Positions 1-64,000 of a stretch of DNA of 64,000 nt are shown one piece after another (positions within the stretch are counted from its first letter, which is position 1; every line of letters starts with the position of its first letter). The stretch is from NCBI GenBank assembly GCA_023853785.1, contig JAJIRX010000804.1, positions 1-64,000 on the forward strand, read 5' to 3'. The stretch comes from Psilocybe azurescens. Taxonomy: Eukaryota > Basidiomycota > Agaricomycetes > Agaricales > Agrocybaceae. Made by a program: the position numbers and the translations under genes. The notes under the pieces are model-generated. The model saw only the letters and a list, made by a program, of their open reading frames with translations. It had not been told where the DNA came from and ran no database searches.

Positions 1-336
1 TTGCACAACAGTGGTTTGTGTTGGTTGATCATAACAAACAGGGTCTGTGAGGTGGCCGCCAACATTGTTTTGGTTTTGTTGTATGAGATGATCGTCGCGC
101 CCTCTACTTCAGACGATTCGGACGATGGAGATCTCTCCCTAACCTGGTGGACATACGATTGCACAGTGGACGATTGCACAACACTGGTTTGTGCTGGTTG
201 ATTATGACCAATAGAGTCTGTGAGGTGGCCGCCAACATTGTTTTGGTTTTGTTGTATGAGATGACCGTCGGTGCCCTCTACTTCAGACATTTCACACGAT
301 GGAGATCTCTCCCTAACCTTGTGGACGTATCCTTCT
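1..336. repeat. 173-bp tandem duplication inside coding tail
   Basis: Two copies of a ~173-bp unit (1-173 and 174-about 336). Both contain GAGGTGGCCGCC and the same acidic, Ser-rich coding tail on the - strand, including an RERSPS block. The unit does not divide by three, so the copies are not in the same frame. Confidence 0.75.
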
Positions 337-2001
337 TCGTCTGATTCACTGGCAGGCTCCATGGGAATCAAACTTGAGAAGGGTGGTGTGACATTGTCAG
401 GATCGTCGGTGGCCGGTTCGGAATATCCATCGAAAAGTCCAGCAGGATAGGCGGCTGCCGTTATGTGGCCCTTGCTCCTGGAAAGCGCTGTAAATTTGAA
501 GGGTATAACAAACTTGTCCTGACGCCTCCTCCACAGATAGAGTATTTTCTGTACTTCTTCTGCGCTATACTTTCCGGGCTCCTGCAAGACTATTCCCAGC
601 GGAAAGTATTTTTTATCAATGTATAACTTCCAACCATTTTGTACCATGAGCTTGTAGGGGACTCTGCCTTTTGGCCCTTTACCAAGCTCTAAAAATTGTG
701 AGCAATTGTCAAGGCAGTGCCGTTTTTGACATACCAAGATGCTTATTCCACAATGTTCTTACTATATCTCTCTGAATAACATGGGTTTCGGTTCCGTTTT
801 TGTTCAATATAGGTGGCGGAATCTGTGGCATTTTGGCGGCCGTATATGTGAGATCGGCGACCGTAAATGTTCTTGTTTTGATCACTTCAGGCTCGCATCC
901 GGGACCCCCCGATTAGGATTTTCAAGTCGTGCAATCTTCTTGGACCACCGAACAAAACCCTCCATTGCCAAGCTGTATGCCTCTGGCTCATCAATGTCAA
1001 ATGATAACATTCCTGATGGATCGTTATTTAGGCGCCCAGTGTGTCATATCTGTAAATCTTGTCTTGTTATTGTACTCGGAAAGCAAGTCAGTTGCAGGAC
1101 GAGCGTTGAAAAGCGCATGTTCCCATCTTTATCATAATGACATTCAAATGCCACTGTTCTCATTCTCATAGAATTAAACCGTGCCTTGTCCATTGCCCGT
1201 ATGATCTTGCTCCCATATTTATATGCATTCCTGATCGATGGGGAAGGATTAGAACAATAGACAATGGCTGATCAGAATGGCAACTATACTGACTGTGCTT
1301 GAACATCTCGGGGATGCCTCCTTTTTCCCATTCTTCCAGCTTAGGTTATTGGCTCTTCCTTTTTCTTCCTTGTTCATTCTTTTTCTGACAATTGATTTGG
1401 CGGCAGAATAAAATCGAATCCAATTTTTGCTACTACCGGCTTCCGATTGAGACATAGGCTCGATGCCGGCCGCCGCTTGTTCTTCCATATGCTCCCTCGC
1501 CAGCACTTTTTGCCTCTATCTCAATTTACGTCTTTTTTTTTTAGCGGACGTTATTAGTGAGCCATAACTAGTTTTGATATTAAATCCTGGAATTCGCATT
1601 GTTCTTTCAGTCGCCGCATTGTTCCTGAACCAGGTATAAATTTGCTGAACAATGTTAGTACGACTTTTATGAACCTATCTCAGCACCTACTCACTAATTT
1701 CTTCTTGTCCCACTGCTTAAGAAGCGTTGAATCCTTCTCCGTGTATTTTTTTGTAGGTTTCACCGAACACCGCCTTTATTAAAGGAACAACATTCTTTGC
1801 CACCCATCGTGACTTCTCTTTACGAGGTGCTGCTCGATAGCCGGCCAACATTTCGCGGCGAAGGATAGCTGATTCTTCATTCTTCCAGATTGACAGTCCA
1901 GGTGCTGCACAGGGCATCCTTGGATCATGCTGAGGATCTATTGCAGTTGTGGAATGCCCCACCTCTATCTGCACCGGTTGTCCATCCGGTCCCTCTGGCA
2001 T
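1..2001 (-). CDS. Expanded-family protein with WFRNN helix (3' end off window)
   Basis: Multi-exon gene read right to left from an ATG at 2001; it runs off the left edge. The first exon has a helical segment followed by W, E and Y residues, and a GTGAGT donor lies at about 1694. The next exon opens with a short helix containing WFRNN and a basic KKKRRK stretch, reminiscent of a homeodomain-like third helix. Later exons (about 1500-1250, 1190-740 and 680-1) include a block ending LWNKHLG, then a GKGPKGRVPYK segment and an acidic, Ser-rich tail. I recognise the layout from large repetitive protein families of mushroom genomes but know no function. Single-base frame changes occur near 1730 and 1100. 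The tail contains a 173-bp tandem duplication. Exon boundaries are approximate. It is clearly coding-like; its role is unknown. Confidence 0.5.
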
Positions 2002-4353
2002 TGTGGTAGGATGATGGTGAAATTGAAAAATGGCCCACAGTGACTCTGAAAATATTTTCGTCCAATTATATCCAATGCTGTAGATATGATTGAAAAATTA
2101 TAATGAAATAGCTGCACCGTCGGTAGCCGCTCCTGTAGTCTATTTGCGAATTAGTCTGTAGCAAGGTGCTGTCAACCGTCAGGCGTGCCAACACGCCCTC
2201 ACGATTGAGTATCTATTTTCATGGCCCTGATAAAGACCCTTGTAATAGGCCTGCGTCTGTGCACGAATCCTTAAGGCATCACTTTTTCCTTCTCCTTTAT
2301 TGTATCTCAACTTCTAGTGTCTCCCGGGCAACATGGTCTCAATATTTTACTTATTCTGCGGCAGCCGAATGATTCCCTTATGCAATTATACTGGCCTATT
2401 TCTGTGCACAAATTGTTAAGGTATCACATTTTCCCTTTCCTTTATTGTATCTTGACTTCTAGTGTCTCCCAGGCACCATGGCCTCAATATTTTACTTATC
2501 CTGCGGCAGCCGAATGATTCCCTCATGCACTTATACTTGCCTTCTGGTGTACTTATATCTTAATCACCGGTGTCTCCCGGGCGCCGTGGCCTCAATATTT
2601 TACTTACTATGCGGCAGCCGATGGCATTTAAGTACTTCAGTTATCATCCTTATATTCTTCCATGAACATTTGATATTCTGCCTCTGCTTGTGCCTTCTCC
2701 AACTCTTCTTTCTTTCTCTGTCTGGGTTCTGTCATTGTCGGCAATCAACATGCCACACAGTGATATGTACACACCTATATTTCCAAGCTTTGATTCGTAG
2801 GGTTTCCTTGTTCTTGTCTCGATAGCGGCCCTGAGCCTGACAATGTTTCTCCCGGTGTATGGCAGTTATTTCTGGAGGAAATTCTTTATGCCTATCATAT
2901 TGTTAGACCGTTCGTTGTCATTGCATCGGCTGAAGATTAACTTTTTAGCTCGTTTGCGAGCTTTAGCCCTCTCATTGTCAATGTTTCTGAAAATTTTCAT
3001 TGATTATTCAACACTGTGCAATGATAGAAGCAAATACCTGCGATAGTACTCCCGTTTTTGCTTAAGTTTTCTTGAATGAGAAACATCCAGGCCGTGTACG
3101 ACCTGGGGTGGCATATGACTGGGTGGCATATGACTGTAGAGGATAACTAACACAGTAACTTATAACATTCCACGCATTGCCTACATCGGCATTGTCCGAC
3201 AATAGCCAGCACTAAAGTCGAGATTCATGAAGTTCATATAACAGCTATGGTGGGCTCTGAATGACGGTAAAAACAGCAGTAAATCGATAGAATGACCTAC
3301 TCTTTTATATACCCAAAGTAAAATTGTTTTTTAGACAAGGGTTAATGTGCTTTCTAGTACACCCGAAATCACCACGAGAGGCGTCCATAACGGGCGTTCA
3401 AGTTGAGATTCATGAAGTTCATATTATGGCTGTGGTGCATACTCAATGACGGTAAAAATTAGCAGGATATCAAAAGAATGACCTGTTCTTTTGTATACTA
3501 AAGTTGAAAGAGTTTTTAGGCTAGTGTTGAAAACCATTTTTGGCCGGAGGTCAACCAAGATTTACAATGTTCCTCACGACCACAATCTGGTGACTTTCAA
3601 GGGTCCTTTTCAAACCAGCTCTTTCATGTCAAAATTTTTGTCAAGGTTATCTATTAGACGCTTCCTGACTATAATGCCAAAAATTTGGAACCAAACGAGC
3701 TGTATTTGCTATCGCAATGTCAGTTATATCTTTTGTAGAACACCCGAAATCACCACGAGAGCCATATTCTGTAATTTAACAATCTCCCCAAACCCTGGAA
3801 ATCTACGGAAATACATGTTTTAGAAACAGTATTTTTAGACGAATCTACTGATGTGGGCATCTATTCATGCCCTACAGCCAATATTTGTCTATCCAACATC
3901 TTGCAAATACGTTGATTCCATAATTCGAAGAAACAGACATGAAGGAGTAACGATTCAAATAAAAACGGCCGCGGCGATTGTAAGGGTATGAGTTATAGGT
4001 TCAATAAAAGCTACCCTATAGCACCTGTCGCCCGGGGAAGGCCAGTACCTTACGTTTTATGTTCAGGCGGAGGCCGCTTGGTCGGTCAAACAAGGAATAC
4101 AAAGAAATTACCTTATCAGGCGGCCGAAACTGTCTATTGTGCTCTTTCATTACTTCAATTAACAATGTTCAAATACGTAATTATAGATTGTATTAACAAC
4201 CAAAGTATTCAGCCTCTGGCATTCAACTATAACTCTTCTCATTATATTAAAAACTATATCTAATATACACTTTTGCCTTTATTGCTATCAGAGTATATTC
4301 CTTGAATTTCCATAGGTGTTTCGCGTGCAGAAGACAGTTGATGCCGATCTTTG
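2002..4353. other. Gene-free spacer with two repeat families
   Basis: No convincing gene. The forward open frames here are short, overlapping and follow the tandem repeats. It holds a 145-bp tandem repeat (2256-2640) and a second, ~185-bp direct repeat: blocks starting at about 3219 and 3404 share GAGATTCATGAAGTTCATA and a following ~100 bp. The phrase CACCCGAAATCACCACGAGA recurs at about 3361 and 3741. Confidence 0.6.
2256..2640. repeat. 145-bp tandem repeat, about 2.6 copies
   Basis: Copies start near 2256 and 2401, with a shortened third near 2546. Each contains GTGTCTCCC, CCTCAATATTTTACTTA (one mismatch in copy 1) and the palindrome CGGCAGCCG (2359, 2504, 2612). Confidence 0.8.
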
Positions 4354-5706
4354 TTATGCATTCTCCATTTCAATTATTGAATTGCAGTCGGAGGCCGCAT
4401 CCACACTGTCCGATAAAACCCCAACAATTTGATCCTCCTTCAAACGTTTTGAGGACTGGGCACGCGTGGACAAACGCCTACGCTTTTTAGTACGCTTGGA
4501 GGATGATATTGAATCATCTTCACTGGACGATGACCCTGGAGCAAACTCCTCTTCACTACCAACAGGATTGCATGCTACATTATTGCATGTATTTTTTCTT
4601 GCTTCGTATGCGATGAGAGGGTTCTGTAGTTGCAATGCCCGCCCCGGTGGATTCGCTTTACATGGTGCGGATGCCGGTTCAGATTGTCACTTGGATTTTC
4701 AAATTGTTTTGTGCGATGGCTCGACTCAGACATAGAGTAGTGGCTGGGATGATAAGGCTTCATACTAGGTGGTGGGGGCCGCGTTAACGATGTCCGACTG
4801 ACTCGTTGCCTTACACTTTGGCATGCATGAGCTTGTGGTGCGCTTTCGGATGTGTGAGCTAGTGGTGGGCGGCTTCCAGCATTATTAGATGGCGGTGGCC
4901 GTGTTGACAATTCGCGAGCCGGGGGGTGGCCAGCGGGGATTACTGGTAGGTGGCGGAGGCAACGCTGCCAATGTCTGACCGCTTGGCTGCCTTTCTAAAG
5001 TGTTTACTTATATGTTGTTTTGGTTATACCAACAGTGCTAACCTGTGATCATGCCGTGGCTGGTTTCCACTGATAGGATTAAATGTTTGACTGTCGGCGA
5101 CCGCTTGAGGGGCATCTCATTGTCCGGAGGCCGTGCGGCAGCAATGTCAGCATACGGCGACTGAACAAAAAACTTTTCATGATTATCGACAGTGTCCGAG
5201 GCACCCTCCGAAGTTGTACGAACATTATCCCGACGCCATGGGTATTTCTTGCTGTGAGGTCCACATGTAACCTCCCACATGTCTATGCTATTACCAGGTT
5301 GATAACAATGTTGAAACACTTCTTGTGGATTGACCAAGTCCATCTCCGCCTCGCCTCCTCTTGCCTCCATCATCTCGATTTCGGTTGGTCTTTGGAAGTG
5401 AAATTTAACGGATGTTCGTCCAAAGTTTGTGTTATCAGTGTTTTCTATGTCCACCCCTTCTATGGTATAAACATGTGTTAATAGTCTGAAATAATGTTAT
5501 GACTCACCACGAAATATAACTGGTACTCCAGGAATTTTTGTCTCCGAATTTTTGTTGGGGTCACTTGAGATTGTGACAGTCGATATTGGTACTTTGAAAT
5601 GTTCTTCCCAGCGAAGTTTCTCAAGAGCTCTCTCTAATATCATGGCCGCAGTCAAGCCAGGTATTTTGGTCGAAATGAGCAAAGTCGTTGTCTCGCCATT
5701 CTGCAT
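4354..5706 (-). CDS. Unknown Pro-rich protein, divergent from Zn2Cys6 copy A
   Basis: Starts at the ATG at 5706. Exon 1 runs 5706-5508, followed by a GTGAGT...TAG intron (5507-5460). Exon 2 is 5459-5043, followed by a GTTAGC...TTTAG intron to about 4995. A Pro-rich exon leads to a basic, Ser-rich C-terminus (KRTKKRRR near 4490) that could be a nuclear localisation signal. No domain was recognised. The frame breaks in a run of six C near 4924 and again near 4640; the first looks like a homopolymer indel. The start lies 209 bp from the start of the divergent zinc-cluster gene, so the two probably share a promoter region. A transposon passenger gene is possible because KDZ occupies the equivalent position next to the second zinc-cluster copy. 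Confidence 0.45.
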
Positions 5707-5779
5707 GATATGTTAGTGTTATGTACAAAGGATCAAATGACATTATATCATTGTCGATCGGTATTTAATTTGACTTTAC

Positions 5780-5915
5780 ATTCCGGCCGACCCGGTCACA
5801 TGACTTTATTGCGCGTTGAACTTCTCGCGGCGCCGAAATTCAACTATCTTTAAACACACACCATAGTCATCTGTTCATTCTAATCATCTTATTTCCTCCT
5901 TAATTTTCTATTACT
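5780..5915 (+). promoter_or_regulatory. Promoter block conserved between Zn2Cys6 copies A and B
   Basis: GGTCACATGA, then CTTCTCGCGGCG and a TTCAAC/TTGAAC element, are shared in order and similar spacing with 12866-13011, upstream of copy B. In copy B the core reads CGGCGCCCG (12915-12923), a CGG-N3-CCG palindrome; here one C is missing. Confidence 0.6.
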
Positions 5916-8314
5916 ATGTCTTCCGCGCTCATATTGGAAATCCACGAAAAACTCCGCATAATTACCGTTAACCAAGAAGACTATAAGCGTGGAGTGAAGC
6001 CTCTTTTCGAGCAACTAGTGAGTGTGCGGCGACTGTTGGAAAGCAGGATTAATAAATATGTTCGACAGAGAAAAGCACACCGTCTATATACTGTTGAGAA
6101 GCCGAACTCCCGGAGCCGCGTCAGGACCTTTGGTTCAAGGTCTACACACTTCTCAAGGAAGGCATAGAAAAGGGGCCAACTGGGAAGGATGTCCTCAGGC
6201 CACGATATGACCAGGTTTGGGAGGGCGGTTGTGAGGTTCAAGGACGAAGAGAGAAGAAAGAAGCAGATTGAGCAAGAACAGCGTTCGAAAGCGGCTCCGA
6301 CAGCTCGGAAAGGTAAGTGACTCTACGGACCTGTAGAGTCAAATTCATAATCCATACAGTGAACTCGCGTGGTGAAATGACCCCTGCCAAATCCGTGCGC
6401 ATAGATCTGTCCAGTCATCCTATTCGTGGGCTGCGATCTACCACAAGGGCGGTTGCCGCTCCTGACCAAGTACTTCGGATAGGGCCCCCAAGAAACGTCC
6501 ATCGGCCGCCGCTTCTGGCAACACAGCGACATCAGTCGTCAGTGATGTGGAGGAGGTCGATAAGCCCAAGAATAAAGGCAAAGCAAAGGCGGTTTCGAAG
6601 AGAACAGCAGCAAGAGCGGTAGATTCTACGGATACCGATGATGACGATATTATCATGATTTCAACGAAAAAATCAGAGACGACATCCCAAGCGAACAGTA
6701 AGTCTTTAATCTAGTGGAGTATGAAAAACTAATAAATCTTTACAATAAAAGTGAAAGCTCCCGCACTCGACCCTCCCAAGCAAAAGGTCAAACGGTGCCC
6801 CAGGCGACGACATCCCGTGTGGGCGGCCGCCAGCGTCACAGCCGCTCTTAAAGAACACCTCCCGTCCGGCCGCCATGGCGTCAGAACCAACTCCAAAGGC
6901 CGCGAAATTGGCAAAGAGAAGTTGGACGGAAGGGGAAGTTGTTTGCAGGTCGTGCATTCGAGCAGACAAGACGTGTCGCATCATGCCTGATAAGGACAAC
7001 GTGGGCCATGCATGCTTTGAGTGCAACCAGAAGAAGAAGAAGTGTCCGTTGGCAGCAACCTCAGTGCCTCATCTTGGGTACGGGACCATCGTCAACATGG
7101 AGATGGAAGAAGTTTTTGCTGGGAAAGAGCTTGACCCGGATGTTCCTGTAGGTAGGCGGGACCTCGAAGATCTTGAACGGCAGTATGCACAGCCGGAAGA
7201 TCTAGCGGGTGTCCTCATCAACCTCGTTATTGGAATCGCGTGTACTGAAGGACGAGAACGCGCACTTACGTTCAGAGATCAGGATTCTCAAAGCTCAAGC
7301 CGACTCTCAAACAATGTTTCTACAGCAGCGTCTTCCAGCAGATATGGCTCTCGTCGTCAAAGAGGCAATCGCACAGGCACTCCCCGCTTCTCGGCCTACT
7401 GTCCCGACCACGTCTTCTGTCCCTGCCCCGCCATCGGTCCCCGTCTCGTCATCGGTCCCCGCCCCGTCCTCTGTTCCCGCTCAACCAACTTTTGATATCT
7501 ACGCACCGGCGGCTGCCGTTTCAACACCTAGACATCACCGCAAGTCTGCCAGCCCAACAAAGCGCCGGCGTGAGGCAACCCCTCCGTCACCAGCTGTATC
7601 ATTACCTATGGCCACGCCTGAATACATACCACGCCTTCCTCCGCCCCGAACGACCCGCACAGCGCTTCGTATGTCTCTCCCTCCATCGTCAGAGGAAGAA
7701 TATTTTGAAGACGAACAAACAAGGGATGTTGGTGGCGATGTCGAGATTGGAGATGACGATCAGGATGACGACGACGCCCGTGGCGATAATACCGGCGGTG
7801 AACGCACGCGCGACGGCAGCGCCGAGATTGTAGATGACGAACAGGACGATGACGGCGCCCGTGGTGATAGACCCAGCGGCGAACACACGCGCGGCGGCGC
7901 CAATGATGGCAACAGCGGAAGTGCGAGTGACGGCAACCATGAAGGGCTGAGAGGAAAGGACCGTGGACCAGCGAACGTCGGCGACAACGAACGAGCAAGT
8001 GCAGGCGACCACGAAGGAGCAAACAACGGCAACCGCCTACAAACTGGCAACGGCAACCGTGAAAGAGCGAGCCACGGTGACCAGGCAGGCGCGAGCAGCG
8101 GCGACCATCGACAAGCCGGGGCGACGGCGACAGCAACATTGAGGGTGCTACCCGGGCGGACAGCGCCTCCAAATCCCTGGATGAAAGCAATGAAACACAT
8201 AGGGCAGGAAGTAAGTCTCAGGCTCCTGGAGATCGTGTGGGCCCATCCGACCTAAAACGCAAGGCCACCCCAAGTGGGTCTCACGAATCTCCCCTCGAAA
8301 AACATAAATTGTAG
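5916..8314 (+). pseudogene. Zn2Cys6 zinc-cluster protein with coiled coil (copy A)
   Basis: ATG at 5916; the first exon ends at a GTGAGT after FEQL. A second exon (about 6100-6310) carries WFKVYTLLKEGIEKG, and a third is basic. The zinc-cluster exon (about 6760-7230) has six cysteines spaced CX2CX6CX12CX2CX6C, within the Gal4-type Zn2Cys6 pattern, followed by a basic KKKK stretch. A helical, Leu-rich coiled-coil-like segment (7230-7300), a Ser/Pro/Val-rich linker and a low-complexity Asp/Gly/Asn repeat (7740-8110) follow. The end, LKRKAT...stop, matches copy B. Single-base frame changes near 6215, 7235 and 8120 break the reading frame, so it is either a pseudogene or contains sequencing errors. 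By family it would be a nuclear DNA-binding dimer; the target is unproven. Confidence 0.6.
7740..8110 (+). repeat. Low-complexity Asp/Gly/Asn-rich coding repeat
   Basis: Imperfect repeats of codons for acidic and Gly/Asn residues, e.g. DDEQDDDGARGD and GDNERASAGDHEGA. It holds CGGCAACCG at 8027 and 8051. A likely slippage-prone tract. Confidence 0.6.
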
Positions 8315-8702
8315 GAATACCACTTGCTCTTTTCTTGTTGCGACCTGGCGGCGGCCACTCCCATGCTGTATTATTCGTCGCCATTCCGCTCTGCTAGGTT
8401 TTGTGTTTCTTTTTTTGTCATCTGTTTTGTATTGCAACCTGGCAGCGGCCACTATACATGCTATGTTATTCGTCGTCATTCCGGCTCTGCCATGTTTTCG
8501 TCTTTTTTCCGTGGTTTATTATATCAGCACCTTGTATTTTGTCTACGCCGGGGCCCGTAGTAGTTTATAAATTGTTAGGCCCCTTTATTTGTACTATACC
8601 ATTTGCACACAAATATAGTGCTTGTCTTGACAGTGCTGGGAATCAGTAATAATACAGTGTCTCCCAAAAAGACTAAATGAAATTGAAATTATTTTAACGC
8701 AT
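8315..8702. other. 3' region between convergent genes, with ~100-bp tandem repeat
   Basis: Lies between the ends of Zn2Cys6 copy A (+) and the KDZ gene (-). Two diverged copies of a ~100-bp unit, each with CTGGC(G/A)GCGGCCACT and TATTCGTCG, start near 8345 and 8440. The hairpin at 8543-8560 follows. Confidence 0.6.
8543..8560 (+). terminator. 3' hairpin conserved between Zn2Cys6 copies
   Basis: Stem CTACG/CGTAG around a CGGGGCCCG core. The same hairpin occurs at 26891-26908, downstream of copy B. Its place 230 bp past the stop codon suggests a 3'-end or element-end signal. Confidence 0.45.
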
Positions 8703-11700
8703 TCAATCTGCGGTATCTATGTTGTGATAGTTGATGTTAGCCTTCTTGAACCTAACCTCAGAGACTCTCGCCAGCTCTGTCCACATTGCAATTTGTTCCT
8801 CTGCGTAGGCACGGTGTCCAGCTGACTGAATTTCTTCTTTATCTCTTCTCACTTGCCATCTTCCCGCCATATGCATATAAAATCTAACTGTCCAACCCAT
8901 TTCACGCCTTGTCAGATTCAATTCTTCGGTCCATCGATTTTTTGTGCTCTTGCACTGAGCCAGTTGACCCTATAAACTTCATCAATGTAAAAATTGGATC
9001 AGTAAGAAGGTATAAAGGACTGTCGTACATTCATTGTGGTAAGCGGCATCCGCGCCAGCCGTCGCTTCCCCATACTTGTGCTGCGTCGGCCGCCGCTCCA
9101 AAACCATGCCATTGTGTCGGAGCTCTGTCCGGGAGCATTTGGATCAACAACACGTTCACTTACCCTACAATGATTGCGTTCAAGGAAGGGGTACTGCTTG
9201 TCATGCTTTTCTAGGTCCTGCAATGATACCAACGTCCTCATAACCGACCTGTTGTGGTTGTACATTGCTCGATGTTGGCTTATTGTCCGGTTTAGAAGCT
9301 TGACTCCATCCCACGCCCTGGTATTTTTGAAACACTGTTGCGGCCCCTAACATTCTTCGCATAATGATAAGAAAGTTGGATTACCGATGTTCTGACCTGG
9401 TCCAGGATATCTTCAGCTTGTCCGGCGAATATCAAGCTCTGTTTTACAGAGACCTGCAATATTTCGTTTGTCTTCTGGTTCCAAATTACCAAAACCGGCA
9501 CCCGTAAATCGTGATGGGAACGGGAGGACTTGCCGCTCAGGGTCAGATCTTGAGATACCTGGAGTATCAACCTCCCGTTCAGGGCCCTCTTCTCCAGATA
9601 GGTCATCGTCAAGCACTTGGTACTGAGGATCATCGAGAGCATCAACAATGTGAGCTCCAAGAAAATCGTTTGCAGAGGTGCTGAAACTTTCAATTTGTCG
9701 TAGCACGGCGCGCCGCTTATTCACCGTATCCAACTTCTGGGCAGTGGTCGGCGACCGCGAGAGCTTTCTAACGTGTGCTCGCAGATTATACCTTACAAAA
9801 TGAGGATCAAATAGTAATACACAATGCTATCATCCACTTACATAGCTTCCTCCAATTTCAGTCCCATTGAAATCCATGCTGCTTGACCCGTGCGGCCTCC
9901 GGTAGTTAGCTCTGATAATGAAATGGACAATTCAATCTCTCGCCGACTTGGAGCTACAAAGCTGTCAATTGATACAAGGGTGGTGACCGCGAACAATGCC
10001 TACCCTTCGCAATCTTGTTTTTCATAACATCCATGGCTTTTACATCATCTTGTCGTTGATTTTCTGCTTTCTGAATTTGCTCTATCCACTTAGGTATCTC
10101 AGAAGCGGGGGCCGACTCTGTGAGGCCATCAAAGTACTCCTGGCTTTTTGCTTGCTGTAGTAATGCGCGATTATATTTCTTTGTAATTGTTTCAGCTGCC
10201 TTTTATCAGTGCACAAATTGGTCTTCAAATGAACACACACACCCATGTTGATAACTTTTTCCAGTTGTTATCTCCCATATGATCGTCTAAAATCTCAATC
10301 CGGGGTGAGACGCAGTGGCACTTACTGTGCTTCGAGAAATTTCATTCAATGTCGCCCAAAGTGTTTCCAGAATTTCACCATCGATTATGCCCACTCCAGG
10401 AATGTATGTCGTCGCCCATCTATAAAGACATTCTTCCTTGTGGCCGTGGACGTGAAACAGTCCAATAGCGCCAATAAGTGTTACGGCCTCCGGAAGATCC
10501 AACTTGCTTGATTTGTTGAATCGCTCGAATAGGTTGACATAGTATTGGCACATAATGTCGTATATGCAGAGAAGACAAGTTATGCCATGCATATGACTAT
10601 GCTTGATTGCCTGGCTGAGTGCATAATCCATAGACATCTGCTTTTGCCCTTCATGAAGTCAACGGCGCTTCCGAGACTAAAGCATCCATGCCTCACACAA
10701 GCCCATGCTCCAATGCCTCGACAGCGCTTACCGGGAGCCGCTTTGTCGCTTTCTTTATTTGCGTTATGATTATTGCATGTTGTTTTCTAGATTCCAGGGG
10801 AAGGAGATTTGTTAAGCTGTATTCATGTTGTTTTGGTTTCACACACCCTTGAGTATAATTTGTCGTTCTTGCTTGCTTCAGCTAGATGTTCCTGATAGGG
10901 AACGGGGTCTGCCATATATGCTTCGCCATTAGCAAGGTTAACATCGTCCCAATCATTCTTTTGTTTCAAGTGGTAAGCTTTGAAATTGCCATCCCCAACC
11001 AAACTACGGATATATAGGTCCTTGTCTGGATCTTCTCTCCAATTGCCTGGGAGATTTATGCCGGGTTGGGGACAAGCAGGACAAAACAAACCAAGCTTTG
11101 ATAGGTCTGACGCTTCGTAGTTATCCGGTGCAAATTTAGCGCAGTTATAGGTGCGGTCGGTGGCCGTGAGGGGCGGCACTCGACACTCCTGGAATGGATG
11201 CAGAGACGGCATCCGCGATTGCAGCACCGTGCTGGGTTGTGACGGGTATAACGGCTGAGTTCTCGTCACTGACCATCGCCGCCGATTTGTCTTCTGGACA
11301 TTCAGCATCATGACCACGCCCATAGATTTTCCATAGTTTGAGATTTCTGAATTGACGACTGACCCTTCTTAGCTCTCGATACCGATTTATAACGACCTTC
11401 GGGAATGCAGGGCATGTTAGGCGTCGAAGCTTTTGGTAATATTGGTATCCTGATGTTTTGCATTCTAAATTCGATAGACGGAAGTCTGTTAAGACCTGAA
11501 GAGTAAAAACAGTTCGGATGGTTTTAAAACTTGCGGGAAATAAGCCGAGTTTGAGATAATTGAGATCTTGAAGTGCGGTTGGTCCATGACAAGAGCAGTG
11601 AACCACAGGCAGATGGTGAATCCCACTGATATCGACAATCGTCACGAATGGATTATTGTAGGTATCATAGCGTGGTGGAAGGGGAAGTGAGTTTGGATGT

Positions 11701-12416
11701 GTCCCAGGAACCGGTATTTCAAACATTGGCTCTTGTCCTTCAGGTGGTTCGGCCCCCGCCTCCTCTTCTGCATCACCCCATTCATCTTCCTCAGAGACAG
11801 GCGGTGGCCGCTGATCGGACAAATGATGTTCCCCATCCTGTGTTGACGGACACCGGATGCCGCCATGTCCAAGATAGAGCTGTAGTCCTGTTTCCCATAG
11901 GGCTCCAACTTGAAAGAAATGTCCATTCCATTTGTCGGCAGCGATGATAAGGCAAGAGATTATGGGCCTCTGCACAGCACTGAGTGCATGTCATCCGGCC
12001 TCCGATACAATTCGCGACATCGCCATATTCCAGGCGAACTTCCACACCTTTGACATTCGCCAATGTGAGCCGGGGCTTCCATTTCTAACAATGTCTGCAG
12101 ATAAGATTTGCGTCGAGGTAACCACTCCACGAAGATAGTCGTTTTGAGATATTCCGCCGGAGCGTACATCAGGCAGAGCTTCGAGATTGCTCATCAACTG
12201 CTCGTCAGTAAGTCCCTCGTGGCTGAATGGTGAGTCTTCGATTGCAATTTCTTCGGGCAGAGCAAATTCGGGCAAAGGCCCACGTCTTCGTTCCTTTTGC
12301 ACTCTGCTCTTTCCCAACTTCTTTCTTCTTTTACCAAGACGAAGCCATGTCTCTTCTTCTGGGTCGCTATTTTGCTTGTCATCAGGATGTATAATTCGGG
12401 CACGACGTATTCCCAT
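8703..12416 (-). pseudogene. KDZ-superfamily transposase with CxC2 cysteine cluster
   Basis: Starts at the ATG at 12416 with a basic KRRKK N-terminus. The CxC2 region (about 12100-11830) shows ECQRC, GGRMTCTQCC and KWNGHFF...LYLGHGG. The segment around 11600-11400 (HHLPVVHCSCHG...LGLFP) continues the KDZ-associated N-terminal part. Then come LGLFCPACPQPGINLPGNW and the catalytic DDE-type core: VGDGNF (about 10985), YDIMCQY (about 10550) and HVHGHKEECLYRW...GIIDGEILETLW (about 10430-10350). The C-terminal helical region reaches the stop at 8703. KDZ elements are DNA transposons expanded in Agaricomycetes. Several frame changes within 250 bp of the CxC2 domain, and another near 10650, cannot be introns, so the copy is damaged or poorly sequenced. 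Element ends were not found. Confidence 0.85.
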
Positions 12417-12495
12417 TGTTGCTGAGTAAAGAGAAAGATGATTGCAGTGTACAACAACGATATCCTGATCTATGTGCAATTTTCCAAAATAAATG

Positions 12496-12745
12496 ATCCT
12501 TGGCACGGCTTTTTGAACTGACGTCACATAAGGCATGAGTGATCGATAATCCTTCGGTCCCCGCTTCACCAAACTGATATATACTTACTTCATCCGGAGG
12601 CCGCCTTGGCTAATTAATTGATCCTTGGCACGGCCTTTTAAACTGACGTCACATAAAGCATGAGTGATCGATAATCCTTCGGTCCCCGCTTCACCAAACT
12701 AACATATACTTACTTCATCCGGCAGCCGCCTTGGCTAAAAATGAT
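12496..12745. repeat. 125-bp tandem duplication upstream of KDZ
   Basis: Copies at 12496-12620 and 12621-12745 are nearly identical. Each contains CGGTCCCCG (12555, 12680) and a second palindrome whose centre differs: CGGAGGCCG at 12595 but CGGCAGCCG at 12720. Confidence 0.85.
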
Positions 12746-12865
12746 CTACAACGATTGCTACTGAAAAGACGTGTGTTTTGAGATTATGATTTAGACCAAG
12801 ACAACGAGTTTACAAAATAGGCGCATGATTTGATTGACATGAGTCTCGGCACAAGTCATGTCGCT

Positions 12866-13011
12866 CAGGTCACATGATGTGATTGTTCGTGTTCGTAACT
12901 GGTTTTACTTCTCGCGGCGCCCGAAGTTGAACAATCTTCTACGCCCTCGCGCTCATTTTAATCGTTATCACATATTCCGCTTCTTCATCTTCTTCTCCTC
13001 CATCTGCTTTA
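12866..13011 (+). promoter_or_regulatory. Promoter block of Zn2Cys6 copy B
   Basis: Shares GGTCACATGA, CTTCTCGCGGCGCCCGAA and a pyrimidine-rich stretch before the ATG with the copy A upstream region (5780-5915). It contains the palindrome CGGCGCCCG at 12915. Confidence 0.6.
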
Positions 13012-14032
13012 ATGTCTTCGGAAATTATCAATCAAATTCACAAGAAGCTTTGTGTAATTACCATCGACCCGGAGGAATACAAGCGTGAATTAAAGCAGCT
13101 TTTTGAACAACTGGTGAGTATATAACCACGGTATCTACGTCAAAGCCAGTGATAACAGGTCTATTTACAGAGGAGGGCATATCGGCTGCACACCTCTGAA
13201 CATGGCAACTCCCGGAGCCGGACAGTGCTCTTTGGTTCGATGTCTACACGACCCTGACGCAAGGTATCAACAAGGGGCCGAACGGCAATGAAAGGCTCAA
13301 GCCTAGATATGAGCAAGTCCGGGCTTTAGTCTTAGCATTCGAGAAAGAAGAGGGGAAAGACAAACAGATGGGAGCAGATGAGCAAAGCAATCATTCGAAG
13401 GCGGCACCCGCGAGTGCTGAGTGGTAAGTTATCCGTCGTGGTCAGAAACTTATCTTATATCTGTACAGGAGACCAACATGACGGATCTATAGCTGAGGCA
13501 GCCGTCGCCGCTGCCGATGAAGTGCAGATAGAGGAAGCTGCCGCCCGCCCGCCGAAGAAGTGCAGACAGAACCGGCGACCGCTGTTATCCCAACAGCGGC
13601 CGCCGCCAACTCATCAAACCCTTCAAGGCATTCGAAGATCATGGTTGTGGAGATCCCGCCTAGAAAGGCGAAAGTAACGAGAAATCCTGTCCTCAGTGAT
13701 GAGGAGGAGGGTAATCTAAACAAGCGAAGAAACCGTCTGACAATGAAGAAAGGTAAAGGGAAGGAAGTATCGAGGGATGGAGAAAGGTAAAGGGAAGGAA
13801 GTATCGAGGATGGAGAGTGATGACGAGGAGGACTCAGAAGAAGTAGAAAGTAAGCATTTAATTTCCTCTAGTACAAAAACTAATATATTTGTAGATTCAA
13901 ACCAAAAGGACATTCGCAAGCGTACACGTCAAGTCCCGTCGGAAGAAGAGGCCGGCGCCCGTCTCGAAGCTCTCCAATGCTCGTCGACCGGCTCAAGAGC
14001 CACCCATTGCGTCGACATCCGCTGGCGGCCGC
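13012..14032 (+). pseudogene. Zn2Cys6 protein copy B, 5' part (split by retrotransposon)
   Basis: ATG at 13012. The first exon, MSSEIINQIHKKL...FEQL, is clearly paralogous to copy A and ends at the same GTGAGT donor. The second exon (about 13195-13425) has LWFDVYTTLTQGINKGPNG, again matching copy A. Downstream exons are Ala- and Ser-rich and basic. A 36-bp duplication at about 13748-13820 repeats AAAGGTAAAGGGAAGGAAG. The gene stops abruptly at the LTR junction (14032) and resumes at 25860. Frame changes are present near 13560. With the zinc cluster lying beyond the insertion, this half alone cannot make a DNA-binding protein. Confidence 0.65.
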
Positions 14033-15720
14033 TGTCATACACCAATTTTGATTGGATATGAGATTTATCTATAAGCTTAGAGCGTCTGTCTTGACTCCCC
14101 ATTGCATGCAGAAGCCAGGGTTATTATTTCGCATTTTTATCTGAAGCACATCCCTCAATATTCAACGTCAAAGCCCATTCACAGTCCACTTCAAGCTCCA
14201 TTCCAACTTTCAATCTCCACTTTAACCATTTGATCAGTTACATTCCCTATCAATGATTCAATCGTCTATCTATTTCGAACCTCAAGGCTATGCACAGATT
14301 ATTCTTGGACATCATTCCTATCCATTCTAGTACGCACAGCACTGCACAGCATCATATATCACCATCGTCATCAGCATTTGATCATCTACAACTATTGGTC
14401 CTTAACTGGATTCCACATATGCAGCAAATCTTTGTCTCACTCAGCAGTCTTGGTAATGGATGACTGAGCTGTGCCATGAATAGACTGGTTCTATTCATTA
14501 GCATGGTACTTGTTCGCTATTTTGGTTCCTTTTCTATTGACTGACACTTTCATATGATTGATCCTTCCTTCCTTTTGTCATTCTTGCTTATTGTACTTAC
14601 TCAGCTTCGCTTCTTTCTTACTCATCTCACTTCGCTTTTCATAATCCTGCTTATACTTCTTACTCATCCTATGTTACTTACTTACTCATCCTTCTATTTT
14701 TCACTCCTAAACTCCGTCAGCTTTCAATCTATTGTATGTAGTTGATAGATGGGACTACTGGGTGTTGTTCTACAGAATGATTGGTATAGTTTGGACGCTT
14801 GATCTCTTTTAAATATTTTTCTATGTTCTCTGGTATATAAACCATGTATTAGTATCGCTTGGAATACAAGGAAGTTACAAGCCCCAACTTTCTTCACAGC
14901 AAAGATTTCAAGTTATCAAGTACTCAGTCCAGCACTCCAAGCACGCATTCAATCAATCTCTATCAATATTCAGCACGAAATTCAACAATCACTCCAGTTA
15001 TTCAAGACGTTCATCAGAGGCTAGACTAGCCTATCCAACCACTCTCGCTCTCTCATCACAGAGAGTTTTGTCCAGTTCATTTCGATCCTACCATCCTCCA
15101 GACCCTTCATTCTTCCTCTACATCAAGATCCTCAACTCCCCATCGCTTCTATTGCTCCAGAATATTTTTATTCTGCAATCTTGGTCTTGTTGTCATCTTC
15201 ATCCATCGCCCTAGTCATCCCTCATTCACTTCACCGCTCTGTTTGATTTTTGGTTCAAGAACATCGCACAATCCTTCATCATCTATCACTCCAGGCCGCT
15301 CAAGTCATTATTCTATCAGCAGACTTTACTTCTAGCTTTGCAGACACTGCAGACTTGCTTGAAGCGCACTAGGATCAAGACTACATTCTCACTCCTGCCC
15401 CCGTATCAATCCCTACGATTTATCTAGTCATTTGGCCCCTCCACAGTCATCACACCTCATTCACACTGTTCTACCCCAATCAAGTCGGGTTGCTTCCTCC
15501 CAGTAAATACTCAAGGGCATTTTATATCCCCTCATCCATTCCTCCTCCTTCATACGTCCCTGCCCTCCTCAGACCACATACATCTACACAACCTAGTGGC
15601 AAAGCCAGCCCTCACTTTAACTCAACAGGGAGAGAGTCGTCTTATCTAGTCTAGACCATTCCTCTCTGGTTTGTGTTTTGGTTTTCGATTTATATATCAA
15701 ATCACACACTACGTAGTTCA
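14033..15720 (+). repeat. 5' LTR
   Basis: 1688 bp, TGTCATACAC...GTAGTTCA. A TATA-like GGTATATAAACC lies near 14831. It is nearly identical to 24173-25859. Confidence 0.95.
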
Positions 15721-15722
15721 TC

Positions 15723-15741
15723 TGGAGCCCACCGCGAGGGA
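15723..15741 (+). other. Probable primer-binding site
   Basis: TGGAGCCCACCGCGAG begins two bases after the LTR. Its complement fits a tRNA 3' end ending CCA, with a plausible acceptor stem and T-stem. The tRNA species was not identified. Confidence 0.5.
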
Positions 15742-15971
15742 GGGTTTCTCTAGGTTCATATCCAACACTTTATCAACTTGCCAGCCTTCAAATCGAATTC
15801 TATCACCTGTACTCCTTCCCCACATCCCTCTAGCACTCTCCACCATTCCATTTCCATTTTTTTAGCTTTTGTTTTAGGTTTTTTCTAGGTTCTTTCTAGG
15901 TTCTTTCTAGGCTCCCTTTAGGCTCTTTCTAGGCGACTGTATCTTGCTCTTGGTTCCGTTATTTTTCTACT

Positions 15972-17099
15972 ATGACCAATCCATCTGATTCTGCGACTCC
16001 TGCTCCTGTTTTAACTCCTGCTCCTCTTCCCACCATGGGTACAACAATTATTCAGCGCACTCCTGTCGATATGCCTGTCCCTACCGCAACTGGTGCTCCA
16101 AAGTTCTCTGGATCTTACACAGAGGTCAAGAATTTCTTAGACCAATGTGACCGTCTATTCCTTCAGTACAGTGTCACCACAGATGATGAGAAGGTCCGCT
16201 ACATGTATCTTTGCTGCAATCGTCAAAGCCGCGAAATTGTCGAAGGCCTTAGCGACTACCACACCAAGGAATGGAATGGACTCAAAGCCCAGATGCTAGC
16301 TATCTTTGATCATGATCGCAACACCCAGAAATTCACCCTCAGTGCTTTACGAGCTTATACCTTTCAACACTCTCAGCAGCCCCTCCGATCTCTTGATGAG
16401 TTCAGGGAATATCAAAGACAATACACTCGGATTGCTGGTTGGCTTCGCAATAACAACAAGATCTCTGGGGACGAATACAATCAATATTTCTGGCTTGGAA
16501 TCAGTCCGAATTTGCGCCCACAGCTGGAGGCCAAGCTTCTTATTCTTAACAGAGATGCAGATCCTTCAGTACCATTCCTAATGGCCGATGTTATTAAAGC
16601 TACAGAACTCATCTACAAACGCGATCGCTTTGACATGGGAGTCTTCGATAATCCTTCTGCCCAACCCTATGCATCACTCCTTCCATCTAACGACATCAAG
16701 GAAGAGAACTCCTCTTTGCTCGATGAAATCAAGCGCTACATCCAGGCCATTATTCCCAGCAATGGAGCCCACAATGTATCAGATGATCGTGCTGTTAGGC
16801 CACCGGAAGAGACTCGCAGAATATTCAAGGACCTGGAAAAGGAAGAGATCAAAGCGCATCAGGCTGACGAAGTGGAGAATCTTATCAAAGAGATGACCAA
16901 GCTCACCATTTCCGAACCCAACTATGCTGTCTATTATTTTCGAGCCGTAAAACTGGAACCTTCTCTGGCTGGAATGCTCGTCGCACCTGCTATCATGAAC
17001 GCAACTGTACCACAACAACCTAAGCAACCCTCTAGTTTTGCACCTCCTCCACCTCAGCAAACCCAATATATGCAGCGCCGCACGAACCTCTCTTGCTGA
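15972..17099 (+). CDS. Retrotransposon gag
   Basis: 375-residue open frame starting at the ATG after a 251-bp leader that contains a CTAGGTTCTTT repeat. It has a Pro-rich N-terminus, then a helical capsid-like core (KFSGSYTEVKNFLDQCD, then a WL...YFWLGI stretch) typical of Ty3 Gag. The frame closes at 17099, and the next frame (+1 relative) opens before it, overlapping by 62 bp. The nucleic-acid-binding CCHC knuckle lies in that next frame, so gag and pol are joined by frameshifting or by an indel near 17090. Confidence 0.85.
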   Translation: MTNPSDSATPAPVLTPAPLPTMGTTIIQRTPVDMPVPTATGAPKFSGSYTEVKNFLDQCDRLFLQYSVTTDDEKVRYMYLCCNRQSREIVEGLSDYHTKEWNGLKAQMLAIFDHDRNTQKFTLSALRAYTFQHSQQPLRSLDEFREYQRQYTRIAGWLRNNNKISGDEYNQYFWLGISPNLRPQLEAKLLILNRDADPSVPFLMADVIKATELIYKRDRFDMGVFDNPSAQPYASLLPSNDIKEENSSLLDEIKRYIQAIIPSNGAHNVSDDRAVRPPEETRRIFKDLEKEEIKAHQADEVENLIKEMTKLTISEPNYAVYYFRAVKLEPSLAGMLVAPAIMNATVPQQPKQPSSFAPPPPQQTQYMQRRTNLSC

Positions 17100-18825
17100 T
17101 ATGACTTGTTATGGATGTAATCAGCAAGGCCATGGCATGAACACTTGTCCAGGACTCGCAGATCTCGCTAGCAAGAAGGTCATCACTCGGGACAGCAGCA
17201 ACCGCATAGTCTTTGCAGACGGATCACATATCTTTCGTGTTATGGGAGAATCTATAATTCAGGCAGTACAACGTCAGCGCCCTGCTCCAGCACCTATAGC
17301 CACTTCGAACCTTGCCATTTGTGACCCCTACTACGTGGAAGAGAAGTACAATGCAAACATATTCGAGGAAGACGATGAGGATGATATTGGTTCCTATCTT
17401 GGCGACTCTGATTATATTCTTGCAGGTCCGAGTAACCGCATTGTCCCAGAAAGGAAAATTCGCACAGCCAGGAAGCAAGTTTTTGATGGTGTCATCGTTC
17501 CCGAGCCAGCCTACATCAAAGCCAAACGCCTTGAGGCCAAAGGGAAGATGAAGGAAAAGGAAAACACGGTTCCGTCCATTTCCATTTTGAAACGCCCCAC
17601 TGCACCTGAGAAACCGGAAATTCCTAACTCGTCCACTCCTGTCCTCATTAACCCTCCTGTTGCCCCTCCTGTCAATCAAACTGTCAATCAGCCTGTCACT
17701 GTCAAAGAAACTCCATCTGTCAAACAACCTATTGCACCACCTGTCATTAATCCTATTGTTCCGGCGTTACCCCAGACTTCTAGACCCCACGTTTCCTTTG
17801 ACCCTTCTGACGATGATCAAATCATGGAAGACGCCACCATTAAACCCAACAAGGATAAATCACCTGCCAAGCCACGTGTTCCTGCCCAAAAGCGGATTGC
17901 CGAAGTTTCACGTGGAGTTGATCCTATGGCCATAGCTCAGCGTTGCCTTAATCGGTCTGCAGATGTCACGCTTGGTGAACTCATGGGTGTTTCCAAAGAT
18001 GTCAAGAACTGTATTGGGTCCCTAATCAAGGCAAAAACTATTTCCGTGGAAGAATTCCGCTCCAAATTCGCTTCTTACGATCCCAATATCAATATCTATA
18101 CGGCCTTTACGAATATCGAACCTGAATTACCGCCTGACGCTGTTTATTTTGGACACCTTCTCCGGGCACATGCACCTCTTATTCGGATCAGCATGACCTG
18201 CAATGGCAAGCTTCTGGAAGGCCTCCTTGATTCAGGTGCTACGCAGAATATTATCAGTGAACGTGTATGGAAAGAAGTCGCGAATCTCCCTATGGACAAT
18301 AAGAAGACCATCACGATGTACGACATTCATGGTGGCCAATCTAGGATGCTTGGCTTCGTTGAACAGATCCCATTGAATGTAGGAAGTGTCCAAACTTGGG
18401 CTAATTGTTTTGTATCCGATAGGGTTAAATTCGATGTTCTGGTTGGACGACCCTGGACCCGTGACAACTTTGTTGATGTTTTGGAGCGACCTGAAGGGAC
18501 ATTCCTATCCTTTTATGACCCTGGAGATGAAACTCATGTTCGCAAATTCCTTGCCCTCCCTGACTCTCATCCAAACTCTATGGCGTTCATCACAGAAGAA
18601 ACCCCTTCCACCTCGTTTCTCGCCACTTATGGCATTGACGTTTTTAATGAGCACCCTGATCTGGAAGAAGGGGAAATTGCCGAAGACCTCAATTTGGAAG
18701 ACGGCGAAGAACTCGGCGATTTACAATATCCGGAAGAGACCCCCAGTCTACCCAGCCATCTATTCTCACACATCCTAATCCTGTCCACGACTCGTCCCAT
18801 GACTCATCCCCTGACGTTCCCATGA
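17038..18825 (+). CDS. Retrotransposon CCHC knuckle and aspartic protease
   Basis: Open frame continuing from gag. A CX2CX4HX4C zinc knuckle (CYGCNQQGHGMNTC) lies at 17107-17148. A long, Pro- and Val-rich linker follows. The retroviral-type protease has its catalytic motif LLDSGATQN (Asp codon 18229-18231), a downstream hydrophobic flap region and DVLVGRPW near the end. After the protease the sequence becomes acidic and the frame closes at 18825. It is +1 relative to gag with no obvious slippery heptamer that I could identify. Confidence 0.85.
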   Translation: MHLLHLSKPNICSAARTSLADMTCYGCNQQGHGMNTCPGLADLASKKVITRDSSNRIVFADGSHIFRVMGESIIQAVQRQRPAPAPIATSNLAICDPYYVEEKYNANIFEEDDEDDIGSYLGDSDYILAGPSNRIVPERKIRTARKQVFDGVIVPEPAYIKAKRLEAKGKMKEKENTVPSISILKRPTAPEKPEIPNSSTPVLINPPVAPPVNQTVNQPVTVKETPSVKQPIAPPVINPIVPALPQTSRPHVSFDPSDDDQIMEDATIKPNKDKSPAKPRVPAQKRIAEVSRGVDPMAIAQRCLNRSADVTLGELMGVSKDVKNCIGSLIKAKTISVEEFRSKFASYDPNINIYTAFTNIEPELPPDAVYFGHLLRAHAPLIRISMTCNGKLLEGLLDSGATQNIISERVWKEVANLPMDNKKTITMYDIHGGQSRMLGFVEQIPLNVGSVQTWANCFVSDRVKFDVLVGRPWTRDNFVDVLERPEGTFLSFYDPGDETHVRKFLALPDSHPNSMAFITEETPSTSFLATYGIDVFNEHPDLEEGEIAEDLNLEDGEELGDLQYPEETPSLPSHLFSHILILSTTRPMTHPLTFP

Positions 18826-20945
18826 CCTCTGACTCAGAAAACGCCACCGACTTCTATGACTCGCATGACTCACTTGCGGTACCTTCACATGATTCACACG
18901 AAACGCTATCCCCGCCAGATTCAGGGAATCCCATGATGCTTCGCAGAACAATGAAACCGCCCAAGAAGGAAATGACGTCAATCCCTGGACGCGCACCCCA
19001 ATTGAACATGATTGGCCAGGACTCACAGAAGCTGATCGTGGATGGAGATCGCCCTGGCCTGAACCCACGTATGTCCGCACACATGATGATACTGAATACT
19101 CAGCCGAAGATCACTACTCGGAGCCGAGCGAACAACAAGAAGACGAAGAAGACCTGGACGAGCCTCCTCCCTTACAATCCCCAAATGGATATATTAATCA
19201 CCAAACGACATTCTATTCCCTAATGCTCACATTACCGCCACAGGACTTGACGACGGTCGCCGTTTTGAAGACTGGACTCTCAGGGACACCACTCGACGAG
19301 CCTGCATCAATGAAACTTATACATTCGAACGAGGGACGGCTTTTGTGCATTTTATTTATGGTAACATGGACAACTCTCCTGCCTCATATAACGCCAGTCC
19401 CGCCTCCCCTGAAATCATTCATGCTCCTGCAGACCCAACATCCCCCTCATCGTCACTTCCACTGAGGAGCCAATGGGTCAAAGATTCTCAACGCCTGCAG
19501 CCTCTGCTCCCTCCCCTCCTATCTCGATTTCCGTCACAACTCAAACAACGACCACCACCGACTCTGCCGACGCGAATTAGTCTGGACGCGTCCGAAAACG
19601 ACCAGCAGATAGAAGAGTTGGGTGTGCGTCAGTCAATCAATTCGCCTGCTATCACAGAGGAATTCTCGCTCTTACGCACTCCAAGTCCGAGACTGTCCTA
19701 CTTCCCCACCGATTCCCTCAACGATGTGGAGGATCGACAGATCGGGAATGCTGTCCCTTTGCCTGTGGCACATGCACTTCCTCTACGGATGACGTCAACA
19801 TCTTGGACGTTATGGAGGTTGTTCGTGTCCTTCTTCTTAATCTGGGCCGTGTTGAAGAAGATTTCTCGGCGACAGCTGTTTTGAACGACCGTGGAGAATC
19901 GCTTCATCCTCAGGACGAAGATAGTGATATGGAATCTCCAAGTTTTCACACAGAAGAGCTTATTCTCGACACTAGCAATGTGGATTCTCCGGCAGATCCA
20001 GACAACTCTGAGGACGACTCTTACCATGGAATGGGTGTGTATTGACTGCATGGGTTAGTTAATTGTTTTTCCATATCGTTCTTTTTGGTTTACATCACGG
20101 ACACTTATGTACATTATTCTCTCGACCGAAATGTCATTAAACTAACGTTTATTTATTCTCCATGTTTTTTCTTAACGTTCCCTTTGTATATATAGTTGGT
20201 TTCATCGACCGAAACGTCGCTAAACTAACGTTTATTTATTCATCAACTTCTTTTTATTTTATCACTGTTTTATTTTCATTCTGACTCCCTACTCTTCTCG
20301 TTCATTTATCTCATCGCTTCCATTGTCCAGTTTCTTTCATGTCTTTTGTTTTACACTTTCAACTTCTTTTTCCTTCTCCATCCGCTTTATCTTTTTCCTC
20401 TTCCGTTTCTTCCCCTCTGCAGTTCAAGTCCATCCATTGCTCAAGTCCATGGAAGAAAATTGCTATCCCTCTCGTCTCAACCCACTTTTGCTATCAGATC
20501 AGAATTACATTGGTCACACGCAGGACCTCCTCCTCATCAACAGCTTCCCTCACATATCCTCTGTTTGCTTGCGGTTAAAGAGTTCGTTGATGGTATTACT
20601 GGAAACGGAATCCATAATATCATCGCTGGCTCGATATGTCGAGAGTGTCACCTTTCCCACTAATGCGGAAAGACGAAATCTATCTGTGTCTATCATCAAC
20701 CTCGATACCTGAATCCTCAGCTTACTTTCAAAGAATGGGTGGATCCTCCGAACAACAGCCACACAGCAAACCACAGCCAAAGATAATCGGAATGTCCGAT
20801 TATTCAAATCATCCTTATCCGTACATATATTCCTTCCCGCTTCCATATCTACCTTTATCTCTGAAATCCCATCATCCATTTCCTACACCAGCGTACAAAC
20901 GAGTGGATCGCAAAGTTAAACCTATCAACAAAGTCACTCCGGCGT
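18826..20945 (+). other. Linker between protease and RT, with non-coding gap
   Basis: Acidic, Pro/Ser-rich coding in shifting frames to a stop at about 20044, then about 300 bp that is closed in the frames checked, with a TATATATAG stretch at about 20188. A direct repeat CGACCGAAAYGTC...TAAACTAACGTTTATTTATTC occurs at about 20123 and 20207. Coding resembling the N-terminal side of RT resumes from about 20450. The gap suggests a split pol or an internal promoter. Confidence 0.5.
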
Positions 20946-23900
20946 ATGCCAAAGTTACTCGACGTATTCCCGTCGACCCTCCTATCACTTCCTTTACTGC
21001 CTACCCGTCCTTCAGACTTCACCTATACCGCAAAATTAACACCTGAACGTATTCAATCCATGAAAATCAACACCAACCAATTCCTATGGCCCGAAGAAGA
21101 AAAACTTTTTCTCCACATCCTTCAGCTCAATGAACGTTCCTTAGCCTTTCACCAATCAGAACGTGGCACATTTTCTGAAGACTATTTTTCCCCTTATATT
21201 CTACCCGTCGAAGATCATGAACCATGGGTTGTACGCAATATTCCTATTCCTCCAGGCCTTCAAGAAGACGTCACAAAGCTCTTACGTGAAAAAGTTGCAG
21301 CCGGTGTGTACGAACCAAGTCAAGCTCCTTATCGATCACCTATTTTCTGGGTCAAGAAGAAAGCGACTGGTGCTATCCGTCTTGTCCATGACCTTCAACT
21401 CCTCAACTCCATTTCTTATCGTGATGCTGGTGTACCTCCTGTTCTTGATGACTTCGTTGTTCCTTTCGCTGGTCATTCCATCTACACAGTCTTTGACTTA
21501 TATTGGGGATATGACGCGTAAAATTCATCCAGACAGTCGTGATCTTACCACCTTCCAGTCACCTATTGGTCCATTACGACTCACCTCTATGCCTATGGGA
21601 TATACCAATGCAGTCGCTGAATTTCAAGCCTGTACCACCTTCATTCTACGCGATGAAATTCCTCATGTTGCCAACGTCTTCATCGATGATGTACCTATCA
21701 AAGGCCCTCTACGCAGTACCTGGACGCCTCAGGAAATCCAGAAACCATTCCAGAAAATCCAGGGATCCGACGCTTTGTCTGGGAACATGCTCAGGACGTT
21801 CACCGAATCATGCATCGTATGGGATGTGCCGGAGCCACGCTTTTCTGGGTCTAAAACTCAGCTCAGCTCAGCCTGGAAGTACTTATTCTTGGACAAAAAT
21901 GTACACCAGAAGGTCGCCTGCCTGACGATTCCAAAGTCGAGAAGATCATCAATTGGCCTAGACCCAAGAATATTCGTGATGTCCGTGCTTTTCTAGGACT
22001 TTGCGGAACAGTCCGCGTTTGGATCAAGAATTATTCCACACTCATCCGACCTCTCACCGAACTCTATCGCAAGGACGAACCTTTTATTTGGACTGATATC
22101 CGAGAACTTGCTTTCCTAACACTCAAAGAAATTGTTATTGATCCCCTATTCTCCGCTCCATTGATTATACTTCTGAACTCCCAGTTATCCTTTCTGTCGA
22201 CACTTCTCAAATTGCCGTTGGATTTATTTTATCTCAAATTGCCCCTTCTGGACGTCGTCATCCTGCTCGCTATGGTTCCATACCCATGAATCCCGAGAAG
22301 CTCGTTATAGTCAACCCAAGTTGGAGCTCTATGGTCTTTTCCGTGCTCTACGTCACTACCGTTTGCATCTTATTGGAGTCAAGAATCTTCACGTTGAAGT
22401 AGACGCCAAATACATCAAAGGCATGCTTAACGAACCTGACCTTCAACCTAACGCTTCTATGAACCGCTGGATCCAAGGCATTCTACTCTTCGACTTCACT
22501 CTCATTCATGTTAAAGCAGGCAGTCATCGTGGACCTGACGGTCTTTCCCGACGAGAGCCTACTGAAGACGAACTCAATGAGCCACAAGAAGAAGATGATT
22601 GGCTTGACGATATTGCTCTCTTAACCACCTATGCCCTTTTTCCTGTTTTCTTTAGACGTCCCGCTTCACTTCCTTCTTATCATCCTTCCTCACTTCCTTC
22701 ATTTATTTCGACCGCGAATCATCAAGACGAAAGCCTTCACAAAATTTATCAATTCCTTCAAGACCAAATTATGCCTACCTTCAACACCATTCAAGCTCAA
22801 CGACGATTCCTCGCACGTGCCTCTCAATTTTATCTCAAGGACAACCTCATGTATAAACGACGATTTGGACGCTCCCCACTCCGAGTCATTCTTGATGCCA
22901 ACAAACGCCTACTAGTATTAACTCAAGCACATGAAGAACTAGGTCACCGTGGTCTATATGGAGTCTTTGGAGTTATACGCCTTCGCTTTACTGGCCTTTC
23001 ATGTTCCAGGATATTAAACATCACCTCGCTACCTGCCACCAATGTCAAGTTCGATCCACCAAGAAGTCTGAAGTCCCCATTTCCATTTCAGCCACACCTT
23101 CCATCTTCACTGTCATCAACGCCGATGTTCTCTTCATGCCTAGATCTGGTAAATTCCGATACATGGTTATAGCACGAGACGATCTATCACGTGCACCGGA
23201 AGGACGCGCTCTCAAGACCATCAAGTCTAAAGAGATGGCTAACTTTTTCTGGGAAGAGATTATATGTCGCTACGGAGCCATAGGACAAGTTCAAACAGAT
23301 AACGGATCTGAAGTCGCTGGAGCTTTTGCATATCTCATGGAGAAGTATGGCATCCCTCATGTTCACATCTCGCCTTACAATTCCAAAGCCAATGGATCAG
23401 TCGAACGAGGACATATTGACTTCAGGGAATCTATCCTCAAAGCCTGTGGAGACCGACCTCAAGACTGGCCACTGTACGTTCATCATACTATCTTTGCCGA
23501 TAAATGTATCACTCGACGATCTACTGGACATTCCCTTTCTACGTCATGCATGGCCTTCATCCTGTTCTTCCCTTTGACCTTATGGAAGCGACCTTTCTAG
23601 TTGATGGCTTCACTAGTGGAATGACGTCCGAAGATTTGCTGGCCCAACGAATCCGACAACTTATGAAGCGAGATGAAGACCTAGCTAATATTGCTGAAGT
23701 CCTGCGACAATCCCGTCTGCAATCAAAGGCTGTATTTGAACAACGCTTTGGCGCATCGTGATTCGCCAGACAGCATTTCAGCCTGGAACTCTAGTCCTTG
23801 TCCGCAACACTCGTGTCGTAGAAAGAGATGAATCGCAAACACAAGCCCAGATATCTTGGTCCTTATGAGGTTATTCGACAAACTCGTGGTGGTTCTTATG

Positions 23901-24106
23901 TGCTAAAGGAACTTGACGGTACCCCAATGGTTCAAGGCGTTGCTGCATTCCGACTTCTACGCTACTTCCCTCGAGATGGATCAGTCATTCCTAGAGCTGA
24001 ACTGGACGATATAGTGGAAAATCTTGAATACGCTCAGAACAACAATGAAGATATGGACGATACCTTGACGACGATCAGTAAATTGTTTGCCCGAGACCTA
24101 AAGTAA
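20946..24106 (+). pseudogene. Retrotransposon pol: RT, RNase H, integrase (frame-broken)
   Basis: RT starts with WVVRNIPIPPGL and YRSPIFWVKKK; the catalytic FIDD motif is at about 21679-21690. RNase H with EVDAKYIKGML and GPDGLSRR follows (22320-22560). Integrase has the zinc-finger HEELGH (22930) and CHQCQ (23036), then catalytic D in NADVLF (about 23119), D in QTDNGSE (about 23297) and E in GSVERGH (about 23402). A C-terminal GPY-type module, YLGPYEV, is at about 23856. Frame breaks occur near 21517, 21720, 22980 and 23580, so no single full-length Pol is read. All catalytic residues that I checked are present. Confidence 0.85.
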
Positions 24107-24172
24107 CCTCCTCTTCATTTCCGCATGTTGCCTATCAACCGAGGACGGTTCTTTTCTCAAGTTTTGGGTGGA

Positions 24173-25859
24173 TGTCATACACCAATTTTGATTGGATATG
24201 AGATTTATCTATAAGCTTAGAGCGCTCTGTCTTGACTCCCCATTGCATGCAGAAGCCAGGGTTATTATTTCGCATTTTTATCTGAAGCACATCCTCAATA
24301 TTCAACGTCAAAGCCCATTCACAGTCCACTTCAAGCTCCATTCCAACTTTCAATCTCCACTTCAACCATTTGATCAGTTACATTCCCTATCAATGATTCA
24401 ATCGTCTATCTATTTCGAACCTCAAGGCTATGCAGATTATTCTTGGACATCATTCCTATCCATTCTAGTACGCACAGCACTGCACAGCATCATATATCAC
24501 CATCGTCATCAGCATTTGATCATCTACAACTATTGGTCCTTAACTGGATTCCACATATGCAGCAAATCTTTGTCTCACTCAGCAGTCTTGGTAATGGATG
24601 ACTGAGCTGTGCCATGAATAGACTGGTTCTATTCATTAGCATGGTACTTGTTCGCTATTTTGGCTCCTTTTCTATTGTCTGACACTTTCATATGATTGAT
24701 CCTTCCTTCCTTTTGTCATTCTTGCTTATTGTACTTACTCAGCTTCGCTTCTTTCTTACTCATCTCACTTCGCTTTTCATAATCCTGCTTATACTTCTTA
24801 CTCATCCTATGTTACTTACTTACTCATCCTTCTATTTTTCACTCCTAAACTCCGTCAGCTTTCAATCTATTGTATGTAGTTGATAGATGGGACTACTGGG
24901 TGTTGTTCTACAGAATGATTGGTATAGTTTGGACGCTTGATCTCTTTTAAATATTTTTCTATGTTCTCTGGTATATAAACCATGTATTAGTATCGCTTTG
25001 GAATACAAGGAAGTTACAAGCCCCAACTTTCTTCACAGCAAAGATTTCAAGTTATCAAGTACTCAGTCCAGCACTCCAAGCACGCATTCAATCAATCTCT
25101 ATCAATATTCAGCACGAAATTCAACAATCACTCCAGTTATTCAAGACGTTCATCAGAGGCTAGACTAGCCTATCCAACCACTCTCGCTCTCTCATCACAG
25201 AGAGTTTTGTCCAGTTCATTTCGATCCTACCATCCTCCAGACCCTTCATTCTTCCTCTACATCAAGATCCTCAACTCCCCATCGCTTCTATTGCTCCAGA
25301 ATATTTTTATTCTGCAATCTTGGTCTTGTTGTCATCTTCATCCATCGCCCTAGTCATCCCTCATTCACTTCACCGCTCTGTTTGATTTTTGGTTCAAGAA
25401 CATCGCACAATCCTTCATCATCTATCACTCCAGGCCGCTCAAGTCATTATTCTATCAGCAGACTTTACTTCTAGCTTTGCAGACACTGCAGACTTGCTTG
25501 AAGCGCACTAGGATCAAGACTACATTCTCACTCCTGCCCCCGTATCAATCCCTACGATTTATCTAGTCATTTGGCCCCTCCACAGTCATCACACCTCATT
25601 CACACCGTTCTACCCCAATCAAGTCGGGTTGCTTCCTCCCAGTAAATACTCAAGGGCATTTTATATCCCCTCATCCATTCCTCCTCCTTCATACGTCCCT
25701 GCCCTCCTCAGACCACATACATCTACACAACCTAGTGGCAAAGCCAGCCCTCACTTTAACTCAACAGGGAGAGAGTCGTCTTATCTAGTCTAGACCATTC
25801 CTCTCTGGTTTGTGTTTTGGTTTTCGATTTATATATCAAATCACACACTACGTAGTTCA
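24173..25859 (+). repeat. 3' LTR
   Basis: 1687 bp, preceded by a weak polypurine-like GGGTGGA. The end CGTAGTTCA is followed by the CCGC target duplication. Confidence 0.95.
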
Positions 25860-26746
25860 CCGCTCCTCCCACCACCACTCGTCGGACCCGTCCGGCTATC
25901 CAAAGAATGGAGGCATCTAATTCCAGTGCTCGTCGACCGGCTCCGTCGACATCCGCAGTCGAGGGACGCAAGCGGGGCCGCTCGCGTCATCAAAGCAGCC
26001 TCGGCCAGGTCATCAAAGGTCAGGGAGTGGACTGAAGGAGAGGTTGCCTGTAGGTCGTGCATTAGAGCACAAATACCATGCCTAGTCATGGTCGACAAGG
26101 ACAACGGGCGCCCCATGCTTGTATGGAGTGCAACGCTAAAAGAAGAAGTGCCCGTTAGCAGTGGCGAAGTCCCCCATTCTAGGTTTTGGGACGACAATCA
26201 ACTACGAGATGGCAGATGATCTGTCAGGGAGGCGTTTAATCCCAATGCTCGAGCAGCAAGGCGGATCCTGGAAGATATGGAGAGGAAGTGGGCAATGCCC
26301 GAGGATTTCGGAGGAATCCTCATGAGCATTGTCTCTAGCCTTCGAGTGGTCAGGGACGACAGCAAGCACCTCATGTCGGAATTTCAGAAGTTGAAGGAAA
26401 CTGTCAACCGGCTGGCATCCGCCCAAAACAACAACGGCTGGGCTGTCGACGACGTGCAAGGGCGACCGACGTTGAGGACGCCCTTCAGCAACCGCATGCA
26501 AAACGCATCTGAAGGCGAGTCGAGCGGCATCGACAACGGCGCCGCGGATCAGACAACGACGGTTCCAGCGGTCATGATGGGGACATGCCCAAAGTCCGTG
26601 AAAGTTATATCGCTTCCCGTAGCGTCTTCTACGCAGGCCTGACAGCACGGATGGAATTACCAACGAAGATGGAGCGGGGCCGCCTTGAAACGCAAGGCAA
26701 CCGCGACTGTTGCTGGACGTAGCCCATCCAAGAAACAAAAAATGTA
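25860..26746 (+). pseudogene. Zn2Cys6 protein copy B, 3' part
   Basis: Resumes the gene cut at 14032. WTEGEVACRSCIRAQIPC (about 26028-26082) matches the first zinc-cluster half of copy A; HACMEC and a lysine/arginine stretch give the second half in another frame, after single-base shifts near 26105 and 26145. The helical segment ILEDMERKWAMPEDFGGIL...LKETVNRLAS corresponds to the coiled-coil region of copy A. The C-terminus LKRKATATVAGRSPSKKQKM ends at 26746, matching LKRKAT...stop in copy A. The long acidic repeat of copy A is absent here. Both the retrotransposon and the frame breaks would prevent function. Confidence 0.65.
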
Positions 26747-27532
26747 GGAATGGCGTGTACTTTTTCTGCACCCTCTCGGCGACATATTTGTTATATATTT
26801 TGTCTTGTCGTTCCGTCGTGCTGGGCTTTCTTGTCGGACATCGCCTGTCTTTTTTTTGGGACTTTTACATTTAGTTTTTGTTTGCATTTACTACGTCGGG
26901 GCCCGTAGTAGTCTGTTGTTCATTTGGCCCCCACGTTAAAATTATACTATATACAGAATTATAATGCAGTTTTGGTCACTTAATTCATGAAAACAGTATG
27001 ATTCAGCTTCTTAGACAAAGAAAGCGGCAGGTTGAAGGCGGTGGCCACATACTTTTGTAAATATAACCGGCCGCCGCCTTTGCACTGGTCTTTGACTGGT
27101 GGGCAGTTGCGCCCACTACGCAAGTGGGATAATTGGCACGGCAAATTTTCATGGGGAAAATGGGAAAGCCGTTGCAAAAAATGATTCTTGTGCAGCTTTG
27201 TGTAAAAAGCCTGGCATGCACGTACAAACTGACGTCTCAATCGGAATGACTGATTGATGACTCTGGCGGCCGCTGTCGTCAACAAAATAGGGCGCCCAGT
27301 GATTTCACACGGCTTCCGTTTTGGTATAAAACTATCTACAATGCTTCTTTCCAGAGCCCGGATGCCAAGAGATCAATAAGCTGGAAGGGATAACCAAGGG
27401 ATATCAAAATAATTGTCTTTATTTGTGGTCACCTTCCACTGGGAACTTTTTTTCTTCTTGTCGATCATCCTACATCCTGATAACGTTAATTCTCTACCTA
27501 CTCCTACTAAATCAAAAGCTCTGTTTATTATT
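26747..27532. other. Spacer with conserved hairpin; no gene seen
   Basis: Contains the 3' hairpin CTACG/CGTAG around CGGGGCCCG (26891-26908) and CGGCCGCCG at 27068. ACAAAATAGGGCGCC near 27283 resembles the sequence upstream of copy B (about 12814). No convincing coding. Confidence 0.6.
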
Positions 27533-29580
27533 ATGGACTCTGGAAACCTCAATACATCAAACTCAAAGATATCCCATTCCCGCGAACCTGTCAATCCAAT
27601 GAAATGCTCAATTACTGCGCACCATGAAGATATGGAGGGCATAAACTTTTCCAAGGTCCATATACCTCATCCTGACGACATGGTGGATCCTGGTAGGGAC
27701 TTGGTTTCTGTCACAGCCGGCCCTATTGTCGGTTTAATGAAATTGTCTACGTATGTTCGTGAATGTCCTTTGTGAAAATGAAATCTGAAAAATTGTTTGC
27801 AGTCTTATACACTCTCGTCATGTCAACATTGAGAAAGTCCTTGCCTGCCCTGGCTTTTCGGTAGTGCAGTTTAGCGAATTTACCGACGCGAAGAATCATT
27901 ATGAAGAGCAATGGATGTTGGGGAAGGTTCGGCTAGTCACGATAAACGGCGAGGTTATTTCTTCAAAGAATCAAAGTAAATGCCCAGCCATCACGTCGGT
28001 GACCATCCCAACACAAAGTACTGTGCAAGCAGCTGCCCGGGTTCCGACCATTGCATCCCGGCAACTGATACGGAGGCCGGTACTGTTCAGGGAACTGCTT
28101 GCACTGCAGCCATCGCGATCACGCCATATTCTTATTCCGCCCCAGCAAGCGATAAAGCTCTTGCCGTGTACCTGGAAGTTGCTCCTACAAATTATGTGGC
28201 GCTACAAGTTGAGCCTGCCACCGATACAGAAATTGCCACTGTGTTGCCATCCAGTGTAGGAACAAGTGAAGGTGTGGGTACCCTCTCCAGGACACACATG
28301 TCTTTGGCGGCCGCTATGGAATTGCCAACTATTGTTGGTCTCAAGTGCACACCTCTCCCTTCAGAATCCACCCTGGACACCGAAAATTTGCAACCCCACG
28401 TTAGTGATGAAAGCCCTTACAGTGTGATTGCTACGGATGCAGCCACGGCCGACTCTCAGCAATCCGATTCTGTTACATTGGGTGCGGCCTCCATGAAGTC
28501 ACCGGCGGGCCTAACGCTGCGAAGCGGTTCCTTCTTTGTGCAGGAGTCTTCACTTCCAGATCTTGCTCCAATTGCCAACAACGTGCCATCGAAAAAAGAC
28601 CGGTGGTCAACATCCAAGCAGAACAGGATCGTTGGGATTATGCAAGAGCTTATTATGACAAAGTATATAAGCCCAATCATGTTTTCCTCCTGGTCGACCT
28701 GAAAGCGGCTGCCAAGGAAGGATATGTCGCTCCCCTCAGTCCCCCTACCGTAATCCTCCGTCCATGGAAATATGCGGTGGATCTCCATGTCGAGGCCTTC
28801 TTGGAATACAAGAAAGCTCGGGAAAGGGCTCTTGAAACCGAAGTTCACGACGGACGGCCGGAGAATTCTAAACCTTCAGCTGCGGCGACAAGAATTAAGA
28901 AGTCGGATAGGGTCAAAGATAAAAGAAATTTCTAATTGAACCGGAGTCTGACGAGGGAGTTGTCGGACACCCCACCGCCAAACCCTAATGGTTTTACAAA
29001 TCTATTCAAATACGAAGACATATTCGATGAGGCAACTATGAAAATGGCCATCGAGGAGAAGTACAGAGACAAGGTTGTAAGCGATGAAAGTGAAGAGTAC
29101 ATCAGCGACTTGACTCCCCGGCGTCCATAGTGGATTCCGATTACTTCATCAGAAACTCGAAAAGAAAACCAAAAGCGGACCTCTGCATTAACGATAATAT
29201 GCCTCGGCGCCCGGCTCCATTTCCCGATATCTGGGGCCCCGGCCCCGATTTACACTTTTACATCTTCACAAACATCGCAAGTACAAGATAATTATGAAAG
29301 TAACGTTGAAAGTGCCCCCTCAACTCCCACAAGGCTATCAAGCCCCTTCCGAGAGGCCAGCCCTCTTCCTAGTTCTTCAATCCCCAGTTCACCATATGCA
29401 TCCTCTTCAATGTCGATGGAACCAGGCCCTTCGTCGATTCGTCGATTCCCCACTTCTTCGAATGATAGAAACGCTCTTAACGAAGTTAACAATCGTCTTA
29501 GCAGCGAACTCCTCGATCTTTTGAAACCTGTACCAGGTAGACACCCTGGGATTTTAGTTAGTGTAAACCTTGTAAAGTAA
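27533..29580 (+). CDS. Protein with possible RNase H1 N-terminal/viroplasmin-like domain
   Basis: ATG at 27533. Exon 1 ends MKLST at a GTATGT donor, and exon 2 begins after TTTGCAG (about 27801). Across that junction the residues run DLVSVTAGPIVGL...FSVVQFSEFTDAKNHYEEQW...GKVRLV, which fits the pattern of the small RNase H1 N-terminal/viroplasmin fold (glycine turn, F..F.dA...Y, G.V), though sequence alone is weak evidence. A long Ser/Thr/Pro-rich stretch follows, then a basic RIKKSDRVKDKR region and a Ser/Pro-rich C-terminus with a short helix (LNEVNNRLSSELLDLLK) ending at 29580. Frame changes near 28600 and 28935 interrupt it. It lies directly after Zn2Cys6 copy B in the same direction. Confidence 0.45.
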
Positions 29581-29912
29581 CTAGAGACATTTTGACCGTC
29601 AATGATGAATTAGTATTTCTGTGCTGTTTTCAAGTGACTGCTTGTTATTAAAGATTCAAAATCTGCGTTATTGATGTGTTTACGGGTACACAAAGAGAAG
29701 GTGCAACTGGCCCCCGCATTATATTCCAAACTAACTTTGAATTGCTATGAGTTGAGACAGTTGAATGATAGAAAGCGGCGGCGGTGCCGTCGGCGTTGTT
29801 ATCGCGCTCCACTTTATTTGGGAATAATTTTGGAACTATTTCATATTGAGATTCACCCATGTATACTAAAATATGAGCAACAGACGGCGGGCAGACATAG
29901 TAGACAACGACA

Positions 29913-30567
29913 ATGACGGCACCCGACATATTCCCAAACTGGATGGCGTCTACGTTTTCCGAAAGTTACGGCAGCCTATGGTGTAATCTAAATTTCTGTA
30001 GCAACCGCTTTCTGTTCCATCCCAATTCCCAGATTCTGGATTTCACCTGCGGCACCGGTGGCAAATAATTGAAAACCCTACGGAGCCCGCCACACAAATT
30101 TCTGGGTCATCCATCACCATACCCGCACCGGCTGCCGGTATTCAATTTATGAAAGTCTTCCGGCATCCGCTGAACATAAAACCGGTTGCTGATTCACAGT
30201 TCCAGTGGCGGCGACTAATGATCAATTCAAGCAGCTCCCCGGTTGCCAATCTTAATTTTGGAGACCAGAACGGCTCCATTATATATATACAGGTTATGGA
30301 GCCGGCTCTAGGGCGAGGCAGTAAATAGAAGGCGGGACGGCAGCCGCTCAATATTTACATACCGCGGCACCCGTGGTGCTTCAGATGAAGCCCGGCGAGC
30401 AAGTCAATGTCGGCCCGATTCCATCCAATCTCATTCAAATTTCAATTGATTTGCCAAGTGAGCTGCATAACAAATATGTATTGGATATGTAGAGCATTTT
30501 AAGATATGCGGAAGCCGTACTGCACTTCAACACCCTCGTGGCAGAGGCCATACTAGAAACTGCATAA
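29913..30567 (+). pseudogene. Decayed coding relics
   Basis: A 51-codon open frame from the ATG at 29913 (MTAPDIFPNWMASTF...) is followed by further open stretches in other frames, the last (MKPGEQVNVGPIPSNLIQ...ending 30567) with an internal stop near 30491. The residue patterns look coding, but no family was recognised. Eight CGG-N3-CCG palindromes fall between 29917 and 30517. Confidence 0.35.
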
Positions 30568-31065
30568 ATTGAGGAACCATTTTACCATCTGTTTTACTGC
30601 AATCTCTCAAACGAGCATTCATGCTAGACAAATGACGAGTACGAATTCTGTTTTATATTTTATTTACCTCAATCGGACCTCCGCCCCTTCCCCCTGCCAA
30701 TTCTCCCCACAATTCATCCTAAATTGGTATACCAGGGATGGTAAAAAGTGTCCAGAATGGGATGAAAGTACCCAACAGAAAGTGCATTAGAATGACGGGA
30801 GCCGACGCCAGATTTGCTGAAAACCGGCTGCCGAAATCAAAAATCGCCCCCGCAGGGGCGCGAGGGTGTGCTAGGGTGCAGTGTACCAGGGGTGGTGTCC
30901 ACTTGACACCGTACCTCACACGACATTGTTGGGCCCTCGCTTGACACCGTGACGAGCACTACATAATTGCCTTTTCGCCGAGTCTCTTTCGGGCCGTGTG
31001 ACACATCACATCATAATTAATTCAAATTCCGTATGGTACGTAATTAGATCACTGTCCCATGTGAC
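30568..31065. other. Right edge of the accessory domain
   Basis: The last two CGG-N3-CCG sites are at 30796 and 30825. Past them is a short GC-rich stretch with GACACCGT repeated at 30904 and 30942, then AT-rich DNA. No gene seen. Confidence 0.5.
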
Positions 31066-31479
31066 ATGATATCCTATGCCTCCACTAAAGCGTTCATCAA
31101 TACTTTCTCCACCTCTCTCCGCGTACTCGCCGCTCCCTGTGGGGTGGACGTTATCACTGTCCAGCCTGGCTTTATCGACACACGTATGACCAAGATGATG
31201 CGCGGACAGGGAAGTACCGTTCCTGGAGGCGAGTTCGCTAGTGCTGCAGGAATGGCGAAATGCATGAAGGATGCAGTTGAACTGGGAGGTATCGGCGTTG
31301 TTAGCTGGCCCGTCAGGCAGAGCGTACAGATGTATGCGTTGAAAGGTCATTGTGGATATGCTCTGTCTTTTGGAGATACGAATGCTGACTTGATTTACTT
31401 AGCTGTCAATCCCATCTGCGAGGAGATTGGGAAGTGGGTATCCATGAAATTGGGTATGTCTGGAAAGAAGATCACATAA
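31066..31479 (+). pseudogene. SDR oxidoreductase, C-terminal fragment only
   Basis: Open frame MISYASTKAF...ending 31479. It has the short-chain dehydrogenase catalytic YXXXK (YASTK) and the following VQPGFIDTRM motif, then a helix-rich C-terminus. The Rossmann half with the TGxxxGxG cofactor motif and catalytic Ser is missing: a TAG lies in frame just upstream (about 31046), and the preceding 500 bp carry no SDR-like coding. The break lies about 230 bp from the last accessory-type palindrome, so the N-terminal half was probably lost when the accessory domain formed. An upstream exon further away cannot be fully excluded. Confidence 0.7.
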
Positions 31480-33533
31480 GGGGTCCCCTTTTCATTTTCG
31501 AATCAATATTTTATACACAACACACTCTATCACACTTTCCTTTATGTCCTTTAACAAGAAATAAATTTTTCCTTCACTAGTGCAGAATGGTGACACGGAT
31601 TCCAGTATTGGTTTTCAGCTGCGCGCGCGATGCCTGACCCGTCAGAGCTCTGACCAGGACCACCATCACCAAGCAATTGCGGTTCGACCTCCTCCTGGGC
31701 CAATTGAGTATCTAATACTAGTGAATAATCGGGCTTTGTGCAGCTTGGGTGCAAAAGCCGACCAAGGCTGGTTCGAGTCTCATCGAACCGAATTCTCGGT
31801 CTTTCTGACTACGCATTATCATATCTCCTCAGATGCGGATAATTCGGGTCCATTATTGGCAACTTTGCCAATTGGCTCGGACCCCTGAGATCTCATGGTT
31901 GAAATTTCACTCCACGTAGCGCGATTCGTGCCCCACTTACCCGCTGAACTCGTGGAGGATATTGTGGACAAGGCCGTGAGAACCCTATATCCCGTCAATC
32001 GAGCTCGCATCACATCGCCTACGCATTCACACGAATCAGATCAGGTTCAGCTCCTTTGACCCCGCTGGGTCCGCGGGAAATCGCAGCCTTGAGCCCCAAT
32101 ATCGCCGTATGTGGATCTTTCATGATTTTATCAAATTTGGAAACTCCCTTACGGAGATACCACCTGTCAATGCTTTCGTCACCTTATTCGCATTTAAAAA
32201 TCTTTAGAAGGGATTACCGACGGGCAGTTGGATTTTTTCAGGGTATTTTCTGAGAAGAGTATGTTATTTTGCCCACCGCAGTCTGCCTCGTTTTGGGCCC
32301 TGGCCAACCGTCCTAGAACATCTGGAGAAGTAAATAGAACCACTGATGTCGATGGTAGCGCGTCTAGCGTTTTGAACGAGGCCAGTGCTAGTCGTCACAG
32401 TCTCGGTGATACCATTGTCCAGCTCTGAGCAGCAGGCATCAGCTAGACATTGAACACATACAGATGGTACATACTTGTAACAGTGACAATAATATCAGCA
32501 GGTGCGGCAGCATAATCGACACAAGGGCATCGATGATCACGAGAGCGAAGTATTTGAATTGCATCTTGCTTGAATGGTTGGAACACCAAAAGGGCTGGTA
32601 AAGCCACTGTATAGCTTGCGAGTGTGATTAACAATGGATACACAATGCATATACGAGTTTGTTGTGGCAACTTTTATACCAAACCATTGCAACCAAAAAA
32701 ATAATTGGAGAGCCGTTCTTTCACATATCCTTCGAAGGAGGATTGAATTCTCCTTGATGAGTAACGCTCTGAGTTGAATGCGTGGGCGCTCTTAACTACT
32801 GCTATCCTGGCGGCCATAATGTAGGGGACGTTTGTTTCAATGATTTCTCAAGTCGTACAGGTCGACGCTTATGGCATACCTGACCATCTATTTTAACCAG
32901 AGCCTGAATCGGAAAAAGGGCATCACCTTCATGATTCGATGAAATAACCTGCAAGTCTCCGATATCAAAGTTGCGTGTAATCACAATTTATCATTCCCCA
33001 GTTCATCTTCCGATTTTGCGTTGCCAAAATCGACCTTAGATGCCCGCCAAATAATCAAATATTTTTGATCAAAACTTGTGTGTTCACAGTCAGAGGAACG
33101 CGTTCTCTTATAGAGACAGATTAAAGCGCTACATGCAAACCTGCCAGCGATGAAAATATTAGGCAGATGCCGGCTGGTTCTTCGAAAAATGATGTCGGCA
33201 TGCATTTGCCGATACCGCATTTACCCGCTGTTTTTTTTGTCGCCAAGAAAAGGTTCCTACCTCGTAGGTTTCCCAACTTCAACTTTCATCGTTCAAATAT
33301 CTAGACTTGTGCTGCGAAGAGTCACTAGGCACCCCGTCGCGAATCGCGTTATGACCCTGATTCCGCGACCTCCGTGGGATACTAATTGGGGGTCTAAGCG
33401 GAATGGCGACGGAGATCCGCTGCACGCCGACAAACTATATCGTTGATGGCTATGACTCGAGCCAGTATCCAACTGTTCAAAACCACCTAATTCAAATTCA
33501 AAACCTCCAGTCAACGCTCGAGAAAACGTCGAT
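31480..33533. other. Poorly coding stretch with an F-box-like fragment
   Basis: Only one suggestive piece: a 54-codon frame at 31895-32059 containing HLPAELVEDIVDKAV, which resembles the first helix of a fungal F-box. No second half was found. A - strand frame at 32443-32670 has hydrophobic stretches but no recognised family. Confidence 0.35.
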
Positions 33534-34429
33534 ATGACAGGAGTAGCTGAAGTATATGAGCCCACTGAACGTACAACCGTGAATCGCTATAAAACAAGAG
33601 GTACGTGGTATTCTGGTATTTTGTTATAACATCGTTGACCTCCATCTATCCGATCACACCTCTAGCCAATTATGATCATGTAACGATCCATGGTATAATC
33701 GACTCTTGTCCGGTCCTGCACGTCTCCTTCAACCCTACATCGGTAGATGATGACCCATTCCCCACAATTCTCCCCATGATAGGATGCACAGGCTCCTACA
33801 CATCTCCGAATGCAAATGAGACCTCAGCAGTGTCTGTATACCTCCACGGTCACGCATCCTCCCGATTCATGAAACTCCCAACTGTTCACTCTGAATCCGA
33901 CGATACCACTTACTCGAATCTTCCTGGCACACCCGTATGCATCGCTGCAACCCACATGGACGGCGTTGTTCTCGCGCTCACGCCGTTCAACCACAGTTGC
34001 AACTACCGCAGCGCCGTTGTACACGGCTACGCAAGCATCGTAACAGACCCGGCTGAAAAGCTGTACGCCCTTCGAATAATGACTGACTCTCTCATCCCTT
34101 CCCGCTGGGAACACTCTCGAGTTCCGCCTACGCCCGCCGAACTAACCGCCACCACTGTTCTTCGCGTGGAAATCATTGGCGCCAGCGCTAAAATAAGGGC
34201 AGGACCACCAGGGAATGATCGCGCGGATCTGGATGACCCAGCAATGCGGCAGAGGGTTTGGACTGGCGTTGTTCCATCTTGGGTAACTTGGGGAACACCG
34301 GTACCTGCAGAGGGGAACATGGTCCAGACCGCGCCGGACTACATATCAGAGTTTGTAAAAGGGGAGAACGAGAAAGGGGAGGGGTATGCTACGGAGATTA
34401 CTGGCAAAGTTCTGACTTCGAAGAAGTAA
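33534..34429 (+). CDS. FMN-binding split-barrel (pyridoxamine oxidase-like) protein
   Basis: Two exons, 33534-33600 and 33666-34429, split by a 65-bp GTACGT...CTAG intron, give an intact 276-residue protein. The start MTGVAEVYEPTERTTVNRYKTR leads into NYDHVTIHGIID...HVSF, IGCTGS, SVYLHGHASSRFMK and the FNHSCNYRSAVVHG block. This order is characteristic of the flavin-nucleotide-binding, PNPOx-like split-barrel family (Pyridox_ox_2 type). These are soluble FMN or F420 proteins; the substrate is unknown. The C-terminal region (WTGVVP...TWGTPVPA) fits the fungal versions. It stands next to a flavoprotein/quinoprotein pair, but nothing shows that they act together. No frame breaks. Confidence 0.8.
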
Positions 34430-34676
34430 ATTTGTCTATACAATAACAATTCTTCAAGGGGAGTTCGTCTCTCCGTTTTGTGTAATGGAAAATTGTCGAC
34501 GTGTAACTTATTGAGCTATGGCTAGACTGTACAGAGTTTATCCTACAATAAGCTGTGCTTCGGGGAGATTTATTCGCCCACAGCGCAAGGTTGACTCATG
34601 GGAAGTGTAGACGACTTCTTATAGCGAGATCATGTGAATTCGTAAACTCACGGTGTGCATATATACGCTGAGTATC

Positions 34677-35961
34677 CTAGGTAACTTGACTTCTGACGAC
34701 GTTCTCCCAAAACATCTCTCCAGAGAAGCGTTTCACTATGGAGTAATAATACGCCCTATGCTTCTCGTACTCCGTTTGCACCTGCGTGTATATTTCTCCC
34801 ATATTGCGTTCAAAATCATCGTCTGCAATTTCATGTTTAAGATGCTGAGAGAGCTGCAACCCTAGGTATGTACCCGTCTCGAGCGCTGTCATGATTCCCT
34901 GGGACGAGAGTGGATCGAAAGCCATCGCAGTATCTCCAACAGATGCCCAGTGCTTGTCCACATCGAAAGCTTTGTCCAGAGCTGAAGATCCTGCAGCGGT
35001 ACAACGTGGGTATCCCTTTTGTAAATCATAATCATATTTCGTGATGATTTCCGAAATGTGTGTTGATGATGCTTGAAGAAGATTGAGAAAGCCTTCTGAA
35101 CGGCGGGAGGACTTAGCTGTGGGATGTGAAGGGAGAGTATGGAAGACGACAACGCGTGTGCTTGGAGTGTGAGAAAGGAACGAGCTGTACCACCATCCCT
35201 CAGCGGTTGCCTCTATGAGGGTACGCATGTCGTTGTCACTATCAAGAGAATCTTCGTAATTTCCGGAGACGAACACAGCATAGAATGCCAGGAGTGGACT
35301 ACGCGATGAAATTCGGCCGTTGAGCTAAAATGAGGGGTTATAAACAAAAACCTAGGGGGAATATCGATTAATTTCACTTACCTTTGTAGCTACTGTCGCC
35401 TTCCTTCCAGTGGCATCTACCACCCATCCAGTTTTGACTACGTTCCTTTCTCCATTCACCTCGACTTCTATATCCCAAAGACCGTCATCGCCTTGTTCAA
35501 TTCCCTTGAACGTCGCCTTTTTAACTCCAATAGAGATGCAGGCTCAGAGCCAGTAATGCGAACTGCATCTCTTAGCAGCTCGTCAAAATCAGAGCGATTG
35601 AGATGAAGACCGTGTCCAAAAGGGTTTATGATGGAATGTCGTTCTTCAAGGATTGGCGACGACCAGGCAGAGGCGTTCCCAGTACATGTCGTATATACAC
35701 CCTTGCTAACCTTTTCATTTAGCTCCTTGGTTAGAGGCTGGCACAGGAATCGAAGGATTCGACCAGACTCAGGCGGTAACGATTCTCCAATCTAAGTTTC
35801 AATGGTCAGATTCGAGAGAAAGAGATGAAATCAGCACATACCTTAAAAGATGAAGGATCGGCATCATCTATGACCAAACAGGAAACCTTCGGCGTGTTTT
35901 TGTGAAGACTCAGCGCTGTCGCACATCCTGCAGGCCCGCCACCAATTACCACGACTGACAT
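34677..35961 (-). CDS. LodB-like FAD-dependent oxidoreductase
   Basis: Three exons: 35961-35842, 35791-35382 and 35324-34677, with 50- and 57-bp introns; about 392 residues. The N-terminus has the FAD dinucleotide motif VVVIGGGPAGCATA, followed by IGESLPP. The middle has WVVDATGRKA and EGWWYSS, and the C-terminal half has GDTAMAFDPLSSQGIMTA, the second FAD-binding motif. This is the tryptophan-halogenase-like flavoprotein fold, but the halogenase WxWxIP motif is absent (GWWYSS instead). LodB/GoxB proteins of this type are needed to build the CTQ cofactor of their LodA/GoxA partner in bacteria. The divergent neighbour is LodA-like, supporting that role. Exon 2 is one base short, at a run of five A near 35520: a homopolymer indel or a disabling mutation. 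Confidence 0.75.
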
Positions 35962-37150
35962 GCTATGTCTCAGCTGCTAACCAATTTTCAGAGAAAAAGT
36001 ACAAGGGAAGTCATAACGTACCTTGATAAACACTATCCTCCTCGTGTCATATGATGTCACAGCAAGCAAGATCACTGTTAAAGAAAGACACAACGTTCGC
36101 AAACTTGCTGTCCTGCTTTAGGAACAACTGTCGATCTAGCCCCGTGGTGCTTAGTGGGACGTAGGACCTTCTGGGAGACTTGGACCCTTCAGTTTCCTTT
36201 AATGAGACCGCAGTATGATTAAAATTATTACAATACCTCTATAGAGTAGTCGGTCTAATCCCCCTTAGGCCAATAGTTTGTCTCTATGTTCTCAAGGTGT
36301 TCTGACAGTGTTCTGGCACCCACCTGTTGAAGAGTAGCCACACACACAAGTCGATCACATTATGCCTGGTTTCTATTGACAGCTAAACATAGCTTGTAGT
36401 TCTATCCGGAAGCGAAGAATGAGTTGATGGGTTAGAACGTAGTCTTTGAGCGAACGAGTGATGTGGCAAAACTTTATTTCCTGTCCGGCGTGAAAGTTTC
36501 GTCCAGTAAACTAAATGCTTGGACCCACCCGCCCGTCGCGAGTTCGTCTCGGACAAGCATGAAGACTTTTCATTCTCTCCGGGCGGAGAGCACTTCGTGT
36601 TTTCACCCACTCGCTAAGCTACAGCTGCTAATATTGCTCTCATGTTCGTGATAATTACTTTGCCTATTAATATTATCTACCTGTCCTAAACTCAGGTGAC
36701 ACGAAAAGTGACCCTCAAAGATCGATCAACTCGGACGCTGACAACCCCGGTACCAAGCCTAACCAAATAAACGTTCGCGTTGCATTTTTGCTGTCCAATT
36801 GCTGTCTTGCCATTGTTCCTGGCAATGTCTTCTTGCATGTTCGGCTTCACTATCTCAGTCATTGGTATTCTTATCTGTGAAAATCAGGTTCGCATTCAAG
36901 ACCCACAATTGCAGGAGGGTTCCGACTCAGTGGGTTTCCCCCGCAATGGTGCTATTTCATGATCATTATCATCTCTTTTCAGCGATACATCTCAATTATC
37001 TGCTCCAGTGTCTGGGTCTAACTCGCTCAAATGACCATCGTATCCGAGCCATATGGAGACTTCATTATGTAGCACTGGAGTTACTCGGTCCGTGATGAAC
37101 AGAAAGTATAAAGTATAGGCTTCCTGGACTTTGGGAATAACAACTCAAAC
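35962..37150. promoter_or_regulatory. Divergent intergenic region of the LodB-like/LodA-like pair
   Basis: 1.19 kb without a convincing gene between the two divergent starts, so regulatory signals for both probably lie here. An AAAGTATAAAGTATAGG stretch near 37105 is a plausible TATA region for the LodA-like gene. Confidence 0.45.
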
Positions 37151-40100
37151 ATGTCGATTCCTCCTGCTTGGGATAGTGTGCGCATTTACCCTCCCATTGG
37201 ATTCGCACGCGTTGGAAACTCGACTCTCGATGATGGATGGTTCTATGGACCCGAAGTTCCTGGATACTTTGAAGAGCCTCTGAACGGATTCAAAGATGTC
37301 AATGGCGCCGTCAAGCGTCAGGTAATATCTAGAGTCACCGCCCTGGATGTCACTTAATTCTTTCATTAGGCCGCACGTTTTAGGGTGTACGCCATCGGAA
37401 AGGATGGTAAAGTTCTTGAGATAAACAAAAAGAGTGGATGGGATATCGCGTGGAATGTCCAACTCGTGAACAAGAAAGCGTCCTGGTACACATTTATGGG
37501 TACGTAGATCCGATCCGTCTTCTCACCATCTAATGTCCCATCGCAGGAAGGACCCAAGAAGGCGCATTTCAGCCAGGAAACACGACGCTTCGCAATCCGA
37601 CTGTACAGCCAGATGTAAATCTAGAATTCTTGTCTAATGTCGCATTGCTGATGGGTCAATGCCATAGCTGCCTCCAGACCAACGAACCAAGCTGATAGTC
37701 GATAGTGGTGTTCAGAAAATCACCGGATGCAGCGCGAAATCTGTCCCTCTGTCAGGGAAATTTTACGGCTCCAAGGACCAGCCCACCGATATCTATCTCG
37801 GAGAGGCCAGGACTGACGAGCAAGGCCGGCTCGTTGTTCTCGCTGGTCGCGGACAGTCCATGTCCATCGCTAAGGAGGACGATCCGTATCCCTACCTCAT
37901 GACTGATTTCGATTCGTCTGACTGGATCGACGACACTTCTGACGGGTGGATCACTGCAACCATCACTGCTTCAGGGTCAGGAAAGTCGGTCGAAGTGCAG
38001 GGAAAAGCTCGCGTTATTGGGACGACTCCCAAATTCGCTAATGGTATCTATGCACCAACATCGCTGTATGATTTGATGGAGGATATCTACGAGAGGAAGA
38101 AACGCACCGAGCAAGGTGAAGCATACGATGTTGGAGAGGTGAACTGGTACCAACACATATGGCCGCTGCTCCAACGCCCTCCCCTTCTTTCTTGGGTCAA
38201 CGGTCAGGCGAATGGCGGACACGGTGCGTGATATAATGCATGATTTCCTCGTTTGTTTGTGCTGAAGCTATCATAGGTCCGAATTCTCATGGGAATTTCT
38301 TCGACGAAGGATGGCAAGAATCACTATCTGACGAGACAGAAGACAGTGAAGCAATCCGCAAAGGTGTTATCATGCGTATGCGACTTCCCGAGACCAACGC
38401 GAAATACGACCAAGCACGTACTGGACAAGCGTATCCGTATTTCATGCCCTGGCTTTCGGGCGACGGCGGTAGGTGTTCCCTTTACCACATTTAACTACCG
38501 TCATGGGACTAAGTGATACATCGAGGACGAACCACGGCTGGTGATCCAACCACTTTCGCATCGGTCACTGAACTTCAATACGACCGTCTCGTGAAGTGGA
38601 GCAAAGGCCAATTCACCAAGACCCCTGTGAAGCAATACAAGAAATTCGATGATATTCCCATGACAGAACAGCCCGCAGCGCTCACCAAAGCTGCGTTAGA
38701 AGCGACGATCGGCGCCCCTCTCTACCCCGGTATCGAAATGTCGTGGAACGCAGAGCTCGATGAGACCTATCAGCTCGACACACCCTTCACAGTCAACTTG
38801 GACGTTCAGGCCGGAGATCTCACACGTTTCCTCTCTTTACCGTGGCAGAGTGATTTCTACATGTGCCGATCTTACTGGTAAGACTTCCATTGGCATACCC
38901 GAAGCATCATTAATCCACGCACAATAGGTGGCCTTCCGCCCGTCCGGACACGATCGTCACTGATGAAGTCTACAAGATCGTTTCGCAGTCAGTTGCCCCT
39001 GCTAACATCGCGAAGAAGTTGAACGACAGAGTACCTTGGGAGCGTGGACTGCATCAAAATTACACTGGTAATACACATCTTTTCGAGTCTATCAAAGCAT
39101 GCTAACCGCAATCACCATCTTATCACAGACGAATACTCGGATCAGCCGCTATTTGCGAACACGGACATGGCTAAAAACTGGCACAAGCTGGGTTTCATCG
39201 TCCAACGCCCCTCCTTCGGACCTGAACCTATATTCGTCGAGACTCAACGCAGTGAAGTCCATCGCCGGGTGAAAGATACTTTACCTGCTCAGCACACTCC
39301 AGCCAAGAACGGTGCTGCCGGTGGTCCTCTTATCCTCCCCAAACCCGATTCAGGGAACAATCCCATTACTACTCTTGAGAGCCTCCGTACCCATCTTCAA
39401 ACTGCGATGGCCATCGAGCTGGCTACGATCCCTCTGTACCTGTTTGGAATGTATAGCGTGAAGATCCCGGCACAGTACACCAATGATCCACGCTATTGGG
39501 ATCCTGTCATTGGTGCCATTCGAGGTAAGAGATGTGTTTCGACTCTGTAATAATGGTTCTAATGGCATGGTTGTTGATCTAGGCGTTGTCGCTGAAGAAA
39601 TGCTGCATCTTAGTCTCGCTGGAAACGTCCTCCTCGCTGTTGGTGGTAATCCCAAACTTTACGATCCAAGATATATACCTTCCTACCCGATGCTGATGCC
39701 CGGTCGCGTACCAAAGTTATGGCTCCAGCTTCGAAAGGCCAACAAGGCTAATCTGCAGACATTTATCGATGTACGTATTCATGTCAAATAGTGGCTTCTG
39801 CGGTTTTCCTGACCCGGACCGCTCATTACAAATTTCAGGTGGAGACCCGAGAGCAAACGGGGCGAAACCAGAATCAGACGAGTATCAAACTCTCGGCCAA
39901 TTTTACGACGCCATCAAGCTAGGTATTTAGTCATCATCTAAGTTCTATTGATATCCAAGTCCTGACCCAATCCAATCCAATTTTACCAGGATTGAAATAC
40001 TTGGACGGCCAGAACGATCCGTTGTTCCATCCCGAAACTGCTGTATACCAATTTGCACCTGGCCTCGGATACCAAGCCAAGGAACGCGATGCTGGTGGCT

Positions 40101-40867
40101 CCATTGTCGTCAAAGATCTTGACACCGCGCTTGAAGCTCTTGATACTATCATTATACAAGGCGAAGGTTCGCCAGGCCCATACGACGATCCAGATAAGAT
40201 GGAGAAAGACCACTATGACGTCTTCATGGATCTGAAAAACGGAGACGCGTCCTGGGATGTTTATCCCGTCATAGAAAATCCAGTCACGTCGGATTACTTC
40301 AAGTTCGATCGCAGAATATATCAGGTTATCATCACGTCTCTGGACTTCCTACAGAACTGCATACTGACGATACACTTCCTTGCAGGTATCATTGGCATTT
40401 GACGCCGTTTATTGTTTCCTCCTCCGTACCATCGAAACCCTGTGGCATGTCGAAAAGGATAGTAGCAGACAGAATCTCGTTCTCAAAAACATGTACGGCA
40501 TCATGATGGGCGTCCTCGCACCTCTCGCCAAGTTCCTAATCTCTCAGCCCATCGGCCAGAACGGCCAGCGCGCAGCGCCGTGTTTCGGGTATTATGAGTT
40601 CAAACAAGGAATCTCAGAGCTCAAGCAGGTGCAGGACGAGATGCAGGCAGTCATCAACGCGTATTTGGATGTGACACGGGAAACCCCGACCAGGTCGCTG
40701 TTCATGATTATGGCGGTATGTTGGAGACGCTACTTCCTATCCAGACGACGATCAATGGGTTGGTCGACCTCGAGAGCTTTGAGAAGCTTAATGTTGCGCA
40801 GACGAAGAAGGTCAAATTGTCTGGGGTTGAAAATCGTGGAGCGAAGGGATTTGCTAAAGGATGTTAG
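37151..40867 (+). CDS. LodA-like CTQ quinoprotein oxidase fused to a ferritin-like domain
   Basis: Twelve exons with 46-68-bp introns; about 1031 residues if two single-base gaps are allowed. Residues 1-610 match the LodA/GoxA family: IYPPIGFARVGNS, the GPEVPG and VKRQAARFRVY blocks, LYPGIEMSWN, then LPWQSDFYMC and YWWPSARPD. Asp482 and Cys486 (38852-38866) and Trp554 (39179-39181, in NWHKLGF) match the Asp, Cys and Trp that build the CTQ cofactor in LodA, with nearly the same spacing. Residues about 640-1031 are a VioB/RebD-type ferritin-like domain: AIELATIPLYLF...VVAEEMLHL...GGNP and EYQTLGQFYDAI. Expected activity is an amino-acid oxidase making peroxide, with LodB-like protein needed for maturation. 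The substrate is unknown. Exon 10 (about 39848) and exon 12 (about 40685, in CCCC) are each one base short. Confidence 0.8.
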
Positions 40868-43800
40868 AAACGAATAAATGTTGTAATGAATGTAATGAAC
40901 ACTGCTGAATCTTTATGTCTTTATACTCAGAGGCACTTGTGATGTTTGAGAACCCTGTAAGTTATGATTGCGGAATGGACTCATAACTGGGCTGAGCGAT
41001 GAGGAGGGCATCTGGTCCCCTGAGAGTCCGCCCCGAACTGTGCATCGGACGATATTCCAGACTGTTCGGCGGACTCACTCGCCCATAGCGTGAATAATAC
41101 CGTAGTCTCTTCTCCGACTCACCCCCGATACGATCGCCATTCCCTACATGACAGCCTAATGTATCCAGCAGTGAAACTGTGGGGGTATCTGAACCCATCA
41201 CCTCTAGATGCAAATGCACAAGCGTTTTAATCACTTGTTAGATCGGTGTCAAGTTATTGTTTGTTCAATTTTCCGTGCAACGTTTTGAAGAATGATAAGA
41301 CCACCCATTGCTCAGTGCCGCTCACCCAACATCGCAGTTTGCACTATGCACAAGACAAGAGGGTCTTTGTCAAAATTTTCATGGGGTACCCGTGCATGTG
41401 CGGTCCGAACGACAATAATCTTCAGGGGACAATACCCAAACATGAAGGACAACGCGACAAGATGGTCTAGTAGAGCTAGATTAACCCCATAGGGTTTATT
41501 TTCTAGATCGTCAGAATTTTGGAGCAGGCAGGAGTGAGACGTTACTGAATTGATTTTGAATTGATAACTATTGGTGTTCTGGGCCGAGTATACAGGGCAA
41601 ACTGTTTAGGACGACTATGAAGTCTTCTCGGGGATGGGGAAGTCCTTCCCTGTGACTGTCTTCTTGTAGCGGTCTGGGTTTCCCGCTATCATATAAGTCC
41701 ACGGCCGCCCTAGGAAACATGTACTGGAGTAACGGGTGTGACGATCTGAGTGTTGTAACGTCGAACCCTGACTTGGTTCAGACTTATCTCGGGATAGATA
41801 GTCCAACGGTTGTGCCGTGTGCAATTCCGGCATGTTCCATTTTAGGCAGAAACGATACACTTCTTTCCCGTTGGGATCGCGCTCGCCATGTGAGTGTTTT
41901 TGGCTTGCGCGATGGCTGATTCGTTGGACTTGTAGCAAGGAGGTGGCGGAACGTGGATCCCGAACATAGGGTTGGAGGGGGAGGGTCCGGCCGGTCACCG
42001 AAAAAAAAAGTTTGGCTATTTTTACCGCAGAATCATCGCGGATGAGCACCTAGGACTTCAAATTGTGCTTCGATAACAATTTCGGTGGTGCTGAAGGCGT
42101 TCCGGGCGCGTCAAATTTTCTGTAGATACCCGCAAATAATCATTGAGCTCTTTTTAGTTTCACATTGAATGTATCGACTTTCAATTTGTCTCGAAGAATT
42201 GGGTATGCTACAGTTATAAATCTAGCTCTAGTGGCGCAAAGCGTCGCCGCACTGGTTTGTGAAGGTTTTATAATAGCATTAACTTACTAAATATACCGCC
42301 CATCTTGGAAACATTCGAAAAATCATGCGAAAACATCTATTTACAGAAAAAAACATACTGCATTAGGCAGGTAAGGGGGAGGGGATACCAGGCAGGCCTG
42401 AAAAAAGATATGAGTGTTGGTACATTGTCCACATTCCGCCACTCCTTGAGTTGTAGCCGGCTTTGAGAACGTGCTCTTGGACGAGATCAATGACTAGAGG
42501 TGGGGAGTGAGGGTGAAAAGTCACAAAAATATATCTTCGCCTCCTCGGAGCAACTTATCCGTTAGGTACTCCATTTCTCACGAAATAGCAAGACTGTAGT
42601 TCTTCTTGGGAGATGAGATGTTTCCTTTCAACAAATTTTATCTTTAGCACCTTGCTTTAATGTGGACTGAAAAAGTGGAGGAAATTGTATCTCAGGTCCC
42701 AAATTTTGTTCAACAGCCAATGATTTTGTAAGAGATCCTACAGGTCAGAAGTATAAATTATTGGTCAAAAAATGTCAGTTGCATCAGGTCAGTCATATTC
42801 ACTGGGTCTGAACTTTATGCACACCTGCTGATACCTTCTACAGCAATTCATTGGTGTACTTCTCTGTTCCTTTGGAGATACCAATAGGGATAAGATTTTG
42901 CACGGTGTCATCATCTGAGGTGCTTACAACTTTTATATGGAAACTGAGTACAAAGTTTGCTAATTGAACAAATGGAGTATAGTCTGATCAGGTATGACAA
43001 TTGTCATGAATGCAATATTGACCAGAAACAACTTGGAAATTGATACCAATGTCCACAACCACAGTGTAGGAAGTGGAATAATAATGCAGGCATAAAGAAA
43101 AACTGGATCAACTGGTAAATGTTTACTTTATATTTTCTGTGAGATAAATATTCAACACTTGTGCATCAGAATACTGAAAAGAGCTTTTACTGTCCGGGGG
43201 CGGATGGTAATCTCTTCTATTTTGTCTGCTGGGAAATTCTCCAGCAAATGGGGGTTTCTGAGTGTGGGGCGACTGTAGTTATGTCCCGGAAGGATAACAT
43301 GTACGAAAGATGGAAGCGAAAAGCGGCAGGTGTGTAACAATGGACGAGAGAGAGCGAGTGAGGCGACAACGAGGTAGGTGAGCGAATTCTGAACAGGTTC
43401 TTTAGTTTAACAATATGTACAAATTTGGGCAGCGAGCGATACAGCGGACAGCGAATATACAGAGATTTCTTGGTTTGAAATGTTTGCAGGGTTGAGTGGT
43501 ACGTGTGTGAAGAGAAATGATATTTCTTTTGGGGGAAAATCCAGTCCTGAAACATATGAAAGTAATCTACTTAAATATGTTTTGCTACATTAAAATTTTA
43601 CCTGCTTGGTCCTTTCCAAGCCTCTACTGTCTCCCGGTTGGGTGCTTGTCACGGTTGTCGGTAAAATGATTAGCTTCATCAGATAGGCACTTCATATTGT
43701 AATTTGTCTTCAGGCAGGTGCAGAAGTGCTGAATTGGGGTTGAGTTTGTCATAGGCGGATGTGGAAGTCTGGTCTTGTTGCCTAAAGTCTTCTGCGTCAT

Positions 43801-44012
43801 TGCTGTTTGTTTGCTGTGTTCCGTGCTGAGACGGAACAGGAGTTCCACAATACAAGTGAGTCATATGTACAATCATATGACATTGTCCATCATGTGATCA
43901 GGATGTTTTATGTAAGAAAACAAAAGAAAACAAAAAGAAAAGAAAAGCAAAAGAAAAATAAGATGTTTGTAACACAGAGCCCTCTTGGTTAAATCAATAG
44001 ATACATTCCAGT
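40868..44012. other. Gene-poor, increasingly AT-rich stretch
   Basis: No recognisable gene. A 144-codon - strand frame at 41615-42049 has no known family and may be an exon or chance. From about 42.5 kb the DNA becomes AT-rich. A run of AAAAG/AAAAC words lies at 43918-43960. Confidence 0.5.
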
Positions 44013-44657
44013 TAAGGTAAGTGTCATCCATTTTTGATAATCATCATGTGATCAGTGTGGCAGATCCTGAAAAGGAAGGTGAGGTGGCAATTAGACATCA
44101 AATGCAAATTTAAGAAATTGGTATAAATTTTAATAAATGTGCTTTCCACAAAGTGTAGAGATTATGAAAAAACATGCCCACATAAAATTTGGTTAAAAAA
44201 TACAGTGATTTATCTGAGTTATTTTAAAAAAATACTGGTGCACCCATCTGATGCACATATTGCATCTCTATATCTGTTTATTCTTTCATATATTACTCTC
44301 ATTTATCTACATGACCCAACAAAATATCAAAATGTTATCAGTAGTCAATCATGGGAGATTCTGAGAGGCAGAGTGGGAGTGGAAAGAAGCATTATTGAAT
44401 CAATCTGTTGTGATCTTTGATCAAACATTGATTGACCTTCTTTGGCAAATAGCTCACATGGTTTGCACAGATTACTATAAAATTTTCAGATACTATTTAA
44501 AAAATCTATTACTATCATTTGTGAAAGCAGATTTCTATTTTTCAAGCCAAATATTTCATAAATTCACATTTACTGCATTTTTTGTGAGCACCTTCCATTT
44601 TTGGGAGTCTTTGTCACATCTTGTGACATCTGTCAAAAATGGATGACACCTACCTTA
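44013..44657. mobile_element. MITE with 27-bp terminal inverted repeats and TA ends
   Basis: Left end 44013-44039 and right end 44631-44657 are inverted repeats (25 of 27 match; TAAGGTARGTGTCATCC at each end). TA at both ends fits a Tc1/mariner-type target duplication. The 645-bp interior is AT-rich and has no transposase. Confidence 0.7.
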
Positions 44658-45020
44658 GATCAGTAGTTCAAAACCAGGGTTAAATTAGTAGTTATTAAAG
44701 GGAATTAAATCAAAGACTACAGAGGGTAGAAACATATTTTACTACTCTATTATTGAGATATGCCATACTGACTTTTGTGGATGATTATTTGCACTCAGAA
44801 AGTCCATTAGATAATTTTCTGAGCTGCATATACCAAACTGACCATTCTGTTGATAGCCAACCAGTATAATCATTAATTCCCCCACTTCTGCTATACAGTT
44901 ATTTATTTTACTTCCTCCCAAGAAACATGAACTCAAAGCCTATTTTCTATAATTCTTTTGACTTAGAGTGCATTCTCACTCATATGAGTTAGATTCAGGC
45001 AAAGAAAAATGTCTGTGCTG

Positions 45021-46915
45021 GCCAGTGCATATCAGTGCACCTTTGCACTGACATGCACTGATACAATTTCTGAGAATATGTTTTATTTGTGATATATGGA
45101 AGAATTTTTAACTTAGTACTATAGAATAATGTAATAAGCATGTATAGAGGTATTTCTATAGCCACTACATAGTTTGGTGATTTTGATGGCTGTGTTGTGA
45201 TTAAAAAATTATGGGAATGGTCAAAAATTGTTGAATTGACAACTAGTGGCTTCTTCATAGACCAAGGCTTGAATGTCTAAGAGATATAAAAGAAGGAATG
45301 TGCTTTATTAGTGTTTTAATCTTTTAAAAATGAGCATACTGTCTCTGACTGAAGCACTACAGCACATGTAAGTTCTGATCAGCTGTGTTTTGTCAAACTC
45401 ATGCACAAGCTGTAGAAATGCTATGTACACCATAGCACAACTATTAATAAAGTCTAAAAGTCATATCTAGCTTGATAAAATTGTCAGGAAGTGATATAAT
45501 ATACTCATATCACGATTGAGAGAGCTGAACCATAATTGATAACAACTCAAATGAGCCCACATAATCAATCCAACAAACATTAGTTAGTTAGTTTCTTAGT
45601 TAGCAGTAGGAAATATGTCATATAAGTCATAATAGCAATACAACTGCAAAAATCTCTCATCAACTCAACCCCACACTCAAGTTAACACCTAATGATTTGG
45701 ACTTGCACAGACTTAACATGAACTTACATCACTTGCACTGGCATGCACTGACAACAACTGACCTGCACTGACAATGCACTGACCAAGCATTGACATAGGA
45801 ATTAGTAAGGAGATGAACTAATACTTAATTTAGGAATTGACAAGCCAAAGAGGGTTGGAATTTGCATCACAAATATCCTGGAGTCCTGCACTTTCAACCT
45901 CATTCTCCTTTCTGCGCATAGTCAGTTATTCATTCAGTGTTAATAGATGGGCCAATTGATAGGTACAAAAGTCAAACACTGTTATTTTGCTTTGCATAGA
46001 AAAAAATATAGGGCTTTGCTAAGCATGTGTATGCATACAAGTTTTCACAACTACGAAGAAGGAGGATGCACCGGCCCAAATTAATATTGAATCTTACATC
46101 CCATTATACAATATATCAGGTCAGTGTAATTTTTCTCTGTCCATCTCCGTGTTCAATGGCTTGAAATTCAATTTGTGCTGAGGTTGCTGGAAACAAACAT
46201 TGGGGTCTGGATGTTGGAAACCATCAGGATGACTGGATCCTTTATGAGGACCCACCTGATGAATGGAATGGTGGGGATAGAGATGGACTTATGGATGAAA
46301 CTGAGCTAATGGTGAGTGTATTACTATTTCTCAGATTTTTAATTTATGTATCTAACCATCTCAATTGCAAAGCGTGGCAGTAATTATGTTTAATTTCCTA
46401 TGGGGCCCTCCCAAAGAACCTGCACAATCTTGTCCCAGGTCAAGGCCTATTCAAAATAGACAAAATAGTCCTATATTTAATTTATTTTGAGTACAAATGT
46501 CAATTCCCTGTACTCGTGTGTGCATAAGCGCTCATTCACAAGGTTATCGCTTTTGGCACAGCCACTAAGGGCGGTCGGTAAAATGTTATATGTAATGTAG
46601 CACCTTCAGCAAATAAGGTGTGCCCATTTTTTATTCGTATTCATATACTATGCTACTCTAAAAATTTTAATGTTGCTTCAGTTTGTCTTAGATATCTAAG
46701 CCTCAGCCTACAGACAATACTTAAGTAGTGGAGTGGATCCCTTTGAGGTATTTCCCACACTCAGCACACAACCGCTGGGCCGATTAGCTCTCCAGATGTA
46801 CGTCAATCACAGTTGTATTATCTATCCGACATTGCACTGACACCTATTATACATAAGAAGGATTGCACTGACATGAGTCTGGTAAGCACTGCCTTTGCAC
46901 TGACATGCACGGACA
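45021..46915. repeat. Clusters of the word TGCACTG
   Basis: Three clusters: 45023-45060 (two copies in each orientation, forming an inverted repeat), 45734-45780 (four direct copies) and 46833-46915 (three direct copies plus two TGCACGG variants). Spacing and orientation resemble subterminal repeats of a DNA transposon. Confidence 0.5.
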
Positions 46916-47147
46916 TGCACGGACATTTTTGTGTGCCCGTTAGATTCAGAGCGATCCTGATCGCATATCAGCTTGTATTTTGATTTTTGCGGATTATTCA
47001 TGTGATTTCTACGATGGGGATTCAGACCGTATGGCGCAAGGTTCAGATCGCGAGCATTCCGTACCGAAGTAGTGTCGTGATATTGACCAATGTCGTGCAT
47101 GTTCTCTTTTTTGTACTCAGACACATTATCAGGGAAAAATTTTTACC

Positions 47148-49285
47148 GGCCAAAATGGTGGAAAGTGGCGAGAATCTCATCCATGACTCTATCCTTAACT
47201 GATTCACATTGTGGATCGTCCACGTCTCCGCAACTCTCGCAGCCGCTGAGTGAATAGGATTGTTAATCCACTCTGCACGTGTTTTCTCTAAGTACGAATG
47301 CTATTTTTGCAGAGGAGCAGCGATCTCTATTTGGGGATCTCAAACAGAACAGAGATACAAAAGTTGATCATCTAATAGTGACTTACCTGATAGACCTGAC
47401 GAACGTTGTATGGCTCATCTAACCACTGTACATGCAGTCTGAACAAATTTTCGGAGTCAGATTGAGACGTTAATATATATTCACATAACTGAAATTTATG
47501 ATAGCGAAAGAAACATTTCATCTAGATCCTGAATGTTCCCTTTATTGATGCTCATCTATGTGGGGTTCGTAGCTCCTTATAGAAATAAATAATTATATAC
47601 GGGAATTTGCGGAGACAGTAAGTCAATTTGACACCAGGATGCCCGAGTTGTCCTTAAGGCGTCAGGGCGTGCTTGTGTTGGTGGATTCGAAAGATTGAAC
47701 ACATGAGTAATCATTGGAGATACAAATATACGTGAGAATATTTGGATTGCTGTGGAGTTAAAGAATAAATTACCAATTTTTTGGATTATTTGCTCTTGGT
47801 AGCAATGATGGAGGAGGGCGAAAAGGATGTGGAGGATCGTTAGAAATTTCTGACCTGGCTTTTGAGGGACTTGTGGTATGATGAATTGGCGAAGATGTGA
47901 CATCATCGACACTGACCCTAACACTGGCGACCTAAGTGAAAGCAAACTTCTCCTAAACCCAAGTATTAGATATACAGCAAAGTGGGAACGTGTAGAGACT
48001 CTAAAGGCGGTTGCTGCATATAATAATCTTCTCGTGAAAGGCGGTATGCGCATACAAGGACCGGCGTACATGGTCTTGCCTGAAATCGCTCCGTAGGGTG
48101 GCGAGAGATCGTGGAAAGTAGTAGTTTCAGAGAGCAGTTGACCGATCTCTGGAAATCAGATCGTTTGTTTGGTATGGAAGCTGCCATCCACTGGTTCAAG
48201 TTCGCATTCATGTGTAAAACCGCAAACATACATACTTCGATTAGAGAGGTAATGTGGTATGAAAAGCTAACTCACTTGAAATTTGATTCTACAGTTGAAC
48301 CAAAATTCCACTGACAACTCCCATATCATTGAAGGTATATACCGAGTATATGCGTATAGATTAATACAGCTATTTCACCTGCAAAATTACAATGATTTAT
48401 CAGTATCATATTCATTACGAGTGTGAAAGGTGACCAGGGTATGCAAACTGTGGGCCAGAGACAGAAGAAGACTTCAAAAAATGACAAAATGTGGATCTGC
48501 CAAGCCAGAAACATGAAAAAAGAATTGACTAATTGTGGGCCCGACCGAATTTGGACCCAAATGCCAATAGAGTTTGACGGGAGTGATTACCAACATGGTC
48601 CATCTCCTTCCATTTTTGGACACCGTTTCACCCCGCCAAAGTGATGGAAGATCGCATGAGTGGCGGAACCTCATCCGTGTCTATTTTTAACTGGTTTACA
48701 TTGTGCGCCTTTCCGCACCTCTCGCAGCCGCTGAGTGAATAATATTGTTAATCCACGCGGCACATATTCTCTCCAAATATGACTGCTATTTTTACGGAGG
48801 AACCGCCATCACTATTCAGGAATCTCGAACGGGAAATGAGATATAAGACTTGACCCTCTAATGTTGAGTTACCGGATAGATCTGACGAACGTTGTATGGC
48901 TCATTCAACCACTGTATATACAGTCTGAAGAAAAATTGCAGACTCAGATTGAGACGCCCATATAGATATTCACTCTATGTTTCCTATAACTGAAGTCTAT
49001 GATAGCGAAAGGAACGTTTCACTAAGATTCTGAAATAATATTCCTTTTATTGGCGCTCATCTGTGTGGGGTTGGTAGCTCCTTATAGCAATAATTGTGCA
49101 CGGGCATTTGCGGAGACAGGAAGTCAACTTTGACACCAGGACGCCCGAGTTGTCCATTAGGCGTCAGGGCGCGCTTGTGTTGGTGAATTTGAAAGACTGG
49201 GTACATGAGTAGTCATTGGAGACACAAATCCACGGAAGAATATCTGGACTCCTACGGAGTTGGAAAATAAATTACAAAATATTTA
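47148..49285. repeat. Direct duplication of ~650 bp (47148-47790 and 48634-49285)
   Basis: The two copies share long matches, e.g. CTCGCAGCCGCTGAGTGAATA, CTGACGAACGTTGTATGGCTC and GATAGCGAAAG, with scattered changes and small indels (roughly 80-85% by eye). Confidence 0.8.
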
Positions 49286-49390
49286 TATTATTCTTGTAGA
49301 TAGCATTCAGGTATAAAAACCCTCGAGAATCACCGTTACTTCCCATCTTTCAAGCAACACAAAGCCTGACAAGAAACCACAACCACTATA

Positions 49391-49792
49391 ATGCAATTCA
49401 TCATAGTCGCCGCTTTCACTATCTGCGCTGTAGCCAGCCACGCAATGGGTGCCCTCGTCGCATTCAATGTCGCACCCTTGGGTACATGTAAGCTCTCTCC
49501 AACTCCATCACCTTTTTCCTTCTTACTATAACGCTATGATCTTTCATTCACAGCCTGCGGAGATGGAACCACAATCTCCTGTAATCTCAGCCCAGGTCAA
49601 TCCTGCAAAGGCAACTTCAACCCCAAGCAAGCCTCCGTCGTCGTCACCCACGCTCTGGGTAACTGCCATGTTAGTTTGTACCCTCAGAATAACCAACAGG
49701 GAGGGGTCATCCAAAGGCTCGACACTGACACGACTGGGACATGCGTCTTCACCTCCGTCGCGGAGTACCAAAGCTACGGGATCTTCTGTTGA
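49391..49792 (+). CDS. Small secreted cysteine-rich protein
   Basis: Two exons, 49391-49487 and 49554-49792, split by a 66-bp GTAAGC...CACAG intron, give an intact 111-residue protein. The N-terminus MQFIIVAAFTICAVASHAMG is a typical signal peptide. The mature part has six cysteines spread over about 85 residues (SCGDG, ISCN, QSCKG, GNCH, GTCVF, terminal FC), which could make three disulfides in the extracellular space. No Lys-Arg processing site and no known domain were seen. GTATAAAAACC about 80 bp upstream is a probable TATA box. The gene follows immediately after the ~650-bp duplication. It could be an effector-like or cell-surface protein; function unknown. Confidence 0.75.
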
Positions 49793-51484
49793 AGGATCGG
49801 AAGTCGTGGATTGGAATTAGAAAGTCGGTATATGTGAAGGATGGAGTGTATAATTTCCAGCACTATTTTTGGGCGATTAGTTAGAAAGCGACACCCCACT
49901 TCCTAGAAGTAGTCCTTGTCAATATCAGGCTCACCGGCTACAATATTTTCTTTGAAACAGTGAATAATGCCCAGTTAGTATTCAGATATATATGTTGAAT
50001 TAAGCCTATAAGTTATCACAAACTCAGCTGAGAAGAAACCAGAAGAAACTCCACATGATGTGTGCATAAGTCATAAATGTATCATGTTATAGCCACCTTC
50101 TGAGCCCTAGCATACAGATATGACTCGCCGAATGAAGTCTTTTCTTTGTGTTCGAGATTTCATATACAATACAATTCGATTGGTTAAGTACATTTATACC
50201 TATTTTGGAGACGGGCAATGGAGTAGGCCTGCCCTATCAGCTCGTGTCTGGAAAGACTCGCGGAATGATCGTCGAGCAGCCACGCTGTGCCACTCATTGG
50301 TACACACTCAGAGCATGAATCCTCAGTGAGCCTTTTATCCAATTGGTATCCAAATGCAATTGTATGAGGCACTCGTATGACGCTATTAGCAGCTTACTTA
50401 AGGAGATAACGTGGAGGGTTATGAAGCAGCCAAACTTCGTGATTGGGCACAGAGAAGAAAGAAATACACATACTTAGATTAAAAGCCTGGCGTCACCAGG
50501 CTCACTGAGAGTCACGCGGAGAATGACAGGACCACTATATATCGATAGAACGACTGACTGGTTACAGGTGGTACGGTTCATAAAAAGAGAAGTCGGTGTC
50601 GAAGGAAAAGGGTTGGGGATCGTGGTCACGTGTACGTAAATGTCGGTGATAAGATAATGTGGAAGGGCTGTGGTAGGACTGGGGTGCCAGGCTTACATAG
50701 ATGTTGCCATTGACTTTGACAATGAAACATTGGAACAAGAATCCTGTTATCAAGAATACTTTGTAGCTTCCCGGAAATTCAAAATGTGCTACAACAGTAT
50801 GAATTGGAATAACAATGTACATGCACAAACTGCAGCGAGCAGATTAAAAATACTTGACAGATACTATCACATTATCGAATAGATCTGTCAGCTGACGTAA
50901 CTGATTTCAGAGATAAGCCTATAAACCCAAGCTGCAACGAGTCAACGACCTATGCCTTCCTTCCTCCGTCTGGAACATCCTCTCAAGCCCAGCCGTAAAG
51001 CAAATCACCGCTTCCTCGAATTCCTTCTTGATAAGGATGACTGGCAAGGTTCTGTGCTGGTATATATCTTCCATGTTTGATTATTGCCATTATATTCTGG
51101 ACTAACACCAGGACTGTTTTTATTCTGTGATGCCAACCTACATTGCATCGATTATGTAAACGTAGATGGCCCACCTTTTCTGTATTTATTTCGTCGGAGT
51201 GTGTGGTTCTCCTCTACCTTTTCCAGCTGGAGGACAAGGGATGGGTTGTCGAATTAACGAAGATCCATGGTATTCTTTGACAACCAGCTCGTGCTCATTG
51301 CTTGCCTTGTTTCGATGGGTATAATTATCAATTTCCCAACTTCCCCTATCCAGTCATTTCTTTAGTATTTTCTCCCAAGAAACACATGTTAAAAACCTAC
51401 TTCCGACTATTGCTTCGACTGAGAGTATGTGCTCGCTCATATGAGTTAAACTGAGAGCGGCACTCTTCTCCAGGGCGATCCTGG
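49793..51484. other. No convincing gene
   Basis: Short open frames only. A possible two-exon start at about 50951 (MPSFLRLEHPLK...) ends quickly and was not accepted. Confidence 0.5.
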
Positions 51485-52406
51485 TTAGATATCAGTTTTA
51501 GATTTGTTTTGGGGATTATTCATGTGCTTTCTATGACAGGGATTCAGATTGCGAGGAGCATTCCGTACAGAAGTAGTGTCTGTATATTGTCCAATTTCGT
51601 TCTTAAAATCTTCTTTTCTTCCTTTATACTCTTGTTGTTTATTGCAATCAGATACATTTTCAGGCAGAAGGTGAAATGAAGATGAGTCTATGGTTGAAGT
51701 ATCATCATTTGACATAAAATCAACGCGTATCTTCGTCCATTCCTGGATATATAGTGTTTTCCCATATAATGGATCATTTTTAGACGACCCTTCCCATGAT
51801 AGGCTTTCAAGGTCCATTGGAGAGAGACCAGATATTGTATGTAAATGAAACATTGAGTTTGATGATGACGTATCGGTCAAACTTGGCGATGCAAGAAGAT
51901 CAGAATGGTTAAATATTTGGTATACTTGACGATCATTAAAAGCTTCTGGATCCATGGGTGCAAATGAATTCCCTTCACTGGTGCTCAAGATACTACCGCT
52001 TGATAGACCGTGGGGAGGCTAGCAATAGCCCAACTGAGACGCAGGAAATAGCGAGTGTGGTCTAGGGATGGTTGTGTCCGTGAATATCGAAGGGGTCAGC
52101 GAAAAATCTAACGTCTCCGTTGGTGAAGGGTCAAGAGATGATATTATTATGGCCAACTCGTGCACAATATCCTCCCTCAAGTGGGAAGGAAAGGCGAACA
52201 ATACATGGAAGGGCTGTATCGCTAAGAGGCTGTTGATAATTTCAATCAGACTGTCAAACGCTATAGCACGTTCTGCGCTAGCTTATGGCTATGTGGCTCT
52301 GTGGAATTGCAAGGCAAAGGGAGAGAAATGAAAATCACAACGTACCAAGACCGAAGCAATCACAAAGCTCACTTGTGAGGAAGATGTTCTGATTGAGTGC
52401 AGACAT
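51485..52406 (-). CDS. Unknown protein, one in-frame stop
   Basis: ATG at 52406. Exon 1 (52406-52346) ends at GTACGT; an acceptor in CCATAAG (about 52284) continues the frame as ASAERAIAFDSLIEIINSLL. A hydrophobic, helical first half follows (FAFPSHLREDIVHELAIIISSL), then a TAG near 52017. The same frame stays open beyond it for 167 more codons, Ser- and Asp-rich, to 51485. Either the protein is 100-odd residues long or the TAG is a mutation or lies in an unseen intron. The last ~140 bp are partly duplicated at about 46930-47120 (shared TTSVRNA and HMNNPQ). No family recognised. Confidence 0.4.
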
Positions 52407-53429
52407 TCGGTGCGGGGTGCGTTTTGTGCGAATATGGGCGGATGGTGTATTGGATGTTCACGACAATAGACGTCCAGGTTCTAGGAAACCAAGGTTGAGG
52501 GAAAGAAAGGAAAGAACCGCCATGTGTATATGGACTCGTGAGTTTATATACCTCGGCCATTACACACACAGACCTACAGACCGGGGTTTTTGGATCGTGA
52601 TGGAAGCCTCAGCACGATGTTTATGACTCGGAGATGTTCGACTTATGGTGCGCAATTGGGCACACAACAACAGCAATGCTTTACTATTTAGCCCGACTCG
52701 TGCTTCAAACCGTCCAATCAAGAACTCGAAATATTTAGCATATCAGTAATCATAAATCAAACACGAATCATCCTGCGTAGTAGGATTGTTTCTTCGATCG
52801 CTGTTGCTGCTGCTTACTCGCTGCCCAAGATATGGCGAGTCGGGACAGGGTCTGCCAGTGCCTGCTCCCTCAAGATATCTCATTATGATGTACTACTAAC
52901 AGTGCCTTCTTTCCTCCGATGGTATTTAACGCGGATGCGCATCGACTCTCCCACTATATCGACGACGGATCACTGTATTAATGGACCCCAGGCCGCAGGC
53001 CGCCCAGGGCGTCTACCAGAGATACGGGGACGACATTCGGCAGTTTAAATCAACTGAGAACTTGCCGAGCTGAGACTCGGATGCACACCGTGCCATGGGA
53101 TGCCAAGCTGCCTGCACTTTATCGAGTGAGCAAAATCGATAGTCTGACCACAATGTGCACGTGCGATGTCGTTAGTGTTTGATATTGGTAAATTTCAAGA
53201 CGGGGAATAAGTGGTATATCATACTGCCTGCGCTCCGAGTCGTGCGTGTGCGCCCCAGAAAAGAAAAAGGAGAGAGGGATGCAGATGCAGGTGCGGAGGA
53301 GGGTATGGATGGATAAATGGATAGATATCCGCGCTCGATCGAGAGCGGGCAATTCATGTAGTGAGTATTTGATTCTGATTGATTAACCGATGTTTGTAAA
53401 TTACATTTAGTGAGTCGACTGAATCGAGA
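52407..53429. other. No gene recognised
   Basis: Intergenic DNA with a short CAGGCCGCAGGCCGCC stretch near 52991 and a GGGATGCAGATGCAGGTGCGG tract near 53275. No coding signal. Confidence 0.5.
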
Positions 53430-55080
53430 GCTGGGTGCTAAGCTGCGATGCAATGCGATGCCTCATTCCAAGAAACCGTAATATACTTAACACATGCGCA
53501 AAGCTGCCAAGCCGATCCGTATCTATTCACGGGTCACCCTCTCTGCTTTTCATTGAACAGTCGAGAGAGGCGACGGCGGATGGATGTGGATAGAGGTATG
53601 GACGTAGGTGTGTTGCGCATGTGGATATATCTCGCATGAAATGAGGCATGACATTTGTATTTTGCTCATGTTTAAGTTTGAATGTGAGCCCGAGCTCGAG
53701 ATCGGGCCCGATCAAGCACCTGCAACTTGCAGTGATTATGAGATATGTAAGGAGGGGCTAGGGCAGAAGGACAAGTGCCCGGGCAGAGACAGAGACAGAG
53801 TTAGAGTTATAGTGTACCGCGGGAGGAAAGAGAGCTGAGCGTTGAATGCTAAGCCAAGCTACGATGCCACGTCCCTTCTTGGTACATGTACACCATATGC
53901 GCAACTTGAAATTCCCGTGCCACACACTCATTTGCCTGCCTGTCACCCCATGCTGCTCTGCGTTGTGCAGAAGAATTGGAGCAAAGGGAGGTGCGACGGT
54001 ATACTGTGTGAACATGGACATGCATGTAGGTGCGTTGAACATGTGGTTAGAATGTGCAAGAAACGGGAACATGGCATTTGCGCCTCAGCGCCATCAGCAT
54101 GCTACGTGGAGTGGTTTTGGTTGCGGGAGGAGGTGATCGTTGGGCGCGAGCGCGAAGGTAAGGTCAGCTGAGCTACGATGCCACGCTGCGTTTATGGTGC
54201 ACGTCATCTACCACATGCGCAATGCGGCCACACACAAACACATACACCCACCGCCCTCTTTGCTTTTAATTGGGAGAAGTGAAAATTGAGATAGGGGATA
54301 ATGGGTGTGGCTGTGGGTGTCGATGGATGTAAGTGGGTACTTTGGACATGTGGATCAAATGTACACGAAACCGGAACATGGCATCTGTGCGCAAGCTCCA
54401 CCAGAATGCTATATGCACTGAGTGATGTTTGTGGGAGGAGGTGAACGTTGAGCACGAGCGCAAAGGCGAGCGAGGCTGCGGCCACGCCGCATTGGACATG
54501 AACCCAGGTTACCATACGCGCAACGCAACGCAGCGAAATTGGGTGCCACACGAATTAGTTGCCCTTCGTATCTTTTCTTCTGCTCTCTACAGCACCATCG
54601 AATTAGGGTGTAGGCAACGCAGGGAGTAGAGAAGAGGGGCAGCACAGTGTGTGGCAGTGACCGGATGCGGATGCGGATGCATTGGACATACATATGGGTA
54701 GAGCGGAGTACCATGAAATGGGCGTGGCGTCTGTTTTGCTTGTGCGCGGGCTTGAGGGTGAGGTATGAGTAAGGAGTAGACGGTGAGAGGGGGGAAGACG
54801 CTATGCATCAGATGCGATGCGATGCCTTGATAAAGATAGAATCTGGATCCATGGCTGCGCGAAGTTCACAAGCTACTACGCGTGGCGCACACTCGCCTAC
54901 GCACACTACAAAAAAATATATGCTGTAACCCCTTTTCTCTACTCTCCATTGTGTATGGAAGCCAGAACGTAGAAGGCGGGGGTGCATGTGAATCTGAATG
55001 TGGCCGGGTGTGGGTGCATTGGAAATGCGGATAGATATCGCATGGGATGAGGAGATGGCATTCGCTTGAGCTCGAGCTTG
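53430..55080. repeat. Diverged tandem array, units of about 300-420 bp
   Basis: Unit starts recur at about 53438, 53862, 54172, 54469 and 54806 with variants of GCTACGATGCCACG. Each unit then has a CATATGCGCAAC-like word and ACATGTGG, and GAACATGGCATTTG-like blocks occur in at least two. Open frames on both strands follow the array and are not genes. Confidence 0.7.
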
Positions 55081-56196
55081 GGCGCTGTGATAGGGATGGA
55101 TGGGGGTAATCAAGAGATGAGGAGGTAGAGGTCTGGAAGGGTATTCAACGGAGATAGAATGCAATTGTGATGTACGTAGTTGCTGGCGGATGGTCGATGA
55201 TAGATATAAGGAGGCATTGGAGACAAGACACACAGATAGAAGCATCAACAGGACTAGTAGCAGTGTAGCAGTGACGGCGTATATGAGAGTTGGCATGGCA
55301 GATTTCGAGCGATGACGAGAGAGACATTCGGCAGAATCAAGCTGGAGTTGAACGGCACAAGCGTGGATCGAGCACAAGTACGGCAATACCGATAGAATGA
55401 CATAGATAGGCAGACACATAGCGCAGACGAAATGACAAATAGAAGGGACGAATAGCTTAGTCTGCGTACATGGGCGGGGAGAATGAACCGCCACCCACAG
55501 ATCGACGGGTCGGAGCCGTAAAACCCACTGCGTGACTAAAAAAGAATGCAGAGGAAGGATTACGTAAATGCTCGCTGTCCTGCATGCAAAAACCTAATCT
55601 CGGCTCCAGATGTTTCGGGAGAGTTCCGGCAGAGAATAAAGTCGGAGTCAAAAGCCTGAACAAAACCGTTGCAAAGAAATCACTAATCAGCAGATGCATT
55701 GCAATAAATAACACACTCACAAGCGCCCGAAACACCATCACCATCATCATCAATCATGAATATCGGATCGGACTCCCCATAAGACTCGAACATGCTTGTT
55801 ATATACAGTATGTTAATAGTACAAGCCAAAGAATGCCTGAAGACCATGCCGTGAGCGCGGCATTCATTGACAACATCCCACCAAGCAGTCGTCCACCCTC
55901 GTTCTGAATCTGTATTCACATACAATCTACGAGTCTGGGAGTCATGACAAAAAAAGCATCGAACCCTTGAGCTCCAAGTGCCTCACTGGCAGGCTACACG
56001 GTGACTCTGACTCTGTATAGGGACTTGACATGGTATAATGCTATGGAAGAAGGGATCGGAGGACCGGTGCTTAGCATTAAGTACGAGAACAAGAATCCCA
56101 TCGGTGCGATCTAATCCTATCTCGACGATCGTGGTCATACTCCGAGGAATCCAATGTTGTTTTCTAAAGGGGGTTATTAGCCTCGGTTTTGTCTTA
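55081..56196. other. No confident gene
   Basis: A - strand frame to about 55494 has a hydrophobic stretch but starts without ATG and overlaps the tandem array. Otherwise nothing recognised up to the Tc1/mariner element. Confidence 0.5.
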
Positions 56197-56257
56197 CAGT
56201 GCTTTGCATATTTTTGTGAAATTTTGAAATTTTCTGAAAACGTTCACGTGATAATGT
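56197..56257 (+). repeat. Left terminal inverted repeat
   Basis: 61 bp identical to the inverted right end, starting CAGTGCTTTGCATATTT. Confidence 0.95.
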
Positions 56258-56340
56258 GCCTTAACCAAACAAAGAAGATATGAGAGATAAGGCCGGATTT
56301 TGATCGTTCACCTCTCACCTTCAGAAGTTCTGCATCGATT

Positions 56341-57425
56341 ATGCCTTCCCGTATCTCCGATGATCTCAAGGAGCGTATTATACAATGGTACTACATTGAT
56401 ATGAAGACCATGGTGGAAATACGTGATCTTGCAAGGTGCTCCATTGGATTAGTCTACAATGTTATTCGCGAATTACAGGGATTTTGGGCAAGTAAGAAAT
56501 CCATTCACTCGTTGTGCAGGACGGCCTTCTATACTTGATGATGAAGATCTTTCATTTCTCAATGCAATAATTGAAGCTAATCCATCACTCTATCTTGACG
56601 AAATGCAGCAAAAACTTTCAGACATCCGAGAGGTCAATGTTTCTATTGCTACCATTTCACGGGCCCTTCGTGGCCATATCAATCTGTCTCGAAAAGGTGT
56701 CACAAAAGCAGCAGCAGAAAGAAATGAAGTTTTGCGGTCAGCCTGGGAAGGGATGATGTCTCAGTATACGGATCCTGATCTTTTTGTCGCACTGGACGAG
56801 AGTGCGGTTGATGACAAAACTGGACAGCGGCAATTTGGATGGTCAGCAGTGGGGACACAATGCATTCGACGAATGAGTTTTCTTCGTGGAGTGCGTTATT
56901 CTATACTTCCCGCATTGACAACGGATGGGATTATCGCCTTGGAAATCGTTGAAGGATCAATTACAAAGGAGCGCTTTTGAAGTTTCTTCATGAACAAGTT
57001 GTGAGTGTCTTCTTTCGTATGAGCCCAATATATATTTCTCAAATTCCAATTCACATTCAGGCTCCTCAACTAAATCTGTATCCAGGAAAGCGAAGTATTG
57101 TGATTCTGGGTAATTGTACTATCCATCACGATGAAGACGTCCGAGAGCTGATTGAGGACCAGTGCAGTAGCTATTCTTTTTCTTCTGCTTATTTCGAAAA
57201 AGAAATTTATGAGTCTGTCTAGGTGCACGGCTAGTTTACCTTCCACCTTACTCTCCCGATTTTAATCCCATAGAAGAAGCCTTCTCTGCTATCAAGGCAT
57301 TTCTTCGTCGACATGAGGCATATTTCACTGGTCCAGAGCAAATTCCATGGCTCGTCAGCCAAGCCACTGCTTCCATATCATCTGACGATGCTCTTGCATG
57401 GTTCTCAGATTGCGGATATATGTAA
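56341..57425 (+). pseudogene. Tc1/mariner DDE transposase with catalytic Asp replaced
   Basis: ATG at 56341. An N-terminal helix-turn-helix region (SDDLKERIIQWYYID...) is followed by FGQVRNPFTRCAGRPSILDDED and the first catalytic Asp in ALDESAVDD (about 56800). Introns: 57001-57060 and 57167-57232. The second catalytic position reads VILGNCTIHHDED where the family has DN; the codon at 57109-57111 is GGT (Gly) instead of an Asp codon. The third motif, [15 protein letters not shown], is present, and the protein ends at 57425. Single-base shifts near 56472 and in a run of four T near 56977 also break the frame. With Gly at the second position the enzyme should be inactive even if the shifts are sequencing errors. 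Confidence 0.85.
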
Positions 57426-57539
57426 AACTATTAAGCATTTGCACGAGGATTTAAAGTAATAACAAAACGAGTGTGAGTAACAATGATAGCAAAAATCAAA
57501 TCGAGAGTATGAAAATTGGGGAGTGCTACCGATGAATAT

Positions 57540-59296
57540 CTAATGACTCCTCTTTGCCCTCTTTGCATCAACCTTCCCGCACCATGCACGTGCGAACTTG
57601 CGCAATGCATAAACTTGACCCTCAGGGAGTCCAGTTAATACCTTTAAGCGTTCAAAGGGAAGAGAATCTTCAGAGATCGCATCAGGAGTATAGTAACCTG
57701 CCTTAAGCCCAACACTCATCATATCAATACATTCTTCAGATATCTCTTTTGCACATCCAAAAGCCTCAAGGAATATATCAAGTTCATCCTGAACAGGTGG
57801 CGGAGATGAAGAGTATGGAGGAGAACTTGAAGGAGGAGGGCTCGAAGGAGGAAGGCTCGAAGGAGGAGAGCGCTGGCGATGAGAAGCTTTCTGCATCGTA
57901 GATGTAACGCTCTGTGCCATCATGGTCACCATTGGAACAACTATTGAGAGGAGCAGCGTAGCAACATCAGGTGCACCTGATGGACCATCCGAGAAGTACT
58001 ACCAGGACCTGAGCGGCCACGAGGTACCTTAGCCAAAGCTGAAGTGGGAAGTGGACCAGCCCAGGCTTCCAGCAACTCATCTGGGGGGAGCATCAGTGGC
58101 GAGACACTGGCCAGCAACCTATAATATTTAAGTAAGAAAGTGATTTGTAATCTACAAAAATAAAAACTTACAACAGCATGCCCAAAGGCTGTCAAGCGGA
58201 GACGGTTCAACTCAATGTGCGAGCTACTCTTTGTAATAAAACACACTCCCGATGTGTGCTTCTGACAGGCCCAAGCAACTTTGATATCGTTCATAGCTTT
58301 CCCAAGCGCAAGTTGTTTCTGAGACAGTAAGTCGACTGAGGGACCTTCAATTAATTGCTATTAATATCAAATTTTAACAAAGAAAGAAAGTCAGCATACG
58401 TGAGTCCCCAAGACGAGCTCAGCTTGCGGCTCATTGTGAAAGGAATGAATTGGCTATGGATCAAATTATAAAGTTATAAGAAAAAACAAAGGCATAAGTT
58501 ACTTACCTGCCGGTTGTTTTGAAACCCTGCATGGTATCAAGGTTGAAGGAAACAGAGACCGTGTTTAGGGCGACCCTTCGTACGTTGGACTTGGTCACGA
58601 AGCTGAACTTGCATCATGCGCCAGTCAGTATCATCCTGTATGACAGGTGCTCGGGTCTTCCCTCCTCTGTTAACATGTAGAGAAATTTAGAAAGGATAAT
58701 GATGAGTAAAACCCTACTACGAAAAAACCAGGCCAGGATATCTGCATTCCAGGACCCGTATTTTGTCCAGGAGTATACGTGTTCTGATAACCATGAGCGG
58801 TGAGAGCAGCTGTGACGAAGTTGGGGTGGGTCATCTGGAGGACTTTGCAGGCGTCGGGCGTGTTCTTCGATGCATTGGCCTTCTTGGGACGAAATGTGCG
58901 GCCTGTTTTGACCTGCTCCGTCCACTCAAGGGTAACAAGAACGAAGAATTCCTGCGAATTAACTATGAGAGGCATAATAAGTACGTGCAATAGGATATAA
59001 TCGTATAAAAGGTTATCACATACCCAATTCCTCAGGGTTGACAGGCTGAACACAAGCTTCGTTGTCAACTGCTGTCTCAGTAGCAGGTATGGCTAGTACA
59101 CCAGCCTCAGGTTCTTGAGCTAAAATAAATCATGAATACGAACAAAAGAGTTGGAAATAAACGTACCACCATCAGCAACAGCAGTGCCAGGAATGACATA
59201 TGGACGGGCAAGCTGAGGGGCCACAGTAGGTAAGACCACAAGCTCGTGAAATGCGGATCCCTGGTTGGGGTCCTCATGAGACCAACGATTGACCAT
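57540..59296 (-). CDS. Passenger gene inside the Tc1/mariner element
   Basis: Several short exons on the strand opposite the transposase. A likely start is the ATG at 59296 (MVNRWSHEDPNQGSAF). The next exon (...AVDNEACVQPVNPEEL) splices to EFFVLVTLEWTEQVKTGRTFRPKKANASKNTPDACKVL...WPGF. Later pieces are DDTDWRMMQVQLRDQVQ, NTVSVSFNLDTMQGFKTTG, MNDIKVAWACQKHTSG...RLTAFGHAV and LMLPPDELLEAWAGPLP. The last exon is Pro/Ser-rich with a folded-looking end (ERLKVLTGLPEGQVYALRKFARAW) and stops at 57540. No family recognised. It ends 114 bp from the transposase stop, so the two genes converge. It may be a captured host gene or a standard second gene of this element family. A few frame changes make exact exons uncertain. 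Confidence 0.5.
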
Positions 59297-59754
59297 AGAT
59301 GAGCCTGTAGAAGTGAGAGAAGAGATGTAATTTGAATGAATGGCTAGAAAACTGATGACTACTGAATGTACCTGCAGTATTTATGCCTTTCTCTTGGATA
59401 AGAATTACTAAGATCCGACGAGCTCAAGACCATCCTTGTTCTAATATATTTGACCCTTCACAATGAAAAGGTTTTGGATCCGTCTTCAATGATGAACTCG
59501 ATATTTGGCACTGAGAATTGAATTGGAGGCATCGAGGAATGGTCAGGTGGTGCACAAAGTAGTCAAAATCTGGATGGTTCAAGCAGAGAAAAGAGGACAG
59601 CTGGGCAGCGAGACGAACATTGAATGCGAATAACCAGCAGAGAGCTCGTTATCAGCACGAGATCATGGCTGTGCGCAGATGTTTGGCTAAGGTACATTAT
59701 CACGTGAACGTTTTCAGAAAATTTCAAAATTTCACAAAAATATGCAAAGCACTG

Positions 59755-60286
59755 TAAACCTTAATTTTTTAAAAAAACAGCCCTTAATTAAGACTTTATT
59801 AATATTCTACGGAGTTATTAACATTTAGATAGCTGTGTGAAGTCGAATTAGGCATCTGAACATTGAAGCTCTGAATTCAATCTTGATCTCATGGACCATA
59901 TACACGATCGTTATCTGTAGCTTCCCCAACTCTGGTTGATATATTACCACCTAAGTCATCGCAGTTCTGAAGGAATTTTTCGCTTGGAAGTTCATTATGA
60001 CTAAATGTAGTGCATAATATGTGTAAGAAACGTCAGAATACCTGCACGAAGCCCCAATGTATTTGAACGAAGTACGTAAGTGTTTTACAATAAAGTAATT
60101 GTGTCAGAGTCTGCGAGCATTGGTGATAAGTGCAATGGTCCGAAATGCAAATGACGGGGAATAGAGGTAAGTAAGCGCTATGTGAATCATGAGTATATAC
60201 ATCGACGCGTTAAGATTCCATTATTGAGTGTCGTTCGTTAAAGTCCGTTCAGCATCCAATGGAGCATTAATGCTCCTTACTCGGAA
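59755..60286. other. Intergenic, no gene seen
   Basis: Between the right end of the Tc1/mariner element and the stop of the Kre9/Knh1-like gene. AT-rich start, no coding signal. Confidence 0.5.
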
Positions 60287-60889
60287 CTAAAACTGAACAC
60301 CGGATCCCTTAATCGTGAAATTTGGCGAGAAATTTCCAGAATCGCCGAACACTGTACGATTAGTTTCAGATTCGGGGTGAGCACATAAGTTTTTTAATCA
60401 ATTTTATATCATGACTCACAGACGAGCGAATAGTCGTCCGCTTCGACCACAAGAGGAACAGTAACCTGGACCTGTCCCTGGAGGATATCGAAGTTCTGTG
60501 CAAGGATCACTGTTCAATGCAATCAGATGGGATTGAGATCAGGTACTAAAGACCATGTATCCGGTGTAGTAACAACGACTAACATGGTGTTATGCTATTA
60601 TCTTTGCGTAGAAAGATACGGCCAAGCTTGTTGGTAATATTAACCGGATGGTTAGAGGTATCCCTGATCGTCGAAAATTGAGTGTGAAAGAATAGAATAC
60701 TGCTTACGACCTACCAGGTAACAACCCGGCTTTCACCTGAAGTCCATACTGTTCCGGCATGGGGGTCTAAGATTGAGGAACGAAAACATCTCTTTGCTCC
60801 AAGGTGTTTACGGTCGGCAGTGCAGAGACGTTGGAAGAGAGGGCGACGAAGAGAAGAGAGGCGAGGGTCGTGATGCTCGTGAATTTCAT
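60287..60889 (-). CDS. Secreted Kre9/Knh1-family (Ser-Thr-rich GPI-type) protein
   Basis: Four exons: 60889-60715, 60663-60584, 60509-60420 and 60351-60287. The start MKFTSITTLASLLFVALSSN is a signal peptide ending near VSALP. The mature part follows the family pattern: HAGTVWTSGESRVVTWDTS, LGRIFLRKDN, LAQNFDILQGQVQVTVP and LFGDSGNFSPNFTIKGS. This yeast cell-wall-synthesis/Knh1-like domain is common in small secreted mushroom proteins, placed at the wall or outside the cell. About 136 residues. The summed exons total 410 bases, one short of a multiple of three; the gap lies after VPQ near 60777, where a short A run probably lost a base. Without that correction the protein would end after 40 residues. 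Confidence 0.8.
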
Positions 60890-61459
60890 TGTGATTTTAG
60901 GAGTCGAGGTTGATGTTGTTATATGCAGTGAGGTCTGAAGGGTTAAATCTCGAGGCTTTGAGGACAGAAAGCACAGAGATGGAATACGCTCGTATATATA
61001 CCAAACATACGTCATCTATACATAGGTGAGAAGTCGGCATATATTCCCCGTATGCCCAATGGATTGGCCCCGGTCTCGGCCAGTCAGATCCACGCGGAGT
61101 GAGTAGGGGTGCATAGTAATTCTATGTAAATCCGGTCTCATCGTACGTCAATAATCGGGTTATTTTTTCACCGTACCTCCACATTGTCGAAAAGGCGGAC
61201 CTCCGCCGTCGCAAACAGGGAGAACAGGCACAAGCATCGATTTCTCACGCATTGATTTCCCTCGTCAATCCAAAAGTGCAAAGAAGAACGAAGCTTGCAG
61301 AAGGATCCGAGTGGAATAGATGAGAATCTGCACCAAATTCAGAGACGCAAGGTGGTAAATATTACTAAAGGATCTTGCATCTTACTCATGAATGCTTTGA
61401 AACTTGTTAGATCGATCAGAGAATGCAAAGTACTGCCTTAGGACTGATAAATAGGTGAG
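60890..61459. other. Promoter side of the Kre9/Knh1-like gene; no gene seen
   Basis: Intergenic between the Kre9/Knh1-like start and the 3' end of the P450. TATATATAC near 60993 is a likely TATA region for the - strand gene. Confidence 0.4.
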
Positions 61460-64000
61460 CTACACGGTGCTGACGCAGATCCAGAATGCAGTGACTGGGG
61501 CGAGAACGCTGAGTTTGGCCGAGCTCCGAGAAGACAGGCGTCGACTAGGAATATCCGTAAAATGGCATTGAATGGCTGTGACGGCAAAATTTGGCCGTAC
61601 TGCGGCACAGAGAAGGCAAGTTATGCGTGTGGTCTTCCGACGGCTTAAGATTGAGCAGTCTAGCCAGAGACACTGACACTTGATCAGTAGACATTCTGGT
61701 TTCATAGATGCGTAAAGGGCTTACCGAAGTCACCGTACTCGGTGTGGGAAATCCGTTGAAGCTGAGCCAAACTCAGACCTTTTGGAGAATGATTACCTAT
61801 CTTTGCAATATTCTGAGAGGCTGTGGCACTTAAAAAAGTCAGGCGACGTGATCATTGTAAGCTTCAGGCTGTGATTGGGTTGTGAAATATTTCGATAACG
61901 TAACTGCGAGATAGGATTGCGGTAGAAACTCGAACGGTACTGGGATCATGATATTGTACACACGTCCCGTAAGAACCATAAAGCAAGTATAAATTATTAA
62001 GATAATCTACAATACAATATAAAATGAGAGAGAACGTATTCGAAATATCAACAACGACGCCCAAATTACCTTGGGACTTTGCCACCGGAGAAGTTAATCA
62101 GCACGTATCATCCTCTTATAACAATCTTCGATGACTTGTATCCTCTCTTGGTCCCGTGGGGTAATTTTGCACTTAAATGCCTTAGGTGTGGGAGTTATGC
62201 CCTTAACCTGGACTCAGCAGCGTACTTGACATGTAATAGAATCGACTGACATCAATGTATTCATTTGCCATGTTTCATTTTTTGGTTTGAGAAATCGAGG
62301 CATCCATGGGAGCAAAATTGAATGAACAAATAAGGTACATGACAATGAGATTCTGTTGTCCGTTTTCAGGATGATATCATCGACAACATGACTGACACAT
62401 ACTGTATTTGTAGTGGCCAGATGCATTCCGGGGCAGAGGCGCTACCGAAGCTGCGTATTGTCAGTTGGAAGAAGTACAAATTGTGGGAAAAGCAGATGTA
62501 CCTTCCCACTTCCAAATAGAAAGGTGGAACGGATAGTATAGTCTTTGTCAAGTCCAGGCTTTGTCCCATCAGGGGTCAACAGGTACCGCTCCGGCCAAAA
62601 TTCATCCGAGCGTTCGAAGAGATCTTTATTCTTATAATTACGGGTACAAATATTGTCGTAGAACAGGACGTACCTGGATCATGCATTATCCCCCTTCGGA
62701 TATTGTGAGCAAATGACAACACCAACCGATCACTCTCAGTTACTTACATACGTTGATGAGAATGGGAGCACCCTTGGGAATGTGATATCCGCGATACTGA
62801 AATCATCGAGGATGAAGCCAAAGAAAGACTTGACAGTCATTAATTGCAGCATAGGAGATACCAGTGGGGCCAGTAGGTCTCATACGATGTGTCCGTGGGT
62901 ATCCTTTGTCAACCCTACAATAAAAGACGCCGGATCAATCTTCAACGAACCTCTTTGATCGTTGTTTGGATATACGGCAAAGCGTTAATATCACTGGAGA
63001 CCGGAAGTCTTTTATTGCCGATAACAGTATCGATTTCATCTTGAGCCTTTCGTAAAACTTCAGGAGACTTCAAGAGACAGAGGACCAAAGATAGTATAAG
63101 CGTTGAAGACGTGTCCGTTCCGCCGTCTATCATAATCCCGCCAATGTAACTAAGTTCAGCAAAGGTTGATTGACTTTAAAAGACGAGACTCAGATTGAAA
63201 ACGTACGCAGTCATTTCTCGATTTAATCCAAGCTTGGATTATCGATCCAGAATATTTTTAATGAATTACTGTTCCTATGGCCGCTGTCGACCCTCTGTTC
63301 CGTATGTTCCAACAGGGAGAAGTATAGAGCCCGCTGTATTTTTCGCGTTTCTCGCCAAAGCTGCTTCCAGGGTGCCCACCGTTCTGGGACATACATGAGA
63401 ATAGGGATTAAGTCGACAAGGGCAGCCTCAGGGATGCCATCCTCGGGAGTGGTCGCATGTATTCGCAGAATTGCGTGGGTTCCGGCGAGTCGTGCTTCGG
63501 TGCAGATTTTCCGAAAACAACGGAAGCTATGAACGAAAATGTAGAGCGAGAGACATGGGAACAGAAGTCCTGTTATTGTTATATCAGATTTTCAAAGAAA
63601 TCATACAGTATAGAGAAGAACTACTTTGGGACTATGCAATGTGTCATATAAGAGCTGTGTTGTTTCGGTCTCCATGATTGGAATATATCCTTGGATGGCT
63701 TGAGGAGCTAACAACGGTTGTATTGCTTTGCGCCCCGTTTTCCAGATGTGATTATCCATTTGTGTCAGTATACATATCACCCCTGCGTATACAAGAACTG
63801 CGTTCACCGGAAGATGCCAAAGCAAAGTAGTTTCCCCCAGAGACGACATCTAAAGCATAAAAGAAAGGGCGGGGTGATGTTTCACTGCTACGGTCATCAA
63901 GGAACTCCTTCACGATTTTCATATCTGAAACTACGATGATTGTTTCATTCGCAATTTTCAACTAGTGCACCTCCAAAGTCAGTCAAGTTCCTTGACCCTG
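61460..64000 (-). CDS. Cytochrome P450 (5' end off window)
   Basis: Many-exon monooxygenase read right to left; the N-terminal membrane anchor lies beyond 64000. Seen in order: IIVVSDMKIVKEFLDDRSSETSPRPFF (about 63950-63870), then IWKTGRKAIQPLLAP (C-helix region with W and R) and LVDLIPILMYVPERWAPW. The I-helix GGTDTSSTLILS is at about 63100 and the K-helix IKEV near 62950, split by an intron. YHIPKGAPILIN lies at about 62770, and the heme loop RRLCPGMHLA (Cys codon 62434-62436) comes after an intron. The C-terminus, with FAVTAIQCHFTDIPSRR, ends near 61460. The heme Cys and I-helix Thr are present, so the core is intact, but exon joins and the exact end are uncertain, and frame changes around 62900 were not resolved. 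It is microsomal by family; the substrate is unknown. Confidence 0.8.

Follow-up and report, generated by a model that had tools for sequence, protein, structure and literature searches.

Dispersed CGG-N3-CCG palindromes in a KDZ transposon of Psilocybe azurescens: possible docking sites for its own Zn2Cys6-like proteins

A short palindrome, CGG-N3-CCG, crowds part of a contig of the basidiomycete Psilocybe azurescens, and the question raised by this locus is what kind of DNA carries it and which protein, if any, reads it. The window, meaning the whole stretch analysed, comprises 64,000 nucleotides of contig JAJIRX010000804.1; it lies at the contig start, and the contig begins inside the element described below. 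An exact count of CGG-N3-CCG gives 50 sites for 1-14032, 15 for 25860-31000 and a single one each for 14033-25859 and 31001-64000. The 65 occurrences in the accessory DNA (1-14032 plus 25860-31000) compare with a mean of 2.9 and a maximum of 8 in 300 dinucleotide shuffles of that DNA. A preliminary description had recognized the swarm and undercounted it (56 sites, 42 + 14, where the true figure is 65, 50 + 15); it had placed none in the LTR element, in which a lone site is present at 19254, and its single site in 31001-64000 (41992) agrees with the exact count. The parts of the element that carry the swarm, and the starts of the CGGNNGCCG sites to which most of these palindromes conform, are as follows.

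1..14032, no strand: left swarm part of the element, 43 CGGNNGCCG (either orientation) among 50 CGG-N3-CCG
25860..31063, no strand: right swarm part of the element, 12 CGGNNGCCG among 15 CGG-N3-CCG, stopping at the element's right end
29804..31063, + strand: right terminal repeat, ~1.26 kb, with 8 CGGNNGCCG and outermost bases TG
CGGNNGCCG starts, left part (1): 407, 452, 855, 1437, 1467, 2121, 2359, 2504, 2578, 2612, 4068, 4389, 4668, 4893, 5095, 5125
CGGNNGCCG starts, left part (2): 6450, 6503, 7510, 7853, 8027, 8051, 9044, 9087, 9496, 9749, 9893, 10106, 10484, 10732
CGGNNGCCG starts, left part (3): 11158, 11207, 11750, 11802, 11854, 11996, 12595, 12720, 12915, 13402, 13573, 13597, 13953
CGGNNGCCG starts, right part: 27068, 27310, 28071, 29205, 29917, 30129, 30161, 30338, 30365, 30509, 30796, 30825

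Fifty-five of the 65 palindromes match CGGNNGCCG in one orientation, in line with the earlier estimate that 50 of 56 fit CGG-NN-GCCG. Nearly every NN had been said to be used, and both positions are indeed close to even (four-base counts 12/14/16/13 and 14/16/14/11), with the flanks free too. The sites are dispersed over both strands (32/23), and the gaps between them look random (CV 1.05). When words of 3+3 to 4+4 bases were scanned with no motif preset, CGGC-N2-CCG and CGG-N3-CCG were the two most enriched. Spacing is decisive up to a point: the expectation that only a spacer of three would stand out held in that N3 lies far above all other CGG/CCG spacers in the accessory DNA (N0 16, N2 13, the rest 0 to 7), and failed in that N0 and N2 are mildly enriched, both being above the shuffle maximum of 11 (best of 13 spacers); at least five of the N0 cases sit nested within CGGCCGCCG sites. 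The GGC-N3-GCC control showed no enrichment across the four window intervals (6, 2, 2, 2), as had been predicted. A separate GGC-N4-GCC motif was considered and set aside, since it largely amounts to palindromes already counted, extended by GGCGG: of its 21 occurrences in the element, 12 overlap motif sites. CGGNNGCCG is absent from the 33 kb to the right of the element, where 41992 is a different CGG-N3-CCG, which bears out the claimed confinement to accessory DNA.

Two mundane origins can be dismissed. The earlier description had held that sites lie in coding and non-coding DNA on both strands and owe nothing to codon use; 31 of the 55 CGGNNGCCG sites fall within 26 hand-picked open frames, and codon use is ruled out because the 34 site-frame pairs are spread over all three codon phases (18, 8, 8). 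Growth from tandem repeats is likewise ruled out, as flanks are held in common only by the repeats near 2359-2612 and 12595-12720. Nor does the motif have a genome-wide role, an idea that was dropped: in the 70.4 Mb searched, CGGNNGCCG occurs 2768 times forward and 2744 times in reverse, barely exceeding the reversed control (2668 and 2690), so that its density is ordinary, at most 78 per Mb in the genome versus ~2860 per Mb in the accessory DNA. Close pairs of CGGNNGCCG tell a different story from single sites, with 111 forward and 117 reverse genome-wide, where the reversed pattern gives 38 and 27; among the matches listed, 72 of 100 pair rows fall, by hand count, in element copies on ten contigs that bear the terminal repeat.

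The DNA that carries the swarm is a unit present in many copies, with ends that can be placed. Window positions 29800-31400, used as a DNA query, returned at least 46 matches (best 40 of 85 candidates scored), and at least 21 near-full copies of the terminal repeat besides that of the window, at 90-98% identity, begin within 24 bases of the query start and end at or no more than 10 bases from 31063. Position 31063 is thus the right end of the element, within the terminal repeat. The missing left part is present on C547, C713 and C548 (C numbers denote other contigs), where window position 1 lies ~12.2 kb from the outer end of the terminal repeat, and the repeat at the far end of copies is in inverted orientation. 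Summing the parts, we estimate the element at ~31 kb without its LTR insertion. The copy on C438 is rearranged, its KDZ and Zn genes being reversed relative to its ends.

By its predicted genes, this unit is a KDZ transposon, with a KDZ/CxC2 transposase and two Zn2Cys6-like genes in the window:

8706..12584, - strand: KDZ transposase gene region, exons in several frames
10305..10658, - strand: KDZ domain PF18758 (80.7 bits, cut-off 26.6)
11415..11645, - strand: CxC2 cysteine cluster PF18803 (68.5 bits, cut-off 27; coordinates hand-converted)
6755..7492, + strand: first Zn2Cys6-like open frame, Cys6 domain at 6944-7045, likely going on in 7206-8252 with a coiled-coil-like stretch
25995..26640, + strand: second Zn2Cys6-like gene, its Cys6 core split across two frames here and open in C546

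Zinc clusters of the Zn_clus type have the cysteine spacing C-x2-C-x6-C-x(5-12)-C-x2-C-x(6-8)-C. Both element domains fit this pattern with C-x2-C-x6-C-x12-C-x2-C-x6-C, the six cysteines are invariant in seven aligned sequences, and a coiled-coil-like stretch was seen by eye downstream of the Cys6 domains. We call the domains Zn2Cys6-like only, since their scores against Pfam PF00172 (Zn_clus), 13.1 and 11.7 bits, and 15.8 for the best relative, are all below the cut-off of 21. Five protein relatives, all named Psilocybe cyanescens, were found at up to 99-100% identity over the aligned part, and two close relatives carry the UniRef name Zn(2)-C6 fungal-type domain-containing protein. The structure model was poor (pLDDT 58.8), with weak fold matches among which zinc-cluster DNA-binding domains ranked first; a sequence search of solved structures gave no relevant match. 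A third, weaker relative (40% identity, E about 3e-5) lies outside the window, in the left part of the element on six contigs.

Zinc-cluster proteins typically form homodimers, joined at a coiled-coil interface, that bind CGG triplets in pairs, as described in the part of PMC5559640 devoted to them. Our leading explanation, which we hold tentatively, is that the swarm of this KDZ family consists of docking sites for the family's own predicted Zn2Cys6-type proteins, marking the element as self and likely steering TET/JBP against silencing. Each CGGNNGCCG, with its CGG and CCG half-sites 3 bp apart, would be bound by a Zn2Cys6 dimer, the element's own Zn2Cys6-like proteins being the putative readers, and the bound proteins would label the element as self along its full length. 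The one-sided G of CGGNNGCCG might, speculatively, result from half-sites that are contacted unequally or from the two paralogues forming a heterodimer.

The KDZ transposase is a live rival for the role of reader. It could dock at the sites via its CxC2 cluster, so that, in an element of such length, an internal array would help it to locate the ends, cover them or bring them together. We regard this as a serious alternative, if a somewhat unlikely one, because KDZ/CxC2 is the best-supported component common to both swarm families (the second is described below) and sites are somewhat denser in the terminal repeat, with 8 in 1.26 kb versus 47 in 17.98 kb elsewhere (Poisson P 0.02). Transposase sites usually lie near element ends, whereas the sites here occupy the whole element, exons included. 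A family-specific spacing of paired CGG half-sites is, moreover, the habit of zinc-cluster dimers in the relevant account of PMC5559640, and this too speaks against the transposase.

Copies elsewhere show how far the swarm travels with the element. In a comparison of 36 blocks of fetched DNA, C438, C546, C547, C642, C643, C644, C648, C802, C810 and C811 carry 1.1-3.6 CGGNNGCCG per kb within their KDZ and Zn regions; C502, C711 and C712 are mixed, with no sites in some blocks and 1.6-1.9 per kb in others; the density on C851 is 0.3 per kb, and the C142 blocks have none. The diverged relative C911 has 4 CGGNNGCCG in 3.3 kb, a small lead. The predicted link of the swarm to KDZ and Zn2Cys6 genes thus survives in part: it is supported by further copies of the element, which share the swarm, and by a sibling KDZ family with a spacer of its own, but five distant KDZ loci (C781, C440, C714, C323 and C528) have 0-2 CGGNNGCCG each.

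That sibling family emerged from a motif-free scan of the distant loci, which gave CGG-N2-CCG 7 times in C781 versus 0.3 and 5 times in C440 versus 0.2, and the palindrome scan scored the same motif at 11.8 and 10.9, respectively. The palindrome scan is unclean by itself, since high scores also came from controls (L018 with z 21, most of it from repeated copies; L021, 9.5; L013, 8.6; L012, 7.9), and we count CGG-N2-CCG at C781 and C440 mainly because a genome-wide search with TCGGNNCCGA (TCGG-N2-CCGA) agrees. This motif occurs 1296 times versus 654 for its reversed control, and its close pairs 62 times versus 1. Among the first 50 distinct places listed, 24 lie in C33:160843-168890, adjoining a KDZ gene, and among the pairs listed 47 of 50 lie no more than 8.5 kb from a KDZ match, a zone that makes up ~2.4% of the genome, the other three being on C171 and C275. 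These 47 pairs are not independent events, as many are copies of one element, recognized by similar offsets on C33, C79, C92, C274, C447 and C529, and the four on C454 form a tandem array. Matches to the Cys6 core, at 39% identity and E about 0.2 each, were found on C33, C79, C152, C171 and C792; TCGGNNCCGA pairs are listed for 15 contigs, which include four of these five (C792 is not among the matches listed), and the Cys6 match falls within the swarm on C33, C79 and C171. The apparent link of the sibling family to a Cys6 protein is nevertheless weak, each match being weak by itself and their coincidence with the swarm carrying the argument. No canonical Zn_clus gene was found near the sibling KDZ loci among the matches listed, with a model that also misses the window's own domain. 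The top hexamer is TCGGCC in C714, its near-identical copy C323 and C781, and GTCGGC in C440; these are small leads. TCC-N3-GGA, entertained as a further family motif in C528, C142, C502, C711 and C712, proved to be mostly local minisatellite-like runs.

In two related families, then, the CGG half-site is kept, its spacing differs and Cys6 domains are encoded or apparent, a combination that would fit co-evolution of reader and site. A host zinc-cluster factor could instead be exploited, the sites putting element genes under a host regulator. The genome does contain canonical Zn_clus genes (47 matches at E up to 0.1), and CGG pairs are the usual zinc-cluster targets in the part of PMC5559640 that treats them. 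We find exploitation of a host factor quite unlikely, since the spacing differs between the two KDZ families and the sites, rather than keeping near starts, also occupy exons and both strands.

Under the favoured reading, docking by the element's own Zn2Cys6-like proteins, the least supported step is that the bound protein would recruit the element's TET/JBP 5-methylcytosine dioxygenase. The output would be demethylation or some other form of counter-silencing over coding and non-coding DNA alike. KDZ and TET/JBP were reportedly first linked in a 2014 paper. Here, 15 TET/JBP matches were found genome-wide, eight of them 1176-1232 bp inside a copy of the terminal repeat (C547, C298, C548, C215, C713, C108, C827 and C688; distances by hand), all eight exceeding the Pfam cut-off. 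Three more lie within 5.1 kb of a terminal repeat, on C355, C241 and C129 (the last two below the cut-off), and the copy on C438 has a TET match at its end with no scored terminal repeat. TET/JBP is accordingly predicted to be a gene inside the element, in copies on other contigs; the window's own copy shows none because the contig end cuts it. No TET/JBP match fell on the sibling-family contigs (among the 15 genome matches), which implies that TET is not needed for a swarm. We keep the TET/JBP step because it is the sole element-encoded anti-methylation tool seen and because decayed copies bear methylation-type CpG damage.

That damage is substantial. In hand-grouped decayed copies, non-motif CpG positions are changed in 920 of 3647 cases and other G/C in 528 of 12851; C>T or G>A transitions, which would be expected from methylation followed by deamination, make up 911 of the 1023 changes at CpGs of either kind. 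The most CpG-decayed copies have few CGGNNGCCG sites or none, and motif CpGs are changed in 92 of 441 cases. The window's element is itself affected: the one-step CpG decay products TGGNNGCCG (14) and CGGNNGCCA (13) exceed the 2.0 expected of each, rows of the form CGGNN[ACT]CCG being disregarded as reverse-strand readings of real sites, which indicates that its own sites have also decayed and that protection is incomplete. Among close copies, pooled counts are suggestive of selection on the core (odds ratio 0.53), and column-wise conservation shows no difference (11/88 vs 112/778; 2/59 vs 119/2821), so that selection is favoured by the one and absent by the other. Site turnover among close copies consists of losses only, with three sites borne by copies lost in the window.

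These figures bear on two further explanations. The swarm may do nothing today: it would be a relic, left by mutation, by conversion or by selection in the past, and now eroding as fast as CpGs decay. Motif CpGs in decayed copies do change nearly as often as others, live columns lack clear constraint, inter-copy changes are losses and decay products are in excess. An exact spacer and fixed core with free NN and flanks are, on the other hand, hard to obtain by mutation or repeat growth, a second family has another spacer, and shared flanks are limited to the two repeats named above; a relic is unlikely on balance. Finally, host defence or a methyltransferase could be targeting the sites, which would be kept because copies outpace decay; there are two CpGs per site, and CpGs are lost by C>T in old copies. 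Such targeting would select against sites rather than for 55 of them and would not make spacing differ between KDZ families, and we consider it very improbable.

Set against these alternatives, docking of the element's own proteins can be extended to a self-address code, in which a family-specific CGG spacing, present even in exons, would be read by a co-evolving Zn2Cys6 protein that brings its own TET/JBP and erases methylation of its own kind only. This fuller version we hold to be doubtful. Family-specific sites beside element-encoded predicted DNA-binding domains would offer a concrete way to aim TET/JBP at an element's own copies. If true, sequence-specific anti-silencing by transposons arose in fungi from other parts than in plants, and matched families of motif and protein would reveal how the address changes, here via spacer length.

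TET-bearing KDZ elements and plant anti-silencing motifs are already known, and, among the papers listed in searches of the open-access literature, none described a KDZ element that has Zn2Cys6-like genes and a family-specific swarm of palindromes. The Kyakuja (KDZ) transposons of Agaricomycotina, as presented in the relevant sections of PMC12730594, likewise combine a KDZ transposase and TET/JBP in one element, and their CA..TG termini are matched by the last bases TG here. Laccaria Kyakuja families are said there to be without terminal inverted repeats, whereas that of the present element is ~1.26 kb, for which reason it is filed as KDZ only and not as Kyakuja. The same 2025 survey speculates that mushroom transposons carry TET/JBP enzymes lacking target specificity; its main text contains neither the word zinc nor Zn2Cys6, its relevant sections describe no dispersed motif, and the pertinent parts of PMC8889193 hold nothing on motifs. 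The predicted proteins resemble Gal4, Ppr1, Leu3, Put3 and Hap1, as treated in sections of PMC5559640, in the six-cysteine cluster, the coiled-coil-like stretch after it and the paired CGG half-sites. They differ in that a loop of 12 joins the two halves, in that the lysine-rich stretch belongs to the second half and in scoring below the Pfam cut-off. Zinc-cluster regulators have few sites, in promoters, whereas dozens lie here within one mobile element.

The closest likeness is to VANC and the VANDAL elements of Arabidopsis, in which the sections concerned describe a dense, family-own short motif, different motifs in related families (PMC5735166, PMC10398659) and co-evolution of VANC proteins with VANDAL motifs (PMC5735166). 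There, as apparently here, the element encodes a DNA-binding protein, in our case one predicted to be Zn2Cys6-like. VANC motifs lie in non-coding DNA, as tandem repeats in one orientation (same sections of PMC5735166 and PMC10398659), whereas the sites described here are dispersed, occur also in exons and on both strands, and have free spacer bases. The parts differ as well, Cys6 domains and TET/JBP being those of the present system, as read from sequence alone. With these differences, the best reading of the system is that it would be a fungal analogue of the plant VANC systems.

Nested within the KDZ element, the transposon that fills window positions 1-31063, is an LTR element, laid out as follows:

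14033-25859: LTR element, inside the KDZ element
14033-15720 and 24173-25859: its LTRs, 99.5% identical to each other

This nesting and the near-identity of the LTRs indicate that the LTR element is a recent insertion into the KDZ element. A single CGGNNGCCG, the core word (with two free bases) of the CGG-N3-CCG swarm scattered through the KDZ element, occurs within the insertion (at 19254), a number at the chance level. In the KDZ element, the word is kept in two units of one local tandem repeat (window 12595 and 12720), between which both free bases differ and the 12 bases left of the word are identical.

The most enriched hexamers in four distant KDZ loci of the same genome, L051, L052, L047 and L050 (contigs C714, C323, C781 and C440), bear CGG. 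TCGGCC was counted 15, 13 and 12 times in L051, L052 and L047, respectively, versus approximately 1 expected, and GTCGGC 12 times in L050 versus 0.7 expected. Both may be further family words. Several KDZ or decayed element copies are adjoined by dense minisatellite runs resembling TCCANTGGA:

L053 (C528)
L069 and L029 (C142)
L073 (C502)
L074 (C711)
L075 (C712)

One copy, at G000:C438:669050-707854, has its block of KDZ and Zn genes in the opposite orientation with respect to its ends, which would reflect either rearrangement or misassembly. Directly right of the KDZ element, window 31064-31400 matched one other place at 97% in a DNA search (G000:C746:61893-62229). This place may be an empty site or belong to the other haplotype.

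Relatives of the outer 370 bases of the element's terminal repeat (75-79% identity) occur at C529:24215-28061, C758:39757-44920 and on other contigs. Their inverted pairs, spaced 3.8 kb on C529 and 5.2 kb on C758, are arranged as in small non-autonomous elements.
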